In this document: positions 1 through 64,000 of the stretch, piece after piece
Position numbering within the stretch: the first letter of the stretch is position 1
How the letters are laid out: each line of letters starts with the position of its first letter
From: Symbiodinium sp. CCMP2592
Taxonomy: Eukaryota; Sar; Dinophyceae; Suessiales; Symbiodiniaceae
Assembly: GCA_905221615.1 (NCBI GenBank)
Contig: CAJNDT010006152.1
Coordinates: forward strand, 313,711-377,710
Direction of reading: 5' to 3'
DNA: 64,000 nt
The notes under the pieces: model-generated
The model's database searches: none
Seen by the model: only the letters and a program-made list of their open reading frames with translations
Told to the model about the DNA's origin: nothing
Translations under genes and position numbers: made by a program

Positions 1-956
1 TTCAAGCCTATTTAAACACACCCTACGTCTGAAACCGCGAGCCCCCATCCTGCAAAGCCCCTCCGTGCATATCCCCTAACCTCGAGCCTCCTTTGCTCAG
101 TCTCGTTATTCCCAGACATTCCAAGTACCCAAACACTAGGGCCTCGTAGCGTTTTAGGCATTTCTCCGAAATTTCTTGGTACCTACAACTCCAGTATTTG
201 GGTGCTTGGACCTTCTCTGGGATTGATATGGCGTCCACCATAATGCCACACTATGCTAGCTTTAGGAAGATCCACACGACGCCCTCTGGGCAGGCATTCG
301 TTCAAGGCCCTCAACTGTCAACCCCACCCCCTGAACCCCTAAAGCCCTAAACCCCAAACCCCCAACCCCCCCCCCCCCAACGCCCCAAAGCCCTGCACAG
401 TAAATTTGCGGAACCCCTACAGCCGTAAGTCCCCTTTTCGGCCCATTTCGTTGCTTTCCAGGGCTCTCTTCGAGCAGCATCATCCGGCTACCTGGAGAAA
501 GAGGATTAGAGGTAGGATAGGGTTTAGGGTCTAGGGTGTTCCTTTAAAGGCTTACAACAGTGTACTATATGGGTTTGAAGTTTCCGAAAATTAGGGGTAC
601 CTGACCATTCAGGGTACAGTATTATGGTCCCTTACCATGTAGGACTTCAGGGTTTGGGACTTCAGGGTTGCGGGTCTAGGGCTTCAGGGCAGTCTGGTTC
701 CCAGTCAAGGGCATCAGGAACAATAAATCTTAAGCTTCAAGCCCTAAGCCCCAAATTGTCAGGTTCCATCAGGGCTTCGTCAGGGCTGTCTTGTGTAAAC
801 TCGGAGAGGGGGCGGTTTCGATTTCCAGATCCATTGCTTTTAGTAAAACCGCTTCGCATGGGGCCATGACGCTTGCGGAGCCCCATGCCCCGTTTGCGTC
901 TTAACCCTTCGGGGCGGAGACAACGCGGGTGCCCGTCTCCTTGCCAGGAGTCGATT

Positions 957-957
<1 letters not shown>

Positions 958-1029
<72 letters not shown>
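958..1029. repeat. (CT)n microsatellite
   Basis: About 70 bp of almost pure CT dinucleotide with a single interruption, directly followed by CCCTAAA repeats. Confidence 0.95.
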
Positions 1030-1031
<2 letters not shown>

Positions 1032-1118
1032 CTTTTAGTAAAACCCTAAACCCTAAACCCTAATTCCCTAATTCCCTTGAAGGGCTGGTAGGGCTTCCGT
1101 GAGCCAGGTTGGCCCTAC

Positions 1119-1217
1119 GGTTGATGATACAAACCCTGCACTACCCAAAAAAAGGAATATACCATAATTCCCATAGTTTAGGGTCCTTAAGGTAATGCAG
1201 GATTTATATCATCAACA
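1119..1217. mobile_element. MITE-like inverted repeat, family M1
   Basis: The ends are TTGATGATA.. and ..TATCATCAA, and the arms share the complementary core AATCCTGCATTAC / GTAATGCAGGATTT. Related copies lie at 13988-14086 and 15838-15936. Length is about 98 bp with no coding capacity, as expected for a non-autonomous DNA transposon. Confidence 0.75.
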
Positions 1218-1512
1218 GTAGGAAGTTATATGATTATGTGACTTGCGGTAACATGTGGTGGGGCTTAAAGCTAAGGGGGATGACCACCCGTTGTCTTTGT
1301 CTTTATTACCCTGAACCGTGGGAACTATCGTGTCTTCCCTGACACTGAACCCGAGGCCCTAAAACCCCAAAATCCCAAGCTCTACAACCCGACAAGCAGT
1401 CCCACAGCTGTAAAGCCCCAAGCCATGATATGGACAATGCAGGGATATTATCCATCAGCAGAAAGAGATGCAGCCTCCCCGCTTCCTGCTGTTCTTGCTT
1501 TTTTCCTCCGCT

Positions 1513-1550
1513 CACTCCCTCCCTCCCTCCCTCCCTCCCTCCCTCGCTCC

Positions 1551-1593
<43 letters not shown>
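1513..1593. repeat. CCCT/CT polypyrimidine tract
   Basis: CCCT tetranucleotides pass into a CT dinucleotide run. Low-complexity reading frames here are artefacts of the repeat. Confidence 0.9.
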
Positions 1594-2349
1594 CATATCT
1601 TTTTCCCGACCTCCATCTTTTCTTCAGCCCCGCGACGAGGTCTAGAAAAAGATTACGATCTTTTGTTCGACCTCCACTCTAGGATTTAAGCCGTCTTTTT
1701 CTCGGCCCCGAAATGTCTCGTAACTGACCCCGTGTTTTTTTTTCGGACCCCGGTGGATCTTTTTCTGGGCCTCTAATGTCTTTTTTTTGACCTCTGCAAA
1801 GATAGAAGCACGCACACATGACATATCGCAAACGGCACAAAAATTAATTTAACCATACTGTAACTTCTCACACACACACAAGGAAGAAGAAGCACTCTCT
1901 CTCTCTCTCTTTATTCCTTCCTCTCTCTCTGCATGGTGTATCAAATCATATTTTGCACCGTGAGGCCCATCATCGAAACAGACCTAAGACAAGCCGAAGC
2001 CGTGAAGTCCAAGCCGCAAAGCGCCAACACCGAAGGCACCAACATGCTCAAGCCCGGAAGCCCAACACTGAAATCCTACGAATCAAAGGGGAAAAGGAGG
2101 GACCCTTAATGGGGGCCCCTACCCTATACTGGCCTATATAATGGGTATATACTAGCTATATTAAGGGTATATACCTAGGGTCGTTATTAAGGGCCCCTCC
2201 TTTTAATTTTGGAGAAGGTCTGCCTTCCTCCTGTGCAAACGAGTTTCCATCCCTTGCTTCCATGGTGTAAATGCAGCCGTAAACCCGGAACCTCTATCCC
2301 TAAACCCTACACCCCAAACCCTGAGTCCTTCAAACCGAAGTCCAATTCT

Positions 2350-2415
2350 CCATGAGGTCATGCTGATCGGACTCGCCGGGTGCGGAAAGACCCAGCTCCT
2401 TCACAAAAAAATTGA
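2350..2415 (+). CDS. Dynein heavy chain exon: AAA3 P-loop (Walker A)
   Basis: After an AG|G acceptor (catgag|GTC) the frame reads VMLIGLAGCGKTQLLHK. GLAGCGKT at 2369-2392 is a Walker A nucleotide-binding loop. Its AAA3 assignment comes from the collinear dynein exons downstream, including the matching Walker B exon at 5947-6008. The upstream AAA1/AAA2 exons would lie before the window. The donor is not clear. Confidence 0.7.
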
Positions 2416-2551
2416 ACTTAGGGTTTAGGGTTTAAGGTTTAGGGCTTAGGGTTTAGGGTTTACGGACAATCCGCCCTAAATTACTGAACCCTGAAGCCCT
2501 GTACACTGGGCGCTTCATATCGTTTCGGACCTGAGAGTTTGGACTTTGGGG

Positions 2552-2585
<34 letters not shown>

Positions 2586-2592
2586 TATATCG
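2552..2592. repeat. (TA)n microsatellite
   Basis: TA dinucleotide run of about 40 bp with one TG interruption, inside the dynein intron. Confidence 0.95.
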
Positions 2593-3049
2593 GAAACCCA
2601 AAGCCTCTATGTCTTGCAACTCTAATCTGGGACTTCAGTATATAATCAGGGTTATACACAGTGTTTTTGGGGTTTTGGGGGTTGTGCGCCAAACTACCGA
2701 CGGGGTTTCGAAGCCGGAACTGGGTCCCAGCTAGCGCCAGCTCGAAACCTACTTGTTAAGGTTTCCCAAAAGGTTCATATGTACGACCATTATGGAGGTA
2801 GGTCCCACAAGACCATCCTGATGACGGGTTTTAGGGACTTACGTCCATGATCGTAGTATATATGGACCCTCTTAGTCGGGAGGTTCTCGATCCAAACCCG
2901 GATCCAACAGTTGAATGCGAAGCTTAAATGAAACTCTATTCGGTAAACCCAAGTCTCGAGCTTGAGAAAAACTAAGCTCCGCACCTGGTGGCGGTTCAGG
3001 GGTTTAGGGACGGGGTTTAGGGTTGGGGTCCGAGGTCTAGGGGTTTATT

Positions 3050-3163
3050 ATTACAGGGAACTCCAAAAAGTTGGAATATGGATTAATGGTAGGATCCCCT
3101 ATAATTTACCATAGAAGGGTTAGGATAATCATATTCCAACTTTCTGGCTTCTACCTTACAGGA
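3050..3163. mobile_element. MITE-like inverted repeat, family M2
   Basis: The arms contain AAAGTTGGAATATG and CATATTCCAACTTT around an AT-rich centre. A near-identical copy lies in opposite orientation at 61131-61231, some 58 kb away, with matching flanking bases (CAGGGAACTCC and GGCTTCTACCTTA). Confidence 0.75.
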
Positions 3164-3391
3164 TTTGTTAGGGGGGCAAGGGGAGCAGTGCTCCGAAAGC
3201 CGGAAGCTGTGCATGGAAGGTGCGCCGGGGTTGGGCTTTCCGGACTTATAGGGGTTCTGTGGTGTTGCTGTATTGGCTCTGGGTGATGGCATGAAAAGGG
3301 ATCAGGGTGCCGGGATGTGTGGTTTCAGGTTACTTCAGGTCTTACTACCGGATCATAGAGGGTGGCAGTTTGGCGTCTGAGGTCCTGCTTG

Positions 3392-3463
3392 GGCTTGCTG
3401 AAGTCGCTTCCGCCGGATGTGTTCACCTACTATGCCTCTCGCCTTGGAGATGAGTGCAACAAG
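3392..3463 (+). CDS. Dynein heavy chain exon after AAA3 Walker A
   Basis: The frame reads GLLKSLPPDVFTYYAS and ends NK before a GTTAGA donor. The spacing and the L-K-S-L-P pattern fit the segment between Walker A and the YTDS segment of dynein AAA3. The start is uncertain because no single acceptor stands out. Confidence 0.5.
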
Positions 3464-4190
3464 GTTAGACAACAAAGCTAAAACATAACCCTAACGGTGG
3501 TGCCGTGCTTGGTTCTTGGATGCTTTCCTGCTTCGAGATCCTCGGCCTACATACCCCACCTTTTGGAAGCCCGTTCTCCAGAGCTTGCAGTAGAGGACGT
3601 TGGTGCCCCTTGTCTCACAGAGCTTGGGCTTTGATGGGGGTTCTTTTCTGCAACCTTGGCCCTCGTAGGTTGATGCCTTCTATAATTACCAATACTCAAT
3701 ACTACTGGTGGGCTTCCATCGTATAATTATGGCATAATGTACCCCAAGACCCTATTCTAGTCATTAAATGGTCGGGCCCGGCTTTGGCAAACCATGTCGT
3801 GCTGAGCCTGACCACGTATCAGACATCCTAGACTCTGAACCTCCCAGCCCTCCCAGTGTGATATCGGCGAGGATGCTGCCGGCTTTGGTGATGCTGAAGA
3901 CAAGCGGTCGAAGTGGATGGTGTCGGTGTTGCTGACCATCGCGTCAAGCTTGTGTGTGCGTGTGTGTGTGTCAGGCAGGTGATGACGGTGATGAAGATGA
4001 TTGCAGTGATGTCGGCAACAATACCGATGGCAGATGATGACGTAGTCGCAGAGGCACGCGTGGTGCTTCTGTCCAGGCTGTCTTGCCCTACACCCTAAAC
4101 CCTTACCACTGGCCATGTACGGAACACAACCCAAGCCATGGACATTTGCTACTACAGCCTGGCACCCTACACCCTCAACCCTAAACTGAG

Positions 4191-4270
4191 GCCATGAACA
4201 TGAGCTACTACACGGACTCCACATTGCTGCAGACGATGATGGAGAATCCGCTGGAGAAGAAGGCCGGCGA
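4191..4270 (+). CDS. Dynein heavy chain exon: AAA3 YTDS...PLEKKAG segment
   Basis: After ctgag|GCC the frame reads AMNMSYYTDSTLLQTMM and then ENPLEKKAGD. Dynein heavy chains carry a closely similar N-(F/Y)-YT-(D/T)-S...LEKKxG segment between Walker A and Walker B of AAA3. The donor is not GT: the sequence runs GGC GATTAG, which would suit the GA-type donors known in dinoflagellates. Confidence 0.65.
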
Positions 4271-4845
4271 TTAGGGCGTAGATCTGGGCATCGGATTTGG
4301 GGTCAAGGCTTGGGGTTTAGGAGATTCAGAATTTGTGGTTCAGGGCTAGTCATGGTTAGAAAAGCTAGTCAATGAATAATGAATGTAGACCCCTAATTGC
4401 CAACCCTTCCACGATGTGTCGACAAGGGTGCTACAAGTGTTTGTTCAGCACACCGTGCCGGGCACAGCAATTTGAGGGGGCTTAGTTAGTGACGTTGCAA
4501 GGGCCCCAGTTGGGGCACTTGCACTATTGTCTTATTTACAGCTCTCCCCAAACCCCCGCAGAACCAAAGCAGTAGTTTGAAACTTGTCTTGGTACTATGG
4601 ACATCCTTCTGCTACTCACGCCTGAAACCCGGAACCCCCCAAGAAGCTTGAGTCAAAACATCCGCTACTCGCAGTTGCGAGGCCGGCAAGCTGTATGCAC
4701 CTCCGGGAAAGCTGCAGCTGGCTTGAATGCGGCATGCGGTTTCCGATGTAAGATTGCTTCAACTCAACTCATATGTGTTCGAGTACTGACTGTAGGATTA
4801 TACACAAGGTGGCGGATGTAACAATTACATATAGCCCAATCAGGT

Positions 4846-5010
4846 ACCTGTGACCTTACTTACTAAGTCCCCTGATCCTCCAAAACAAGTAATTACACCC
4901 CTTATATCATAAACCCCCCATAGAACCCTTCTAGAACCCTCATAGGACCCACAGGACCCTGTACACTCCTTGAGCCTTACTTACTACGTCCCCTGCTCCT
5001 CCAAGAATCC
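4846..5010. mobile_element. Two half copies of MITE family M6
   Basis: Two same-orientation segments, CCTTACTTACTAAGTCCCC and CCTTACTTACTACGTCCCC, each followed by TG(A/C)TCCTCC, match the right arm of family M6 (full copies at 16775-16887 and 60483-60602). The left arms are missing. Confidence 0.5.
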
Positions 5011-5199
5011 CTCCACAATGCAAGCTGTCCAACATGCCGTTTGCGATTTAGTCTCTGGGACTGTTTCGGGGTTCAGGGTTTAGGGTTATCCTAAACCCTA
5101 AACCCAGGGTTTAGGGTTACTGTGGAGGGTTTGTGGTTTGCGGCTGGGGTGTTGGCTTTGTCTGAAGTTTCGGACTTACTTTGGGCTTCTGTTCGTGGT

Positions 5200-5307
5200 A
5201 ATGTAAGAACCTGATTCAGAAACCCTGGGCCTATAACTCCAAAATAGTAGGATTCATACAAGGAACCCTAATAGAGGCCCAAGGTTTCTTAATCAGGTTC
5301 CTACATT
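5200..5307. mobile_element. MITE-like inverted repeat, family M3
   Basis: The arms AATGTAAGAACCTGATT and AATCAGGTTCCTACATT are near-perfect inverted repeats that continue inward through GGGCCT. Only one copy was seen in the window. Confidence 0.65.
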
Positions 5308-5652
5308 ATTCGACTGTATTCGAAGATTCGAGGGCTCACGTCCGAGTCTTGTCGGTCTGGAGAATCCGTCGGTCCTTTCTGCGAAGATGCGCAATGTTTG
5401 CAAGAGGTTGGAGGTTCAGAGGTGCCCTGAACCAGAAGTCCCACTAAAGGGACCTTACAAACATGCTGTTAATTCTTCGTAATTGTGAGTTGTTTACCAT
5501 TCTGCAACTTCGTAGGCACCAGTTCACAAGAACAGGGCCTATTTGATGGATCCTGTAAGGCTGTAGACTTCGACGGCCTCAAACCCAAAGTCCCACCGAT
5601 AAACCCACGGAACCTCCCATTTTAGGGTTTTTGCGTCGTGCTCGACATGTAA

Positions 5653-5746
5653 GGGTACTTGTCAAAATTATGGCCCCGTTTGGGTACCCTTAGGTGCCGT
5701 ATGATCATAAGGACCCAAAAAGGGACCATGATTTTGACAACCACCC
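5653..5746. mobile_element. MITE-like inverted repeat, family M4
   Basis: Arms of the type TTGTCAAAATTATGG and CATGATTTTGACAA surround a core containing GGGTACC. Relatives lie at 7656-7755, 10443-10543 and 57304-57404. Confidence 0.75.
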
Positions 5747-5832
5747 ACAAATTACAGGTACTCTATCGTAGAGCCCGGCCAGGTATCCTTAAGCTCGAAT
5801 TTAAGTTGTTGCCTTGTAGCCCTGTGCATCGA

Positions 5833-5925
5833 TATGGGAGTTGCCTAAATAGTAGGATCTTTGTTATAAGGACACCAATTATAAGGACACCAAAATAAGG
5901 TCCCCTAATTTTCGGAAACCCCCAT
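5833..5925. mobile_element. MITE-like inverted repeat, family M5 (rearranged)
   Basis: One end reads ATGGGAG and the other TTTTCGGAAACCCCCAT. The left arm lacks part of the family sequence, and an internal ATAAGGACACCAA is duplicated. Complete relatives lie at 12837-12945 and 16025-16131. Confidence 0.6.
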
Positions 5926-5946
5926 GTCAACTTTTCCTCACCTGAG

Positions 5947-6008
5947 GCAGCTCATTTACTTCGTGGATGACTTGAACATGCCGGCCCTGGATAAGTATAA
6001 CACCCAGC
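5947..6008 (+). CDS. Dynein heavy chain exon: AAA3 Walker B
   Basis: After ctgag|GCAG the frame reads LIYFVDDLNMPALDKYNTQ. The hydrophobic-DD-(L/M)NMP...DxYxTQ string is the strongly conserved Walker B region of dynein heavy chain AAA3 and is the firmest identification in this gene. An apparent GC donor follows (CA|GCGACT). Confidence 0.85.
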
Positions 6009-6896
6009 GACTTATTGGCAAAACAGGAACTTATCTCCTGAGCTCCGCTTGGTTGTACGGCTTTCGCTTGATTGTATGGCTTTGGCTGTAAACTATCAAA
6101 GCTGTAGGCGGACTTTTCGTGCGGCGCTGATCTCAATCGCAGCACCGCCGAGCCTATGGACGTTAGGATATAGGGCTTGGGATCGACAGTTATGGGTTCA
6201 GGGATGAGGGTCAGAATGATCAATGCTACCGTCCTCTTAGTATCGTTATGATTATCAAGCGCCTGCTAAACCGTCATACAGCCCCTATATCAAGACTTTC
6301 ACTAGCCGTTCTGTCTCGCCATGCATGCTACTTAAAGTTGGGCATGCTGCCCCGAGTGCTCTTTGAAGCAGTCTGTTTGCAACCACCTTGCCGCCCGCAT
6401 TCTAGTCGCAGAGTGCATTCCATCTCGCGGTCCAAGTGCTGCATCGCGCGCCCGTGCTTTGCATGCGAAACGAAAAATGTTGAGGAAGCACGCAGTCATC
6501 TTAAACGAGGCAGCACGCGTTTTTTGTTGACGTGCTCTAGGGTTTGGGGGTTTGAGCAGTTTCGTTTGGCTTCTAGAATAAATGCATTCCAGCTGAAAGT
6601 TTTGCGTTCGGCACGTGCGCGCACCACGCGTTGCGGAAAAGTTGAGGTGGCACGCAGGGCTTTGAGTTGGCACGCACGTGCCTTCAAGAAACCCGCATGC
6701 ACTCGAGGCAGCACGCGCTACTTCTAGTAGCACGCTGATCGTCACAGCATGGCTAGGGAGGCCCTTGACTATAGAGGCTTGACAGAACTTGATCAAACTC
6801 AGTAAAACCAACTAGAGCCCCAATTCCAAACAGAAGCCTTCCAAAACCCTCTTAAAAACCGTCTAAAGCCCTATCAAGCCTTGAACCAAAGGTCAG

Positions 6897-6945
6897 CCAT
6901 TGAGCTGATGAAGCAGAAGCAGGACTACGGTGGCTCGGCCCGCGC
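6897..6945 (+). CDS. Dynein heavy chain exon: segment after Walker B
   Basis: After ggtcag|CC the frame reads IELMKQKQDYGG. In dyneins the Walker B segment is followed by (P/S)IxLLRQxxDYGxWYD, so this exon continues directly from the one at 5947-6008. The 3' end is uncertain. Confidence 0.55.
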
Positions 6946-7655
6946 AGCTAAACACCGAAGCTCCTAAACCCGTTTGAACACCCTAGACCCTGAAATTCAT
7001 AGTTGTGGGGTTTAGGGTCTCTGAGCCCTGAAGCCTTATAGAAGCTTACTATAGAAGGATCCCGTTAAAGGAGCCCTATTCTAATTATAAACGTCTGGGC
7101 GTGGGAGAGCATCGGGCGGCGCGTTTTGAGCTTGTTATATAGTGGGAAGGCGCAGAGCCGCAATTTCGGGTTGGGGGGTTAGGGTTTGGGGTTTGGGGTT
7201 CGGGGTTTGGGGTTTAGGGTTTAGGGTTTGGGGTTTGGGGTAACTGGCCTACTGGGCCTACCCTAAGCTGCGTTCTTTAGCTCTGCGCCCAAGAACCCTA
7301 CGCATTCAGGGTTCCTTATTGTGATGTCTTTGTCTGAGTCCTTGAAAAGCTAGGCAGTTGGGGTCTGGCCTTTTAGGCAGGCTACATCATGCGTGTGCAT
7401 GCATCGTAGCTTTTCAAGCCCTAAGCCCGTCAGCCGAGACCCCTTAACTGTTAACACATAAACCTCCAACCCCAAACCCGAAACACTGAACCCTCAACCT
7501 TAGACCTAAAACCCGAAACCCTAAAACCCTTCTGACCCAAGGCCAGAGGCTTTGTGTTGTGGAGAAGCATCCACAAGTTGACAGGGCCCTGAACCCTCGA
7601 ACCCCAAAGCCTATCCCGAAGTCTAATCTCCTCAGGGTTTATAGGGTCTTATATA

Positions 7656-7755
7656 GGTGGTTGGCAACATTAGGGTCCCTTGTTGGGTCCCTATTATAAT
7701 ACGACACCTACTATTCAGGGTACCCAAAAAGGGACCATAATTTTGACAACCACCC
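7656..7755. mobile_element. MITE-like inverted repeat, family M4
   Basis: GGTGGTTGGCAACATTAGGG pairs with the right arm ATTTTGACAACCACCC. The left arm is more diverged than in the other copies. Confidence 0.7.
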
Positions 7756-7771
7756 GTACAGGGCTACGGTC

Positions 7772-8012
7772 TTCCCTAAACCCTACAAACCCTAAACCCC
7801 TAAATCCTACTAAACCCTAAACCCCTAAACCCTAAACCCTGAACCCTAAATCCTACTAAACCCTAAACCCCTAAACCCTAAACCCTGAACCCTAAATCCT
7901 ACTAAACCCTAAACCCCTAAACCGTAAACCCTGAACCCTAAATCCTACTAAACCCTAAATCCCTAAACCCTAAACCCCTAAACCCTAAACCCTGAACCCT
8001 AAAGGCCTAAGG
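7772..8012. repeat. Interstitial CCCTAAA array with a higher-order unit
   Basis: The telomere-type repeat CCCTAAA and variants are arranged in about four repeats of a 46-47-bp unit marked by AAATCCTACTAAACCC. It lies in the dynein intron, so it is an interstitial array and not a chromosome end. Confidence 0.85.
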
Positions 8013-8256
8013 TCTAGGGTGGAGGGGCCCCAGCTCTGCCAAAAAACGCACCCTACTGCAAGCTCCAAAGAGCTTTCTGCGATCGCTGCACACCAAACCC
8101 GAAACTCCTCGGACTCCTCTCTTGCCTTAGCTGTTCAGGGTTTAGGGTTTTGGGGTTGAGGTTTCAGGGTTAAAGCTTAGGGTTTTCAGGCTTGGGAAGC
8201 ATTTTAATCACGGATTGTGGGAGCACCAAGTCCATGAGGCCATTGGTACGATCGAG

Positions 8257-8291
8257 CCAAGATCTTGATCAAGGACATCGGCAACACACAG
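8257..8291 (+). CDS. Dynein heavy chain micro-exon
   Basis: After tcgag|CC the frame reads KILIKDIGNTQ. Dyneins have K(I/L)xLK(D/E)I-x-N-x-Q before the CMNP segment of AAA3. At about 35 bp it is recognised only by collinearity. The CMNP segment that should follow was not located. Confidence 0.5.
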
Positions 8292-9468
8292 CGCCCCCAA
8301 CTGTTGTTTTCGGGTTAGGTGCTGGCTCTTTCGGGTCGGGGCCGTGGCTTCGAAGGTCCGTTATTAGCAGCCCCGGGTTGAGAACTCCCCAGTATCTGGT
8401 GGTAGCAGTAGAAGATCTTCAGACCGACAACCTGTACACAGTAAATTTTCCCGTAAGATTTGCTTGATTGCTCTAAGTCGCTGTGCACCTCATTCCTAAT
8501 TCAGAGCTTCACGTAGAAATCTGAAGAGTTGTGGATGGTATCGCCTTGCCGTCTTCGACGGTCTTGTATACCCCAAGAACCGTACCGGAGTTCTTGAGAC
8601 CCCCATAGGGTTTAGGGCTAAGGATGCGGGTTTTTGGGACTTTCGATTTCTTAAGGCCTCCATATTGGAAGGAAAGACCAGTTTTTCAGTTGTGGAGGTA
8701 CGCGTGCTGCATGAATCCTACCGCCGGCTCCTTCGTGGCCACTTGGTCACCAACAAAAACCGCGAACCCCTGAACCCTAAACCCCCAAACCGTAAACTCC
8801 ACACCATAAAGCCAACTTACACAAAAGAGAGCTTTAGGTTTAGCAGGGTGACGGTGGCAGGTTAAGGGGTTTTGGGGCTCGGGGTGCAGGGGTTCGGCAC
8901 GATGTTTCTAGAAGCCTACATTCCCACCAATGTTAGTGCCTATACTCCCAGAAAGCCTGTTCTAGCTAGTAAGGCCCCATACGGTAGGCCCTATACGACA
9001 CAGGTACTAGATGCTGCTGAAGCATATGACTTTCCACCTTTAATGGGTGATGGGAGGGTTTCCACGTGGCGCCTTAGGCCCTAGCTCCTACATCCCAGAC
9101 CCCAAAACCCTACGCCATAAGATCTAAACCTAAAGCCCCACGCTGAGCTCTAAACCCAAAGCCCTACATTCTAAGCCCTACGTTTTACAACCTTTCACCC
9201 GGAGTCTCTTCGTCTGGGTAACCACCAGCAACTGCAAGGAAAAGCACGACAACTCTGAAGCCCTAAGCCTGTCCCCCGGATTCCGCAAACGTTGAGACTG
9301 CGCGTGCCTTTTTTTAGGGGGGTTAGGTCTCAGAGCCTCAAAGCGTTTTGGGCTCCAGGACTCAGGGCTTCAGTGTTTTGCGGTTTGATGGACTTTGGGG
9401 TTTAGGGGCGTAGGGTTTAGGGGTTGAGGGGTTTGGGGGTTTAGGGGTTTAGGGGTTTAGGGTTGGGG

Positions 9469-9549
9469 TTCCAGGTCAACCAGCGGCTGCAGCGCCACTT
9501 CTGGACCTGTGCCGTTCCCTTCCCGGAGCAGTGCTCTGGGCTGCAAAGG
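9469..9549 (+). CDS. Dynein heavy chain exon: N-RLQRHF segment of AAA3
   Basis: The frame reads FQVNQRLQRHFWTCAVPF and then PEQCSGLQR before a GTACTA donor. SFxxNPRLQRHFxxFAxxFP is a highly conserved dynein AAA3 signature. A long CTA microsatellite starts in the intron just after the donor. Confidence 0.85.
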
Positions 9550-9625
9550 GTACTACTGCTACTGCTGCTGATACTGCGATACGACGACGACGGCTACTAC
9601 TACTGCTGCTGCTGCTGCTACTATT

Positions 9626-9694
<69 letters not shown>

Positions 9695-9736
9695 AGTACT
9701 ACCGCTGCTACTCCTGCTGCTGCTACTGTTGCTAAA
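9550..9736. repeat. CTA/CTG trinucleotide microsatellite
   Basis: A CTA run with CTG-rich ends starts directly downstream of a dynein splice donor. The poly-Leu and poly-Val frames across it are artefacts. Confidence 0.95.
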
Positions 9737-9862
9737 TGATGGGGTGAGTATTGTAAACTGCAAGAGAGATTCGGCGCAATGTTCCTTAAACCCTAAACAC
9801 TAAACCCAGATTTGCCCGATAGTAGCCATCGTCATCCTCCAGTCCTCAGTTCTCGTCGTCGC

Positions 9863-10019
9863 GGTCTGGAAGTTGTGGACTAAGCGATCGTCTGGTGAGA
9901 GACCTGAAGTGAGCAAGGAGTTTACTCTTTTTCCTTTCGGATCCGTAAGAGGCCCGAAAGCAGTGCAGGCCAGAAACTGGCTGGACCTTCTGCGAGAAAA
10001 GGCCCCATTGCACTTTAAA
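9863..10019 (+). other. Exon-like open segment, unassigned
   Basis: The frame reads VWKLWTKRSSGERPEVSK onward with mixed codon use unlike the surrounding repeats, then runs into poly-A. It does not match the dynein segment expected at this point. It may be a fragment of another gene or chance. Confidence 0.2.
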
Positions 10020-10337
10020 AAAAAAAACCAGATGACTCCGCGCAGCAGTTTCTTGACCCAGAGCGCGCCTTACTTACATCCTAGACCTTATGCGAGTTCA
10101 TCTCCACACCCCAGCCCCTATGTAATTGAGGCACTACGTCCTAAGCACCAAAACCCGACGCCCTAAACTCTAAGCTCCGAACACCGAACCTATCTGTCTG
10201 CCTTATTCATAACTTGTACGGCCTTCACATAGTCTCCATCTACTTATGGTACATTCACGCCAAAAAACCTATAAAGCCCCGATAGGACCTTTATGAACAA
10301 CTTATATATTATAAATCCCTACTCCAAATCCTTTGAG

Positions 10338-10419
10338 GTCTGCCTTGCTGACCATTTACTCGACCTTCATGAAGGGCCACTTTGACCGTCTGCCCTTCAA
10401 GGGCCCAGTGCAGGAGCAG
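10338..10419 (+). CDS. Dynein heavy chain exon: IYSTFMKGHF segment
   Basis: After ttgag|G the frame reads SALLTIYSTFMKGHFDRL and ends PVQEQ before a GTCTCA donor. Dynein AAA3 has L-x-x-I(Y/F)xx(F/I)LxGH(L/F) directly after the FP segment of the preceding exon. Confidence 0.7.
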
Positions 10420-10442
10420 GTCTCAGGCAGGCCGACAAAAAA

Positions 10443-10543
10443 GGGTGTTTGTCAAAATTATGGTCCCTTTTTGGGTCCACAATATAATACGGCACCCATT
10501 ATTTAGGGTACCCAAAACGGGACCCCAATTTTGACAATTACCC
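10443..10543. mobile_element. MITE-like inverted repeat, family M4
   Basis: TTGTCAAAATTATGGTCCC and GGGACCCCAATTTTGACAA are the inverted arms, and the core carries ATTATTTAGGGTACCC. Confidence 0.8.
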
Positions 10544-10734
10544 AAAAGAGAGAACGATCGAGTGAGGGAAGAGTTGGGTTTTGGTTTCGGGTTTGGGGCC
10601 AAAGGCTATGGACTAAGAGGTTAGTTAAGGACTGAGATAGAGAGAGGGAATAAAGTCGCGAGGCTATATCCCAAACCCTAATTACTAATTGCTCCACTTT
10701 GGAACCTTTTCTAGGAAACCCTTCAAGGGGCCCA

Positions 10735-10855
10735 AATCCCTAAACCCTAAACCCTATAAATCCTAAATCCCAACCCCTAAACCCTAAACCCTAAATTTAT
10801 TAACCTTCAGCTTGATAAATTCTAAACCCTAAATGCTATAAACCCTCAACCGCAA
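10735..10855. repeat. Interstitial CCCTAAA tract
   Basis: Degenerate CCCTAAA/CCCTATAAA repeats immediately upstream of the next dynein exon. Confidence 0.8.
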
Positions 10856-10881
10856 AATCGGGCGACATCTTAAATCGCCAG

Positions 10882-10916
10882 GCATCATCAAGGCTGCCCT
10901 CAGCCTGCACTCGATG
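10882..10916 (+). CDS. Dynein heavy chain micro-exon
   Basis: After gccag|GC the frame reads IIKAALSLHSM before a GTGGCC donor. It fits the dynein helix (L/I)xxAxIxLYxxV just upstream of the FHY segment. It is recognised mainly by order. Confidence 0.45.
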
Positions 10917-11584
10917 GTGGCCTTGCCCTCAGGGCTGTTGGCTTTGGGGCTTTTAGTCAGGGCTCAGGGTTCAGGGTTTAGGGTTTAGGCTTAAGGGTTT
11001 AGGGCTTGGGGCTTAAGGTTTAGAGTTTAGGGTAAAGGTTAGAGCTCAAGCCCAAGCAAGGCCCCAAACCCGAAACTTGTAGAGCTTGGGGGCTTTGGGT
11101 TTCCTTTTTTGGGTTGGGTCTCGGGCTTACGATACAACCGCTGAGGGGTCGAGGTTGACAGGTTCGGATGCTTCTGTAGCTCTGGCACATCGTCTTGAAG
11201 ACTTAGGGTTCAGGGATGTTTCGGGCATTGTAAAGGGTTGGAATGGGCTGAGTTTGGTCCAGAGTTTGGGGTTGTTAGTGATGCCTGGTTCCTGTGCCTA
11301 TTGCGGAGGTTTTGGACAGAGAGAGCCCTGGATGCCGAATTAAACGATCGATAGGAGCACATGCTCGCATAATATAGTGACCAGAATATTTAGAATAGGA
11401 TTAAGGAGTACGTTATACTATGATTACATTTAGGAGCCCCCAAAACCCTAATCTAATTATGAAGCCCCCTACATTACCTCAAACACCCCAAGAAGGATTC
11501 AGAAGCCTTCGGACACTGGTTGGTTTTTCAGGAGGATGTGTTTGGGCAAAGTCCTCATCCCGAAACCACAAGACAAAACAAGCA

Positions 11585-11612
11585 AACCCTAAACCCTAAA
11601 CCCTAAACCCAT
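11585..11612. repeat. Short CCCTAAA run
   Basis: Four near-perfect telomere-type units in a dynein intron. A second run in TTTAGGG orientation lies at 11727-11770. Confidence 0.85.
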
Positions 11613-11852
11613 AGTACTTTGCTATTGTGCCGGGGCTCTCGTTTCCTTTGCCTGGCAGTGCCGGGGGCGGCTTAGCCTGTGCCGGTGCTTTCGGCTACGG
11701 GATGGGTTTTCAGTCCACATGCCTTTAGGGTTTAGGGTTTAGGGTTTAGGGTTAGGGTTTAGGGTTTAAGGTTTTCTCACCTGAAGCTTGCAATTGTATG
11801 AACGGCACACGTCCCTGCTCCAAGGGATGTCCCCCAAGAGCCACGCTCCCAG

Positions 11853-11894
11853 GTCAGCAACTTCAGAAAGACGGCCAGCAACTTCCACTACGAG
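11853..11894 (+). CDS. Dynein heavy chain micro-exon: KxxFHY segment
   Basis: After cccag|GTC the frame reads VSNFRKTASNFHYE. In dyneins PTxxK(F/S)HYxFNLRD crosses this junction, and the next exon begins FNIRHMS, which completes the motif. Confidence 0.6.
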
Positions 11895-12430
11895 CACCCT
11901 GGCTTGGCACCACCCTTGTTAAAGTTGCTCCTCGAAGACCATCATTTGCGGGCTAGGCTAGCCCGCAGAGCGACAGCTATGTATATGCATGTATGCGTGT
12001 ATGAATGTCTGTTTGGCTGCTACCTTTTTCCCCTAGAGCCCATAATGCCCTTGAGCCCCAGAGCCGTACGATATTTTTGGGACTTGAAGAGGGACCCCAA
12101 ATTTTCCAGAACTACGCATGTACATCGTAAGCCTGAAACCTCGCCGGATAGGCCACAAGCACTTAACCCCTCCAACCCAAGCTGTGAGCCTGAACCTAAC
12201 TTGAATCCATATACCACAAAGCCCATCGTCTTATATATAGTTGCTGTAGAAGCTGTAACCCTGTTCCAACTATGAACACCCCTATACTCCTAGGTAGTGT
12301 TAGGAAGACCTTATTGAAAGGGATCTATATCCCCTCGGGCCGGGTCCCCCTCATCCTAACTCCTATGTACTAAGCGTACGAGGTTCCACAGCCCTAAACC
12401 CAAACCCTAAACTCTATACTAAGCCTGCAA

Positions 12431-12510
12431 GGTTCAACATCCGTCACATGAGCGGCGTCTTCGGTGGCCTCTTGCAGGCAAAGCCCGGAGAGTTCGCGGA
12501 TGCGGAGAAG
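12431..12510 (+). CDS. Dynein heavy chain exon: FNIRHMSGVFGG segment
   Basis: After gcaag|GT the frame reads FNIRHMSGVFGGLLQAK, then PGEFADAEK. This matches the conserved dynein FN(L/I)RD(L/M)S(R/K)(V/I)(F/W)xG(L/M)L segment closing AAA3. The donor appears to be GC (GCACGC). Confidence 0.8.
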
Positions 12511-12836
12511 GCACGCGGAAGGAAGGGAATCTGAGGCCCTAAACCCTAAACCCGAAACGCTGGGCCCAACTCTTGGGGATTTTGGGGGGTTTAAACTCTG
12601 GTGTTTTGGAGCCTTTGAGAATCGCTTTTATATAACATTTTTTGGGGTTTGCGTTTCTGAGGCGAGACATATGGTTCCGAACAGTGGAGTGGAGGGTGTT
12701 GCTTGGGTACTTGCCGGGTTGTTGCCTTGAGGGAAAATCCTATTGCTTCAGGTTTGGAATTTCGGACTATAGGCTTGGGTTTAGGCCTTCCATGTTGGGC
12801 TTTGGGTCTAGCCTGCTCCACAACTACAAACCTTAA

Positions 12837-12945
12837 ATATGGGAGTTTCCGAAGATAGGGGACCCTAACATAGTACTTTAAATAGTAGGATCCTTATTAC
12901 AAGGACCCCAAATAAGGTACTCCTAGTTTTCGGAAACTCCCATAT
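12837..12945. mobile_element. MITE-like inverted repeat, family M5
   Basis: Near-perfect inverted ends ATATGGGAGTTTCCGAA and TTCGGAAACTCCCATAT enclose a core with AAATAGTAGGATCCTTATTAC. Confidence 0.85.
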
Positions 12946-12974
12946 TGAACTCAATCACCATACCTCCAAACCCC

Positions 12975-13185
12975 AACACCTCCTGCCAACAAAGCGCGCA
13001 AACCAAAAGACCCTTAGCCCCAAACCCTAGACCCCAAACCCAAAGCCCTAAATCTCTAAACCCCTGACCCCCTAAAGCCCTAAACCCTCAACCCCCCAAA
13101 CCCTAAACTCAAAAGACCTCAAGCCCTAACACCCTAAAGCCCTAAACCCCCAACCCCCTAAACCCTAGACCCAAAAGACCTCAAG
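12975..13185. repeat. Degenerate CCCTAAA tract with ~60-bp repeats
   Basis: CCCTAAA-like units interspersed with AAAAGACCTCAAG, which recurs twice. The tract ends directly at the acceptor of the next dynein exon (tcaag|GTGG). Confidence 0.7.
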
Positions 13186-13270
13186 GTGGTTCTCCTTTGG
13201 ATCCATGAAAGCGAGCGCATCTATGGAGACCGGCTCGTTAGTCCTTCTGATCTGATCCGCAGCGAAGTTT
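13186..13270 (+). CDS. Dynein heavy chain exon: LWxHExxRxxxDRLV segment
   Basis: After cctcaag|G the frame reads VVLLWIHESERIYGDRLV, then SPSDLIRSEV. LWxHExxRVxxDRLVxxxD is a conserved dynein signature between AAA3 and AAA4, so this exon is a firm call. Confidence 0.85.
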
Positions 13271-13274
13271 AACA

Positions 13275-13820
13275 TAGGGGCCTTAATAATTACAGTAGGG
13301 TTCCCTTTAAAGGGGCCTTAGTAATTAGCTAGGTTGGATTTTCCTTATTTGGGTTTATAAGGGACCCTATATATAGATATTTTTCAGGGTGTTTAAAGGC
13401 CAACCCAGTATTGGAATAGGGTTCCCTTTAAAGGGGTCTACAAGGACTACTAAAAGGGCTATTATACGGATTTCATGCAAGGGCCTTGCTAATTAGAATA
13501 GGGTTCTTTTAAGGGGTTCTTTAAAGGGTTCTTTAAGCGATTCATAAGGGTACTAGTATTTCGGGGCTTTAGTACTTAGAATAGGTTGGGGGTTTAGGGG
13601 TTCCTGTAAAGGGTACCTTAAAGGGCCCTTGAAGGGCCCATAGTAGGCTTCTATAAGATAGGGGCCTTAATGATTGAAAGAATGGGGTTTGGGGGGCATA
13701 TCTATAATGGTAATCAGGATTTCAATAATTACCTTTACTATGTTGGTGCTTCCTTATTATATTTGTAGTAAAATGGGCCCCAAAACCCTGTTCTAATTAT
13801 TAAGGCCCCACATTTTGCGA
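13275..13820. repeat. Intron stretch with dispersed GGGCCTTAATAATTA-type repeats
   Basis: Short segments such as GGGTTCCCTTTAAAGG and GGGGCCTTA.TAATTA recur several times in both orientations. They look like broken copies of a further MITE family, also seen at 17930-18015. No exon was recognised. Confidence 0.5.
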
Positions 13821-13987
13821 ATTTGCAGGGCTTCATGATTCAGGATTTAGGCCTTTACCGGTTAGTTGTGGAGAGTCTTGTTGTGCTTGCTGCTAGGTGC
13901 TATTCTTGGTATTGTCATTCGTATGATGAATGTCATGATTTGTGCTATCGTGATCATTAGTATTACTTGTATGCCCAACTAAGGTGC

Positions 13988-14086
13988 GGTTGATGATATA
14001 AATCCTGCATTACCAATAGTAAGGAATCTACTATAATTCCCTTAGTTTATGATCATTAAGGTAATGCAGGATTTATATCATCAACG
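13988..14086. mobile_element. MITE-like inverted repeat, family M1
   Basis: Ends GTTGATGATATAAATCC and GGATTTATATCATCAAC with a CTGCATTACC / GGTAATGCAG continuation. Confidence 0.85.
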
Positions 14087-14479
14087 CTAAACCCTTAAAG
14101 GAGCCCCTTAAAGCTACCATAATGGACCCCTTTAAAGAATTTCTATTCTCAACCGTACTTATAGCCAACCACGAGCTCGCATGACTTCCCCAGTCCCAAA
14201 CACCCATAGGGTGCACAGGGTTTCGGGTTTAGGGTGGAGCGTTCAGGGTTGAGGGTAAAGGGTTTAGGGTTTAGGGTGGAGCGTTAAGGGTTGAGGGTAA
14301 ACGGTTTAGGGTTTAGGGCTTGAGGGGAAACCCTAAACATCATATCTTGGGTACGGCCCCCACTCAGTAATAGTTGAATGACATTCATAATATAGATATA
14401 TTAGGACCTGAGTTGTAGCCCTAGTATAGACTGTATGGGGGCAGTACCTAAGTCATATCCGAAATCGTTGATGTTGCAA

Positions 14480-14537
14480 AGGAAGAAGTACCGAGCGTTG
14501 GCAGCTGACTTGAGCAAGAAGATGTTCGGCAGCTTGG
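14480..14537 (+). CDS. Dynein heavy chain exon: LAADLSKKMF segment
   Basis: The frame reads KKYRALAADLSKKMFGSL. Dyneins have a similar helical segment (F...L...AKKxF) between DRLV and the FxxF segment. Assigned by position. Confidence 0.45.
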
Positions 14538-14573
14538 GTCCCATTTAAAGGGTTTACAGGCGTTCGGCAAAGC

Positions 14574-14698
14574 CCCTAAACCCTAAACCCAAAGCCCTAA
14601 ACCCTAAACCCTAAACCCTAAACTCCTAAACCCTAAACCCAAGGCCCTAAACTCCTAAACCCTAAACCCTAAACCCTAAACCCTAAACCCCAAACCCA
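14574..14698. repeat. Interstitial CCCTAAA array
   Basis: Long run of near-perfect CCCTAAA units in a dynein intron. Confidence 0.9.
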
Positions 14699-15548
14699 AC
14701 CAACTCCGAGGCTTTCGGGTTCAGGGGACGAATGTCAGGGCTATGTTAGTTTTGCTATCGTTGAAGTACTGAAAACCTTTGTTCCTCGGAACCTGGGCTT
14801 TGGTCTTTGGGAACCTGGGCTTTAGGTTCTTCCTATTTGGCTCAAGAAAAAGTGCTTGGGATCAGCTGTGGAGATTGCCGCTTTCTACCCTTATCACGGC
14901 CATGACCGAGCTTTTCTTGCTATTCTTCTATTGCTAGTTCGAGTTTGAGGTGCCTTTTGTACCATATCTAGGATGCCCAGTAGTATCCTTATTCCCTTTT
15001 TGTAGTCCTAGGTTCCTTATAAAGTTACCCATACCAAAAACAGTGGCCTTTTTATTCTTAGGTTACTGGGTATCCTTAGGATATTTCAGAAACTGTAGAG
15101 TTTGCACCGTGAGCCCTTGTTTCAAGGTTGAGGGTTTAGCGCGGGACATGGTGTGGATTAGGGTCTAAGGTGAAGCAACACCTTCGGTGCGTTCGCCCCA
15201 GCTGCAGACCGTTTAGATTTGCAAGGAAGTCCTGAACCACGAAGCCTACTCTAAAACGAACATATCCCCTTCTGTTGGGGTTCATGTATGTAAGTTCTAT
15301 ACTAGGGTTTCCAGCAAGGCGGTTGCGCATGGCAGTTTAAGGTACACAAACAACCCCAATTTTGGAGGTTCAGGGTTGCTGGTAGCAGGCGATTGGTTCG
15401 CAAGGTCTCTCTTTTCTAAGTTGAGCAGCGGCTACTTTGGGGATTCTTTGCCTTATTATCAACATAACATAATATACCCCCCAAAAACCCTATTCTGATT
15501 TTTTCAGGCCCCTACATTATTCCTCGCGTAGGGCAGTGTTTGTCCCAG

Positions 15549-15655
15549 GCAAGTTCAACTTCCAGAAGTACTTCCAGGAGAAGAATCCCGAGCCGCTGGT
15601 GTTTGCTCCTTTCTCCAAGGGCATTCAGGAGATGGATGGCGGAGGTGCTTCCGAT
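15549..15655 (+). CDS. Dynein heavy chain exon: PLVFAPFSKG segment
   Basis: After tcccag|GC the frame reads KFNFQKYFQEKNPEPLVF, then APFSKGIQEMDGG. Dyneins have PL(I/V)F..F......Y just before AAA4. The 3' end is uncertain. Confidence 0.65.
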
Positions 15656-15837
15656 GATCATAGCCCCACCTGTAACCCGAAAGACCTAGTAGTTGGGTTT
15701 CCTGAAGATGAGCCCCACCCTGCAATCGAAACCCTGCCCCCAAAAGAAGGGTTTGGGGTTGGGGTTCTAGTGGCGTGTACAGGCTGGCAAGTAGTAGTGA
15801 CAACGGTCAGCTGGCAGCTTTTTGGCCAAACTCATTC

Positions 15838-15936
15838 GGTTGATGATATAAATCCTGCATTATCCATAATAAGGAATATACCATCATTCCCACTTTTTAG
15901 AGTCCTCAGGGTAATGCAGGATTTATATCATCAACA
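15838..15936. mobile_element. MITE-like inverted repeat, family M1
   Basis: Ends GGTTGATGATATAAATCC and GGATTTATATCATCAAC, third copy in the window. Confidence 0.85.
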
Positions 15937-16024
15937 GTTAGGCCTTGGTTTTCTGGCACCGGAGCCTCTTAAGCTCGAGCCGCAGATCGTCCTGAACCCA
16001 ACATGCAAGTCTTAACCCGCCACA

Positions 16025-16131
16025 TGGGAGCTTCCGAAAAGTAGGGGTACCTTATCTTGGGGTCCTTGTAATAAGGATCCTACTATTTAGGCTACTAAAA
16101 GAAAAGGGTCCCCCATTTTCGGAATACTCCC
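16025..16131. mobile_element. MITE-like inverted repeat, family M5
   Basis: GGGAGCTTCCGAAAAGTAGGG pairs with ATTTTCGGAATACTCCC. The core contains GATCCTACTATTTAGG. Confidence 0.8.
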
Positions 16132-16253
16132 CAAACTAAAAGACTCTAGTCTTCGACTTCCTACACAGACCCCGCCGTGAAGGAGGCCATGGTAGCTTCA
16201 GGTAGCCGCTAAACCCTAAACCCTAAACCCTAAAACCTTGAAAATTTGGAGAG

Positions 16254-16345
16254 GTTTCTACGACAAGATTCCGAGCACAGAGCGATTGAGCCACCTTCTG
16301 GGTGAAGCGCTGCGCGAGCTCCTGGACGGAGGATGGCAGTATCAG
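16254..16345 (+). CDS. Dynein heavy chain exon upstream of YNExNAAM
   Basis: After gagag|GT the frame reads FYDKIPSTERLSHLLGEA, then LRELLDGGWQYQ before GTTTGT. Dyneins have Y.(P/E)(I/V)......L...L.E(A/K)L.EYNE here. The exon may end earlier, after LRE, because YNE follows in the next exon. Confidence 0.6.
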
Positions 16346-16774
16346 GTTTGTGTTCAGGCAAGTTAAAACACTATGTTTGATATTCTATAGTTATTTGTGT
16401 ATAATACAGGTTAGATGTAACTATGTGTATATATATATGTATATTCTGTATAATCTACCATAAGGTTGGTTGTGTCTTATGCAGTGTCAATCGTTACGTG
16501 CTCTTCATGTGCATCGTTCTTCGAGGGTTCAATTCGCTTTGGCAGGTAGTCATTGCAGTGCACCGAATTTTCTTATGAGCTCGTGTCATATGCTGAACCC
16601 TAGACTCTAAAAACTCTAAACCGCAAACCCTAGAGCGATAGCCTAAACCCTAAACCGCCATCCCAACCATCGGCTCCTCCTAGTATAGGAATTCTAAGTG
16701 TTCTGCAGTTCGAAAAGGGCCTATAGAAGAAAGAACCGTTATCCCAGTCCCAGGGTTCCCTTCTCTCCCGATTA

Positions 16775-16887
16775 AAGGATCATGGGACTTAGTAACTAGG
16801 GTTATAATTAAGGGAACTGTACTTATAATTACTAATAATCACAATTAAGGTACTTATGACCCTGCTTACTAAGTCCCATGATCCTCC
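16775..16887. mobile_element. MITE-like inverted repeat, family M6
   Basis: AAGGATCATGGGACTTAGTAA pairs with TTACTAAGTCCCATGATCCT. The centre is AT-rich. Confidence 0.85.
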
Positions 16888-16975
16888 AGGTACCAGACGG
16901 GGTGCAGTTAGGATGGAGAGCTTAGCACTTTAGGTTTGAGTTCTGGGTTGGGGATGTTCTAAGGGGGACTCCAAG

Positions 16976-17080
16976 GAAAGTATGTAGTATTGTGCTCACT
17001 TCAAGACCAAGGTAAGTATGCAGTATCGTGCTTACTTCAAGACCAAGGTAAGTAGTTAGTATTGTGCTTACTTCAAGAGG
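16976..17080. repeat. 36-bp tandem repeat, about three copies
   Basis: The unit contains GTATTGTGCTTACTTCAAGA and CCAAGGTAAGTA. It is intronic and has no clear function. Confidence 0.8.
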
Positions 17081-17120
17081 TGTCGGGCAAAGTTTAAAGT
17101 CCTGAACCGTTAGTGCTAAG

Positions 17121-17151
17121 GTACAACGAGAACAACGCGGCAATGGATCTG
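17121..17151 (+). CDS. Dynein heavy chain 31-bp micro-exon: YNENNAAMDL
   Basis: Bounded by gctaag|G and CTG|GTGAGG, both good splice sites. It encodes YNENNAAMDL, and dyneins have YNExNAxMNLVLFxDAxxHVCRI. The remaining residues start the next exon, and the phases agree (..DL / VLFNDAM). Confidence 0.8.
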
Positions 17152-17670
17152 GTGAGGGCCTTGGAACATCTGTGCCGTGGGATTTAGGTTGCGCCGTTTG
17201 GGATGGGTAGGATTTGTAGCTCATGTTTGCATGCTTTGAAGAGGATTAAGTAGGAAGAATTTCATAAGAGGTATTTCAGGTCTTAAGACCATATAAACCC
17301 TGAGTTGTAAACCCTTCCAACGATTTGAAAAGGTCGGGTGTTGTTCGTAGTCGGCAATCTTACGAGGATTGCTGACCCTTATGGTATCCCTTTCCATGAT
17401 CCCTTAAGGGGAACTCTATTCCGATTAGCAAGGCAACTCTATGATGGGTCGAAGCCAAGCTGGAGTTATGCCCAATGTTATCTCCGATATGCAGCTGCTA
17501 AAGTCTTGCATCCTAGAATGTATTAGGGTTCAGGGTTGGGGTTATATCTTTAGTCTTGATGCCCAGAGTTAGGATTTCGTGCCGAGTTGCCTAGGCCCTA
17601 AACCGAAAACCCGCAATAGTAGACGCCACAGCCAAATTGTCACAAGAGGCGTGAACCCCTGAACCCTAAG

Positions 17671-17717
17671 GTCCTGTTCAACGATGCCATGTGCCATGTG
17701 GGCAAGATTTGTCGATC
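17671..17717 (+). CDS. Dynein heavy chain micro-exon: VLFNDAMCHVGKICR
   Basis: After cctaag|G the frame reads VLFNDAMCHVGKICRS and completes the conserved LFxDA(M/V)xHVxRIxR segment that precedes AAA4. This is the last dynein exon recognised. The AAA4 P-loop exon (GGSGKQS type) was not found between here and 28.2 kb or between 56.9 and 61.5 kb. Confidence 0.8.
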
Positions 17718-18500
17718 CCACGCCGCATTACTTTATAGGTGCCTTCCTAATTACCTATACTATTTTGGTTGTTCCCTATAGGTATAGTACAACGAACTCT
17801 GACAAAGTCTATTTGAGAATGTTTATATAAGATACATGAACCCTATGGCTGCCATCTCAGCATATAAGCACGACCAGGAGATGTTATGGCTAGTTGTATT
17901 CCGCCCGCCCCAAAACCCTACTCTAATTATTCAGGCCCCTATATCATTATAGTACCCTTATAGATACCTTATAGACCCCTTTAAAGGAACCCTATTCTAA
18001 TTATTAAGGCCCCTATCTTACACTCCAGGGCTGTTCGGATGGAGTGCATCTGCACTTTTGGGACTCGGGCTTCGCGGTTTGGGGCACTTGGGGTTTAGGG
18101 CTTAGGGTTTAGGGTTGGGCTTCATGGTTTGGGGCACTTGGGGCTTAGAGCTTAGGGTTGGGCTTCATGGTTTGAGGCACTTGGGTGTAATGGGTTTAGG
18201 GCTTAGGGTTTAGGGTTGGGCTTCATGGTTTGGGGCACTTTGGATGTTTTGTTTAGGGCTAAGCGTCTCCATAAGGAACCCGCTGTTTTACTGTTCTCTA
18301 CACCCCAAGCCCTGGTTTCAGGTGAGTGCACCTCTAAGAGTCCGGGGCAAACGGGAACTTTGCAGGAATCGTACCCAAGTTTATAAAAAAAATCAATCGC
18401 GACATCTCAAACATACGAGCAAATCCAGCAATCGAACTCGGTCTCAACCGAACCCTACCTGTTACGCAAGCTACTTCCTTCTAAACGCAAAAGTCTACCT
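17718..18500. other. Non-coding stretch with TTTAGGG tracts
   Basis: Broken GGGCCCCTA/ATTATTAAGG repeats near 17920-18015 are followed by roughly 60-bp tandem repeats containing GGCTTCATGGTTTGGGGCAC (18060-18245). No exon was recognised. Confidence 0.6.
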
Positions 18501-18506
18501 ACATAC

Positions 18507-18518
18507 ATACATACATGC

Positions 18519-18556
<38 letters not shown>

Positions 18557-18643
18557 TATATGCATATGTATTTATGTGCATATATACACATGCGCATTCA
18601 TAGCTACGTATATTTACATCTGCAACTCTCTCTCTGCGCCTGT

Positions 18644-18679
<36 letters not shown>

Positions 18680-18680
18680 G
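18507..18680. repeat. CATA, GA and TA microsatellite cluster
   Basis: CATA repeats pass into TA, a GA run, TG/CA-rich sequence and a second TA run. Small frames here are artefacts. Confidence 0.9.
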
Positions 18681-18949
18681 AGCCCGATACCTTTAGGGTC
18701 TATTTAACTAGTCTGCCATATATACAATATAAGATCCCTATCTAAATCATATGTTCCTACATATTATATTACAAGACTTACGCTCTGAAAAGTTTAGCAT
18801 TACTTAGGTCTATAATATTTTTATCATTATTGCTGACACCATTGCCACGTTGATACCTGATTAATATACAGTGTCACCTATACAGACAACTGAATTTTAA
18901 TAATTAATACCTATAACAATATCATTACGAATCCAATGGAACACAAAGC

Positions 18950-20075
18950 AATAACACTCCAACCAAAATAATTATAGTAAGTATCGCTTACATCCCTGTC
19001 GCTGCGAATCCTACCTAGTGCAAGTTAGCATCACTACAATCATATATTAGGCATTGCATATATAGTGTCAGTACTAATGCAGTCGAATAGAAATTACAAA
19101 CAGTGTAACCAAAATCTTTCTTTTTAGTATTGTCTACGCCACTGCGACTATGAATCCTATTCAGCGTAAGTTACCTCCTCTACGTGCAAACTACTTATAA
19201 TACTTCTTACCTAGGTCCGTGTCATTAGGATGCATATCAAACAGAAAGCAACACCAATACAACCAAAATAATTATAGTAAGTATTGCTTACATCTCTGTC
19301 CCTGCGAATCCTACCTAGTGTAAGTTAGCATCACTATAATTATCTATTAGGTATTGCATATACTGTGTCAGTATTAGTGTAGCCGAACAGAAATTACAAA
19401 CACTGGAACCAAAAATAATTCTACTAAGTATTGTCGACGCCCCTGCAACTAGGAATCCTACATCTCGAGGGAGAGAACTGTGAACTGCCACTAACCATCC
19501 AGGCTCCACAAAAAGACAAACACCAACTCGAACAAAAGATTGGCCTAAGCAATCGTGACATTCGTGACATTACTAATTGTCGTACCTGCGGTACATCAAT
19601 CCTGTAATCATTGCTGCCATATTGCAGTTGTCTTTCCTTTGCCTCAGCCTCTGTAAGCCCCTCGCGTCTGCGCTGGCACAGGATACGCAGCGTCTCACTC
19701 TTATGCGGGACAGCAGCCGCAAGCAAATTTGCGCCTCCTGTGCCCGTTTCGAGCAGCTTGTAATGCTGCCCGTGCTATCCGAATCGCAGTTGATAACTCA
19801 TGGCAGCCGAATAACACCAATACAACCAAATTAATTATAGTAAGTATTGCTTACATCTCTGTCCCTGCGAATCCTACCTAGTGTAAGTTAGCATCACTAC
19901 AATCATAGATTAGGTATTGCATATATAGTGTCAGTACTAATGCAGTCGAACAGAAATTGCAAACGATTTAACCAAAAATAATTATAGTAAGTAGTGTCTA
20001 CGCCCCTGCAACTAGGAATCCTACGTCCCGAGGGAGAGTACTGTGAACTGCCTATAACCATTCAGGCCCCACAAA
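18950..20075. repeat. Direct repeats of about 560 bp
   Basis: Segments such as AATAATTATAGTAAGTATTG, TCCTACCTAGTGTAAGTTAG and TAGGTATTGCATAT recur at about 18960, 19260 and 19815. The last two full units each carry a P5-ATPase-like exon fragment on the minus strand, so the unit was duplicated with the exon inside. Confidence 0.7.
19424..19726 (-). pseudogene. P5-type cation-transporting ATPase exon fragment, copy 1 (broken)
   Basis: The minus-strand frame contains GLTEAEAKERQLQYGSND and then YRIDVPQVRQLV. P5 ATPases (ATP13A/Spf1 family, P-type pumps of endomembranes) have GLxxxEAxxRxxxYGxNxIxVPVPxxxxLL followed by a segment rich in F and LW. Here that later segment (FELVFVFLWSLDG) is in a different frame. 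MSR is duplicated (ATGTCACGA twice) before the break. Only this N-terminal piece is present, so it is a fragment. Upstream residues (KSETLRILCQRRRE) also look coding. Confidence 0.55.
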
Positions 20076-20226
20076 AAGACATACGCCAACTCAAACAGAA
20101 AGATTAGCCGAAGCAATCGTGACAGTACCAATTGTTCTACCTGCGGTACAGCAATCCTGTAACCATTGCTGCCATATTGCCGTCGTATTTCCGTTGCCTC
20201 AGCCTCTGTAAGGCTCTCGTGTATGC
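20021..20226 (-). pseudogene. P5-type ATPase exon fragment, copy 2
   Basis: The minus-strand frame reads SLTEAEATEIRRQYGSNG, then YRIAVPQVEQLVLSRLL and FLFELAYVFLWGLNGY without an internal break, ending at TAG near 20021. It is clearly homologous to the copy at 19424-19726, lacks the duplicated MSR and stays in frame through the FEL..VFLW segment. No other P5 ATPase exon was recognised nearby, so it is probably a relic. It could also be an alternative or internal exon of a gene whose other exons are outside the window. Confidence 0.5.
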
Positions 20227-20319
20227 GGGTTACATATGCTACATATATCTACTGAGGCAAGCCAGGTCTGAACAAACTAGTTCCTTGTCAATAGGGTTTC
20301 AATATGAGGAGTGCATGTA

Positions 20320-21520
20320 ATGTATTGGTTCGCCCTGTCCAGGAAGTGAAGAGAAACATTATAGCCCCTGCAATGTGCCAGTTTCTTCTATCCGTAAGAA
20401 GGGCTTTCCGATGTATCAGCTTCATATCAAGAGGGCTTCAGTAGGATGAGTGGGCGTGACAGGTCAAAGGTTTGTAATGTGTTCGTTTGTTCTGTCTGGG
20501 GGCTTTCGAATGTATAAGTTCCTCGCCAAAAGAGTTTTGATAGGCGGGAGTGGAGTGACACATTAGAGAGTCTATATTGTGTCAGTTTGTTCTGCCCAGG
20601 GGCCTTCCAATATACAGGGTCGCTTCAGTGTATAAGTTCCTTGTCAATAGGTTTCCATGGAGAATGGAGTAACACATTAGAGGGTCTGTAATGTGTCAGG
20701 TCGCTGTGTCCAGGAGCCTTCCAAAGTAGGATTTTCCTTGTCAATATACTTTCAATAGAAGGGATGAAGTGACACAGTAGAGGGCTTGTAATGTGTTAAT
20801 TCGTTATGCCCAAGTCAATAGAGTTTGAACAGGGGAAGTGGAGTAACACTTTACAGGGCATGTAATGTGCCAATCTGTTATGTCCTGGACTTTCCAGTGT
20901 ATAAGTTCCTTGTCAGTAAAGGGTCAATCGGAGTGGGTGGAGTGACACATTAGGGTGCCTGTAATATGTCAATTTGATATGCCCAGGTACAGGGGCCTGA
21001 CAGTGTATAAGTTCCTTGTTAGTAGGGTTTCAGTAGGAGAAATGGAGTGACACATTAGAGGGCATGTAATATGTCAACTTGCCCAGTCCAGGACCCAGGA
21101 AGTGAAGATACACATTATAGTGGGTTACACATTATAGTGGGTATAATGTGCCAGATTGTTATGTCCATAAAAAGTGCTTTCCGATGTATCAATTTCTTAT
21201 CAGTAGGGTTTCAATAGCATAGGTGGAGCGACACATTATACGGCCTGCAGTGTGTCAGTTTATTATGTCCAGGGGTTTTCTAGTGGAAAAGTTCCATTGC
21301 AATAGAGGTTCCATAGGAAGGAGTGGAGTGACACATTAGAGGGCCTGTAATGCGTCAGTTTATACTACCCAGAGACCTTCCAATATACAGATGCCCTACA
21401 GTGTATAAGTTCCTTGCCTTTAGGGTTTCAATAGGAATATTGACACATTAGAAGGCCTGTAATGTGTCAGTTTGTTTTCCCATGTGCCTTCCAATGTATC
21501 TTTATACATATCAGATCTGA
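20320..21520. repeat. Degenerate tandem repeat (GTGACACATTAGAGGGCCTG type)
   Basis: About ten diverged copies, 90-180 bp apart, of segments like GTGACACATTAGAGGGCCTG, TAATGTGTCAGTTTGTT, CTTCCAATGTAT and AAGTTCCTTGTCAATAGGG. No coding signal. Confidence 0.75.
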
Positions 21521-21599
21521 TGTGATCACAGCATTAGCCAAGAAGGATATCACGTAGTTAATAGTCTTCACGATCTTAACAAAGGCGCAATTATCCGTA

Positions 21600-22030
21600 T
21601 CGAAGGTATACATTCCCATGAAAAAATCCCTATAGATCCCTTCACAGATCCCTTGTATGGAGCCCTCATAGACAGCCTTTATAGATTCGTATAGAAACTT
21701 TATAGATCCCCTATATAGAGAACTTATAGAAACCCCGTATAGATCAACAAATGGAGTTCTTTGTAGAAAACTTTACAAGATCCCTTACATGGAGCTTTCA
21801 TAGACAACTGCTATATATTCCTTACCCTTTGTAGAAACCACATGGAAGCCCTGTATAGATCCCTCGTATGGAGCCCTTCTGGAAAACCCTTGCAGATTGC
21901 TTATAGAAATCTTATAGATCCTCTATGTAGAGACCTTATAGAAACCCATTATATAAAAAACTATAGATCCCTTACAGAGAGACTTTCTAGAAACTCATTA
22001 TGGATCCCTCATATGGGGCTTTTATAGTAA
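21600..22030. repeat. Degenerate short repeats (TATAGATCCCTTATA type)
   Basis: Roughly 20-40-bp repeats built of CTTATAGAAACC and TATAGATCCCT. No gene recognised. Confidence 0.7.
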
Positions 22031-22182
22031 GCCCGGTTACAAAGTATGTAGATGCGATGTGGTAAGCTATTCTTGATATAGTAGTTAAGATAAATCGATT
22101 GTATTATGGTTCGTACAATACCTATGAAATTACCTTTAAGAATAGAGGGAGCGGTATTAAAACCAATGAAACCGGCAACGAA

Positions 22183-22301
22183 GATGATGACGATGAAGAA
22201 GATGATGAAGATGATGGAGATGATGAAGATGATGGAGATGATGAAGATGATGAAGATGATGCAGATGATGAAGATGATGAAGATGATGAAGATGATGGAG
22301 A
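22183..22301. repeat. GATGAA microsatellite
   Basis: GAT/GAA trinucleotides encode poly-Asp/Glu on one strand and poly-Ser or poly-His on the other. Open frames here are artefacts. Confidence 0.95.
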
Positions 22302-22334
22302 GAGGGTGGGGTGTCCGCAGCCCTGTTGGACCCT

Positions 22335-22790
22335 AATGGGTTCGTGGTGGGGGTGGGGGTAGTGGGTGGGGTGGGGGAGGGATGTGAATGGGCAGGGGGT
22401 TTGTGCTGGCGTGGTGAGGGATGGGTTTGGGGGAGTGGGTGATAAAGGTGATAAACCGATGATAAATGATAATAGGATGGTGATAACGATGATGGGGAGG
22501 AGTAGGTGGTGGGTGGTGGGTAGTGGGTAGTGGTGGCTGGCGGGTGCTGGGTAGTGGTGGGTGGTGGGTGGTGGGTGATGGGTGGTGTGGTGGGTGGTGT
22601 GTGGTGGGTGGTGTGTGGTGGTTGGTGGGGAGGGTGTGGGTGGTGGGCGTGGCGGGTGAGGGGTGCCGGGTGGTGGATAATAGGTGGTGGGTGGTGGGTG
22701 GTGATGGGGTACGAGGCAAGGGGCTGAGATAGGGGGGTGGGTAGTGAGGTATGAAGGGGGCGGGAGGGTGGAGTGGGGGCAAGGGTGTAT
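22335..22790. repeat. G/T-rich minisatellite (GGTGGGTGGT)
   Basis: About 450 bp of GGTGGGTAGT-like repeats with strong strand asymmetry (G and T on the plus strand). Confidence 0.9.
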
Positions 22791-22845
22791 AATCCCTGCG
22801 AGCCGCGACCGAGCAGAAAGCCTGTAAATGCCGCGTTCAAAAAAC

Positions 22846-23120
22846 GGCCAGGGATCCCACACATCTGCGGGCAAAATCTGGCGGAAGTGATCCGCCACCA
22901 AGCAAAAAGCCTGTAAATACCGCATTAAACAAAGGGCCAGGGATTTCACATATCTGTTGGCAAAATCTGACAGAAGTACCGATTGCTCACTTCCGCCAGA
23001 TTTTGCCACCAGATATGTGAAATCCCTGGCCCTTTGTTTAATGCGGTATTTACAGGCTTTTTGCTCGGTGGCGGATCACTTCCGCCAGATTTTGCCCGCA
23101 GATGTGTGGGATCCCTAGCC
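22846..23120. repeat. Long inverted repeat of about 275 bp
   Basis: The left arm 22846-22977 and right arm 22987-23120 are near-complementary around a spacer of about 9 bp. Each arm contains two versions of CAAAATCTGGCGGAAGTG / CAGGGATCCCACAC(A)TCTG, so the hairpin is nested on an older direct repeat. Possibly a MITE or a fold-back element. Confidence 0.8.
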
Positions 23121-23295
23121 CTTGAAGTGGGGGGTGAGACACGGCGGTTTGGAGCCTGCTGTCTCTTCCCATTTCCAACACCGATCCTGACGGCGAGGCT
23201 GTTCTGTCGAATGACATCTTCGCTAACTCTTTGGTAGGGTGGAGGTGGATTCAGGGGTTGAGGGGCGGTGGGTTTAGGGGGGGGGGGGCTGGATT

Positions 23296-23972
23296 CTAAG
23301 GCGCGGTTCGATAGCACCAAATTTTCTGAAAGGAGCCCCTTCCGAAAATTTGGTGCTATCGAACCGCGCCTTTTGTAAAACACAGCGGTTCGATAGCACC
23401 AAATTTTCGGAAGCGGCTCCTTTCAGAAATTTTGGTGCTATCGAACCGCGCCTTGTAAAACACAGCGGTTCGATAGCACCAAATTTTCGGAAGCGGTTCC
23501 TTTCAGACAATTTGGTGCTATCGAACCGCGCCTTGTAAAACACAGCGGTTCGATAGCACCAATTTTTCGGAAGGGGCTCCTTTCAGAAAATTTGGTGCTA
23601 TCGAACCGCGCCTTGTAAAACACACCGGTTCGATAGCACCAAATTTTCTGAAAGGAGCCGCTTCCGAAAATTTGGTGCTATCGAACCGCGTCTTTTGTAA
23701 AACACAGCGGTTCGATAGCACCAAATTTTCGGAAGCGGCTCCTTTCAGAAATTTTGGTGCTATCGAACCGCGCCTTGTAAAACACAGCGGTTCGATAGCA
23801 CCAAATTTTCGGAAGCGGCTCCTTTCAGAAAATTTGGTGCTATCGAACCGCGCCTTGGAAAACACAGCGGTTCGATAGCACCAAATTTTCGGAAGCGGCT
23901 CCTTTCAGAAAATTTGGTGCTATCGAACCGCGCCTTGGAAAACACAGCGGTTCGATAGCATCAAATTTTCGT
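23296..23972. repeat. Tandem array of 80-bp hairpin units
   Basis: About eight and a half units of 80-81 bp. Each has arms GGTTCGATAGCACCAAATTTT and AAATTTGGTGCTATCGAACC around a loop GGAAGCGGCTCCTTTCAG, joined by CGCCTTGTAAAACACAG. In some units the loop is inverted. The last unit has a T substitution in the arm and lacks its right half. Confidence 0.9.
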
Positions 23973-24518
23973 GGTGGGTGGGGTGGGGGCGTGGTTGGGT
24001 GGTGGCACGGGGCAGGGGGCAGAGGGCAAGGGACAACGGGGCTGGGGAGAGAAGGCGTGAGGAGATGGAGGGGGTGATGGGAGGGGAAGGGGTCCGGGGG
24101 GTAGGGGGCTGGATTAGGGGTCGGGTGGTGGGGGGAGGGGTGGGGGCAGGGCAAGGGGGAGGGGAGGCAGGGGGGGGGGGTAGGGGGTGGAAGGGTGAAG
24201 GGATGGAGATGGGGCTGCGGGGGGGATGGGGGTGGGGAGGGTGGCTTAGGCCCTAAACTCTCAGGTTTGGGAAGGGAGGCAGGGAGTGGGGGAGGGGAGG
24301 GACCTTCCTCCCGCCCTGTCTCCTGCATCCCTCCCTCCCTCCCTCTTCCCTCCCTCCCTTGCTCCCTTCCTCCCTCCCTCCCCTGCCTTCCCCTCACCCT
24401 CCCTCTCTTGCCCTTCCTTCCTCCCTTCCCCCCCTCCCTCCCTCCCTCCCTCCCTCCCTCCCTCCCCTCCTCCCTCCCTGCCCCCCCCCTCCCCTCACCC
24501 TCCCTTGGAGTGAAAAAA
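23973..24518. repeat. G-rich then C-rich low-complexity tract
   Basis: A GGGGAGGGG-type region (23973-24300) is followed by CCCTCCCT repeats (24300-24515). The two could fold on each other. No coding evidence. Confidence 0.85.
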
Positions 24519-24619
24519 CAGTTTCCGTCCCTATTTAAATAATTTAAACAAATCAAATAATTTAAATATTTAAAACTAGAAGGCAATTGGCCCGAAAGCA
24601 TCATCAGCGAAGATTGTGG

Positions 24620-24870
24620 GGTTATGTGGTAGATCCAGTGTATAGGATCGTAAAGTCACAGAATCAAGAGTCATAGAGTCCATGGGTCATGAGTCATAAA
24701 GTCATAGAGTTGTAGTGACATAGAGTCATAGAGTCGTAGTGAGATAGAGTCACTGTATAGGATCGTAAAGTCACAGAATCAAGAGTCATAGAGTCCATGG
24801 GTCATGATTCATAAAGTCATAGAGTTGTAGTGAGATAGAGTCACGGAGTCGTGGAGTCATCTTTGTACCA
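24620..24870. repeat. GTCATAGAGTC-type tandem repeats
   Basis: Short repeats GTCATAGAGTC(G)TAGTGA(C/G)ATA, with a larger duplicated block starting GTATAGGATCGTAAAGTCAC at 24640 and 24754. Confidence 0.85.
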
Positions 24871-25019
24871 TACACCTGACTCGATGTAGTTCACTCTATG
24901 CCCTGTGTGTGGGAACGCTTAATCAAGATCCGCCTAGCGTGAGGGCTCAGAGCCTGACTCAACAGGTCAAGTGGCAACTTGTCAGAGGGATTGGCAAATG
25001 CATAATATATGGATACTAT

Positions 25020-26060
25020 ACATATAACTCGACCACGCCAATCCCTGTGAGGGGTTGCAAAATTCATTTCAATGCTCATCAAAAATTGCAACTTTACCTC
25101 GCGTTCGAACACTCCACCACGCCAATCCCTGTGAAGGGTTGCAAAATTCATCTCAATGCTCATCAAAAATTGCAACTTTACCTCGCGTTCAACCACTCGA
25201 CCACGCCAATCCCTGTGAGGGGTTGCAAAATTCATCTCAATGCTAATCAAAAATTGCAACTTTACCTCGCGTTCGAACACTCCACCACGCCAATCCTTGT
25301 GAAGGGTTGCAAAATTCATCTCAATGCTCATCAAAAATTGCAACTTTACTTCGCGTTCGAACACTCCACCACGCCAATCCTTGTGAAGGGTTGCAAAATT
25401 CATTTCAATGCAAATCAAAAAATGCAACTTTACCTCGCGTTCGAACACCCGACCACGCCAATCACTGTGAAGGGTTGCAAAATGCAAATCCCTGTGAAGG
25501 GTTGCAAAAAAAATTGAACTGCACCCAAACCCTGTGAAGGGTTGCGCGGCGCCCGCAAGAAGTGTAACTTTACCTCGCGTTTGAACGCCCGAGGAGGCGA
25601 ATCCCTGTGAAGGGTTGCGCGGCGCCCGCAAGAAGTGTAACTTTACCTCGCGTTTGAACGCCCGAGGAGGCGAATCCCTGTGAAGGGTTGCGCGGCGCGC
25701 CTAAAATGTGTAACTTTACCTCGCGTTTGAACGCCCGAGAGTTTCAATCCCTGTGAAGGGTTGCGCCGGGCGCCTAAAATGTGTAACTTTACCTCGCGTT
25801 TGAACGCCCGAGAGTTCCAATCCCTGTGAAGGGTTGCGCCGGGCGCCTAAAATGTGTAACTTTACCTCGCGTTTGAACGCCCGAGAGTTCCAATCCCTGT
25901 GAAGGGTTGCGCGGGAACCGCAAAATGTGTCACTTTACCTAGCGTTTGAACGCCCGAGGCAGCGAATCCCTGTGAAGGGTTGCGCGGGCACCGCAAAATG
26001 TGTAACTTTACCTCGCGTTTGAACGCCCGAGGAGGCGAATCCCTGTGAAGGGTTGCATTC
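25020..26060. repeat. 84-bp tandem array in two subfamilies
   Basis: Subfamily 1 (25020-25510, about six units) carries GCAAAATTCATCTCAATGC. Subfamily 2 (25510-26060, about seven units) carries GGTTGCGCGGCGCCCGCA. All units share AATCCCTGTGAAGGGTTGC and AACTTTACCTCGCGTT. Because 84 is a multiple of three, both strands stay open over long distances without being genes. Confidence 0.9.
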
Positions 26061-26109
26061 CCGATGGACCCCGACGGTGCCACCCCCGCCTTTAAAAGAA
26101 ATATTAAGA

Positions 26110-26480
26110 TACCGAGATGTAGAGAGTAAGTCATAAGTCATAAGTCATAGTAAGTAAGTCATAGATGCAAATAGATGCATAGAGAGTCAGTCATAAGTAA
26201 GTAATCATAAGTAAGTAAGTAGTAGTAGTAAGTAAGTAAGTAAGTAAGTAAGCATAACATAGAGTCCAGTGTCAAGTGTCAAGTAAGTTAGTAAGTAGAT
26301 TGAAGTAAGTAAGTAAGTAAGTAAGTCGTAAGCATAACATAGAGTCAAGTATCAAGTGTAGAGTCAAGTATCATAGAGTCAAGTGTCAAGTGTAGAGAGT
26401 CAGTCATAGGGGTCAAGTAAGTAAGTAAGTATCAAGTGTAGAGTCAAGTATCAAGTGTAGAGTGTAAAGTATGGAGTCAA
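26110..26480. repeat. AAGT/AGTC-type low-complexity repeats
   Basis: Repeats of AGTAAGTAAGT and AGTCAAGTATCAAGTGTAG. No gene. Confidence 0.9.
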
Positions 26481-26554
26481 GTAAGTTGATTCTATGTCTG
26501 TCATCTATGTACTCAGCTGCGGCGTTCCACACGGAAGAACCCTTCGCGATGCTT

Positions 26555-28224
26555 TCGGGAATATTTAAAAAAAAACAAACATTTAAATTATTTAAATTAT
26601 TTTGTCAAGGAAATAATTTAAATAATTTAAATAATTTGAATACGGCTGTCACATTTGGTTAGAAGGTTTCCCCCCTTATTTAAATAATTCAAATAATTTA
26701 AAATATTTTAAATAATTTAAACAACTTAAATAAGCCGTATTTAATTTATTTAAAATATTTAACTTATTTTGTAAAGGAAATAATTTAAATAATTTAAATA
26801 TTTAAATCTTTTAAAATATTTACATTATTTAGATTATTTAAATTATTTAAATTATTTAAATAGTCCTGGAAAGGTTGTTTTAGGAAAGCTAACTAACTAT
26901 TTTAATTATTTAAATTATTTAAATTATTTTGTCAAAGAAATATTTTAAATAATTTAAATAATTTAAATACGGCTGTCACATTTGGTTAGAAGGTTTCCAC
27001 CCTATTTAAATAATTTAAATAATTTAAATATTTTAAATAATTTAAATAATTTAAATAAGCCGTATTTAATTTATTTAAATTATTTAAATTATTTTGTAAA
27101 GGAAATAATTTAAATAATTTAAATATTTAAATCATTTAAAATATTTACATTATTTAGATTATTTAAATTATTTAAATTATTTAAATAGTCCTGGAAAGGT
27201 TGTTTTAGGAAAGCTAACTAACTATTTAAATTATTTAAATTATTTTGTCAAAGAAATATTTTAAATAATTTAAATAATTTAAATACGGCTGTCACATTTG
27301 GTTAGAAGGTTTCCCCCTTATTTAAATAATTTAAATAATTTAAATATTTTAAATAATTTAAATAATTTAAATAAGTCGTATTCAATTTATTTAAATTATT
27401 TAAATTATTTTGTAAAGGAAATAATTTAAATAATTTAAATATTTAAATCATTTAAAATATTTAAATTATTTGAATTATTTAAATTATTTAAATAGTCCTG
27501 GAAAGGTTGCTTTAGGATAGCTAACTAACTATTTTAAATTATTTAAATTATTTTTTGTCAAGGAAATATTTTAAATAATGTAAATAATTTAAATACGGCT
27601 GCCACATTTGGCTAGAAGGTTTCCCCCCTATTTAAATAATTTAAATAATTTAAATATTTTAAATAATTTAAATAAGCTGTATTTAATTTATTTAAATTAT
27701 TCAAATTATTTTGTACAGGAAATATTTTAAATAATTTAAATAATTTAAATACGGCTGTCACATTTGGTTAGAAGGTTTCCACCCTATTTAAATAATTTAA
27801 ATAATTTAAATATTTTAAATAATTTAAATAAGCTGTATTTAATTTTTTTAAATTATTTTGTAAAGGAAATAATTTAAATAATTTAAATATCTAAAATATG
27901 TAAATTATTTAAATTATTTAAATTATTTAAATAGTCCTGGAAAGGTTGTTTTAGGATAGCTAACTAACTATTCAAAGTATTTAAATTATTTAGATTATTT
28001 TTTAACGGAAATAATTTAAATAATTTAAATAATTTAAATAGGCTGTATTTAATTTATTTAAATTATTTAAACTATTTTTTACAGGAAATAATTTAAATAA
28101 TTTAAATTATTAAATTATTTGAAAAAATTTCTTTTGAAACATATTTTAAATAATTTAAATATTTTAAATAAGCCGAATTTAATTTATTTAAATTATTTAA
28201 ATTATTTTGTAAAGGAAATAATTT
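26555..28224. repeat. AT-rich satellite of AATAATTTA units with a 300-bp higher-order repeat
   Basis: Near-palindromic 9-bp AATAATTTA/TAAATTATT units are interrupted at intervals of about 300-325 bp by ACGGCTGTCACATTTGG..GAAGGTTTCC and TAGTCCTGGAAAGGTTG..TAGCTAACTAACTA. The array ends exactly where the terminal inverted repeat of the large mobile element begins. A short related tract is at 24535-24580. Confidence 0.9.
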
Positions 28225-28528
28225 AAAAGGCTTCGGCAAGACAACTAAGATATCAGCAAAAGGTAAGTAAGATACCGATTTGGGCTTTCATTTGGCCCTT
28301 AACCTATCACAACCAATCCCGAGGCTGACACACTCACACATTTTCTCGCTGCCTGTTGCTTGCACTTCCTGACTTGTAATTTTCTAACACATCGGATGTG
28401 TCTCTGTGATATGCAGGCAGTCTCAGTCTTGCATTCTGTGTAAGAATTATCAGCCCATACAGTGGTTGTCCTGCTATCCTATCAACTGTAGGACAGAGGA
28501 CTGCAAGACTGAGGACTGCAACGAATTA

Positions 28529-28807
28529 TTAGGTCATCAAATCGACCCACTCTGCGTATGCACGAACTCTGCTTTTGAACACGTACCACTGACGCTCCCA
28601 GGTACGTTTCGAAACGCCGCTCACGTAGACGCGTGGTGTAACGGGTGGATCCCCCGGAGGGGTAGACTGCATGTCCTTGTTGAGCAACAAGAGCTTCGCA
28701 CGCTGGTACTCCTCGGATTTCTTCATGCTTGCAACCACCCTGACTCGTTTGAGGACTCTCTCAAAGTCTGTTAGTACTCGCCGGTCCGGAGAGATGTCCC
28801 TGTCCAT
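28529..28807 (-). CDS. Small basic protein in left TIR (92 aa), function unknown
   Basis: The ATG at 28807 opens MDRDISPDRR and the frame ends VDLMT before TAA. The protein is basic, with a helical stretch VLTDFERVLKRVRVV and a C-terminal basic block VSKRTWERQWYVFKSRVR, which suggests nucleic-acid binding. I do not recognise the family. The motif CAGTCCTGCAGTCTTGCAGTGGCA lies just upstream of the ATG. The gene points outward to the element end. The copy in the right repeat (56281-56562) is intact but differs at several residues, although other parts of the repeats are identical. A role at the transposon ends is inferred. Confidence 0.5.
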   Translation of the reverse strand: MDRDISPDRRVLTDFERVLKRVRVVASMKKSEEYQRAKLLLLNKDMQSTPPGDPPVTPRVYVSGVSKRTWERQWYVFKSRVRAYAEWVDLMT

Positions 28808-29159
28808 TGCCACTGCAAGACTGCAGGACTGAGGACGGCTAGTTTGTGCTGTCAGAGGCCAAAAACTGCGACAACACTCAGTGTGAAACAACTTCTGTGC
28901 GACAATGGAGGAAAAAACTACTACTATTGACTACTGTTACTGTTCAGGGTTGGCTGCCCCTTAAGGTAGGCCTCATGCACAGTCTAGCAGTCTTGCTGTT
29001 CCATAAGAAGCTCCAGCTACATGTGTCTGTATTTATAATATACATATATATATATATATCTCTAGGATAATCCTATAATATTACAGGACCAAGCTTAAAC
29101 AAGACCGTTAGGCTGCATAAGAGGCCTTTCGAAGGCTGCCGGGAGCAATCCGACCTTTT

Positions 29160-30350
29160 TGAGTGCCTGGCACGTACAGTCTACCAGTCTTGCAGTCCTT
29201 AGCGTAAGCACCCCTAAGAATGGTTATTAGGTCCCTCAACTTAATATAGAAGGACTGGAAGACTGTTAGACTGTAAATTAAGAGTCTGCCTGCAAAGAAG
29301 CTTGTCAAGGCCATGTACAGTCTACCAGTCCTGCAGTCCTCAGTAAGCACCCCCATTATAGGTATAGGTCCCAAAATTAGACTAGTATGGGTGGACTGCA
29401 CGACTGTTAGACTGTAACTTAGGGATTAAGGGTTTAGGTCTAAGAGTCTCCAAGAGGCTCCCTGCCAAGAGACCTTTTGAGGCCATGTACAGTCTACCAG
29501 TCCTGCAGTCCTCAGTAAGCACCCCTAGTATTAGGTATAGGTCCCAAAATTAGAATAGTATGGGTGGACTGCACGACTGTTAGACTGTAACTTAGGGATT
29601 AAGGGTTTAGAGTCTAAGAGTCTCCAAGAGGCTCCCTGCCAAGAGACCTTTTGAGGCCCTGTGCAGTCTATCAGTCTTGCAGTCCTCAGTAAGCACCCCT
29701 ATTTTATAGATCTTATAGCATAGGCCCCAAAATTAGAATAATATGGGTGGACTGCGAGACTGATAGACTGTAAAGAAGTCTTTAAGAGGCTCCCTGCAAA
29801 GAGACCTTTTGAGGCCCTGTACAGTACAGCAGTCTTGCAGTCCTCAGTAGGCACCCCTATGTTATCGATATAGGTCCCCATAATTAAACTAGTATTGGTG
29901 GACTGCAAGACTGTTGGACTGTAAAACTAAGAGGCTCAGTAGGGCTTCACAAACTCTTCTTCGACACTCACTGAAGCACTTCAAGCCCTGCAAGCTGCTA
30001 CGAAAAAGCCAAAAGCCACTAGTAGTGGCAGCTGAAGACCTCTCAGGCCCATAGTGCAAGGCCCGTAAGGCAAGTCTGCAGTTTTGCAGACTTTTGGGAG
30101 GCTTGCCTCTAGGAAAGCATCCTTCAATGTCCACCCTTGGACGAAAACCGCTGAACACATGTGCCAACTTAGGCACGCAACAGTACCATGGAAGCCTTGT
30201 AAGCTTGTAAGGGTAGCTTGAGGCTCGGTAACTCAGGCCAAAACCGCAGTCTACAGTCTTGCAGTCCTCAGTACAACCCCTATTTTATAGTATGTTATGG
30301 GTCCCCTAGTAGAATAATGTGGTGGACTGCAGGACTGCTAGACTGCTGAA
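29160..30350. repeat. Series of ~100-bp MITE-like units in the left TIR
   Basis: Six or seven units have inverted ends of the type ACAGTCTANCAGTCYTGC/AGTCC and a core with GGTGCTTACTG and ATTTTGGGACCTATA. They are separated by about 70-bp spacers carrying GGCCTCAAAAGGTCTC and CAGGGAGCCTCTT. The whole series repeats at about 170 bp. The unit ends equal the motif that is scattered through the element. Confidence 0.75.
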
Positions 30351-31069
30351 CCTGGAGCTCCGAAGCCACAGCCTTCACACCCGGGAGTCTCATGTAGAGA
30401 CTTTCAAAACCCCGGACAGTCCTCAGTCCTGCAGTTTCCATATAGTACATACAACTACATATACATATATATATATATATATATTATGTACTATTTAAGA
30501 ACATATGGGCCCCTTGTAAACTGCAGGACTGAAGACTGGTTAACTAAGAAGCCCAGCTCACACCAAAGAGCCTCTCACTCCGGCTGCTGTGGCTGCTGGC
30601 CTGTGCGTGGCCGCTGGCGGCCGAGCTGGAGGCCGACCTTGGCGCAGTAAGTTTAGACTAAGGGTTTTAATTTAGGGTGTAGGGTTTTGGGGTTTTAGGC
30701 CAAAGAGCTTCTCAGTGAGAGGTGCTTTAGACTTGAATAGTGCATAGTGGGGTGTCTCGAAAAGGTCGGTGTCTTACAAAGGTGCCGGGGTCTTGAATCC
30801 TATGGTTTGCAAGACGCACACTCAGAACGACAAATGCAGCAGTGCAGATTGTTTTTGCAATCAAGATGAAGCGCAGCTCCGAACAGCTTATTGCTGACTC
30901 GAGTGTCTTGTATCAGCTTGCAGACAAGGCACAAAATGCTTGGCATACAAAGATTGATGAAACACTGAATGAATCTGGACTCTAAACTGAAAAGTTAGTT
31001 TGTGCTATCCTTATGACTCATTACTGGAAACACCAAGCTTGCCTGACTGCAGGACTGCAAGACTGCCAC

Positions 31070-33763
31070 TCACAACTTGGCAATGGAATCCTTTGAAATC
31101 CTGGCCTTGCGTTTCATGACTGCCTGAGGCATCATGCCTTTCAGCTTGTTGGCCTGATCATCGTATTCCAAACAAAACAGCACATCGAATTGTGACAAAG
31201 AGTTCAGGGCCACAAAACTGGACAGTTTCGCATGCGGCACGACTGGTGGGGGGAACTTCATATGCGGGTCCTCTGGGGCCTCCTCGACACTGGGTTTCAA
31301 GCACGCCGGCTCCAATGCAAGGATCTTCCACTCCACGTTGTTGCCATTGACTGTGTTCTCGCAGGAATGCAGGTGGATCGAGGGCTTCGGGAGGCCTGCC
31401 ACTAACAAGGCATTCAAGATATCCTTGATTGCCCCACCCTTGTTCGAAAACTGCTGAACACTGGGTGGCAAATTCTTGCCGGCTTTGGGTCGAAGCAGCA
31501 CCTGTGAATCCTCGGTCAATTTGTAAGCATAAACAGCACCTTCCGAACTGCTGATCAGCTCCGAAGCCTCCCGCCCCGTCTTGAAAAATCCATGGATCTG
31601 GAACTGCGCTCCTTCAAGAATGCAGTCTGTGAGGCCCTTGACATACAAGTCACCACGGGAGTTCACCCAGAACTCATGGGTTGTCAGGCCTGGCACCTGG
31701 CATTTCCCCATATGCTCGAGGTCTGAGGACTGCAAGACTGACGACAAGACTGTCTCGGCAGTGTTGTCCTGCTGCAACCTGGGTCACAGCACATGCACAA
31801 ACACTTTTACACTGTTTGAAGCAAAGGATCAATCAACAAACAATGCCAGCAAGGGACACTCCCACCTCTGTCTCGGAAGCACGCTTAGCACGGATCACCT
31901 CTTGGGGATTGAACTCCTGGTTGTGTTTCTCGAAGAGCTGGCTCCACCCAAGGCCTTTCCAAACCTCACTGTCAGGAAGCAACACCTCTCCACATGACTT
32001 AGCTTTGGTGATGGTTTCCCGAAGCCAGTGCAGCTCGTTGTTTCCAGTGGGCTGGGTGAGCTCAAACAGATCCAACTTCAGGCTTGGGGGACTGCTGTTC
32101 TGCAAGACTGGCCGAGACAGTAGCGAGGGTGGAAGTGCAACAGGACCGTACTCATTCCTGGCAATGGCAGCTTTGACATGCTCAGTGAACACTTCCTCCA
32201 CATTCGAGACAATCTGATCCTTGACCTGTGCATTGCCAGCCCATGCGATCCCAACATAGGCGAACCTGGGGAAAGTGCCATTCTTCACAGCATTCATGTT
32301 GGCAACTGCAAGACTGAGCTCAGCATCGTAGAGCGACTCATCGCGTACCAACACCGTGTGCTTGTTTGTCAGCTTCGTGCCCTTCACAAGGGATGAGATC
32401 ACCTCTGCCAGAAAGCCTGCCCCAGAGTACCACTGCTTGCCTCAATGCCAAAAAAACATTGACACAATCATGTGAAACTTGATCAATTATTATTAAGACT
32501 GACACACTGTACCAACCCCACAGTAGAAATTCTGCCCTGGCACGCTCAAGGTCTTGATCACCGTTTGTTTTGCCACCCGTCACAAACGACATGTCCTTCG
32601 CGAAGTTTTTCATGGACTGTCTCGGGAAACAGCTCACCAGTCCTGGAATGGCTTTCCTTTTCAGCAAGACTGAGGACTGAAACACATTCGTGTCTGCAGC
32701 TGCTGAAACGACAACCCATAGCTCAACTCCAAGTGTTCGCTCATCACTGTACATCGACTCGTGATCAAACAGTGCAGTGGCCTTCATCAGCTTGATCTCA
32801 GCAACACTTTCAATCTCGGACTTCCAGACTGCTTGGTGGGCAGCCACCTTGTCCTCGCGCTCAGCTTTGGTAAGCTTTCCCAGTCCGAACGCAACCTGGT
32901 TGGGTGGAATGATCAGGTAGACTGCAAGACTGCAGGACTGCTGGAGCTCCGAAGCCATGTGACCCACCATAGCCGTCACACATGATGATGCAGCAGCACC
33001 CAACATGGGAATGTTGATCACAGTGATGACTGGAATCTGCTTGACATCCTGCATCAAACGACTGGCAAGTGTCCTGTGTGTCGCATGTTCGAAAGCCTGC
33101 CCCACTCCCAATGTCTTGCTGGCATTCACCTGATAGTAGATCGAGTGCTCACCCCATGCACTTTCCACCCCCTCTGCAATGGACTTCTGGTACTCGGCTT
33201 CGGCTGCCACTGTCTGCACCATGTGTCGTTGGAAAGCCACACGATGGCCTCGCATCTCATCCTGCTCTCTCTTGAGGGACCTTGCAAGGTTTGTCAGACA
33301 GCGCACTGCCTCCTGAGCAGCTTCATCCTCCACCAGGTCAGAGGACTGCAAGACTGCAAGACTGTTGCTGGCCTCTTCTTGCTGCATCCGGAGCCCCAAA
33401 TCGGTCAAGCTGAAGTCTGGCCTCATGGCTGCCACTTCCGGGAAGAGCTTCTGGTCCAAGTGTCCCAGTCGCCAATGGGACATCATCTTGTGGTACTCGT
33501 CCGGACTCATATCCTTCATCATCTGGTCCTTAAAGTGCACCATGACACAGGCCATCAGGTAGACTTGGGACTCTCTGCCAGAATCACGGAACCCTGCACA
33601 GATGGATGACTGATGAATTGGGGGTGGCTGCTGCCTGTCGACATACTCCTGGATCTTGCCATTCCACTTAGCCTGCAGTCTCTGCAACATCTCCTCGATC
33701 TTTTCCCAAGAGAACTTCACAATCTCATGCCAGACCTTGCTCTGAGTTCATAGCTAAATGTGT

Positions 33764-33837
<74 letters not shown>

Positions 33838-35411
33838 ATAGTAGTAGTACTAGTAATGGTAGTGGAAGTCGGTTGTAGTCGTTCTAGTAGTAGTGGCTCC
33901 GAAATACAAAGGTTAGAATGGGACTGAAACCAAAATCAAAATGGATATCTCAACACTGCAAATGACTCCAGCCCTGAAACAGGACAATACTTGAATGCTT
34001 ATCCAGGAACTGGGTTACCGGTAGGCGAGACCTTCAGGTTGCCACTCAGCTGCTTGGTCGGGTTAAAGAACCTGGGCTGTTGTTTGGATTGGTTTCTGGG
34101 ACTTTTAACACTTAAACTCAGAGACTCAAGTGCACACACCAAACAAACAAATATAAATTCCACATGGACCAGGAAACGGCTGTGCAATGCACGACAAGGG
34201 AACAGCAGTGTGATGCGGCGCTTCTGTACCCCACACCAACTTGAGCATCCGACGAACATGTGCTGGTGCCAAATCATAAACTTGAATGGCAGCAATCTCA
34301 TCGGGGTTTATGCGGGACTTCGAAACAGTGCTCTTGTTGTGTCGGTTGATCGCCTCTGTCATCATGTCCTTCCGAAGTTTGCGGGATCCTGCTGCCACCT
34401 TCGCTGCCACAATCTTGTCGAACCTTAAGGTCCACAAGGAACAACAGCATTGTCACAAAGAGCAACACACACACACACACACACACACACACTTACCACA
34501 AGAGCAGTCATTCACACTTCTGCATATATCTGGTGACTTAGACCCAGACAGGAAGTGCATGTTAATGATCGAGGGCCTGCTTCTTGCACTTGCATCCGTC
34601 TTAATGCGCAAACTCTCCATGGACTGCTGCTCGACTGAGGACTGAGGACTGCAGGTGCCGAAGATACCTGCAGTCCACATCTCATTCAAGCAGGTTGAAA
34701 CAGGAACTCAAACTGGAAATTAAATGTTTTCTCACATGTGTCCATCATGTCCCAGTTGCAGAGACAGCTCATCAATCGGCCCGCCACATCCTTCTTGACA
34801 TGGTCCAGGACTGTTGGACTGTTCAACCAATCAAGCTTCATCGCAGCATAGGCGAGAAGATGGCATGCCATGGTAACAGTCGTCCCAATGCTGACTGCAA
34901 CACTGAAGGCCTGGATCAATGACCCCGGTGCAGGGCTAGACGATTTCCACGCAGTTGGCCAATCAAACAGAATCTCCAGCGGGAACTTGTGTGTCTCACA
35001 CCCCATCCCTGTCATGAACTTCTGTATGCAGTCCCGCACTCCATGGAGTTGTGGGGCCCCCTTGACATGCGAGGCTTCATGACCGCCAAGCTGCCACAGT
35101 CGCAAAGGGAACCGCTTCAACATCTTGCTACTGGCCTCCTGGAGGTCTGCAGGACTGGGGACTGAGGACTGGAAGGAGGTCACCCCAGCTCCAGCCACTG
35201 CTTCACAGCTAGCCAAGAGCTGCTCCAGATTTGCCTGGTGAGCCGACCTCTCCCCATCGGAGCCTAGCTTCTGACCCAACCATTCACAAACATCTGTGAA
35301 TTGTGGCTGACCATCTGCACTCTTCACATCCAGCTCTGCTTTGAGGACAGCCATAGCCTCACCATACAAGGTGTAAAGTTGTTGCTGATTCGCAACAGGT
35401 TCGGGGTCCAT
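31070..35411 (-). CDS. Large multi-exon protein of unknown function (about 1,000 aa)
   Basis: Minus-strand exons, boundaries approximate: 35411-34735 (MDPEPVANQQQ..), 34684-34497, 34440-34192 (DKIVAAKVAAGSRKLRKD), 33742-32440 (WHEIVKFSWEKIEEMLQR), 32410-31805 and 31780-31070, ending ISKDSIAKL. The clearest donor is GTAAGT at 34497, and the acceptor ctcag|AGCAAGG at 33742 also looks good. The long exon has a hydrophobic segment VITVINIPMLGAAASS and helical charged stretches. The motif-derived peptides NSLAVLQSSDL and QQSCSLAVYL sit in frame. The ATG at 35411 is about 15 bp from an AGTC motif block. No family was recognised. One gene is assumed because all exons are collinear and spaced by short introns; it could be two. 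Confidence 0.45.
33755..33862. repeat. (TAG)n microsatellite in an intron
   Basis: About 100 bp of TAG/CTA trinucleotide just upstream (minus-strand sense) of the exon beginning SKVWHEIVK. Confidence 0.95.
34469..34494. repeat. (CA)n microsatellite next to a splice donor
   Basis: CA run starting immediately inside the intron that begins GTAAGTGTGTG on the minus strand. Confidence 0.9.
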
Positions 35412-35636
35412 GGCTAAAAAGACAGCAGGACTGCAGGACTGCAGGTGCTTGTCCTCCAAAATCTTCATTAGCCAAGAGCCACACACACACACAACATGAG
35501 AGAGGAGCTTGCATCGACAAGGAAGCATAACACAGTCACTGCAGTGACTTCATACATAACACTCACAAACGCATTTTTTGTCGGGCTTCACTGACTATCG
35601 ATCCTTGCTTCCACAACATGGGCACGGGCATCTGGA

Positions 35637-36176
35637 TTACTTCTGTGTCCACCTCAATCCCCGGAGCCAGTTGAGGCCTCGGCTGAAACTGATATTACAC
35701 CAGTCCGGTTCAACTGCTGAGTGGAGTCGACATTCTTTAACTATTTGAAATTCTTCAAGTGCAAGGGACAGTTGAAACCACACAGTATGCAAAGACTCCA
35801 TTACAGCCTCATCTTCACAATAGATCGGTCCTCTGGCATGCACTGTGCACACTCTCTGAAGATCACTGACAGCTGATTCCTGAACTTGGCTACACAAGAC
35901 CAATGTGTTCAAAAAGCAGAGAGCAGTCACTGCTACAATTCCTCATCATTCAGATCAAGGACAGTATCTAGCCACATAATGCAAGGATTCAGGCCAGTGC
36001 TTCTTCCGAACCCCCTTAAAATTGTGACAGTAGCATCTGGATGTTCCACCCAGCCACATCAGACTGAGGACTGAGGAATGCAACAAGGTTGTCGACACGA
36101 AATGCCCCAGAATCAAAACTCTTCCCCAGATGTTCCAACAGCCACTTAGGACTGAGGACTGAGGACTGCAAAACAC
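35637..36176 (-). CDS. Possible exon(s) of an unrecognised gene
   Basis: Two open minus-strand segments have mixed, gene-like composition. One contains GTSRCYCHNFKGVRKKHW and, in another frame, ends DLNDEEL. The other contains ESAVSDLQRVCTVHARGP and runs to LRWTQK. Both contain or adjoin AGTC motifs (CSPQSSVLS). No start or splice sites were fixed and no family was recognised. They could belong to the gene ending at 36179 or to one of their own. Confidence 0.25.
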
Positions 36177-36178
36177 AT

Positions 36179-37310
36179 TCAGCCCTCAACCTGCTTCTTG
36201 AAGGCTTGGATGATCTGGACTGTGGTCATGTCCGCATCTGCAATACTGTAGAACAGGCGCTCATTCTTCTCACTCCAATGGCACTGGGGAACGTACCTGT
36301 AGAACATCTCTCTGCGCAAATCCCACAGCTTGGCTGCATCCTGGTTCCTGTTCCTGTGTCGACCAGCAAAAGTCACCTTGTCTGGCCACTCCACGTTCAC
36401 ATTCTTGTGGAGCACAATCTCCAGTGCATCTCGGTCTGACTTGGTCGGGCTGATCTCGGACTGAGGACTGAGGACTGCTGGCTTGGCCGGACTGCCCTGG
36501 GAATCCTTGGGGTCCTGCTTGTCATCCTCCTCACCCTTCTGGCTCTCCATGGGGTCCTGCTTGTCATCCTCCTCACCCTTCTGGCTCTCCATGGGGTCCT
36601 GCTTGTCATCCTGGTTGCCATCCTTCTTGTCATCGTCCTGGTCCTTCATGGGCTCGAGGGCTGCAGTGTCTGCCTCCTTCTCATGCATCTCCTGGTCGAT
36701 GTCCTGCAAACAGTGAACCAACAACACTCATAGGCTGGGGAGACTATTAAGTGCAATAAAAGTTCCGTCCTTGCTTGCTTTGGAAACCGAAGCAGCAGGC
36801 CGTTTGAGACTGGCAGGCTTCTTCATGACACCCGACTTTGCCTTTGCCTTGCCTTTGGGCCAGCCCTTTTTCTTGGGAAGTGGCTGCTGCTGGACTGCGG
36901 ACTCTGGGGCAGGGGTGAGAGGGTCAGTCTTGGCTTGGGTCTTGGCTTGGGCCTTGGCCTTGGCATCTGCTTTCTTCTGTGCTTTTGTCTGCACCAACTG
37001 GATCGGACTGCCTCCATCTGCTGTGCCTGCAGTAACATCCTCCACAGAAGCACTGGGAACTAGACCTGCCTTGTCTGCTGCGAGCTTCTCTCTACTTGTG
37101 ACTTGTGATTGTGCCGAACAAGACCCGGGGCTTCACAGGCGACACCTTCTCACCAGTCAGTGGATCAGCCACCTTGTGCGGTAGCGCAGCTGGGGTGACA
37201 TTCTCTTCCATCTGAATGTCTCCCTGTCCATCCTCGGGCCAGTCAATCGCATCACCTTCAGCATCGTCTTCTAGCATCGGGATAGAAGCAGCCATGAATC
37301 CTCCGAACAT
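36179..37310 (-). CDS. Charged two-part protein with acidic repeats, frame broken by a 7-bp duplication
   Basis: Exons on the minus strand: from an ATG near 37295 or earlier (AASIPMLEDDAEGD..) to about 36780, then 36704-36179. The first part carries a Lys/Ala-rich segment (KAQKKADAKAKAQAKTQ) and KKPASLKRPA. The second has two copies of QDPMESQKGEEDDK and ends with a less biased region (EWPDKVTFAGRHRNRNQD .. AFKKQVEG). The intron probably uses a GC donor (AAA|GCAAGC) and ttgcag|GACATC. Within the first exon, CACAAGT is tandemly duplicated at 37094-37107 and shifts the frame to an early stop. The alternating basic and acidic blocks suggest a chromatin or DNA-associated role, but that is inference. 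Confidence 0.45.
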
Positions 37311-37535
37311 TGTGGTGAGACAGCTCAGACAAAGGACTGCAAGACTGGACCACAGCTTGACCTTAACTGAATCTCAGCCAGAATGCAATCATCATAATTC
37401 ATATCAATGAGGCAGACAAGTTCAAGGCACTTTGCATGCAGGCACAGCACACAGACACAGGCAACAGTGCATTGCTCACTCCAGGGTCCAGTCCTTTTCC
37501 ACGCACAAACAAATACTATGATGCCGAACACAAAA

Positions 37536-38762
37536 TCAGCAGCCTGCCCATGGATCATCCTCTGAAAGTCCACCGGGCAAAGACTCTGCTACACAGGAAG
37601 ATCTTGCACTGGGCTTCTTCATGGCTTTCATGGCACACTTCCGCGCTTTTGCTTTGGATTTGGACTTGGCTTTGGGCTTGGCTTTCATCGCAGTCCGGGC
37701 TGCCGGCTTCTTCGAAGGAGCAGAAGTTCCAGACTCTCCAGCCTCTCCCCAGGGATCATCTTCGGGTTCTTCTTCATTGAAAAGGGCTCCGATCTGATCA
37801 GGTGTCAAATCTTCCCACCGCCGAGGAACATCAGCAGCAGGACTGAGGACTGCAGGACTGAGGACTGCAGAACTGACACCAGATGTACTGCTTGGCAAAG
37901 GATGCTTTCTCTCCAGCAGACTGGGTTTTGCATCCGGAGCAAAACGAATCAACCAAGCAAGTACAATTGATTCACCCAGTGATGCAGGGTAAAGACCGCT
38001 TGCCTTCAGGTCTGCATTTCCAGTCTTCTTGGTTGCTCCACCCTTCTCCTTTTTCACATCCATCAATGGCAGGTGCTTCTCTTTGCAGGTGCATGCACTG
38101 TGCACAGCTTTTTTGAACCAGCAAGGACTGAAGACTGCATGACTGGGGTGCAAGCACAGGAACTTGTACCTTTTGCCATATGTAGGTCTCTCGGTCACAA
38201 AGGCACAGCGGTCAACAAGGAAGAACAGAGGACTGAGGACTGCATCCAGCGCTAAGATGTGTGCCTTCAGGTATGAGAACAGTGTCGAGCCCACTGGGTT
38301 CTCCAAACAAACATATACACCTCGTGCTGCTGCCAAGACAAACAGGAAGAACGACACCTCAGCCATGAAGTTCCCATGCCTGACAGTGGGATTGCCAGTG
38401 TCTCCTGCAAAGTTTTTCTTGGTGCGCTTGGTCTTACTTGAGCATGCCCAAGAAAAGCTGGAACAATCGGGTGCAATACACATCAGACCAGCTTCCTTCA
38501 ACCGCATGACCATCCGAATTGCTTGATGAAAACCAGTCTCTGACAAGACGTCCCCTTGCCCTGGATTCATGTAGTCGAAACTCTCTGCACTCAGCCCACG
38601 TGTTTCTGCCGCATTGACCAGTGTCTTGGAAAGACTGAAGACTTCCAAAACATGAAGATCACGAGGTCCCTGGCAAAACAGTTCAGACTGGAGGATCCCA
38701 ATGACTGTCAATCCGAAGATCTCCAGCCGACATGTCCGTGCAACTCCGGAGCCACTCTGCAT
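37536..38762 (-). CDS. Cytosine-C5 methyltransferase-like protein (408 aa)
   Basis: A single exon from ATG at 38762, about 25 bp after an AGTC motif block. The order resembles C5 DNA methyltransferases: a motif I-like LEVFSLSKTL at residues 39-48, a motif IV-like APDCSSFS with the expected catalytic Cys at about 100, and a motif VI-like LENPVGS at 153-159 (ENP instead of the usual ENV). A Lys/Ala-rich tail follows (MKAKPKAKSKSKAKARK) and then EDDPWAG. Motif I lacks the usual FxGxGG, and no clear target-recognition domain or QxRxR motif was seen. It may be a diverged DNA or RNA methyltransferase or a non-catalytic relative. Motif-derived peptides (AVLSPAVLSPA) are in frame. A role in marking element DNA is speculative. 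Confidence 0.45.
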   Translation of the reverse strand: MQSGSGVARTCRLEIFGLTVIGILQSELFCQGPRDLHVLEVFSLSKTLVNAAETRGLSAESFDYMNPGQGDVLSETGFHQAIRMVMRLKEAGLMCIAPDCSSFSWACSSKTKRTKKNFAGDTGNPTVRHGNFMAEVSFFLFVLAAARGVYVCLENPVGSTLFSYLKAHILALDAVLSPLFFLVDRCAFVTERPTYGKRYKFLCLHPSHAVFSPCWFKKAVHSACTCKEKHLPLMDVKKEKGGATKKTGNADLKASGLYPASLGESIVLAWLIRFAPDAKPSLLERKHPLPSSTSGVSSAVLSPAVLSPAADVPRRWEDLTPDQIGALFNEEEPEDDPWGEAGESGTSAPSKKPAARTAMKAKPKAKSKSKAKARKCAMKAMKKPSARSSCVAESLPGGLSEDDPWAGC

Positions 38763-38962
38763 CTTGGGGACACTGTTGAAGCGGACTGCAGGACTGCCTC
38801 AAAACTCGAGCCATGAATTCAGAGTGTGTGACAGTCGATACTGACTCCCAACAACTGACTGAGTCTGATAACTGCTAACTACCTGCTCCAACTTGGCAGC
38901 CATACTTTAATCCTCACCAGCAAAGTCACGCCCAATCTTCAACTTTGCAACTGCAAGACTGC

Positions 38963-41651
38963 TCAGCGGTGAAACTTGGCCATCAGTTTCCAGCATGAGT
39001 TAGGCAAATATGGCAATTGTGCAAAGCCTTCTGGCTCTGGACTGAAAACTCTTGGTGCTTGTCTCATAAACTCCAAACTATGCACATCATAGCGCCTCAC
39101 AAAAACAATCCCTCTCAAAGCCTTGGCAGCTTCTGTCATGCCATACTTGTCTGCCAGGTCTGACAATTTTGTGAAAGTGTCAATCTGGACGCCAGACAGC
39201 TCAACTGCAGCATGAACACCACGTGGGATTTCGGGGAATACTGATGCAATCTGGGCCATGCTCGCAACCTTGACCGGGGGCTGGCTCAGGTTCAGGTCAC
39301 GGGAGTACATTTTGACGCACACATAGACTGCTGTCCCATCCAAGCCCTCTTCCATCATCTCCCTGTGCTTCAAACACATCGTATCACCAGTGATCATCGT
39401 GAAACAGTGAGGAATTTCTGGAAGGTTTCCTGCTCGTGCAAGTGGATGCTTGTGACTTCTTTGCCTCAATGCATTGTACAAAGTTACCCCCATGGGCTGG
39501 AGCCAAGAATCGAAATCTCGAACTGCTGTCACATGTCTGGCAGAAATTTGTCCTGGTCGTTGAGCATGAGAACTGGTCTCCAAGCCTCAGTTGCATCAGG
39601 TTCTATCTGTTCGGGACAATCCTGCACACTGGCACACATGCTGTACCTAACAGCAGTCCTATTTGGCAGCAAGTAGCAGGACTTGATATGTTGCAAAATC
39701 TCATCCGGAGTTTGCCAGCTTGCCTTCTTCTTCAGGTATGAATACACAACTGCAAAGAGCTGATCCAAGTCTTCATGGGTGTGGCCAACCATGAGCTGAA
39801 ACAGAGTCACTGATTTGAAAATTTTGCGGCCCACCAGGTAAGACAGAAATCGCAGCACATACTGGTTCTTTGCCGACTTTGTGGTGTTGTCAGCAACTAG
39901 CACCAAATGAGATGGCCAAGACTGAGGACTGCAAGACTGCCATACCTGCTCCAAAGTCTGACACAGGACCTCCAAAAAATAGTCCGATCCCCCAACAACT
40001 TGTGGCCCGGCCATATACAGGAAGGTGCCCCATCCATGTGCATATGCACCTGTGAATGTGACTGTTGGTCGTATCAATCCATCCATCTCATGTGGCTGTT
40101 TGCGAAACTCCCACCGTGGCCATGCAAACTTGCTGTGATCCATGTCATCGATCATAACAGTGAGAACTGTTCCTGACTGCAAGGGCTGCTTGGACTGCTG
40201 CTTGGACTGAGGACTGCAAGACTGTGCTTGGACAGTCGAAGCCCATCTCAGAGACCAATACAGCAAACGATCTTGGTACTGATCCTTTTGATGCTGCCGC
40301 AACAATTTTGCAACCTCCAGCTTTCGACTCCATGACACTTTGGGGCTACGCAGCATCATCTGCAGGTCAAAGCATCGCTGGCACTGCTTGCGCTGACTCT
40401 TTTCACGCATGCGAATCATGTTGCTCCAGTGAGAATTCCACCTGCGTCGAAAGGTATCATAGCTGGGCATCTCTGCCCCATAGTGTGCATGCCACTCAGT
40501 GAGGGCAGACCATTCAGCTTGAAACTGCCAGTACAAATCAGAAATCTGACATTTCTGAATGTAGCGCCGCTGCAGGCCACCATAGACTGCAAGACTGGAG
40601 ACTGTGAGGGGTGTGGACACGTGCCCGTAGAGAGTGTCCTGCCATGAATCTGAAACAAAGCAACAAGCACTCCTACATATGCAAGCATTACTCACAAGAA
40701 TTACTTTCAACAGGAGTCCTGATCCCACGGATCATCCACTGCAGCTTCATCATCTTCCGGCATACATTCTGCTACGGACTGGTGCAGCTCCCGGAAGAAG
40801 TGATCACACTTCAATGTTGCTGCGGCCTCCCGCTGTTGACTGCCCCACTTGGACCCACCAGCCACACCCTTCTTTCGCATGTCCGGCTGTCCAGCTATGT
40901 ATTTTCTCATTGTGCTCTGGCTGCATGCTAGCTTCTTGCAAAAATTACAGAAGCAAACCCGTGAGGATCCAATGTAGTACTCGGTGCCCTTGCCAGTCCC
41001 ATCACCATAAATGACCTGAAGTAGATGAATCCTTTCCTCTGTAGTGATACTCCAGAAGCTCTGGCACAAGTCTTGGAGAGACTTCAAATGCAGCGCCCGG
41101 GGTGCACAACCATCAAGTTGACAGTTGCTTCGGAGACATTTCTGGGCCCATCGTAATCGAATCTTGTCTGGGTCCATTGCAGAAATCTCATAAGAGTTCG
41201 AATGGGCCTTCAAGGTGGACTCTGCCAGTAAGCGACTGCCTGCATCTAACGACACATGTCTTTTCGCACACTGGACTGAGGACTGAGGACTGCTGCAAGA
41301 CTCCCCAATTCCATCCCATGGGTTGTCCTCATGTCGTTTCCTGCACTGGACTGAGGACTGAGGACTGGAACACTCCCCAACCTCACCCCATGGGTTGTCC
41401 TCAGGGTCTTTCCCTTGCTGGACTGAGGACTGAGGACTGGAACACTTCTCAACCTCATCCCATGGGTTGTCCTCTTCTACCACATATTTCCAGGGATCCT
41501 CGGATTGCTCACAGACTGGATTCTCAGCAGGAGGTGCATTCCAGGGATCAAAATCAGTGGGAACATCTTGCTCAACCACCCGCTGCTTCTTGGCGGGCTT
41601 GTTTTTGGGCCGCCTGACTCTAAGCTTGGGCATAATGCTACCCGATGACAT
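38963..41651 (-). CDS. DDE (RNase H-fold, DUF7869-like) transposase
   Basis: Exon 1 starts MSSGSIMPKLRVRRP at 41651 and ends near 40712. A 62-nt intron (GT..TTTCAG, 40711-40650) keeps phase with exon 2, which runs to 39529. The last part (39583-38963) is in the -1 frame relative to exon 2. Exon 1 has three ~70-bp repeats containing DNPWxxxxE and CSSPQSSVQ, then a Cys-rich segment VCFCNFCKKLACSQSTMRKY. Exon 2 has CQRC..H, then the candidate catalytic residues: D in VMIDDMDHSKFAWPRW, D in VADNTTKSAKNQYVL and E/D in VGHTHEDLDQLFAVV. The spacing and the GHTHEDxDQ block are typical of DUF7869 proteins as I know them. It is the likely mobilising enzyme. The -1 step may be decay, an assembly error or frameshifting. 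Confidence 0.7.
41246..41470. repeat. Coding tandem repeat of about 70 bp within the transposase gene
   Basis: Three repeats each contain TGGACTGAGGACTGAGGACTG followed by an acidic PWxE segment (CATCCCATGGGTTGTCCTC on the plus strand). The AGTC motif is part of the coding repeat unit. Confidence 0.8.
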
Positions 41652-41806
41652 AAAGTATCTTCGGAGTCTCTGTTGCCATGGAACAGCAGTGTCTAGATGT
41701 AGCAGGCAGACTCGACACCTCCTTTTTCTGCCTATCCACACCGAGCTGCACCACTGCAGGACTGCAGGACTGCGGGTGCTCGAATTAAGAATTACAGTGC
41801 TGGGCT

Positions 41807-42382
41807 CTACTTTGAATTCCGACTTGCAACACCTGCAAGCTTCTCCTTCATGCGCTGCAGTCTCTTGGCTTTTCTAAAAGCTTTTAAATCTTTGGCTGCA
41901 CGTTGCTTCTCTTGCCGAGCTTCCTCTCGAGCAACAGCAAGGGGATGTTGCTTCCACAAAGCTGCAATGTACTTCCAAGAAAAACCCCTACTTCGATAAG
42001 TAGAAAAGAACTTTGTTCGTTGCTGCCTGGGGGTCAACCCGCACATTGCTTCATCCAACAGAGTATCATTCAAAACTTCGTCGGAGTTATGCCTCCAGTG
42101 TGCTATCCATCTCTTTACTTTGCGCTTTTGGCAGTCCCACTTGCTCTTCTCCCGAACTTTGCTGACAAGTGTGTTAGGATTCAGAGCAGGTGTGTCCTGA
42201 ACACAAAGGCGATCACAGAAGGAGGCTGTCGGAGCTTTTGTTCCAATCATATGCGGCGGTGTGAAGTCTGTCAGCATCTGCATCATGCCACCGAACATTG
42301 CCTTGGCTGGGTAGATGGGCAAGGGGCTTACAGTTGGGTCAGGAACTACTTTCGGGGTTGGCTGGCCGGCCGGTGACGACAT
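41807..42382 (-). CDS. Basic protein of unknown function, starts inside the central palindrome (191 aa)
   Basis: The ATG at 42382 gives MSSPAGQPTPKVVPDPTV and the frame ends GVASRNSK. The middle has W/R-rich helical stretches (VKRWIAHWRHNSDEVL, FFSTYRSRGFSWKYIAALWK), and the C-terminal 50 residues are a Lys/Arg/Ala-rich helix (EEARQEKQRAAKDLKAFR). This looks like a DNA-binding protein, but I do not recognise the family. The start codon and first six codons lie in the left arm of the 295-bp palindrome, so its 5' end is duplicated in the right arm. It lies 156 bp upstream of the transposase start on the same strand and might be co-expressed with it. Confidence 0.5.
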   Translation of the reverse strand: MSSPAGQPTPKVVPDPTVSPLPIYPAKAMFGGMMQMLTDFTPPHMIGTKAPTASFCDRLCVQDTPALNPNTLVSKVREKSKWDCQKRKVKRWIAHWRHNSDEVLNDTLLDEAMCGLTPRQQRTKFFSTYRSRGFSWKYIAALWKQHPLAVAREEARQEKQRAAKDLKAFRKAKRLQRMKEKLAGVASRNSK

Positions 42383-42657
42383 CAGAGTCAAGCCTCAGAT
42401 CCCGAAGCTCCCAAGGCCAGGCAGTCACCTCTAACGATTCGGGGATCTAGGCCTAGATCCCCGAATCGCTTCGGACCAGATTGAACATCCCGAAGTGTTA
42501 GAGGTGACTGCCTGGCCTCTAGCACTTAGGGATGTTCAATCTGGTCCGAAGCGATTCGGGGATCTAGGCCTAGATCCCCGAATCGTTAGAGGTGACTGCC
42601 TGGCCTTGGGAGCTTCGGGATCTGAGGCCTGACTCTGATGTCGTCACCGGCCGGCCA
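42363..42657. repeat. Central 295-bp nested palindrome
   Basis: The outer arms run from TGGCCGGCCGGTGACGACAT to its complement at 42657. Inside, the 34-bp perfect palindrome CGATTCGGGGATCTAGG/CCTAGATCCCCGAATCG occurs twice, once per arm, and GCTTCGGACCAGATTGAA / TTCAATCTGGTCCGAAGC and GTTAGAGGTGACTGCC form further inverted pairs. The centre (42510) is 36 bp from the centre of the whole element (42546). It could be a replication or resolution structure or a bidirectional promoter; that is inference. Confidence 0.9.
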
Positions 42658-42700
42658 CCGGAAGAAACAACCAAACAGAGATACTCAGTGCATCTTATGA
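42638..42700 (+). pseudogene. Mirror copy of the 5' end of the gene at 41807-42382
   Basis: ATG at 42638 in the right palindrome arm gives MSSPAGHRKKQPNRDTQ and stops after about 20 codons. The first six residues equal those of the minus-strand gene. It is a consequence of the palindrome and probably not a functional gene. Confidence 0.5.
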
Positions 42701-44340
42701 TCGGCTTGCCCAACCTAGTGTATACAAACACTATTTCATTATGATATTTAACTGCTACTGCAGTCTGACTCCTACCACCACAACTACTAACAGAACTTCG
42801 TGTATGAGTACTAGAGCTTGTAGTATTGTTCGGACCAGGACAAGTACTAGCATATTAAATATACTATTAGAAGAAGTATGACTCCTGCAATAACCACAAC
42901 ACCTACACTTCATGAAGTACCGGAGTACATGCTCATTCTACCACTACCAGTGAATGTATTCCTGCCACTACTAGTACTGATAGTAGTGTCTGCTTCGACT
43001 ACTACGATGACTTCCCACTGGTACTTGCACTATTGCAAGTTCTACTGCTTATCAAACTATGGCCGAACTGCTGCTGCCTAGCTGCTGCTGGAAAGTGGGA
43101 AGCACGGCGCAGCAGATGCAAACCTGGATTGGGATTGAAAGGAAATGCACCCACAGCTCCCCGACAAAGTTTGCCAATGTACGTGCAGCACAAGTGCCGG
43201 TTCTCCAAACCCGAATCCTGAAATGCCGAACCCGAGCTATTGATGTTCAGATTGCCAAGCCCAGCACCTGTCTGTCGTCTTGCACGACTCTACCAAGTGT
43301 CTTCTGCCTTCCATGAGACAGGCTTGGGCTATTATGAGATTTGTCTAGTTAAAGTGTGCTTGCACAGGTGTGTTGATTCCCCTCAGGAGTTTACATATCA
43401 GGATGTTGACATGCTAGGACATGATACCTTTGGCTTTGAGGGTTCACTGTATGCGAAAATAGAAATCGGAGTATTCTGTACCCGAGCCACATATCACTGT
43501 GTTTCTTCCTCAAGGCTCTGAGCTCTAAGACCCCCAAGATATCCGAATACATATATATATATATATATATACATATAATGTTCCAGGACTATGAATGAAT
43601 GTCAAGGGAATCCAAACCTCGACCTAGGAACCATAAGTCTCCCTGGTAAGGACTGAATGACAGTCAACCCTAAAACCCAAAGCAGTCTTACAGTCTTACA
43701 GTCTCCCAATGTCCTGAACAGTCTTCAGCAGTGGCCCTTCCTAACAAGCCCTTTGAATACCCGAGATCCTACATCATCTAGATTTAATACCATCCATTTC
43801 ATTATGATCACAATAATAACAATAATAACTAAACCCTGCTATCTAGGCAAACCAGTGGTGCCTCTGCGTCGACGGCAAGACTGAGGACTGTCCTGCATGC
43901 TTTTGTTTTAAAGGAGTTTAGGGCTTGGGGTTTGGGGTATAGGACAGAGCCTTGAGCGCTTTGCTGTGCCCCACCTATTCTCCGAAGCCCTCCCTAAACC
44001 CTAAGCCCTAACCATAGTCCTTCTGCCAGGAAATCTTCAATGCTGTGGCTGCATGCGGCGTGCGCAGAGACCTGGGTCTAGAGTTAAAGTATTTGGTCTC
44101 TTGGCAGGTTTAATTTTCAAAGGGGCCGGGGGTTGTAGAGTTAAGGGTTTAATAAGGGTTTAGGGTTTTGGGGTTGTTGCAAGCATTCTTCCTACCAGTG
44201 GGGGCTTCAAGTGATGATGTTTCCCTAAGCCCTAAACCCTAAATAACCTTCAGGCAACCTATGGAACCCAGGCAAATCTTCTGAACACAACCCTAGAACC
44301 CCTTCAATCCAAATCATGAACCCAAAACAGCTCTAAAGCT
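42700..44340. other. Stretch without a recognised gene
   Basis: The stretch holds CAGT/ACTA-rich simple sequence (42730-43040), a TA microsatellite (43548-43576), scattered AGTC motifs near 43680-43730 and 43875, and TTTAGGG-type tracts from 43910. Open segments around 43060-43520 have no recognisable homology. Confidence 0.5.
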
Positions 44341-44365
44341 GTTAACCCCAGACCCTGAATCCGGA

Positions 44366-44740
44366 GTTTGCAATCTTCAACCGGAAGACTCAAGACCCAC
44401 CCTCAACCCTAAACCCCAAATCCAGGTGCTCTGAGCAGTCATGCAGTCCTGCAGTATGCTTTGCAATCCTCAACCGGAAGACTCAACACCCACCCTCAAC
44501 CCTAAACCCCAAACCCAGGTGCTCTGGGCAGTCATGCACTCCTGCAGTATGCTTTGCAATCCTCAACCGGAAGACTCAACACCCACCCTCAACCCTAAAC
44601 CCCAAACCCAGGTGCTCTGGGCAGTCATGCAGTCCTGCAGTATGCTTTGCAATCCTCAACCGGAAGACTCAACACCCACCCTCAACCCTAAACCCCAAAC
44701 CCAGGTGCTCTGGGCAGTCATGCAGTCCTGCAGTATGCCA
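44366..44740. repeat. 93-bp tandem repeat containing the AGTC motif and a telomere-like tract
   Basis: Four copies (the first partial) of a unit with GCAATCCTCAACCGGAAGAC, CCCTCAACCCTAAACCCC and GCAGTCATGCAGTCCTGCAG. The period is exactly 93 bp, a multiple of three, so a 31-codon repeat frame stays open. This is not taken as a protein. Confidence 0.9.
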
Positions 44741-45169
44741 GGGCCCCAGCCACCAGTGAGAGAGGCACAAAAAACAGCCAAACAAAATCTTGCATTGTTG
44801 AGCCATTGTGGTACCGGACAGCAGGACTGCATGACAGTAACCAACATGAGAGTCTGCTTGCCACTGATTGCTATCATTCATGGGACAGCAGGACTGCAAG
44901 ACTGTAGGCACATGTGCATGCGATGTCAGGTCGACCACTGCAGTCCAGTACTTCTTCTGCATGCACCGGAGTCAGGCCCGGACTTGCACTGCAGGGCTAG
45001 CACCTGCCACAGGACATGTGGAGATAAGGCTTGAAAGGGTTTGAAGATTTAGGGTCTAAGGAACATAGTGGTTGGGGAGTTTTCGTGCAGAGGGATGCAG
45101 CTGACACCTTGGCATTGCAATGGGCATTGATGCTCAATATAGGTACAGTCCTGCAGTCCTGCTGTCGCC

Positions 45170-45982
45170 ATGCCTAAACCCAAGACCATCAAGACCAAGT
45201 TGAAGAAGAAATGGGCGAGACTACCAGGAAATAAGGCTGCAGTTCAACAGAAGATGACCCAGTCCAAAAAGGTCGAGAACATTGCCTATGCTCGCACTTC
45301 CTCATTCGGGAAAAAGGTGCAAGGTTCCCGGGCAAGGCAAGTTTCGCAGTGCATTCAGGCTGCAGAAAAGCAAGGCATGCAGGTTCACTCGGCAATTGCA
45401 GAGGTCATTTCTGGATATGTCAAATACGACCAGCGAGCAACCCTCAAGCAGATCCTGGAGCGCAAACTACCCGGCATGCCAGAGGAGAGGAAACGAACAG
45501 TCCATGTGTTTGTGGAGAGTGTCCGTGCTTTGGCGAGGAATGCAATGGTGGGTGAGGAGATCTATAAGCAGAGCAAGAAGAACAACATCAACATCATTCC
45601 TCAAGACTATCCGACATTGTTCAGTCACAGTGAGACTCCTACCGGTAATTTTATTCGAAAGTTGATTTGTTCCCTACAAGAACTCGATCGAGACACACTC
45701 GTGTGGCGCCTTCAACAAGGTCGGGAGAACAAGGCCAAAACAACAACATTGAGGACTCAGTCAGGCAAGCCCAAAGTGAATGGAATCAAGAGCTACCTCG
45801 AGGATCTGCAACCATCCAAGAATGTGCAAAAGAAGATTGTGGCCCTGGGGAAGAAAAGAGATCGGGGTGACTTTGGATGGAGACCCATGGCAAACGAGGT
45901 TAGCAAGCTCCTGGGTATGAAGCAGTCCCTGCCACATGAGACTGTCCGTCGAATGTACAATGAGATTCTTAACAAGAAATGA
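45170..45982 (+). CDS. Intronless basic protein of unknown function (270 aa)
   Basis: ATG at 45170, directly preceded by ACAGTCCTGCAGTCCTGC..GTCGCC, to TGA at 45982, which is followed within 10 bp by CAGTCCCCAGTCTTCAGTC. The protein is Lys-rich throughout: N-terminus MPKPKTIKTKLKKKWARL, middle helices RKRTVHVFVESVRALARN, and a C-terminal segment with a possible helix-turn-helix (WRPMANEVSKLLGMKQ .. HETVRRMYNEIL). It is the only clear plus-strand gene in the element interior and lies on the right of the central palindrome, diverging from the left-half genes. The family is not recognised. A DNA-binding or structural role is inferred from charge. Confidence 0.65.
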   Translation: MPKPKTIKTKLKKKWARLPGNKAAVQQKMTQSKKVENIAYARTSSFGKKVQGSRARQVSQCIQAAEKQGMQVHSAIAEVISGYVKYDQRATLKQILERKLPGMPEERKRTVHVFVESVRALARNAMVGEEIYKQSKKNNINIIPQDYPTLFSHSETPTGNFIRKLICSLQELDRDTLVWRLQQGRENKAKTTTLRTQSGKPKVNGIKSYLEDLQPSKNVQKKIVALGKKRDRGDFGWRPMANEVSKLLGMKQSLPHETVRRMYNEILNKK

Positions 45983-46029
45983 ACATGTACAGTCCCCAGT
46001 CTTCAGTCTTGCAGTCCCTCGGTGCTGCA

Positions 46030-47080
46030 CCTCCATTGGTTGATGCAGCACTGCAGTCTTCGCACCGGCCACCTGGCCAAGGTTAATGCATCAGAGTCAG
46101 CAGATATTCTGAAGCCGCCAATGCCGTGGAACTGCAAAAATGCTCATTAGATCAGTTCATAATGATGATTACAATTCCAGACCCAGACAGATCCCGAAAA
46201 CCTAGTCCCCCACTACCATAAAAAGCAGAAACCTCAAGCCCTAATTAAACCCTAGGAACATCACCCAGGCTTTTCCGAGTATGAGTGCTGAAACCCTTAC
46301 ATTGGCTGAAACCCTGAACACTAAATTATACCCACCCTCCCGAACAAACCCACTCAGTATAAACGGTCTAGATGTTGACTCCGGATTTTAGATACTGGCA
46401 GCAATATGTTCACTTAAAAACCCACACCAAGCACCGGTCCTACCTGCCCATACCTAAAAGCTTAAACCCTACATCCTAAGAACCAGTAAAGACCAACTCA
46501 TGTGAGCCCCAACTGGCACCCACACCCTCAGCCCTGTATAACCCTGAACCTTAAACTAAACCCGAAATCCCTTGCTCACACCTGCAGGCCACTTCTTGCC
46601 GCAGTTCAGCAGGCGCTGCCTCCGGGGTGAGGGCTTACTGGGTGTCTGAAAATTCAGTTAGTAGGGGGTTCAGCCTTAACCCACAAGTAAAAGCAAGATT
46701 TTCAGGTTTCATTATGGTTTCTGCTGTGAGAAATAGGGTGATTAAGTTAAGGCAGTAGGAGCATACAAAAGCAATTATTAATTATTAAGAATTGAAGACT
46801 AAATCGTTTGATCCAGTACTGTAAACCTAATGCAGTACATTTGACCTTCAAATCTAAATCGCGAGGACCGACATCCCTCCAACCTATTAACCCAACATCC
46901 CTGAAGCCTATTAAACCTACATCCCTGCATTACTGTCTAACCAAACAACAGTAACAGTGAATACACCCCCTAGATCATTACCACACCAGGGCAAACTTTC
47001 TCTAATTTTGTGAGAAGTTATTAACTTAAAAGTAGAACACACCAACAAACAATACATCCTGCAGCTGTGCAATGCTACAT
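46030..47080. other. Host-like stretch inside the element, no gene seen
   Basis: Sequence with ACCCTAAACC-type words and no AGTC motif blocks. No exon recognised. Confidence 0.5.
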
Positions 47081-47310
47081 GAGCCCTAAACCCTAAGCCC
47101 CTAAACCCTAAACCCCTAAACCCTAAACCCTACACCCTAAACCTTACTAAACCTTGAACCCCTAAAAAACCTTGAATCCTAAACCCCTAAAACCCTAAAC
47201 CTTAAATACCCTAAACCCTTAAAAAAAAACCCTAAACCCTAAGCCCCTAAAAAGCCCTCAACCCTAAACCCCTACAAAATCCTAAGCCCTAAACCCTATA
47301 TCTTACAACC
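47080..47310. repeat. Interstitial CCCTAAA array inside the element
   Basis: Degenerate CCCTAAA/CCCCTAAA units of about 230 bp, in the motif-poor part of the mobile element. Confidence 0.85.
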
Positions 47311-48004
47311 CACACGGCCCTTTGCCCCCACATGCCTCGAAGGTTTTGTGTCTCCGTGGCAGCAGCGCGGGCGATGTTCGGAACTCCGGCCTGTACCGGG
47401 TTCAGGGTGGGGGGGTTCAGGGTGGGGGCCTTAGGGATGTCGAGCTCTTTAGGTTTAGGGTGCTTAGGGTTTTAGAGCATCTATCGGTAGTTCATTGTGC
47501 TTTAAGCACAAGGAAGACCCTATTTACCCTAAGCACCATAAGATCCCCGAGATGCTAGAACAATGAAACCCCAAAAAAAAACACACGGACTACTAAGTGC
47601 TCAGTAAACCCTAGTCACCCGAAGCCTACTCCAATCCTACCATGTAAAGCTTAGGGTTTAGGGAGTATCGATCTGGTGTGTTTATCAGGGTTTGTTGAGG
47701 GGAGGTGGTTGTTTGTCAGTTTTAATTTAAAGTTGGATTGCTGTTGTTTTGAGGTTGCAGGATTCTGCAGGGTTCTGCACAAAGAATGGTTACAGTTATT
47801 CTTGTGTTTTGTGCATTGAAGATTTGAAGGACTAGGAGTGTTTGCTTATTATTAAGTGTTTTCATCCACCATACAGAATGGGAACAAGCTTAGCTTGTGT
47901 TGTGAATGACAATGATGAGATGTTGTGTTTATAAATGTTTGGTTTTAGTTACCAACCACACAACACAAATGGCTCGATGGGCTCGAAGTCGTCAAGGCTG
48001 CAGA

Positions 48005-48294
48005 ATAAGTTGCAGCGTAGTGGTCGCAGCTCTCTTGATGAAGCTCTGCTGCGGGTATGTCAGTGAAGATCCCATCGAGCTTGGACTGGAGGTCCAGCTC
48101 TTGCATTGTTGGGGATCCGTCTCCTCAGACTCGTCTTCGTCTACACTGATAGGAGGCTCGGGCTCGTGAACCATCGGCTCTTCGGGAACTTCGGGCCGCA
48201 TATGGGCGCAGAAGTATTCAGTGTAGGGAAGCCCACGGTTAGTGACGCACACAGTGCTATTCGCTTCCTGCAGCACCACTCGACTCGGTGCCAA
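48005..48294 (-). CDS. Possible exon, acidic segment
   Basis: An open minus-strand segment reads VCVTNRGLPYTEYFCAHM, then an acidic run EPPISVDEDESEETD. Composition looks coding, but there is no ATG and no known domain. A motif block (GACTGCAGGACTGGGGACTGG) lies upstream at 48350. It may be an exon of the Cys-rich gene further right or a captured fragment. Confidence 0.25.
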
Positions 48295-48299
48295 TCGAT

Positions 48300-51060
48300 G
48301 AAAAAAAAAACCCTAAGTTTAAACCCCTATGAAGCTTATAAGATCTTAAGACTGCAGGACTGGGGACTGGGAAATGGGCTTACTTTAGGTTCGGTGTGAT
48401 CGCCACCCAATGACTCTGTCAATTAGTAAGTTAGGACCACTCAGTGTCCATCAATCCAAAGGTATACTAAAAGTAACAGCCCAATGCTCCAGAACCCACA
48501 AGCTCTACATCTTGGTCAGAATACTCCGAAATCTTCAAATGCACTAAGAATTATGCTTAAATTAAGGGTTTTAGGGTTTAATGTCTCCCTAATAATTTGC
48601 CTCAAAGAAGGGGTTTTAAGGATCTGTCTTGGCAAAGAAATGAAGCTCACTGTCAAAGGGCCTTAAGGGGTTTTAGGGAAGGGAGCCCTGGGTGGTGAAG
48701 ACTCAGACTGGGGCTTAGAATCACTTCATGAAATTTATTCAGGGTTTTAGAGTCAGTCCAAATTAGAACCTCCAAAACAAAACCCCTAAATCAAAAGCCA
48801 TCCAGACCTCAACCTAAGAACCCCAATGCACCAATAAGCTTGTGCCTAAAGCCTAATAATTAAGCCTCAGTAAACAACACGAAACCCTAAACCAAAATCA
48901 CATTAAACTATACCCATCAAAAGCACCCAAAACTCTACTAATCTGAAGAACCCCAGCCAACCGAAAGCTCCTAATTAAATGCTAACAACCTTAATCTTAA
49001 CCCCTAAGGACTGCACGGACCTGGCCCGGCGCATTGTGGTGGTGGCAGGTGCCCTGCATGCAGGGCTATTTAGGGCTTTAGATTAATAATGGTTGGAGAT
49101 TTGGGTGTCAAGGGCTTTAGGGCATTAGGGTTTACAGTTTTGATTGATTTTGGTGTCAAGGGCTTTAGGGCATTTAGGGTTTCGGGTTTTAAGGGCTTTA
49201 GGGCTTTCAGGATTTTGGTGTTTGGACTGTTTGGGGTTAGGTGTTGACAGAGGTTGCTTGGATGTGGTTGGTTTACAGAGCTTCAGGGTTAGTGTGTTAG
49301 GACCTGTGGGACCTGGAGTGTTAGGGCTTCGGGTATCATACTTTGGGACTTTGGGCCTTCACATAGTTTAGGGCTGGGGGTGGTACTGGGGGGGTGGGGG
49401 TTGGGGGGGTAGGGAATTTAGGGTCTGTAGGGATTGTAATTATTGGGGTTTGGGGCCCTTCGGGTTTGGAATGGCTTGGGGCTCGGAGCTTACTACCCTA
49501 TCCTAATTTAAATCCAGTAGTAATGAAATAAACCCTGCCAAAACCCCTGTAAACCCCGAAGCCCTATTACTAAGCAGGCTCTTTTTGTGCAGCTCCTTTG
49601 CAGGGCATCGGCCAAAATGGGAGGCAGGTTGAATTGCATCGAATGTTCCTTCACCTTCATTACTATGTATCAAGATGTGACAATAATTTATTGTTTCCAT
49701 ATTAAAGACATCACTTTAAAATACCATCACATTCGACCTTGTGTAGCCAGGGGTCTTTGCTAACCTCATAGCTCATGGTGTTGCGAGCCATAGGGTCGCA
49801 AACTCACTTATCCGATGTGCATATCACTCAGTCGTCCTTCCCCATTGCACAGTGCACCAGTTACTACTGCAAGACTGCAGGACTGTCTGTGAATATTGAC
49901 ATACAGAATCTAATTCCAGCATTCTGCTTGCAAATGGGGACTGAAGACTGAGGACTGTCTAGTACTGTGCGTACTTGACAAATCTCAACAGCTCCTCACG
50001 GATCGTCGTGTTGTCCAACTTAGATCGCACTCACAGAGCTTCAACTCCAAACATCATTTAAAATTTGTCAAGCCAAGGTGCTTTGATCAAAGTCAAAGAT
50101 GGCCTGCGCTGGGAGTGCCGGCCTGGTTCGTGGGTCCTGAGCAAGGTGGGTCTGGGTTGTAACAAAAGAATCACTTAAATTAATTATGTGACTTCGGAAT
50201 TAGTTAGAAGCGAGGTGCATCTCGAGAATGAAGATCTTGCGCTTTCGAAACTCTGGGGTGGCAACACCGATGCGGTTGCAAGTCCATTTCCCAATTTGCA
50301 TGTAGGATTTCTGGATTCCAGGAATGGACTGTATGCACCAATTCGGCTCCAGGACTTCGCGCTCGGCATACTCTGGGTTGAACTGCGACTTAGTGGCTTC
50401 CAGAATCAGGCTTTATTGGGGGTTTAGAAATCAGGGTTTATTAGGGTTTGAGGGAACTGTCTAACAATAACAAACCGACCATTCATTCTCAAGCAACATT
50501 GTCCGCGGGCTGCCAGACATAGTTGTCCCCGATATGAACGTAGCGGCCGTTCTGCTGGCTCCTCGATTGCAATGTCAGGTTAACTAGGTAACTAGTCATC
50601 ATTCAACTTCAATGTCATTGCATCCTAAAGCTTCCACGGCACCGGACGATCTTCCAAAAGCTGACTGTGCGAATGCCATTGTCGGTATCCGGAGGGGTGT
50701 ACCTTAGTGTAGGTTTAGGGGTTTAGGGTAGCTTAGGGTTTAGGTAGCTTAAACCCGAAATCCGTACTCATAGCCCTAAACCCCAAACCACAGCCGAAAG
50801 ACATTGCCCAGATGAAGGTTCCATTAATCGGAAGCCACCATGACCAAAGATCATCAACATCGAAGAAGTCGTCCACTCCTGAGATTCAGTCATGGTTACT
50901 AGAAGATCAGATGTAGTACTACTATTACCACCACAATCAAAACCACCACCCCCTAAACCCTGAACCCTTAAAGCATATTGAACCCTAAAGCCACGAGTTA
51001 AGGATCCCTTTAAGGCTAGAGCTGGTTTTGGGTTTTAGGGTTTTGGGTTATTGTGATGGA
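48300..51060. other. Host-like stretch with TTTAGGG tracts
   Basis: TTTAGGG-type words at 48560, 49060-49450, 50400-50450 and 50700-50780. AGTC motif blocks occur only at about 48350, 49870 and 49935. An open segment at 50188-50427 has no recognised homology. Confidence 0.45.
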
Positions 51061-51074
51061 AGACATGAGTGTTC

Positions 51075-51137
51075 TGTCCTAGTAGTCATAGTAGTAGCAG
51101 TAGCAGTACAAGTAGTAGCAGTAGTAGTTGTAGTGGC

Positions 51138-51182
<45 letters not shown>

Positions 51183-51192
51183 CCTAGTAGTC

Positions 51193-51223
<31 letters not shown>

Positions 51224-51358
51224 ATAGTAGTAGTAGTAGTAGTAGATAGTAGTACCAGTTGGAGTGTGAGTACTAGTACTGCTACCAGTACTAGTAGCTA
51301 GTACAAGTGGTCGTAGTAGTGTTGTCTCAGCTAGCAATAGTAGTACGGGCCGGAGTAA

Positions 51359-51389
<31 letters not shown>

Positions 51390-51401
51390 TGTTGTAGTGG
51401 C

Positions 51402-51458
<57 letters not shown>

Positions 51459-51568
51459 CCTAGTAGTCGTAGTAGTAGTAGTGGTGATGGTTGAAGTAGT
51501 AGTTGTTGTACTAGTATGTAGTATCAGCAGCAGTAGTTGTAGTAGTAGTAGTAGAAGTAGTTGTAATA

Positions 51569-51625
<57 letters not shown>

Positions 51626-51660
51626 CAGTAGTAGTAATAGTAGGGAAGTAGCAGTAGCTT
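51075..51660. repeat. (TAG)n / (AGT)n microsatellite
   Basis: Almost 600 bp of TAG trinucleotide with short interruptions and an internal duplication of the block around GGCAGTAGTAGTAG..CCTAGTAGTCG. It abuts the 3' end of the gene at 51660-53616. Confidence 0.95.
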
Positions 51661-53616
51661 TAGTGGTAGTAGCAGGGAGTAGATGTTGTTGATGACGAGT
51701 CGCGGAAGTCATCCACCTGGGCAGTCAGGACTGCGAACTCCGATGTGCTGTATTCACCACGAGTGTAGTCAGGAACGTAGTCAAACGGACATCTCCAGCG
51801 CGCCCAGCCATATCCAAAATACTGGTCCAAGAACTGCGAGACTGTCTCCTGAAGCAGAGTCCACTTGAACAATGTTGCATGAAGCCCTCAGTCCTACAGT
51901 CTTGCAGTCATGTATCTCTTCTCGACGGTGGTGCCAGACTGTCTTCGACAGACGTAGGGAAACAGCGGGCCAAGATGAGAGCATCGCACATCAGCATGAC
52001 GATTTCGGAAACCTGAGGGTACATGTGAAAACTGAAACAATCATTGTGACAAGTGCTTGTCACTTGATTCAGTTAAGCAGCGTGTTTGGTCAAGTTGTAG
52101 CTCAACCCCGTAGGGTAGAAGTACTCCTGCTGGCACTGGGAGAAGCCCTCGAAGCACTTCTGGCAGTAGTGGTACAGCAAGGCCGGGGTGCAGGGGACCT
52201 CATTCCTGCCGACTGCCTCAGGATTATCCAGCACTGATGGTGTGTAACATCATTGAAATGCCAACATGACCGATGCAGCAAAGCTTCCTCCAACCAGGCT
52301 GCCATTTTGTCCATCTGGGCTGGTACCCGAAGGAACTCCAGCATGCCTCAGAGAAACTCTTGTCACACCGAACATGCTATTGACATTCTGCACACACCCT
52401 AACTGCCAAGTAACTCTCTGCTTTCATGTTCTTGGGCAGTGAGGAGGGACTGTAGGACTGCAGGACTGTCGCTGCAATGTCCAACCCACCACGGCCTTTG
52501 TTTTCAAGTAATCAGCAATGGCTACAACAATCAACAAATGCATTTGCTGTGCAATGTTTTTGTGCCAGCAAGAATCATCTGAGAGCAGATTCTGTCACAG
52601 TGGAACCAACCTCCACACTGTAAGTCGCATGACGTGGAACGGCTCGGCCCAGCCAGGAAAACTGCATTGTGGGCTCTGAACGGAACACCCCCGGAATGTC
52701 CAAGTGTGTCCTCATCCAAAAGCGAGACAAGGACCGGTGCACCACAACTACATGTCGTCAAACTCAAGAGTACACATAAACACAGTCCTCAAATGGTACT
52801 GCAACAACTCCCAGTCGATCAGCGCATCATTCTCCACAGCAGGACCGGGGACTGAGGACTCCCCTCTCTCTGCTGCAAACCCCTCGTGCAATGCCTGCTC
52901 TGGGACAGCAGGACTGAGGACTGAAACCTCATCGGGAGCTGTCGGGGTAGCTGGCTCATACCCATACCCACTGCTGCCTGCAGCATTCGACCTGCGGAGT
53001 TGCGAGGGTTCTCCACGTGTCTTCATCTCGACCTGGAGTTTGGCCTTGAATGAGTGAGCACTCATCTCCAGTTGTAGCTCGGAGGCATCCCTGGTCAACA
53101 GTGTGGTCGCCTGAACAAAGCATGTGTAGCTCCATGTTCGGACTTTCATGTCATGCAATGTGTGCATCTGAAAGATTGTAGGGCCATGACTATGGTGCCA
53201 CTGGCAATCCCGCTTTCCCCAGTCATGTTCTGCTTGTGCAGAATGAACAGCAACATCTGATGATCACGGAGGTTGAGATATCCGGCGCAATTCCATGCCT
53301 CAAACTCTGTGGGTATGGACTGCATGCAACCAAACTACAGTGACACTCAGCTCACTTGACAGCAATCACAACGTATTTCAGAACCCCACCGGTGTAGGCC
53401 CATTGACAGTTTCCGTGCGTGCTTGCACAGGACCGTTGGGACCGTTGCCATGGACCGTCCTAAGTATAGTCAGGAATCAAGACTGCTGTAAGTTAACCTT
53501 TGCATGCATCACTCCAAGGACCAGCCAAGTTACACAAAGAACGGACCCTTCTCGGACACACCAATCACTGTCTTGATTTTGTAGTCGACAGTCAAATTGG
53601 CAATGGAGTCTGCCAT
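51660..53616 (-). CDS. Cys-rich protein of unknown function, several exons and frame breaks
   Basis: The ATG at 53616 gives MADSIANLTVDYKIKTVI. Later minus-strand segments are 53325-53167 (IPTEFEAWNCAGYLNLRD), 53167-52748 (VRTWSYTCFVQATTLL .. VLSPAVPEQALHEG), 52767-52550 (CSCGAPVLVSLLDEDTLG .. CDLQCGGWFHCDRIC), 52340-52085 (VPCTPALLYHYCQKCFEG) and 51872-51660 (FGYGWARWRCPFDYVPDY). The C-x-x-C and GWFHC arrangement looks zinc-binding, possibly PHD-like. Adjacent segments meet in different frames at about 53167, 52757 and 52225, where no normal intron fits. AGTC motifs are in frame (VLSPAVPEQ, FAVLTAQ). Either the copy is decaying or the assembly has indels. Confidence 0.4.
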
Positions 53617-53769
53617 TGCACACAATGAAAACGAGTCTCCTTGATGTTCTGGAGCCCGAGTCTGCAGCTACTGGAGGTTGTCATGTAGCAGTCAGCAAAC
53701 AGCAGCAGTGGCAGGAGATTGCAAGTACAGTAGTGAGTGGCAAGTGGTACTACATGCTGTTGGTGGAAT

Positions 53770-53888
53770 TGTTGTAGCAGCAGCAGTAGCAGTAGCAGTA
53801 GCAGTAGCAGTAGCAGTAGCAGTAGCAGTATCAGCAGTAGTAGTAGTAGTAGTAGTAGTAGTCGTCGTAGTAGTAGTTAGTAGTAGTC

Positions 53889-53984
<96 letters not shown>

Positions 53985-54160
53985 CTAGTAGTACTAGTAG
54001 TACTAGTAGTACTAGTAGTACTAGTAGTACTAGTAGTACTAGTAGTAAGAGTAGAAGTAAGAGTAGTAGTAAGAGTACTAGGAGTAGTAGTCATAGCAGT
54101 AGCAGTAGCAGTAAGGAGTAGCAGTAGCAGCAAGGAGTAGCAGCAGCAGTAGCAGTAGCC

Positions 54161-54202
<42 letters not shown>

Positions 54203-54258
54203 TCAGTAGTAGTAGTAGTAGTAGTAGCAGAAGTAGAAGTAGTAGTAGTAGCAGCCTA
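53770..54258. repeat. CAG/TAG/ACT trinucleotide microsatellite
   Basis: CAGTAG, TAG, CAG and TAGTAC blocks of about 490 bp directly abut the inner edge of the right terminal repeat. Poly-Ser and poly-Val frames are artefacts. Confidence 0.95.
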
Positions 54259-54594
54259 TTCTACCCGTATCGCAAACCATAGGATTCAAGACCCCGGCGC
54301 CTTTGTAAGACACCGACCTTTTCGAGACACCCCACTATGCACTATTCAAATCTAAAGCACTTCTCACTGAGAAGCTCTTTGGCCTAAAACCCCAAAACCC
54401 TACACCCTAAATTAAAACCCTTAGTCTAAACTTACTGCGCCAAGGTCGGCCTCCAGCTCGGCCGCCAGCGGCCACGCACAGGCCAGCAGCCACAGCAGCC
54501 GGAGTGAGAGGCTCTTTGGTGTGAGCTGGGCTTCTTAGTTAAGCAGTCTTCAGTCCTGCAGTTTACAAGGGGCCCATATGTTCTTAAATAGTAC

Positions 54595-54638
<44 letters not shown>

Positions 54639-54744
54639 GTTGTATGTACTATATGGAAACTGCAGGACTGAGGACTGTCCGGGGTTTTGAAAGTCTCTAC
54701 ATGAGACTCCCGGGTGTGAAGGCTGTGGCTTCGGAGCTCCAGGT

Positions 54745-55915
54745 TCAGCAGTCTAGCAGTCCTGCAGTCCACCACATTATTCTACTAGGGGACCCATAAC
54801 ATACTATAAAATAGGGGTTGTACTGAGGACTGCAAGACTGTAGACTGCGGTTTTGGCCTGAGTTACCGAGCCTCAAGCTACCCTTACAAGCTTACAAGGC
54901 TTCCATGGTACTGTTGCGTGCCTAAGTTGGCACATGTGTTCAGCGGTTTTCGTCCAAGGGTGGACATTGAAGGATGCTTTCCTAGAGGCAAGCCTCCCAA
55001 AAGTCTGCAAAACTGCAGACTTGCCTTACGGGCCTTGCACTATGGGCCTGAGAGGTCTTCAGCTGCCACTACTAGTGGCTTTTGGCTTTTTCGTAGCAGC
55101 TTGCAGGGCTTGAAGTGCTTCAGTGAGTGTCGAAGAAGAGTTTGTGAAGCCCTACTGAGCCTCTTAGTTTTACAGTCCAACAGTCTTGCAGTCCACCAAT
55201 ACTAGTTTAATTATGGGGACCTATATCGATAACATAGGGGTGCCTACTGAGGACTGCAAGACTGCTGTACTGTACAGGGCCTCAAAAGGTCTCTTTGCAG
55301 GGAGCCTCTTAAAGACTTCTTTACAGTCTATCAGTCTCGCAGTCCACCCTTATTCTAATTTTGGGGCCTAAGCTATAAGATCAATAAAATAGGGGTGCTT
55401 ACTGAGGACTGCAAGACTGATAGACTGCACAGGGCCTCAAAAGGTCTCTTGGCAGGGAGCCTCTTGGAGACTCTTAGACTCTAAACCCTTAACCCCTAAG
55501 TTACAGTCTAACAGTCGTGCAGTCCACCCATACTATTCTAATTTTGGGACCTATACCTCTACTAGGGGTGCTTACTGAGGACTGCAGGACTGGTAGACTG
55601 TACATGGCCTCAAAAGGTCTCTTGGCAGGGAGCCTCTTGGAGACTCTTAGACCTAAACCCTTAATCCCTAAGTTACAGTCTAACAGTCGTGCAGTCCACC
55701 CATACTAGTCTAATTTTGGGACCTATACCTATAATGGGGGTGCTTACTGAGGACTGCAGGACTGGTAGACTGTACATGGCCTTGACAAGCTTCTTTGCAG
55801 GCAGACTCTTAATTTACAGTCTAACAGTCTTCCAGTCCTTCTATATTAAGTTGAAGGACCTAATAACCATTCTTAGGGGTGCTTACTAAGGACTGCAAGA
55901 CTGGTAGACTGTACG
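54745..55915. repeat. Series of ~100-bp MITE-like units in the right TIR
   Basis: Units at about 54750, 55167, 55322, 55503, 55675 and 55815 each run from ACAGTCTANCAGTCNTGCAG to CTGCANGACTGNTAGACTG. They are mirror copies of the series in the left repeat. Confidence 0.75.
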
Positions 55916-56280
55916 TGCCAGGCACTCAAAAAGGTCGGATTGCTCCCGGCAGCCTTCGAAAGGCCTCTTATGCAGCCTAACGGTCTTGTTTAAGCTTAGT
56001 CCTGTAATATTATAGGATTATCCTAGATATATATATATATATATGTATATTATATATACAGACACATGTAGCTGGGGCTTCTTATGGAACAGCAAGACTG
56101 CTAGACTGTGCATGAGGCCTACCTTAAGGGGCAGCCAACCCTGAACAGTAACAGTAGTCAATAGTAGTAGTTTTTTCCTCCATTGTCGCACAGAAGTTGT
56201 TTCACACTGAGTGTTGTCGCAGTTTTTGGCCTCTGACAGCACAAACTAGCCGTCCTCAGTCCTGCAGTCTTGCAGTGGCA

Positions 56281-56562
56281 ATGGACAGGGACATCTCTCC
56301 GGACCGGCGAGTACTAACAGAGTTTGAGAGAGTCCTCAAACGAGTCAGGGTGGTTGCAAGCTTCAAGCAGAAATCCGAGGAGTACCAGCGTGCGAAGCTC
56401 TTGTTGCTCAACAAGGACATGCAGTCTACCCCTCCGGGGGATCCACCCGTTACACCACGCGTCTACAAGAGCGGCGTTTCAAAACGCACCTGGGAGCGAC
56501 AGTGGTACAGGTTCAAAACCAGAGTTCGTGCATACGCAGAGTGGGTCGATTTGATGACCTAA
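56281..56562 (+). CDS. Small basic protein in right TIR (93 aa), function unknown
   Basis: ATG at 56281 directly follows CAGTCCTGCAGTCTTGCAGTGGCA. The frame ends VDLMT before TAA, and the gene points outward. It is the mirror copy of 28529-28807 and differs at D/E in LT(D/E)FE, at ASMKK versus ASFKQK, at (V/K) in VY-SG, and at (V/R) and (S/T) in QWY-FK-R. These changes lie in or near basic, presumably DNA-contacting stretches. Both copies are open, so both could be expressed. Confidence 0.5.
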   Translation: MDRDISPDRRVLTEFERVLKRVRVVASFKQKSEEYQRAKLLLLNKDMQSTPPGDPPVTPRVYKSGVSKRTWERQWYRFKTRVRAYAEWVDLMT

Positions 56563-57029
56563 TTCGTTGCAGTCCTCAGTCTTGCAGTCCTCTGTCCTAC
56601 AGTTGATAGGATAGCAGGACAACCACTGTATGGGCTGATAATTCTTACACAGACTGCAAGACTGAGACTGCCTGCATATCACAGAGACACATCCGATGTG
56701 TTAGAAAATTACAAGTCAGGAAGTGCAAGCAACAGGCAGCGAGAAAATGTGTGTGTGTGTGTGTCAGCCTCGGGATTGGTTGTGATAGGTTAAGGGCCAA
56801 ATGAAAGCCCAAATCGGTATCTTACTTACCTTTTGCTGATATCTTAGTTGTCTTGCCGAAGCCTTTTGCCTTTTTCTGCGGATTTCGGGTTTACAGTGAA
56901 GAACGGTTTGGGGACAGAGCGCCCTCAGTGTGATGGAAGGTGCCTGAGCCTGCCATTGCGACGGGCGAGATTTTCTGAACGTCACTATAGGGTTTAGGGT
57001 TTAGGGACCCTAAACCCTAAACGGCCCCC

Positions 57030-57128
57030 CCAAGGATCTAGAAAGTAGATCCTCTAATTTGGGGCCTTATACTACTAAGGGTACTTTATAGGAACCCCCA
57101 TAGAGGGATCTACTTTTTGGATCCTCCC
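57030..57128. mobile_element. MITE-like inverted repeat, family M7
   Basis: AAGGATCTAGAAAGTAGATCC and GGATCTACTTTTTGGATCCT form inverted arms around an AT-rich centre. Single copy in the window. Confidence 0.65.
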
Positions 57129-57303
57129 GGGGGTCTGGGAACACATAATGTAATGCTTGGTGTTTTCCGTTTAGCGGAAGGTTTGTCACATGAAGTGGAT
57201 CCTAAGAACAGCTGTTTGTTCATCGACACTCTATATCATTGTCGCCGGGAGGCTGCAAGGCCCGGTAAGGTGCATTCACGTGCATCGGGCTTCAGAAACA
57301 AAT

Positions 57304-57404
57304 GGGTGGTTGTCAGAATTATGGCCCCTTTTTGGGTACCCTAAATACTAGGTGCCGTATTATAATAAGGACCCAGAAAGGGACCCTAATATTGACGACC
57401 ATCC
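57304..57404. mobile_element. MITE-like inverted repeat, family M4
   Basis: GGTGGTTGTCAGAATTATGG pairs with TAATATTGACGACCATCC. Fourth copy, on the opposite side of the giant element from the others. Confidence 0.75.
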
Positions 57405-57608
57405 ATATAGAGCACAAAGGATCCTCAGTACGAGAAGCCATCCAACAAACAAAGGTTCCATGAGCACGCATAGCCTGAATTTGGGCCCTAAGCTCCCAGT
57501 TTCGAGGAGGCCAAATTACATAACAGATCGGTCCAAACCCTAAGCCCCACCCCCTAGAACCAAAAACCTCAAAGCGCCTTTTGGGAAACCTTAAACCCTA
57601 AACCCTAA

Positions 57609-57722
57609 AAGGATCGTGGAACTTAGTAAGTGGGGTTATAAGTACCTTAATTGGGGCTAGAAGTAACTATAACTGTAGTTACCTTACTCATAGCCCCAAT
57701 GACTAAGTCGCATGACAATCTT
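57609..57722. mobile_element. MITE-like inverted repeat, family M6
   Basis: AAGGATCGTGGAACTTAGTAAG pairs with a diverged right arm GACTAAGTCGCATGACAATCTT. Confidence 0.75.
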
Positions 57723-59689
57723 GTCAGAACTCCCAGATGTGCAAAGCCAATAGGTCCAAAGTAGCCACATGGTAGGGTTTTAGTGCATTTAGGGTTTAGG
57801 GGTTTAGGGTTTGGATGTTTGGGACAGTCTGAATGGTTTTTTGGTGCCTAAAGCCCTACTATTTGGGGATTTGGACCCTATGAGAACGTTCAGACTTCTC
57901 CAGCGTGCTTGGCAGGCAGCAACTGATCACAGCCTTCGCTTAATGTCCGAAAATGTTCGCAGGTCCCGGGGTACGTGTTTCTCTTAAAGGGTCCAAAAGG
58001 GGCTGTAGTACAGGGGATTTGGGCTTAGGGTGTGGGGATTAGGGTATAGGCATTAAGATTGAAAATTCACGGTTCAGTGTTAACCAGATTATGCAGGTAA
58101 GGGCTTAAGGCCTCAGTGCAAGCCATAATAAGCCACAGTTGCAGAAACTGGAGCTTAAAACCTAAGCCGTGCCTCACAGTAGTATTCCTATGCCTGACAA
58201 CGATTCCGAAAGAGGACATCCTAGTGTTTGCGATTTAAGGACTTGACTTACTTGGGAACCAAAACCCTAGGCCCTAAACCCTATTCCTAACCGTAAACCT
58301 GGTGTCTTGCTGTGGGAGCGGCACTAAAAGGCTCTCTCGGCTTAGAAGGCTTCGTTTTTCCGACTTCTCAGGTAGAAAAGCTTTTGATTTGTCCGTGTGG
58401 GATTGTTGCCGCCTCCAACTTTCGGAGGGCTAGACGGATCAGGCACCTAGTAAGTCGGTTATGTTTTGACATGAGCACGCAATAAGCAGCCCATGGAGAG
58501 TTCCGCGGCAGCTTTTCTTTCGTCAACATGACTCAACAACCAGCTGTAAACCACTGGCAGTACTCTATAGTCCCCTTAGGATTTGTATAGTACTGAGTTG
58601 CAGGGGTGTATCAACAATTCAGCCCGCAGCCCTAACCGGAACAACCCAAGCAGACCTGCGTGAGTAATATCCATAGACCTTAGACTCCATATTGGGCACG
58701 CCTGCCTACAGCAAGACGACTATCAACTTATCGACAAAGAGCTCCTGCAAACAATCCAACTTCGACCGTGAAACCCCTGCCACACCCAGAAGCCCGACAT
58801 ACCTGCAAGACAGCCGTGCTAGTGAAAGTCTGCCCAACATAATGCTCAACATAACATTGCTCAGCGGGATTTTTCATCAGAATGCAAGACTCATCTTGAC
58901 TCTCTAGACCCTCAGGTATAGGATCTGTGTGAGCTCATTAATCTAGGTGCTTGAAATGTTCCAGTGGTATAAGTTCTGCGCATCTAGATCAGGTGAACAC
59001 AAGGTCCAACCCTCAATCCTAAACTCTAAACTAAACCCTTACCCTTAAACCATTGAACAAACATTCCACCGAATCTTGCTGCCGGTTGGACCCAGAAACC
59101 ACTGGCCACCAGGTATCGGCCCAAGCGTGGCTCACGCACTAGATCCCTAAGAGTCAAGAGTAACAAAAATACCTAATGGCTTGGGCGTAGGGTTGCGGGA
59201 TGTGCTAGAACCATATGAGCCCAGAATACCTATATGGGTTAGGGTTTGGGAGTTTACCGTTTAGGGATGTACAAGACCTCGAGAGTCCAAGATCTGGTGG
59301 CTAGCTATTCGGGCAAGTAGGGCTTTTAGGCATCTCGATCCGTAGGAAAACGGCTTTGCATGTGATGCTCACCCTAAACTCTAAAGGGTTTCGTCTTTTG
59401 GCCTCCGTGTCAGCAAAGGTGGTGGTAATCGCGTTGGTGAAAGTAACAGGCGGCTGCGCGAATGCAGTCCACAGGGTCCTGAGTGCCCGTGTGGGCATAA
59501 TGTAGGGTTTATATATAATGGATGATTACTAGGATTTAGGAAAGTTTCCCCCATCACAGTGCCTATTGGACCCTTTGGGAGTGCCAACTTGTAGTAACGG
59601 TGCCTCGCAAAAGAAGTTGCTGTTGACCTCGCCGGTTCTTTCAACCTAACAGCTTCCGTGAATAAGTGCGCGGGATGGGCCTACAACCT

Positions 59690-60110
59690 TTGATCAAGGC
59701 AGCCAGCGAATTCTGTTGCATCACCCTGCAGACGCCAAGGCCAAGAGCGTAAGGGCCTACTTGCCGGACGTCTTGACCGCCATGCAATGCCACATGGACA
59801 TGCAGACCGCGGACGGACGAGCCTTCTTGCTGCAGTATGTGGCCAGGCCAGCTATGCGGCCAAATTCAGCGACTCGTTTGCCACATCGTGGCTGAACGAA
59901 GAAGCATCCGCATACCACCTGGCCCTTCAAATCTTGTCGAAATACCATCCCCACCCTAAACCCTAAACCCTAAACCCTAAACCCTAAACCCTGGAGCCGG
60001 AGATGTGGCTGCAACTGGCTGCGCAGCAGTTCCGGCAGGTCATCACAACACCAGAAAGGGAGCGAAATGTACCTGGAATGTCCCTGGCGACAAGAAAATT
60101 CTTAGGGTTT
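59690..60110 (+). pseudogene. Broken mobile-element ORF interrupted by telomere-type repeats
   Basis: The plus frame reads DAKAKSVRAYLPDVLTAM, then DGRAFLLQYVA. After a frame step it reads SYAAKFSDSFATSWLNEE and HLALQILSKYHPHP. Five CCCTAAA units (59951-59990) follow, after which LEPEMWLQLAAQQFRQVI resumes. From memory, the LLxYVxxYxxKxxD....EPEMW arrangement occurs in helicase-associated mobile elements of dinoflagellates; this needs a search. The repeats replace or split the junction between HP and LEPEMW. TTTAGGG units follow the last coding piece as well. Confidence 0.5.
59951..59991. repeat. Five CCCTAAA units inside a broken ORF
   Basis: Perfect units flanked by coding-like sequence on both sides, with CCCT microhomology at the edges. 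Confidence 0.9.
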
Positions 60111-60482
60111 AGGATTTAGGGTTTAGGGTTTAGGGTGGGAGAACTTGAAGCTTTTCGGCTTTATGTATTTGTTCTTTCTTAGAAAGTTTGAACTTTTTGG
60201 GGCGCGGTTGTTGAAGAAGAGAGGATTAGCTTCCGTGGCGCACGAGGTATTGGCTTTTGATGTGGAGTTAACATACGGTATTAACATCTTGCGAGACTAG
60301 ATCTTCGCAGTCCTAAACCGCAAGTCCCCAAACGAGCGGCCCAAGATCTACCACCGACAGCAGCCTCTCTTGAGGCAACACCGCCCCGCTTTGTGCTTTG
60401 GACTCTGCTTGTTTGAAACATGTCGTGTGTGGACGTTGTGAGAGTTCCGAAACTGCAGGTTGTTTGTGTTGGGAGGTTACTT

Positions 60483-60602
60483 GGAGGATCATGGGACTTA
60501 GTAAGTAGGGTTATACGTACCTTAATTGGGGTTATAGGTAATTATAACTATAATTGTAGTTACCTTACTTATAAGCCCAATTACTAAGTCCCATGACCCT
60601 TC
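60483..60602. mobile_element. MITE-like inverted repeat, family M6
   Basis: GGATCATGGGACTTAGTAAG pairs with TTACTAAGTCCCATGACCC. The inner part AATTATAACTATAATTGTAGTT is itself near-palindromic. Confidence 0.85.
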
Positions 60603-61130
60603 AAGTATAGTGGGGTTCGAGGCTTAGGGCCGTAATTACTGTTCCGGATTCGGTTTTCTGGGCCTACGATGAACCTTACGGATAAGACCAAACTAACCTG
60701 GTCTTGACACCCCAAACCCTGAAGGCCACCATGCAAAGCTTGGTCCCTTTGTCACTTAGTCCACAGTTTGTCGGTACATCCAGCAAGATATAATGTGACC
60801 GCGATGCAGCAGGTGCTTGAGAGGTGATAGTAGAGATATGTCTGGAGGGCAACTAATTAACAGCGCTAACTACCGGTGAACCCTAAACTCTAAACCTAAG
60901 CCCTAAACCCGAAACCCCCAAACCTTAACCCCTGCTTGCCGTGCTTTCTCACCGAGACTACTACTTGCAGGTTCGCATGTAGATGCACATATGACCATTA
61001 AGTTCTTTCTCTTGTCGTGCGTTTCTCAGGCTTTAGGCACTCAGATCCCTGCGCGCCCAATCCTGCATTTTTAACACTCAGCAACGCAGGCCCTAAACCC
61101 CAAACCCCTAAACCAGCTAAACCATAAGGT

Positions 61131-61231
61131 AGAAGCCAGAAAGTTGGAATATGATTATCCTAACCCTTCTATGGTAAATTATAGGGTATCCTACCATGAA
61201 ACCATATTCCAACTTTCTGGAGTTCCCTGTA
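61131..61231. mobile_element. MITE-like inverted repeat, family M2 (inverted copy)
   Basis: Near-identical to 3050-3163 read on the other strand, including the outermost bases. Confidence 0.8.
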
Positions 61232-61591
61232 AACCCCTAAACCCTCAACGCCGACTCATTGAGGCCTCACGGCTTTTCATGGATGAAGCGAACCATCTCG
61301 CACGAGGCAACATGGGGCAAGGGACCCTAACATTAACCCCGAGGCTTTAGGGTTTAGGTTCGAATCACGGACCCTGATATCACGGTTTTGTCTTACTCAT
61401 GGGCTCCGGACACAGGCAGAACGGGCAGCTTTCGTAGTGTTGCATGTAGGGCATGATCGAAGGTTTATATGGGAGAATCCGAAAATAGGCGACCCTGATA
61501 TAGTACCCTAAATAGAGTTAGGATAGGCCACGCCCCAACTTATATATCCCTCCCGCTGATACCTCACACGTTTTTTCCCTAGGGGGTACCC

Positions 61592-61690
61592 TAGGATTTC
61601 AGAAATTTATGATAAAAAATTCATAAAATTTTATCATAAATTTTATTACAAAAATTCATAAATTTTGTGATAATTTTTGTGATAAAATTT
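61592..61690. repeat. AT-rich inverted repeats at the edge of the AT-rich island
   Basis: ATTTATGATAAAAAATTC, AAATTTTATCATAAATTT and AATTCATAAATTTTGTGA form nested inverted repeats. Base composition switches here from mixed to strongly AT-rich. Confidence 0.6.
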
Positions 61691-61960
61691 TTATAGCATG
61701 TTTTTTGCTCTTAAATATGGTTCTAGTTCATCTAGTGAGTCTCGTATAGTTTTAATATAATCATCATCCCATGATGATGTGTTAAGTTTCTCTTTCATTT
61801 TGTTCATTATCGTTTCTTGTTTTTGCAATAACAAGTATTTTTTCATTCCATATTCAACGCATAAGTTATCTAAGTCTTTTTCAAAAGGTTCCATTATCTC
61901 TTTGTATTTGCTTTTACCAGCGTCTTTGTCTGTTATAATTTCCTTTATTACTTTCATCAT
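61691..61960 (-). CDS. Small coiled-coil-like protein (89 aa) in AT-rich island
   Basis: The ATG at 61960 (or 61957) opens MMKVIKEIITDKDAGKSK. The protein is rich in K, E and L with heptad-like spacing (KYLLLQKQETIMNKMKEK), so a coiled coil is likely. Intronless and AT-rich in codon use, unlike the host exons. Its upstream sequence, from AAAAGTTTTAAAAGTTTT to TATATAGTATTATATAT, is almost the same as that before the gene at 62057-62293. Family not recognised. Confidence 0.5.
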   Translation of the reverse strand: MMKVIKEIITDKDAGKSKYKEIMEPFEKDLDNLCVEYGMKKYLLLQKQETIMNKMKEKLNTSSWDDDYIKTIRDSLDELEPYLRAKNML

Positions 61961-62036
61961 ATATGTATATATAATACTATATATTTTTCTTTTTAAAACT
62001 TTTAAAACTTTTATATATTTTTATCTTCATTTCTTT
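61960..62036 (-). promoter_or_regulatory. Shared upstream element of AT-rich island genes, copy 1
   Basis: On the minus strand AAAAGTTTTAAAAGTTTT is followed by AAAAAGAAAAATATATAG and TATTATATATACATATATG at the start codon. The same order and spacing precede the gene starting at 62293. Confidence 0.5.
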
Positions 62037-62056
62037 AGATATGTATTTATAACATT

Positions 62057-62293
62057 TCATGAATTATTATTTTCATACAATTCTATTAGTTCTTTTTGTA
62101 GTTCAATTTGTTTTTCTAAATACTTCATTTCCTTATCTAAATGTTCCTGTTCTTCTTTTTCTATAACGCATTTTTGTTTTATTTCTACAATTTTACTTTC
62201 TCTACTTTCTTTGATAATTTCTAGTTTTTCTAATTCATGTTTTGCCTGTTTGTAGAGTATTTCAAACAATTCATCATGAACTGATTTTTTCAT
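62057..62293 (-). CDS. Small coiled-coil protein (78 aa) in AT-rich island
   Basis: ATG at 62293, MKKSVHDELFEILYKQ, then a long Glu/Lys/Leu helix (EKEEQEHLDKEMKYLEKQ). Intronless with AT-rich codons. Probably a coiled coil; the family is not recognised. It runs in the same direction as the 61691-61960 gene, which starts 97 bp downstream, and shares its upstream sequence, which suggests a paired or serial gene set with a common promoter type. Confidence 0.5.
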   Translation of the reverse strand: MKKSVHDELFEILYKQAKHELEKLEIIKESRESKIVEIKQKCVIEKEEQEHLDKEMKYLEKQIELQKELIELYENNNS

Positions 62294-62345
62294 ATATATA
62301 ATACTATATATTTTAGTTTTTAAAACTTTTAAAACTTTTGTTTTT
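62294..62345 (-). promoter_or_regulatory. Shared upstream element of AT-rich island genes, copy 2
   Basis: AAAAGTTTTAAAAGTTTT, AAAACTAAAATATATAG and TATTATATAT lead directly into the ATG. Matches copy 1 except for a few bases. Confidence 0.5.
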
Positions 62346-62581
62346 GCAACATGTCATGTGCAGTTCGGCATGTGCAGTCTGACACGAGAGGTTGTGCATT
62401 GTTACATCTTGTTCCCCTTGTAGCATTTATTGCTCCAGTTTTTTGAGTGTTTCAAGAAACTTTTTCAATTCGCTTTGTCCCGTCGTTTCTTGGATTGTAT
62501 TTTATAAACTTTTATATTTTATGTTTATTTTGAATATAGTTTTATATTTTATACAAGTCTATATTTATTTCTACTAAGGCT

Positions 62582-63529
62582 ATGCAGATCTTCGTGAAGA
62601 CCTTGACGGGCGTGACCATCACCATGGATGTTGAAGGTTCCGACACGATTGACACCGTGAAGGCAAAGATCCAAGACTTCTACGGCATCACTCCTGAAGA
62701 TCAAGAATGGGGAGTTCAATCGCATTTTGCAGATGAACACCAAAATTTATTGGATATGCTATGCCATTCCGATGAAGAGGACAGCACCGAGGAAGGCATC
62801 TACAACGGTGATCGTGAAACCTTGGGTGATAAGGGCAATAAAGTTTTTTATCAGATAGGAGGGGGTAAAAGGGCTCGTGTTTCTTCATCAAACGCTATGG
62901 GGTTCAAATGCACTAGCAAATATACTTCTAAAAACCAGCGTATCCGTTTTATCAATGAAGAAGCACGGAGCATTGAAACACGGATCACCTCTTCGTCGGT
63001 GGTTTCACGGGTTTTTACCGAACAAATAGCTCGTATTAAACAAATACTAGAACTAGCAGAAACCAACGCGAAGAGGTGCATAACCGCTATTTTAGGGGTT
63101 CTAGATAGGAAGGTAAGACTTAATTTAATTGAAGAACTAGCAAAAAGCAATAACGGGGAATTAAGGGTTAAACAAATGGTTGACGTTTTGTTTCATTATG
63201 TAGATGACCAATTAGGGGAAGTAGAGACTTTGGTTACTGCCCTTAAATCTTATTCTTTACGCTCTATGGAAAAATTAATTGTTAGTTTATGGGGTTCTTC
63301 TAATGGGGATATCCAATGGCAAAAATTATACGGGTCTTTAAGTAAATGCCCTGTTCATGGAGATCGTCGCCATGATACGGAAAACCACCATGACGACGAT
63401 GACGACGACGACGATGACGACGATGGACATGGTGGTAAAAAAGATGGCGATGAGGATATGCCGGACATTAGTTCCATTTCTATATCTACGCCAAAAAAAC
63501 GAGGGCGTCCGGCAAAAATTACCACTTGA
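62582..63529 (+). CDS. Chimeric ubiquitin-like protein with Asp run and AT-hook (315 aa)
   Basis: Residues 1-40 closely follow ubiquitin ([29 protein letters not shown]). The rest of the ubiquitin fold and the LRLRGG tail are missing, so it could not be conjugated as normal ubiquitin. The remainder ([32 protein letters not shown]) is helical and unrecognised, followed by an Asp run of about 15 and an AT-hook-like KKRGRPAK near the C-terminus. The first ~230 bases are GC-rich and host-like in codons; after about 62830 the codons are AT-rich. This points to a fusion of a captured host ubiquitin 5' end to a foreign gene. The ATG follows AT-rich sequence. Confidence 0.6.
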
Positions 63530-64000
63530 TGAGGTGGGATGTTACAAAATATTTTTTGGATATAGTAAATAATTTTACAATATTTTGTTTTATTCTTTTG
63601 TTTTCCCTGCAAAGGTGGCCATCATCAGCGTGGGGCGCTCTGTGGCTACTGGATCGTCTGGTGGTTGCTTCTTTTGATGTCCTCTTGAAGGTGGGTTGGC
63701 AAAAATAATAAATAGTATGGGTTTATTCTTTTTTCCCTGACGAGGACATGTTAATGACACAGACCATTGCAAGCCAATGGACGGGAGGACAGATTTTATA
63801 AAAGGTAATATTTTTCCTTATCTTTTGGTTAGTAATTATAATATGTTTTTTGTAGTTCGTTTTTTATTTCAACCCCACGCAGGATCCTCGCGAGCGATGG
63901 CACAGCACAGCCTCGGGGAATGAAGCATCGCCTCGCTGAGCAAAAACAATGCTGGGAAGGGTGATTGGAATAATAAATATTTCAATAAATTATGTTTTTA
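63530..64000. other. AT-rich sequence with GC-rich exon-like patches
   Basis: GC-richer patches at about 63607-63690, 63735-63800 and 63885-63960 alternate with AT-rich stretches. The boundary AAAAG|GTAATATTTTTCC and CCCCACGCAG|GATCC would suit an intron at 63804-63881. No product recognised. The island continues past the window. Confidence 0.35.

Follow-up and report, generated by a model that had tools for sequence, protein, structure and literature searches.

A multicopy giant DNA transposon of Symbiodinium with an interior in both orientations and a putative serine invertase

What is the block of about 28.6 kb that lies between two 2.6-kb inverted repeats in the genome of a dinoflagellate, and are these repeats its natural ends? 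The block was studied in a window (the whole stretch of DNA analysed) of 64,000 nt from Symbiodinium sp. CCMP2592 (GCA_905221615.1, contig CAJNDT010006152.1:313,711-377,710, forward strand), and all positions below refer to this window. An earlier note, made from the letters alone, had described a giant transposon-like element with 2.6-kb inverted ends, its own set of genes, a dispersed motif and a central palindrome.

A giant nuclear DNA transposon in many copies

The nuclear genome of the coral-symbiont alga Symbiodinium contains the element, a giant DNA transposon of about 28.6 kb, in many copies. Its boundaries in the window are 28227 and 56865, with the termini AAGG...CCTT, the two outermost bases on each side of the originally proposed 28225..56867 being chance matches that fall outside the transposon. 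Within the left arm (28227..30801, + strand), the outer terminal inverted repeat (TIR), AAGGCTTCGGCAAGACAACTAAGATATC, is followed directly inward by a similar second motif, AAGGTAAGTAAGATACC. The search of the host assembly for other copies, as the earlier note had proposed, revealed at least 74 matching element ends against 0 for a reversed-pattern control; these genome hit counts are lower bounds, and the copy search scored 40 of 63 candidates. An exact 4-bp target site duplication (TSD) was found in 12 of the 13 elements with both ends read, including one (C779) that has GA in place of AA at its left end.

The two features that characterize DDE DNA transposons, namely an RNase-H-fold catalytic domain and the occurrence of TIR and TSD in many copies, were both found. 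The DDE transposase anticipated by the earlier note is encoded at 38966..41468 (- strand), with exons at approximately 41468-40713, 40653-39676 and 39586-38966 as deduced from alignment to relatives, and matches DUF7869 (PF25273; E 2.4e-30), a domain with a DDE/RNase-H fold. In structure comparisons, Mos1 ranked first with Foldseek (TM 0.30) and integrases with VIA, from which a shared fold is taken and no family. This DDE protein would perform the insertion. Compared with viral contigs, it gave four pattern matches and no relatives, and no paper on DUF7869 was found in the open-access literature. Listings of that literature yielded no described family fitting the element, in line with the earlier assessment. 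Neither Rfam families nor tRNA genes were detected in the window.

Unlike ends and the inverted arms of the window copy

The inverted repeats are present where they had been reported: the arms 28225-30816 and 54266-56867 share eight collinear ungapped blocks, 95-100% complementary and far above chance, and the whole-arm alignment shows 98.8% identity over 2,585 aligned positions, with 31 substitutions and 8 gap runs. In three near-identical copies (C1890, C2569 and C979) and in a diverged relative (C5012), the two ends are unlike, hereafter designated A and B, and each of these elements has a 4-bp TSD. All four elements of this A/B kind with both ends read thus combine one A and one B end. The sequence common to A and B ends is limited to the terminal ~60 bp, and both arms are 2.50-2.65 kb long when measured from the recombinase gene described below. 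A arms belong to different lineages among copies. Contigs C354, C4446, C4260 and C75 have no recombinase match, and their ends were left unplaced by distance; for C880, the end position rests on a 16-base extrapolation and the end type on a guess.

Both arms of the window copy are of type A, the left one (28227..30801, + strand) belonging to lineage A1 and the right one (54281..56865, - strand) to lineage A2, with 31 substitutions between them. Of the 13 elements, the window copy alone lacks a target duplication (TTAA/TTGC), and it shares its flanks with C5362 and C380. With A arms of two lineages, no TSD and the flanks of these two contigs, the 2.6-kb repeats are therefore probably an assembly artefact and the 2.6-kb inverted ends probably not the natural ends of the element, the right arm having probably been brought in from another insertion. 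Of the giant transposon with long inverted ends first described, the transposon stands but its ends probably do not; the caveat then raised, that the repeats may stem from assembly, probably holds for the repeats and does not extend to the element.

Since copies hardly differ in their interiors, the assembler most likely created the A/A arrangement by fusing two insertions whose interiors point in opposite directions. Other accounts were rejected. An element that natively ends in A on both sides conflicts with the unlike A/B ends, the arm lineages and the missing TSD. A simple mirror artefact of the assembler is incompatible with two matched lineages, and the left arm is not a mirror copy of the right because of the 31 differences. 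A real 3.8-kb deletion in C5362 was dismissed, as a run of 100 N lies at that place; N runs (100, 100 and 5,000) were read as scaffold gaps because they are round numbers, although withheld sequence is likewise displayed as N.

It is decidedly unlikely, yet compatible with the inversion of the interior discussed below, that the window copy is a genuine A/A element in which ectopic recombination joined F1-A-interior-A-F2. Such an element would agree with the arm differences, which exclude a mirrored copy, and with a window contig that reads through the whole element. However, C5362 and C380 also carry the two outer halves, flanked as in the window, the window contig stops 7.1 kb past the element, and subreads were filtered at a length of at least 5 kb, so that a 23.5-kb repeat was probably left unspanned.

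Orientation of the interior and a candidate invertase

The interior (30804..54278, ~23.5 kb) is found in both orientations between the A and B arms of other copies. Based on distance from the recombinase gene, A-left or B-right ends were placed on six contigs (C299, the left part of the window copy, C1890, C2569, C4918 and C1930), and B-left or A-right ends on seven (C535, C785, C979, C91, C423, C1325 and C380); many of these ends lie on contigs breaking inside the element, where a single insertion may have contributed two ends, and these contigs are not to be equated with independent insertions. Both orientations at one insertion site were not seen among the assembled copies.

All nine junctions for which sequence was obtained switch within the 9 bp ATGGTTTGC, which lie inside a 26-bp imperfect palindrome (dyad) with a central AT. 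The crossover site A|L (30790..30815, + strand) consists of GTCTTGAATCCT-AT-GGTTTGCAAGAC with 9 of 13 dyad pairs, and A|R (54267..54292, - strand), inverted relative to A|L, of GTCTTGAATCCT-AT-GGTTTGCGATAC with 7 of 13. Within the window, sequences with at least 19 of 26 matches to the crossover site are confined to these two inner arm edges, in inverted orientation and 23.5 kb apart. Four junction types are predicted, and sequence was obtained for three of them; for the fourth, B|L, the expected site is GTCTCGAAAACC-AT-GGTTTGCAAGAC. The B half-site was read in C5362 and carries its name by inference, because 5,000 N part it from any B terminus. Compared with phage Mu, the C5362 site has 17 of 26 matches, with gix itself as the best place; A|L has 14 of 26 at gix and 15 at other places, which does not single out gix, and A|R reaches 15 in a tie with another place. 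The arm next to each crossover site has weak candidates for direct-repeat recombinase-like half-sites (span 30754..30801, + strand): a scan located two, at 30754 and 30790, and a still weaker one was seen by eye at 30771. The scan is noisy, with 51 matches in the window where a single shuffled sequence gave 20, and similar 12-mers are frequent.

A serine recombinase of 270 aa is encoded inside the interior at 45170..45982 (+ strand). Its catalytic domain (PF00239, E 2.3e-13, residues 47-199 of 279) precedes a C-terminal part that is HTH-like by eye, and its reading frame is open and ~100% identical at no fewer than 15 places in the genome. YARTSS is invariant in the recombinase alignment. DRLSR is the canonical active-site motif of serine recombinases, and its position is occupied by VRALAR(N), invariant in eight of eight aligned recombinases; catalytic ability is not certain because VRALARN stands where DRLSR is canonical. 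The structure model of the protein is poor (pLDDT 56.9), and a search of solved structures with the recombinase gave 0 matches at E 0.01. This gene had been overlooked in the earlier note. Contig C2678 has the recombinase and no end in the end lists.

Within the window, the dispersed motif is indeed proper to the element: all 68 occurrences of GACTGCAGGACTG with up to one mismatch (28499..56652; 43 on the + and 25 on the - strand, sites in the A arm being counted twice, as the arm is present twice) lie inside it and none in the other 35.4 kb, against 0.06 expected from base composition. The form GTCTTGCAGTCC has 20 exact copies in the window and agrees with the crossover half-site GTCTTGCAAACC at 10 of 12 positions. 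Further binding sites of the recombinase, by which the protein would mark its own element, may be among these 68 motifs. The palindrome near the centre of the element was also recovered (42363..42657; arms 42363-42504 and 42516-42657 of 142 bp, 98% identical, with an 11-bp loop). The idea that it is the seam of a palindrome spanning the whole element was rejected, since the 25 longest of 233 pairs contain no inverted similarity beyond the arms.

In bacteria and phages, serine recombinases are textbook agents of DNA inversion. We consider it probable that the interior is inverted in a Gin/Hin-type reaction by the element's own serine recombinase, with the DDE protein carrying out insertion and the window A/A copy being a chimera. 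The encoded enzyme would bind the two 26-bp sites, cut at the central AT and invert the interior, as Gin does on the G segment of Mu, and inversion would be recent or ongoing. Whether a Gin/Hin-class inversion system is here at work in a living alga, for the first time in a nuclear transposon of a eukaryote, flipping 23.5 kb that include the invertase and transposase genes between unlike ends, with some of the 68 dispersed motifs perhaps serving as further binding sites, is for us evenly balanced; no report of serine-recombinase inversion inside a eukaryotic nuclear transposon was found in listings of the open-access literature. If true, dinoflagellates would possess a DNA switch of natural origin, open to simple plasmid assays, contigs broken or misjoined at these elements would be accounted for, and DUF7869 would gain a concrete role, ends and a target rule (4 bp). 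The element also poses a clear question, namely what reason an element of 28 kb has for turning its interior around with respect to its ends.

Alternative readings and known systems

The recombinase might instead be a resolvase, the element transposing replicatively and resolving cointegrates at direct sites according to Tn3 logic, with inversion as a side reaction. The arm-side half-sites, if they are accessory sites, recall res sites, and C979 and C2569 have two recombinase genes per copy, as leftover cointegrates or duplications would give. Yet the half-site scan is noisy, the two crossover sites of the window are inverted and far apart, the two orientations are about equally frequent (6 vs. 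7 contigs), and the TSD is of 4 bp rather than the 5 bp of Tn3, so that we regard a resolvase as unlikely. Very improbable is an exchange of arms between copies by homologous recombination, gene conversion or template switching, without a site-specific enzyme: it would fit the different lineages of A arms, but not the switching of every junction read in the same 9 bp of the dyad site, nor the pairing of one A with one B end in all four elements with both ends read. An integrated Polinton-like virus, with the long inverted repeats as viral ends, is extremely improbable. The size of the element falls within the 14-40 kb given in PMC12220804, and long terminal inverted repeats occur in the window copy as in these viruses. 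However, such repeats are probably not native here, and viral core genes (capsid, ATPase, polymerase) were absent from the 15 Pfam-scanned of 22 element ORFs of at least 150 aa (unspliced, the other 7 overlapping).

Inversion by the element's own recombinase, the preferred reading, has its closest parallels in prokaryotic systems. The transposase of phage Mu is of the DDE type, and both Mu and the Symbiodinium element are transposing DNA with a DDE transposase, a serine invertase (putative in the alga) and inverted dyad sites, the likeness extending to the match of the C5362 site at gix. Unlike Mu, the Symbiodinium element is nuclear and eukaryotic, with a 4-bp TSD and a transposase of DUF7869, and nearly its whole length (23.5 kb) would invert, carrying the genes for transposase and recombinase along. 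Members of the Tn3 family combine a Tn3-type DDE transposase with a serine resolvase, short terminal repeats and a 5-bp TSD. A DDE transposase and a serine recombinase in one element and short terminal repeats are common to both, whereas two distant inverted sites, the 4-bp TSD and the DUF7869 transposase place the present element outside that family. Hin of Salmonella is a serine recombinase that performs inversion at 26-bp hix sites (PMC3798978, PMC2427008), all of which would apply here. The Hin system, which uses a Fis enhancer, differs in that it inverts a ~1-kb promoter segment outside any transposon. IS607 also has a serine recombinase in a mobile element, to which the Symbiodinium protein has a weak NCBIfam match (23.4 bits vs. 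a cutoff of 110), but its TnpA is described in PMC6188088 as having the DNA-binding domain first and its element as devoid of TIR and TSD. The Symbiodinium recombinase has its catalytic domain first, and TIR and TSD are present, which sets it apart from IS607.

Six further ORFs are on the - strand. One of 408 aa (37536..38762) is conserved, with 8 relatives among the 8,000 best candidates scored; the earlier note had called it methyltransferase-like, a resemblance seen by eye only that found no support in Pfam or NCBIfam. ORFs of 460 aa (32338..33720) and 287 aa (34686..35549, stop to stop) have no family match, and those of 237 aa (31070..31783), 195 aa (41807..42394) and 171 aa (52748..53263), all read stop to stop, no Pfam match. 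Searches by tblastn with 12 window proteins gave no matches in genome stretches L043, L047, L048 and L056, nor in L046, which is flanking sequence outside the element. A 60-aa piece of the 237-aa ORF, 83% identical, adjoins another end on C5355, and the 171-aa ORF is kept in C354 (82%) and C5362 (100%).

Members and ends of the transposon family

The element (28227..56865, ~28.6 kb) consists of an interior of ~23.5 kb between two arms. Its interior genes include a DUF7869 protein with the DDE transposase fold (38966..41468, minus strand), an open serine recombinase (45170..45982, plus strand), and a 408-aa ORF (37536..38762, minus strand) that has a relative in Symbiodinium sp. CCMP2592 (98% identity across 52% of the ORF). 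The assembly searched spans 1.098 Gb in 5,383 contigs. The Symbiodinium tridacnidorum CCMP2592 genome is described as a hybrid MaSuRCA assembly from a monoclonal culture, with PacBio subreads of at least 5 kb kept (PMC8045281).

The earlier note proposed searching for other copies with the outer repeat sequence, and such copies were indeed recovered. Searching with the outermost 501 bp of the left arm gave matches at no fewer than 42 places in the host genome, including at least 13 nearly full-length matches at 96-100% identity and at least some two dozen covering the terminal ~60 bp only. A terminal 26-bp pattern occurred at 74 genomic sites, 37 per strand, and its reversed control at none. 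These sites comprised end type A (that of the window), type B (GGGCTCGGCGG...), 24 exact sites of a type with GGAGTC, and the pair GGAATA/GGGGTA. Among the 13 elements with both ends known, 12 carried an exact 4-bp duplication adjoining the ends (including C779, whose left end reads GA instead of AA), compared with 14 of 156 control cross-pairings. The window copy was the sole exception (TTAA versus TTGC). The element is thus a member of a true transposon family, in which the DDE protein would perform the insertion.

Several related ends were also observed. The GGAATA/GGGGTA ends (GGAATAGGCAAG/GGGGTAGGCAAA) delimit a related element of ~12.6 kb, known here from ends and 4-bp duplications in seven copies (C94, C779, C1035, C2335, C3447, C5150, and C2223). 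The third end type, GGAGTCGGCAAGACAACTAGGATATC, had 24 exact genomic sites, and no partner end with the same terminal pattern was found. A 6.6-kb element, L043 (C5342:43855-50432), has ends of like type and a 4-bp duplication; tblastn with the 12 window proteins gave no match in it, and it is likely non-autonomous.

Interior orientation and the switch site

An A and a B end, alike over ~60 terminal bp, were each present in C1890, C2569, C979, and the diverged C5012. The recombinase gene sits off-centre, with 16.9 kb to one end and 10.9 kb to the other, and so reveals the orientation of the interior; 16 of 23 end-gene pairings gave an arm of 2.50-2.65 kb, the other seven involving runs of N (C5362 and the right side of C1890) or the two-recombinase copies C979 and C2569 (five pairings). 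By this distance, A lay on the transposase side in three cases (C299, window, C1890) and on the other side in five (C423, window, C979, C1325, C380), B on the transposase side in four (C535, C785, C979, C91) and on the other in three (C4918, C2569, C1930), with one untyped end (C880); these rows exceed the independent insertions, since the window shares its flanks with C5362 (left) and C380 (right), and several contigs end inside the element. The interior nonetheless sits in both orientations relative to the A and B types of end.

Nine junctions between an arm and an interior edge (L or R) were read: A|L in the window, C5362, C75, and C299, which their flanks assign to two insertions; A|R in the window, C423, C1325, and C354; and non-A|R in C5362. 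All nine contained ATGGTTTGC, with the arms diverging on one side and the interior edges on the other. This sequence lies within a 26-bp imperfect palindrome with a central AT, pairing at 9 (A|L), 7 (A|R), or 11 (C5362 form) of 13 dyad positions. Only two places in the window matched the site at 19 or more of 26 positions, namely the inner arm edges, in mutually inverted orientation. The C5362 site reads GTCTCGAAAACC-AT-GGTTTGCGATAC, its arm half being named B though 5,000 N cover the terminus of that arm. When both strands of a 4.2-kb phage Mu stretch were searched, the best match of the C5362 site was gix, the Gin invertase site, at 17/26, centred on the annotated G-segment boundary (shuffle p 4e-5). 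The A|L site scored 14/26 at gix but 15 at other places in this stretch, and the A|R site at gix tied with another place at 15. Extra half-site-like 12-mers occur on the arm side, though 12-mers of this kind are common, with 51 counted across the window and 20 in a single shuffle.

Phage Mu brings together three things that are also known separately, namely DNA inversion, DDE transposons, and serine recombinases. No nuclear transposon combining the three was found in the open-access literature listings searched.

Origin of the window copy and of the inversion

The 2.6-kb inverted ends claimed by the earlier note are present in the window sequence (28225-30816 / 54266-56867) and align in eight collinear blocks, each 95-100% identical (31 substitutions and 8 gap runs over 2,585 aligned positions), but their pairing as A/A is probably not native. 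The left arm belongs to lineage A1, two substitutions from C5362, and the right arm to A2, 5-8 substitutions from C423, C1325, C75, and C299. The left side of the window matched 3.5 kb of C5362 (A end plus ~1.5 kb of flank) at 99.4%. Its right side matched 3.0 kb of C380, likewise including ~1.5 kb of flank, at 99.9%. A was placed on the transposase side in C5362 (by junction) and on the other side in C380 (by distance). Because these halves, joined through the near-identical interior, reproduce two A ends lacking a duplication, the window copy is likely an assembly chimera; we regard a genuine recombinant as improbable.

As to the inversion itself, the encoded recombinase would invert the interior at the central AT, and we hold with fair confidence that this enzyme is responsible. 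A2 arms joined to L (C75, C299) and to R (C423, C1325) are only 1-5 substitutions apart, so the flips are young, and inversion may be ongoing. Alternatively, the recombinase could act as a resolvase with inversion as a side reaction, which seems rather unlikely. As for the role of the flip, the arm could alter the 3' parts or expression of interior genes, since the transposase-side genes are directed at their own arm and the recombinase the opposite way; another possibility is that flipping is a side effect when transposition intermediates are resolved.

The C979 (44.4 kb) and C2569 (33.5 kb) copies carry two recombinase genes each, ~15.8 and 4.4 kb apart, one of those in C2569 being partial. 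Either duplication inside the element or a remnant of a replicative event could explain the second gene.

Repeats within and around the element

The dispersed motif reported earlier, GACTGCAGGACTG, proved specific to the element within the window: all 68 sites with at most one mismatch fall inside it, against 0.06 window sites expected from base composition. RGACTG units in tandem (28499-56652, spacing 7-8 bp) are likewise confined to the element within the window and also occur within coding frames (QSCSPQS). GTCTTGCAGTCC, with 20 exact copies in the element, resembles the recombinase half-site GTCTTGCAAACC. Close to the element centre, a palindrome (42363-42657, 142-bp arms, 11-bp loop) adjoins the minus-strand gene block on its 5' side and is possibly a two-way promoter or origin.

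Outside the element, an AT-rich satellite (26572-28227, ATTTAAATA units, higher period 316 bp) adjoins its left end, and the same flank is found in C5362. Tandem arrays at 23303-23971, 25027-26056, and 22843-23123 have periods of 80, 84, and 73 bp; the 80-bp unit contains an inverted repeat, and a 135-bp inverted repeat is present in addition. A 108-nt inverted repeat (3051-3158 / 61125-61232, 96%) flanking the element on both sides is probably a dispersed short repeat. Finally, a 315-aa ORF (62582-63529, plus strand) matches the ubiquitin family at its N terminus (PF00240, E 9.5e-9).
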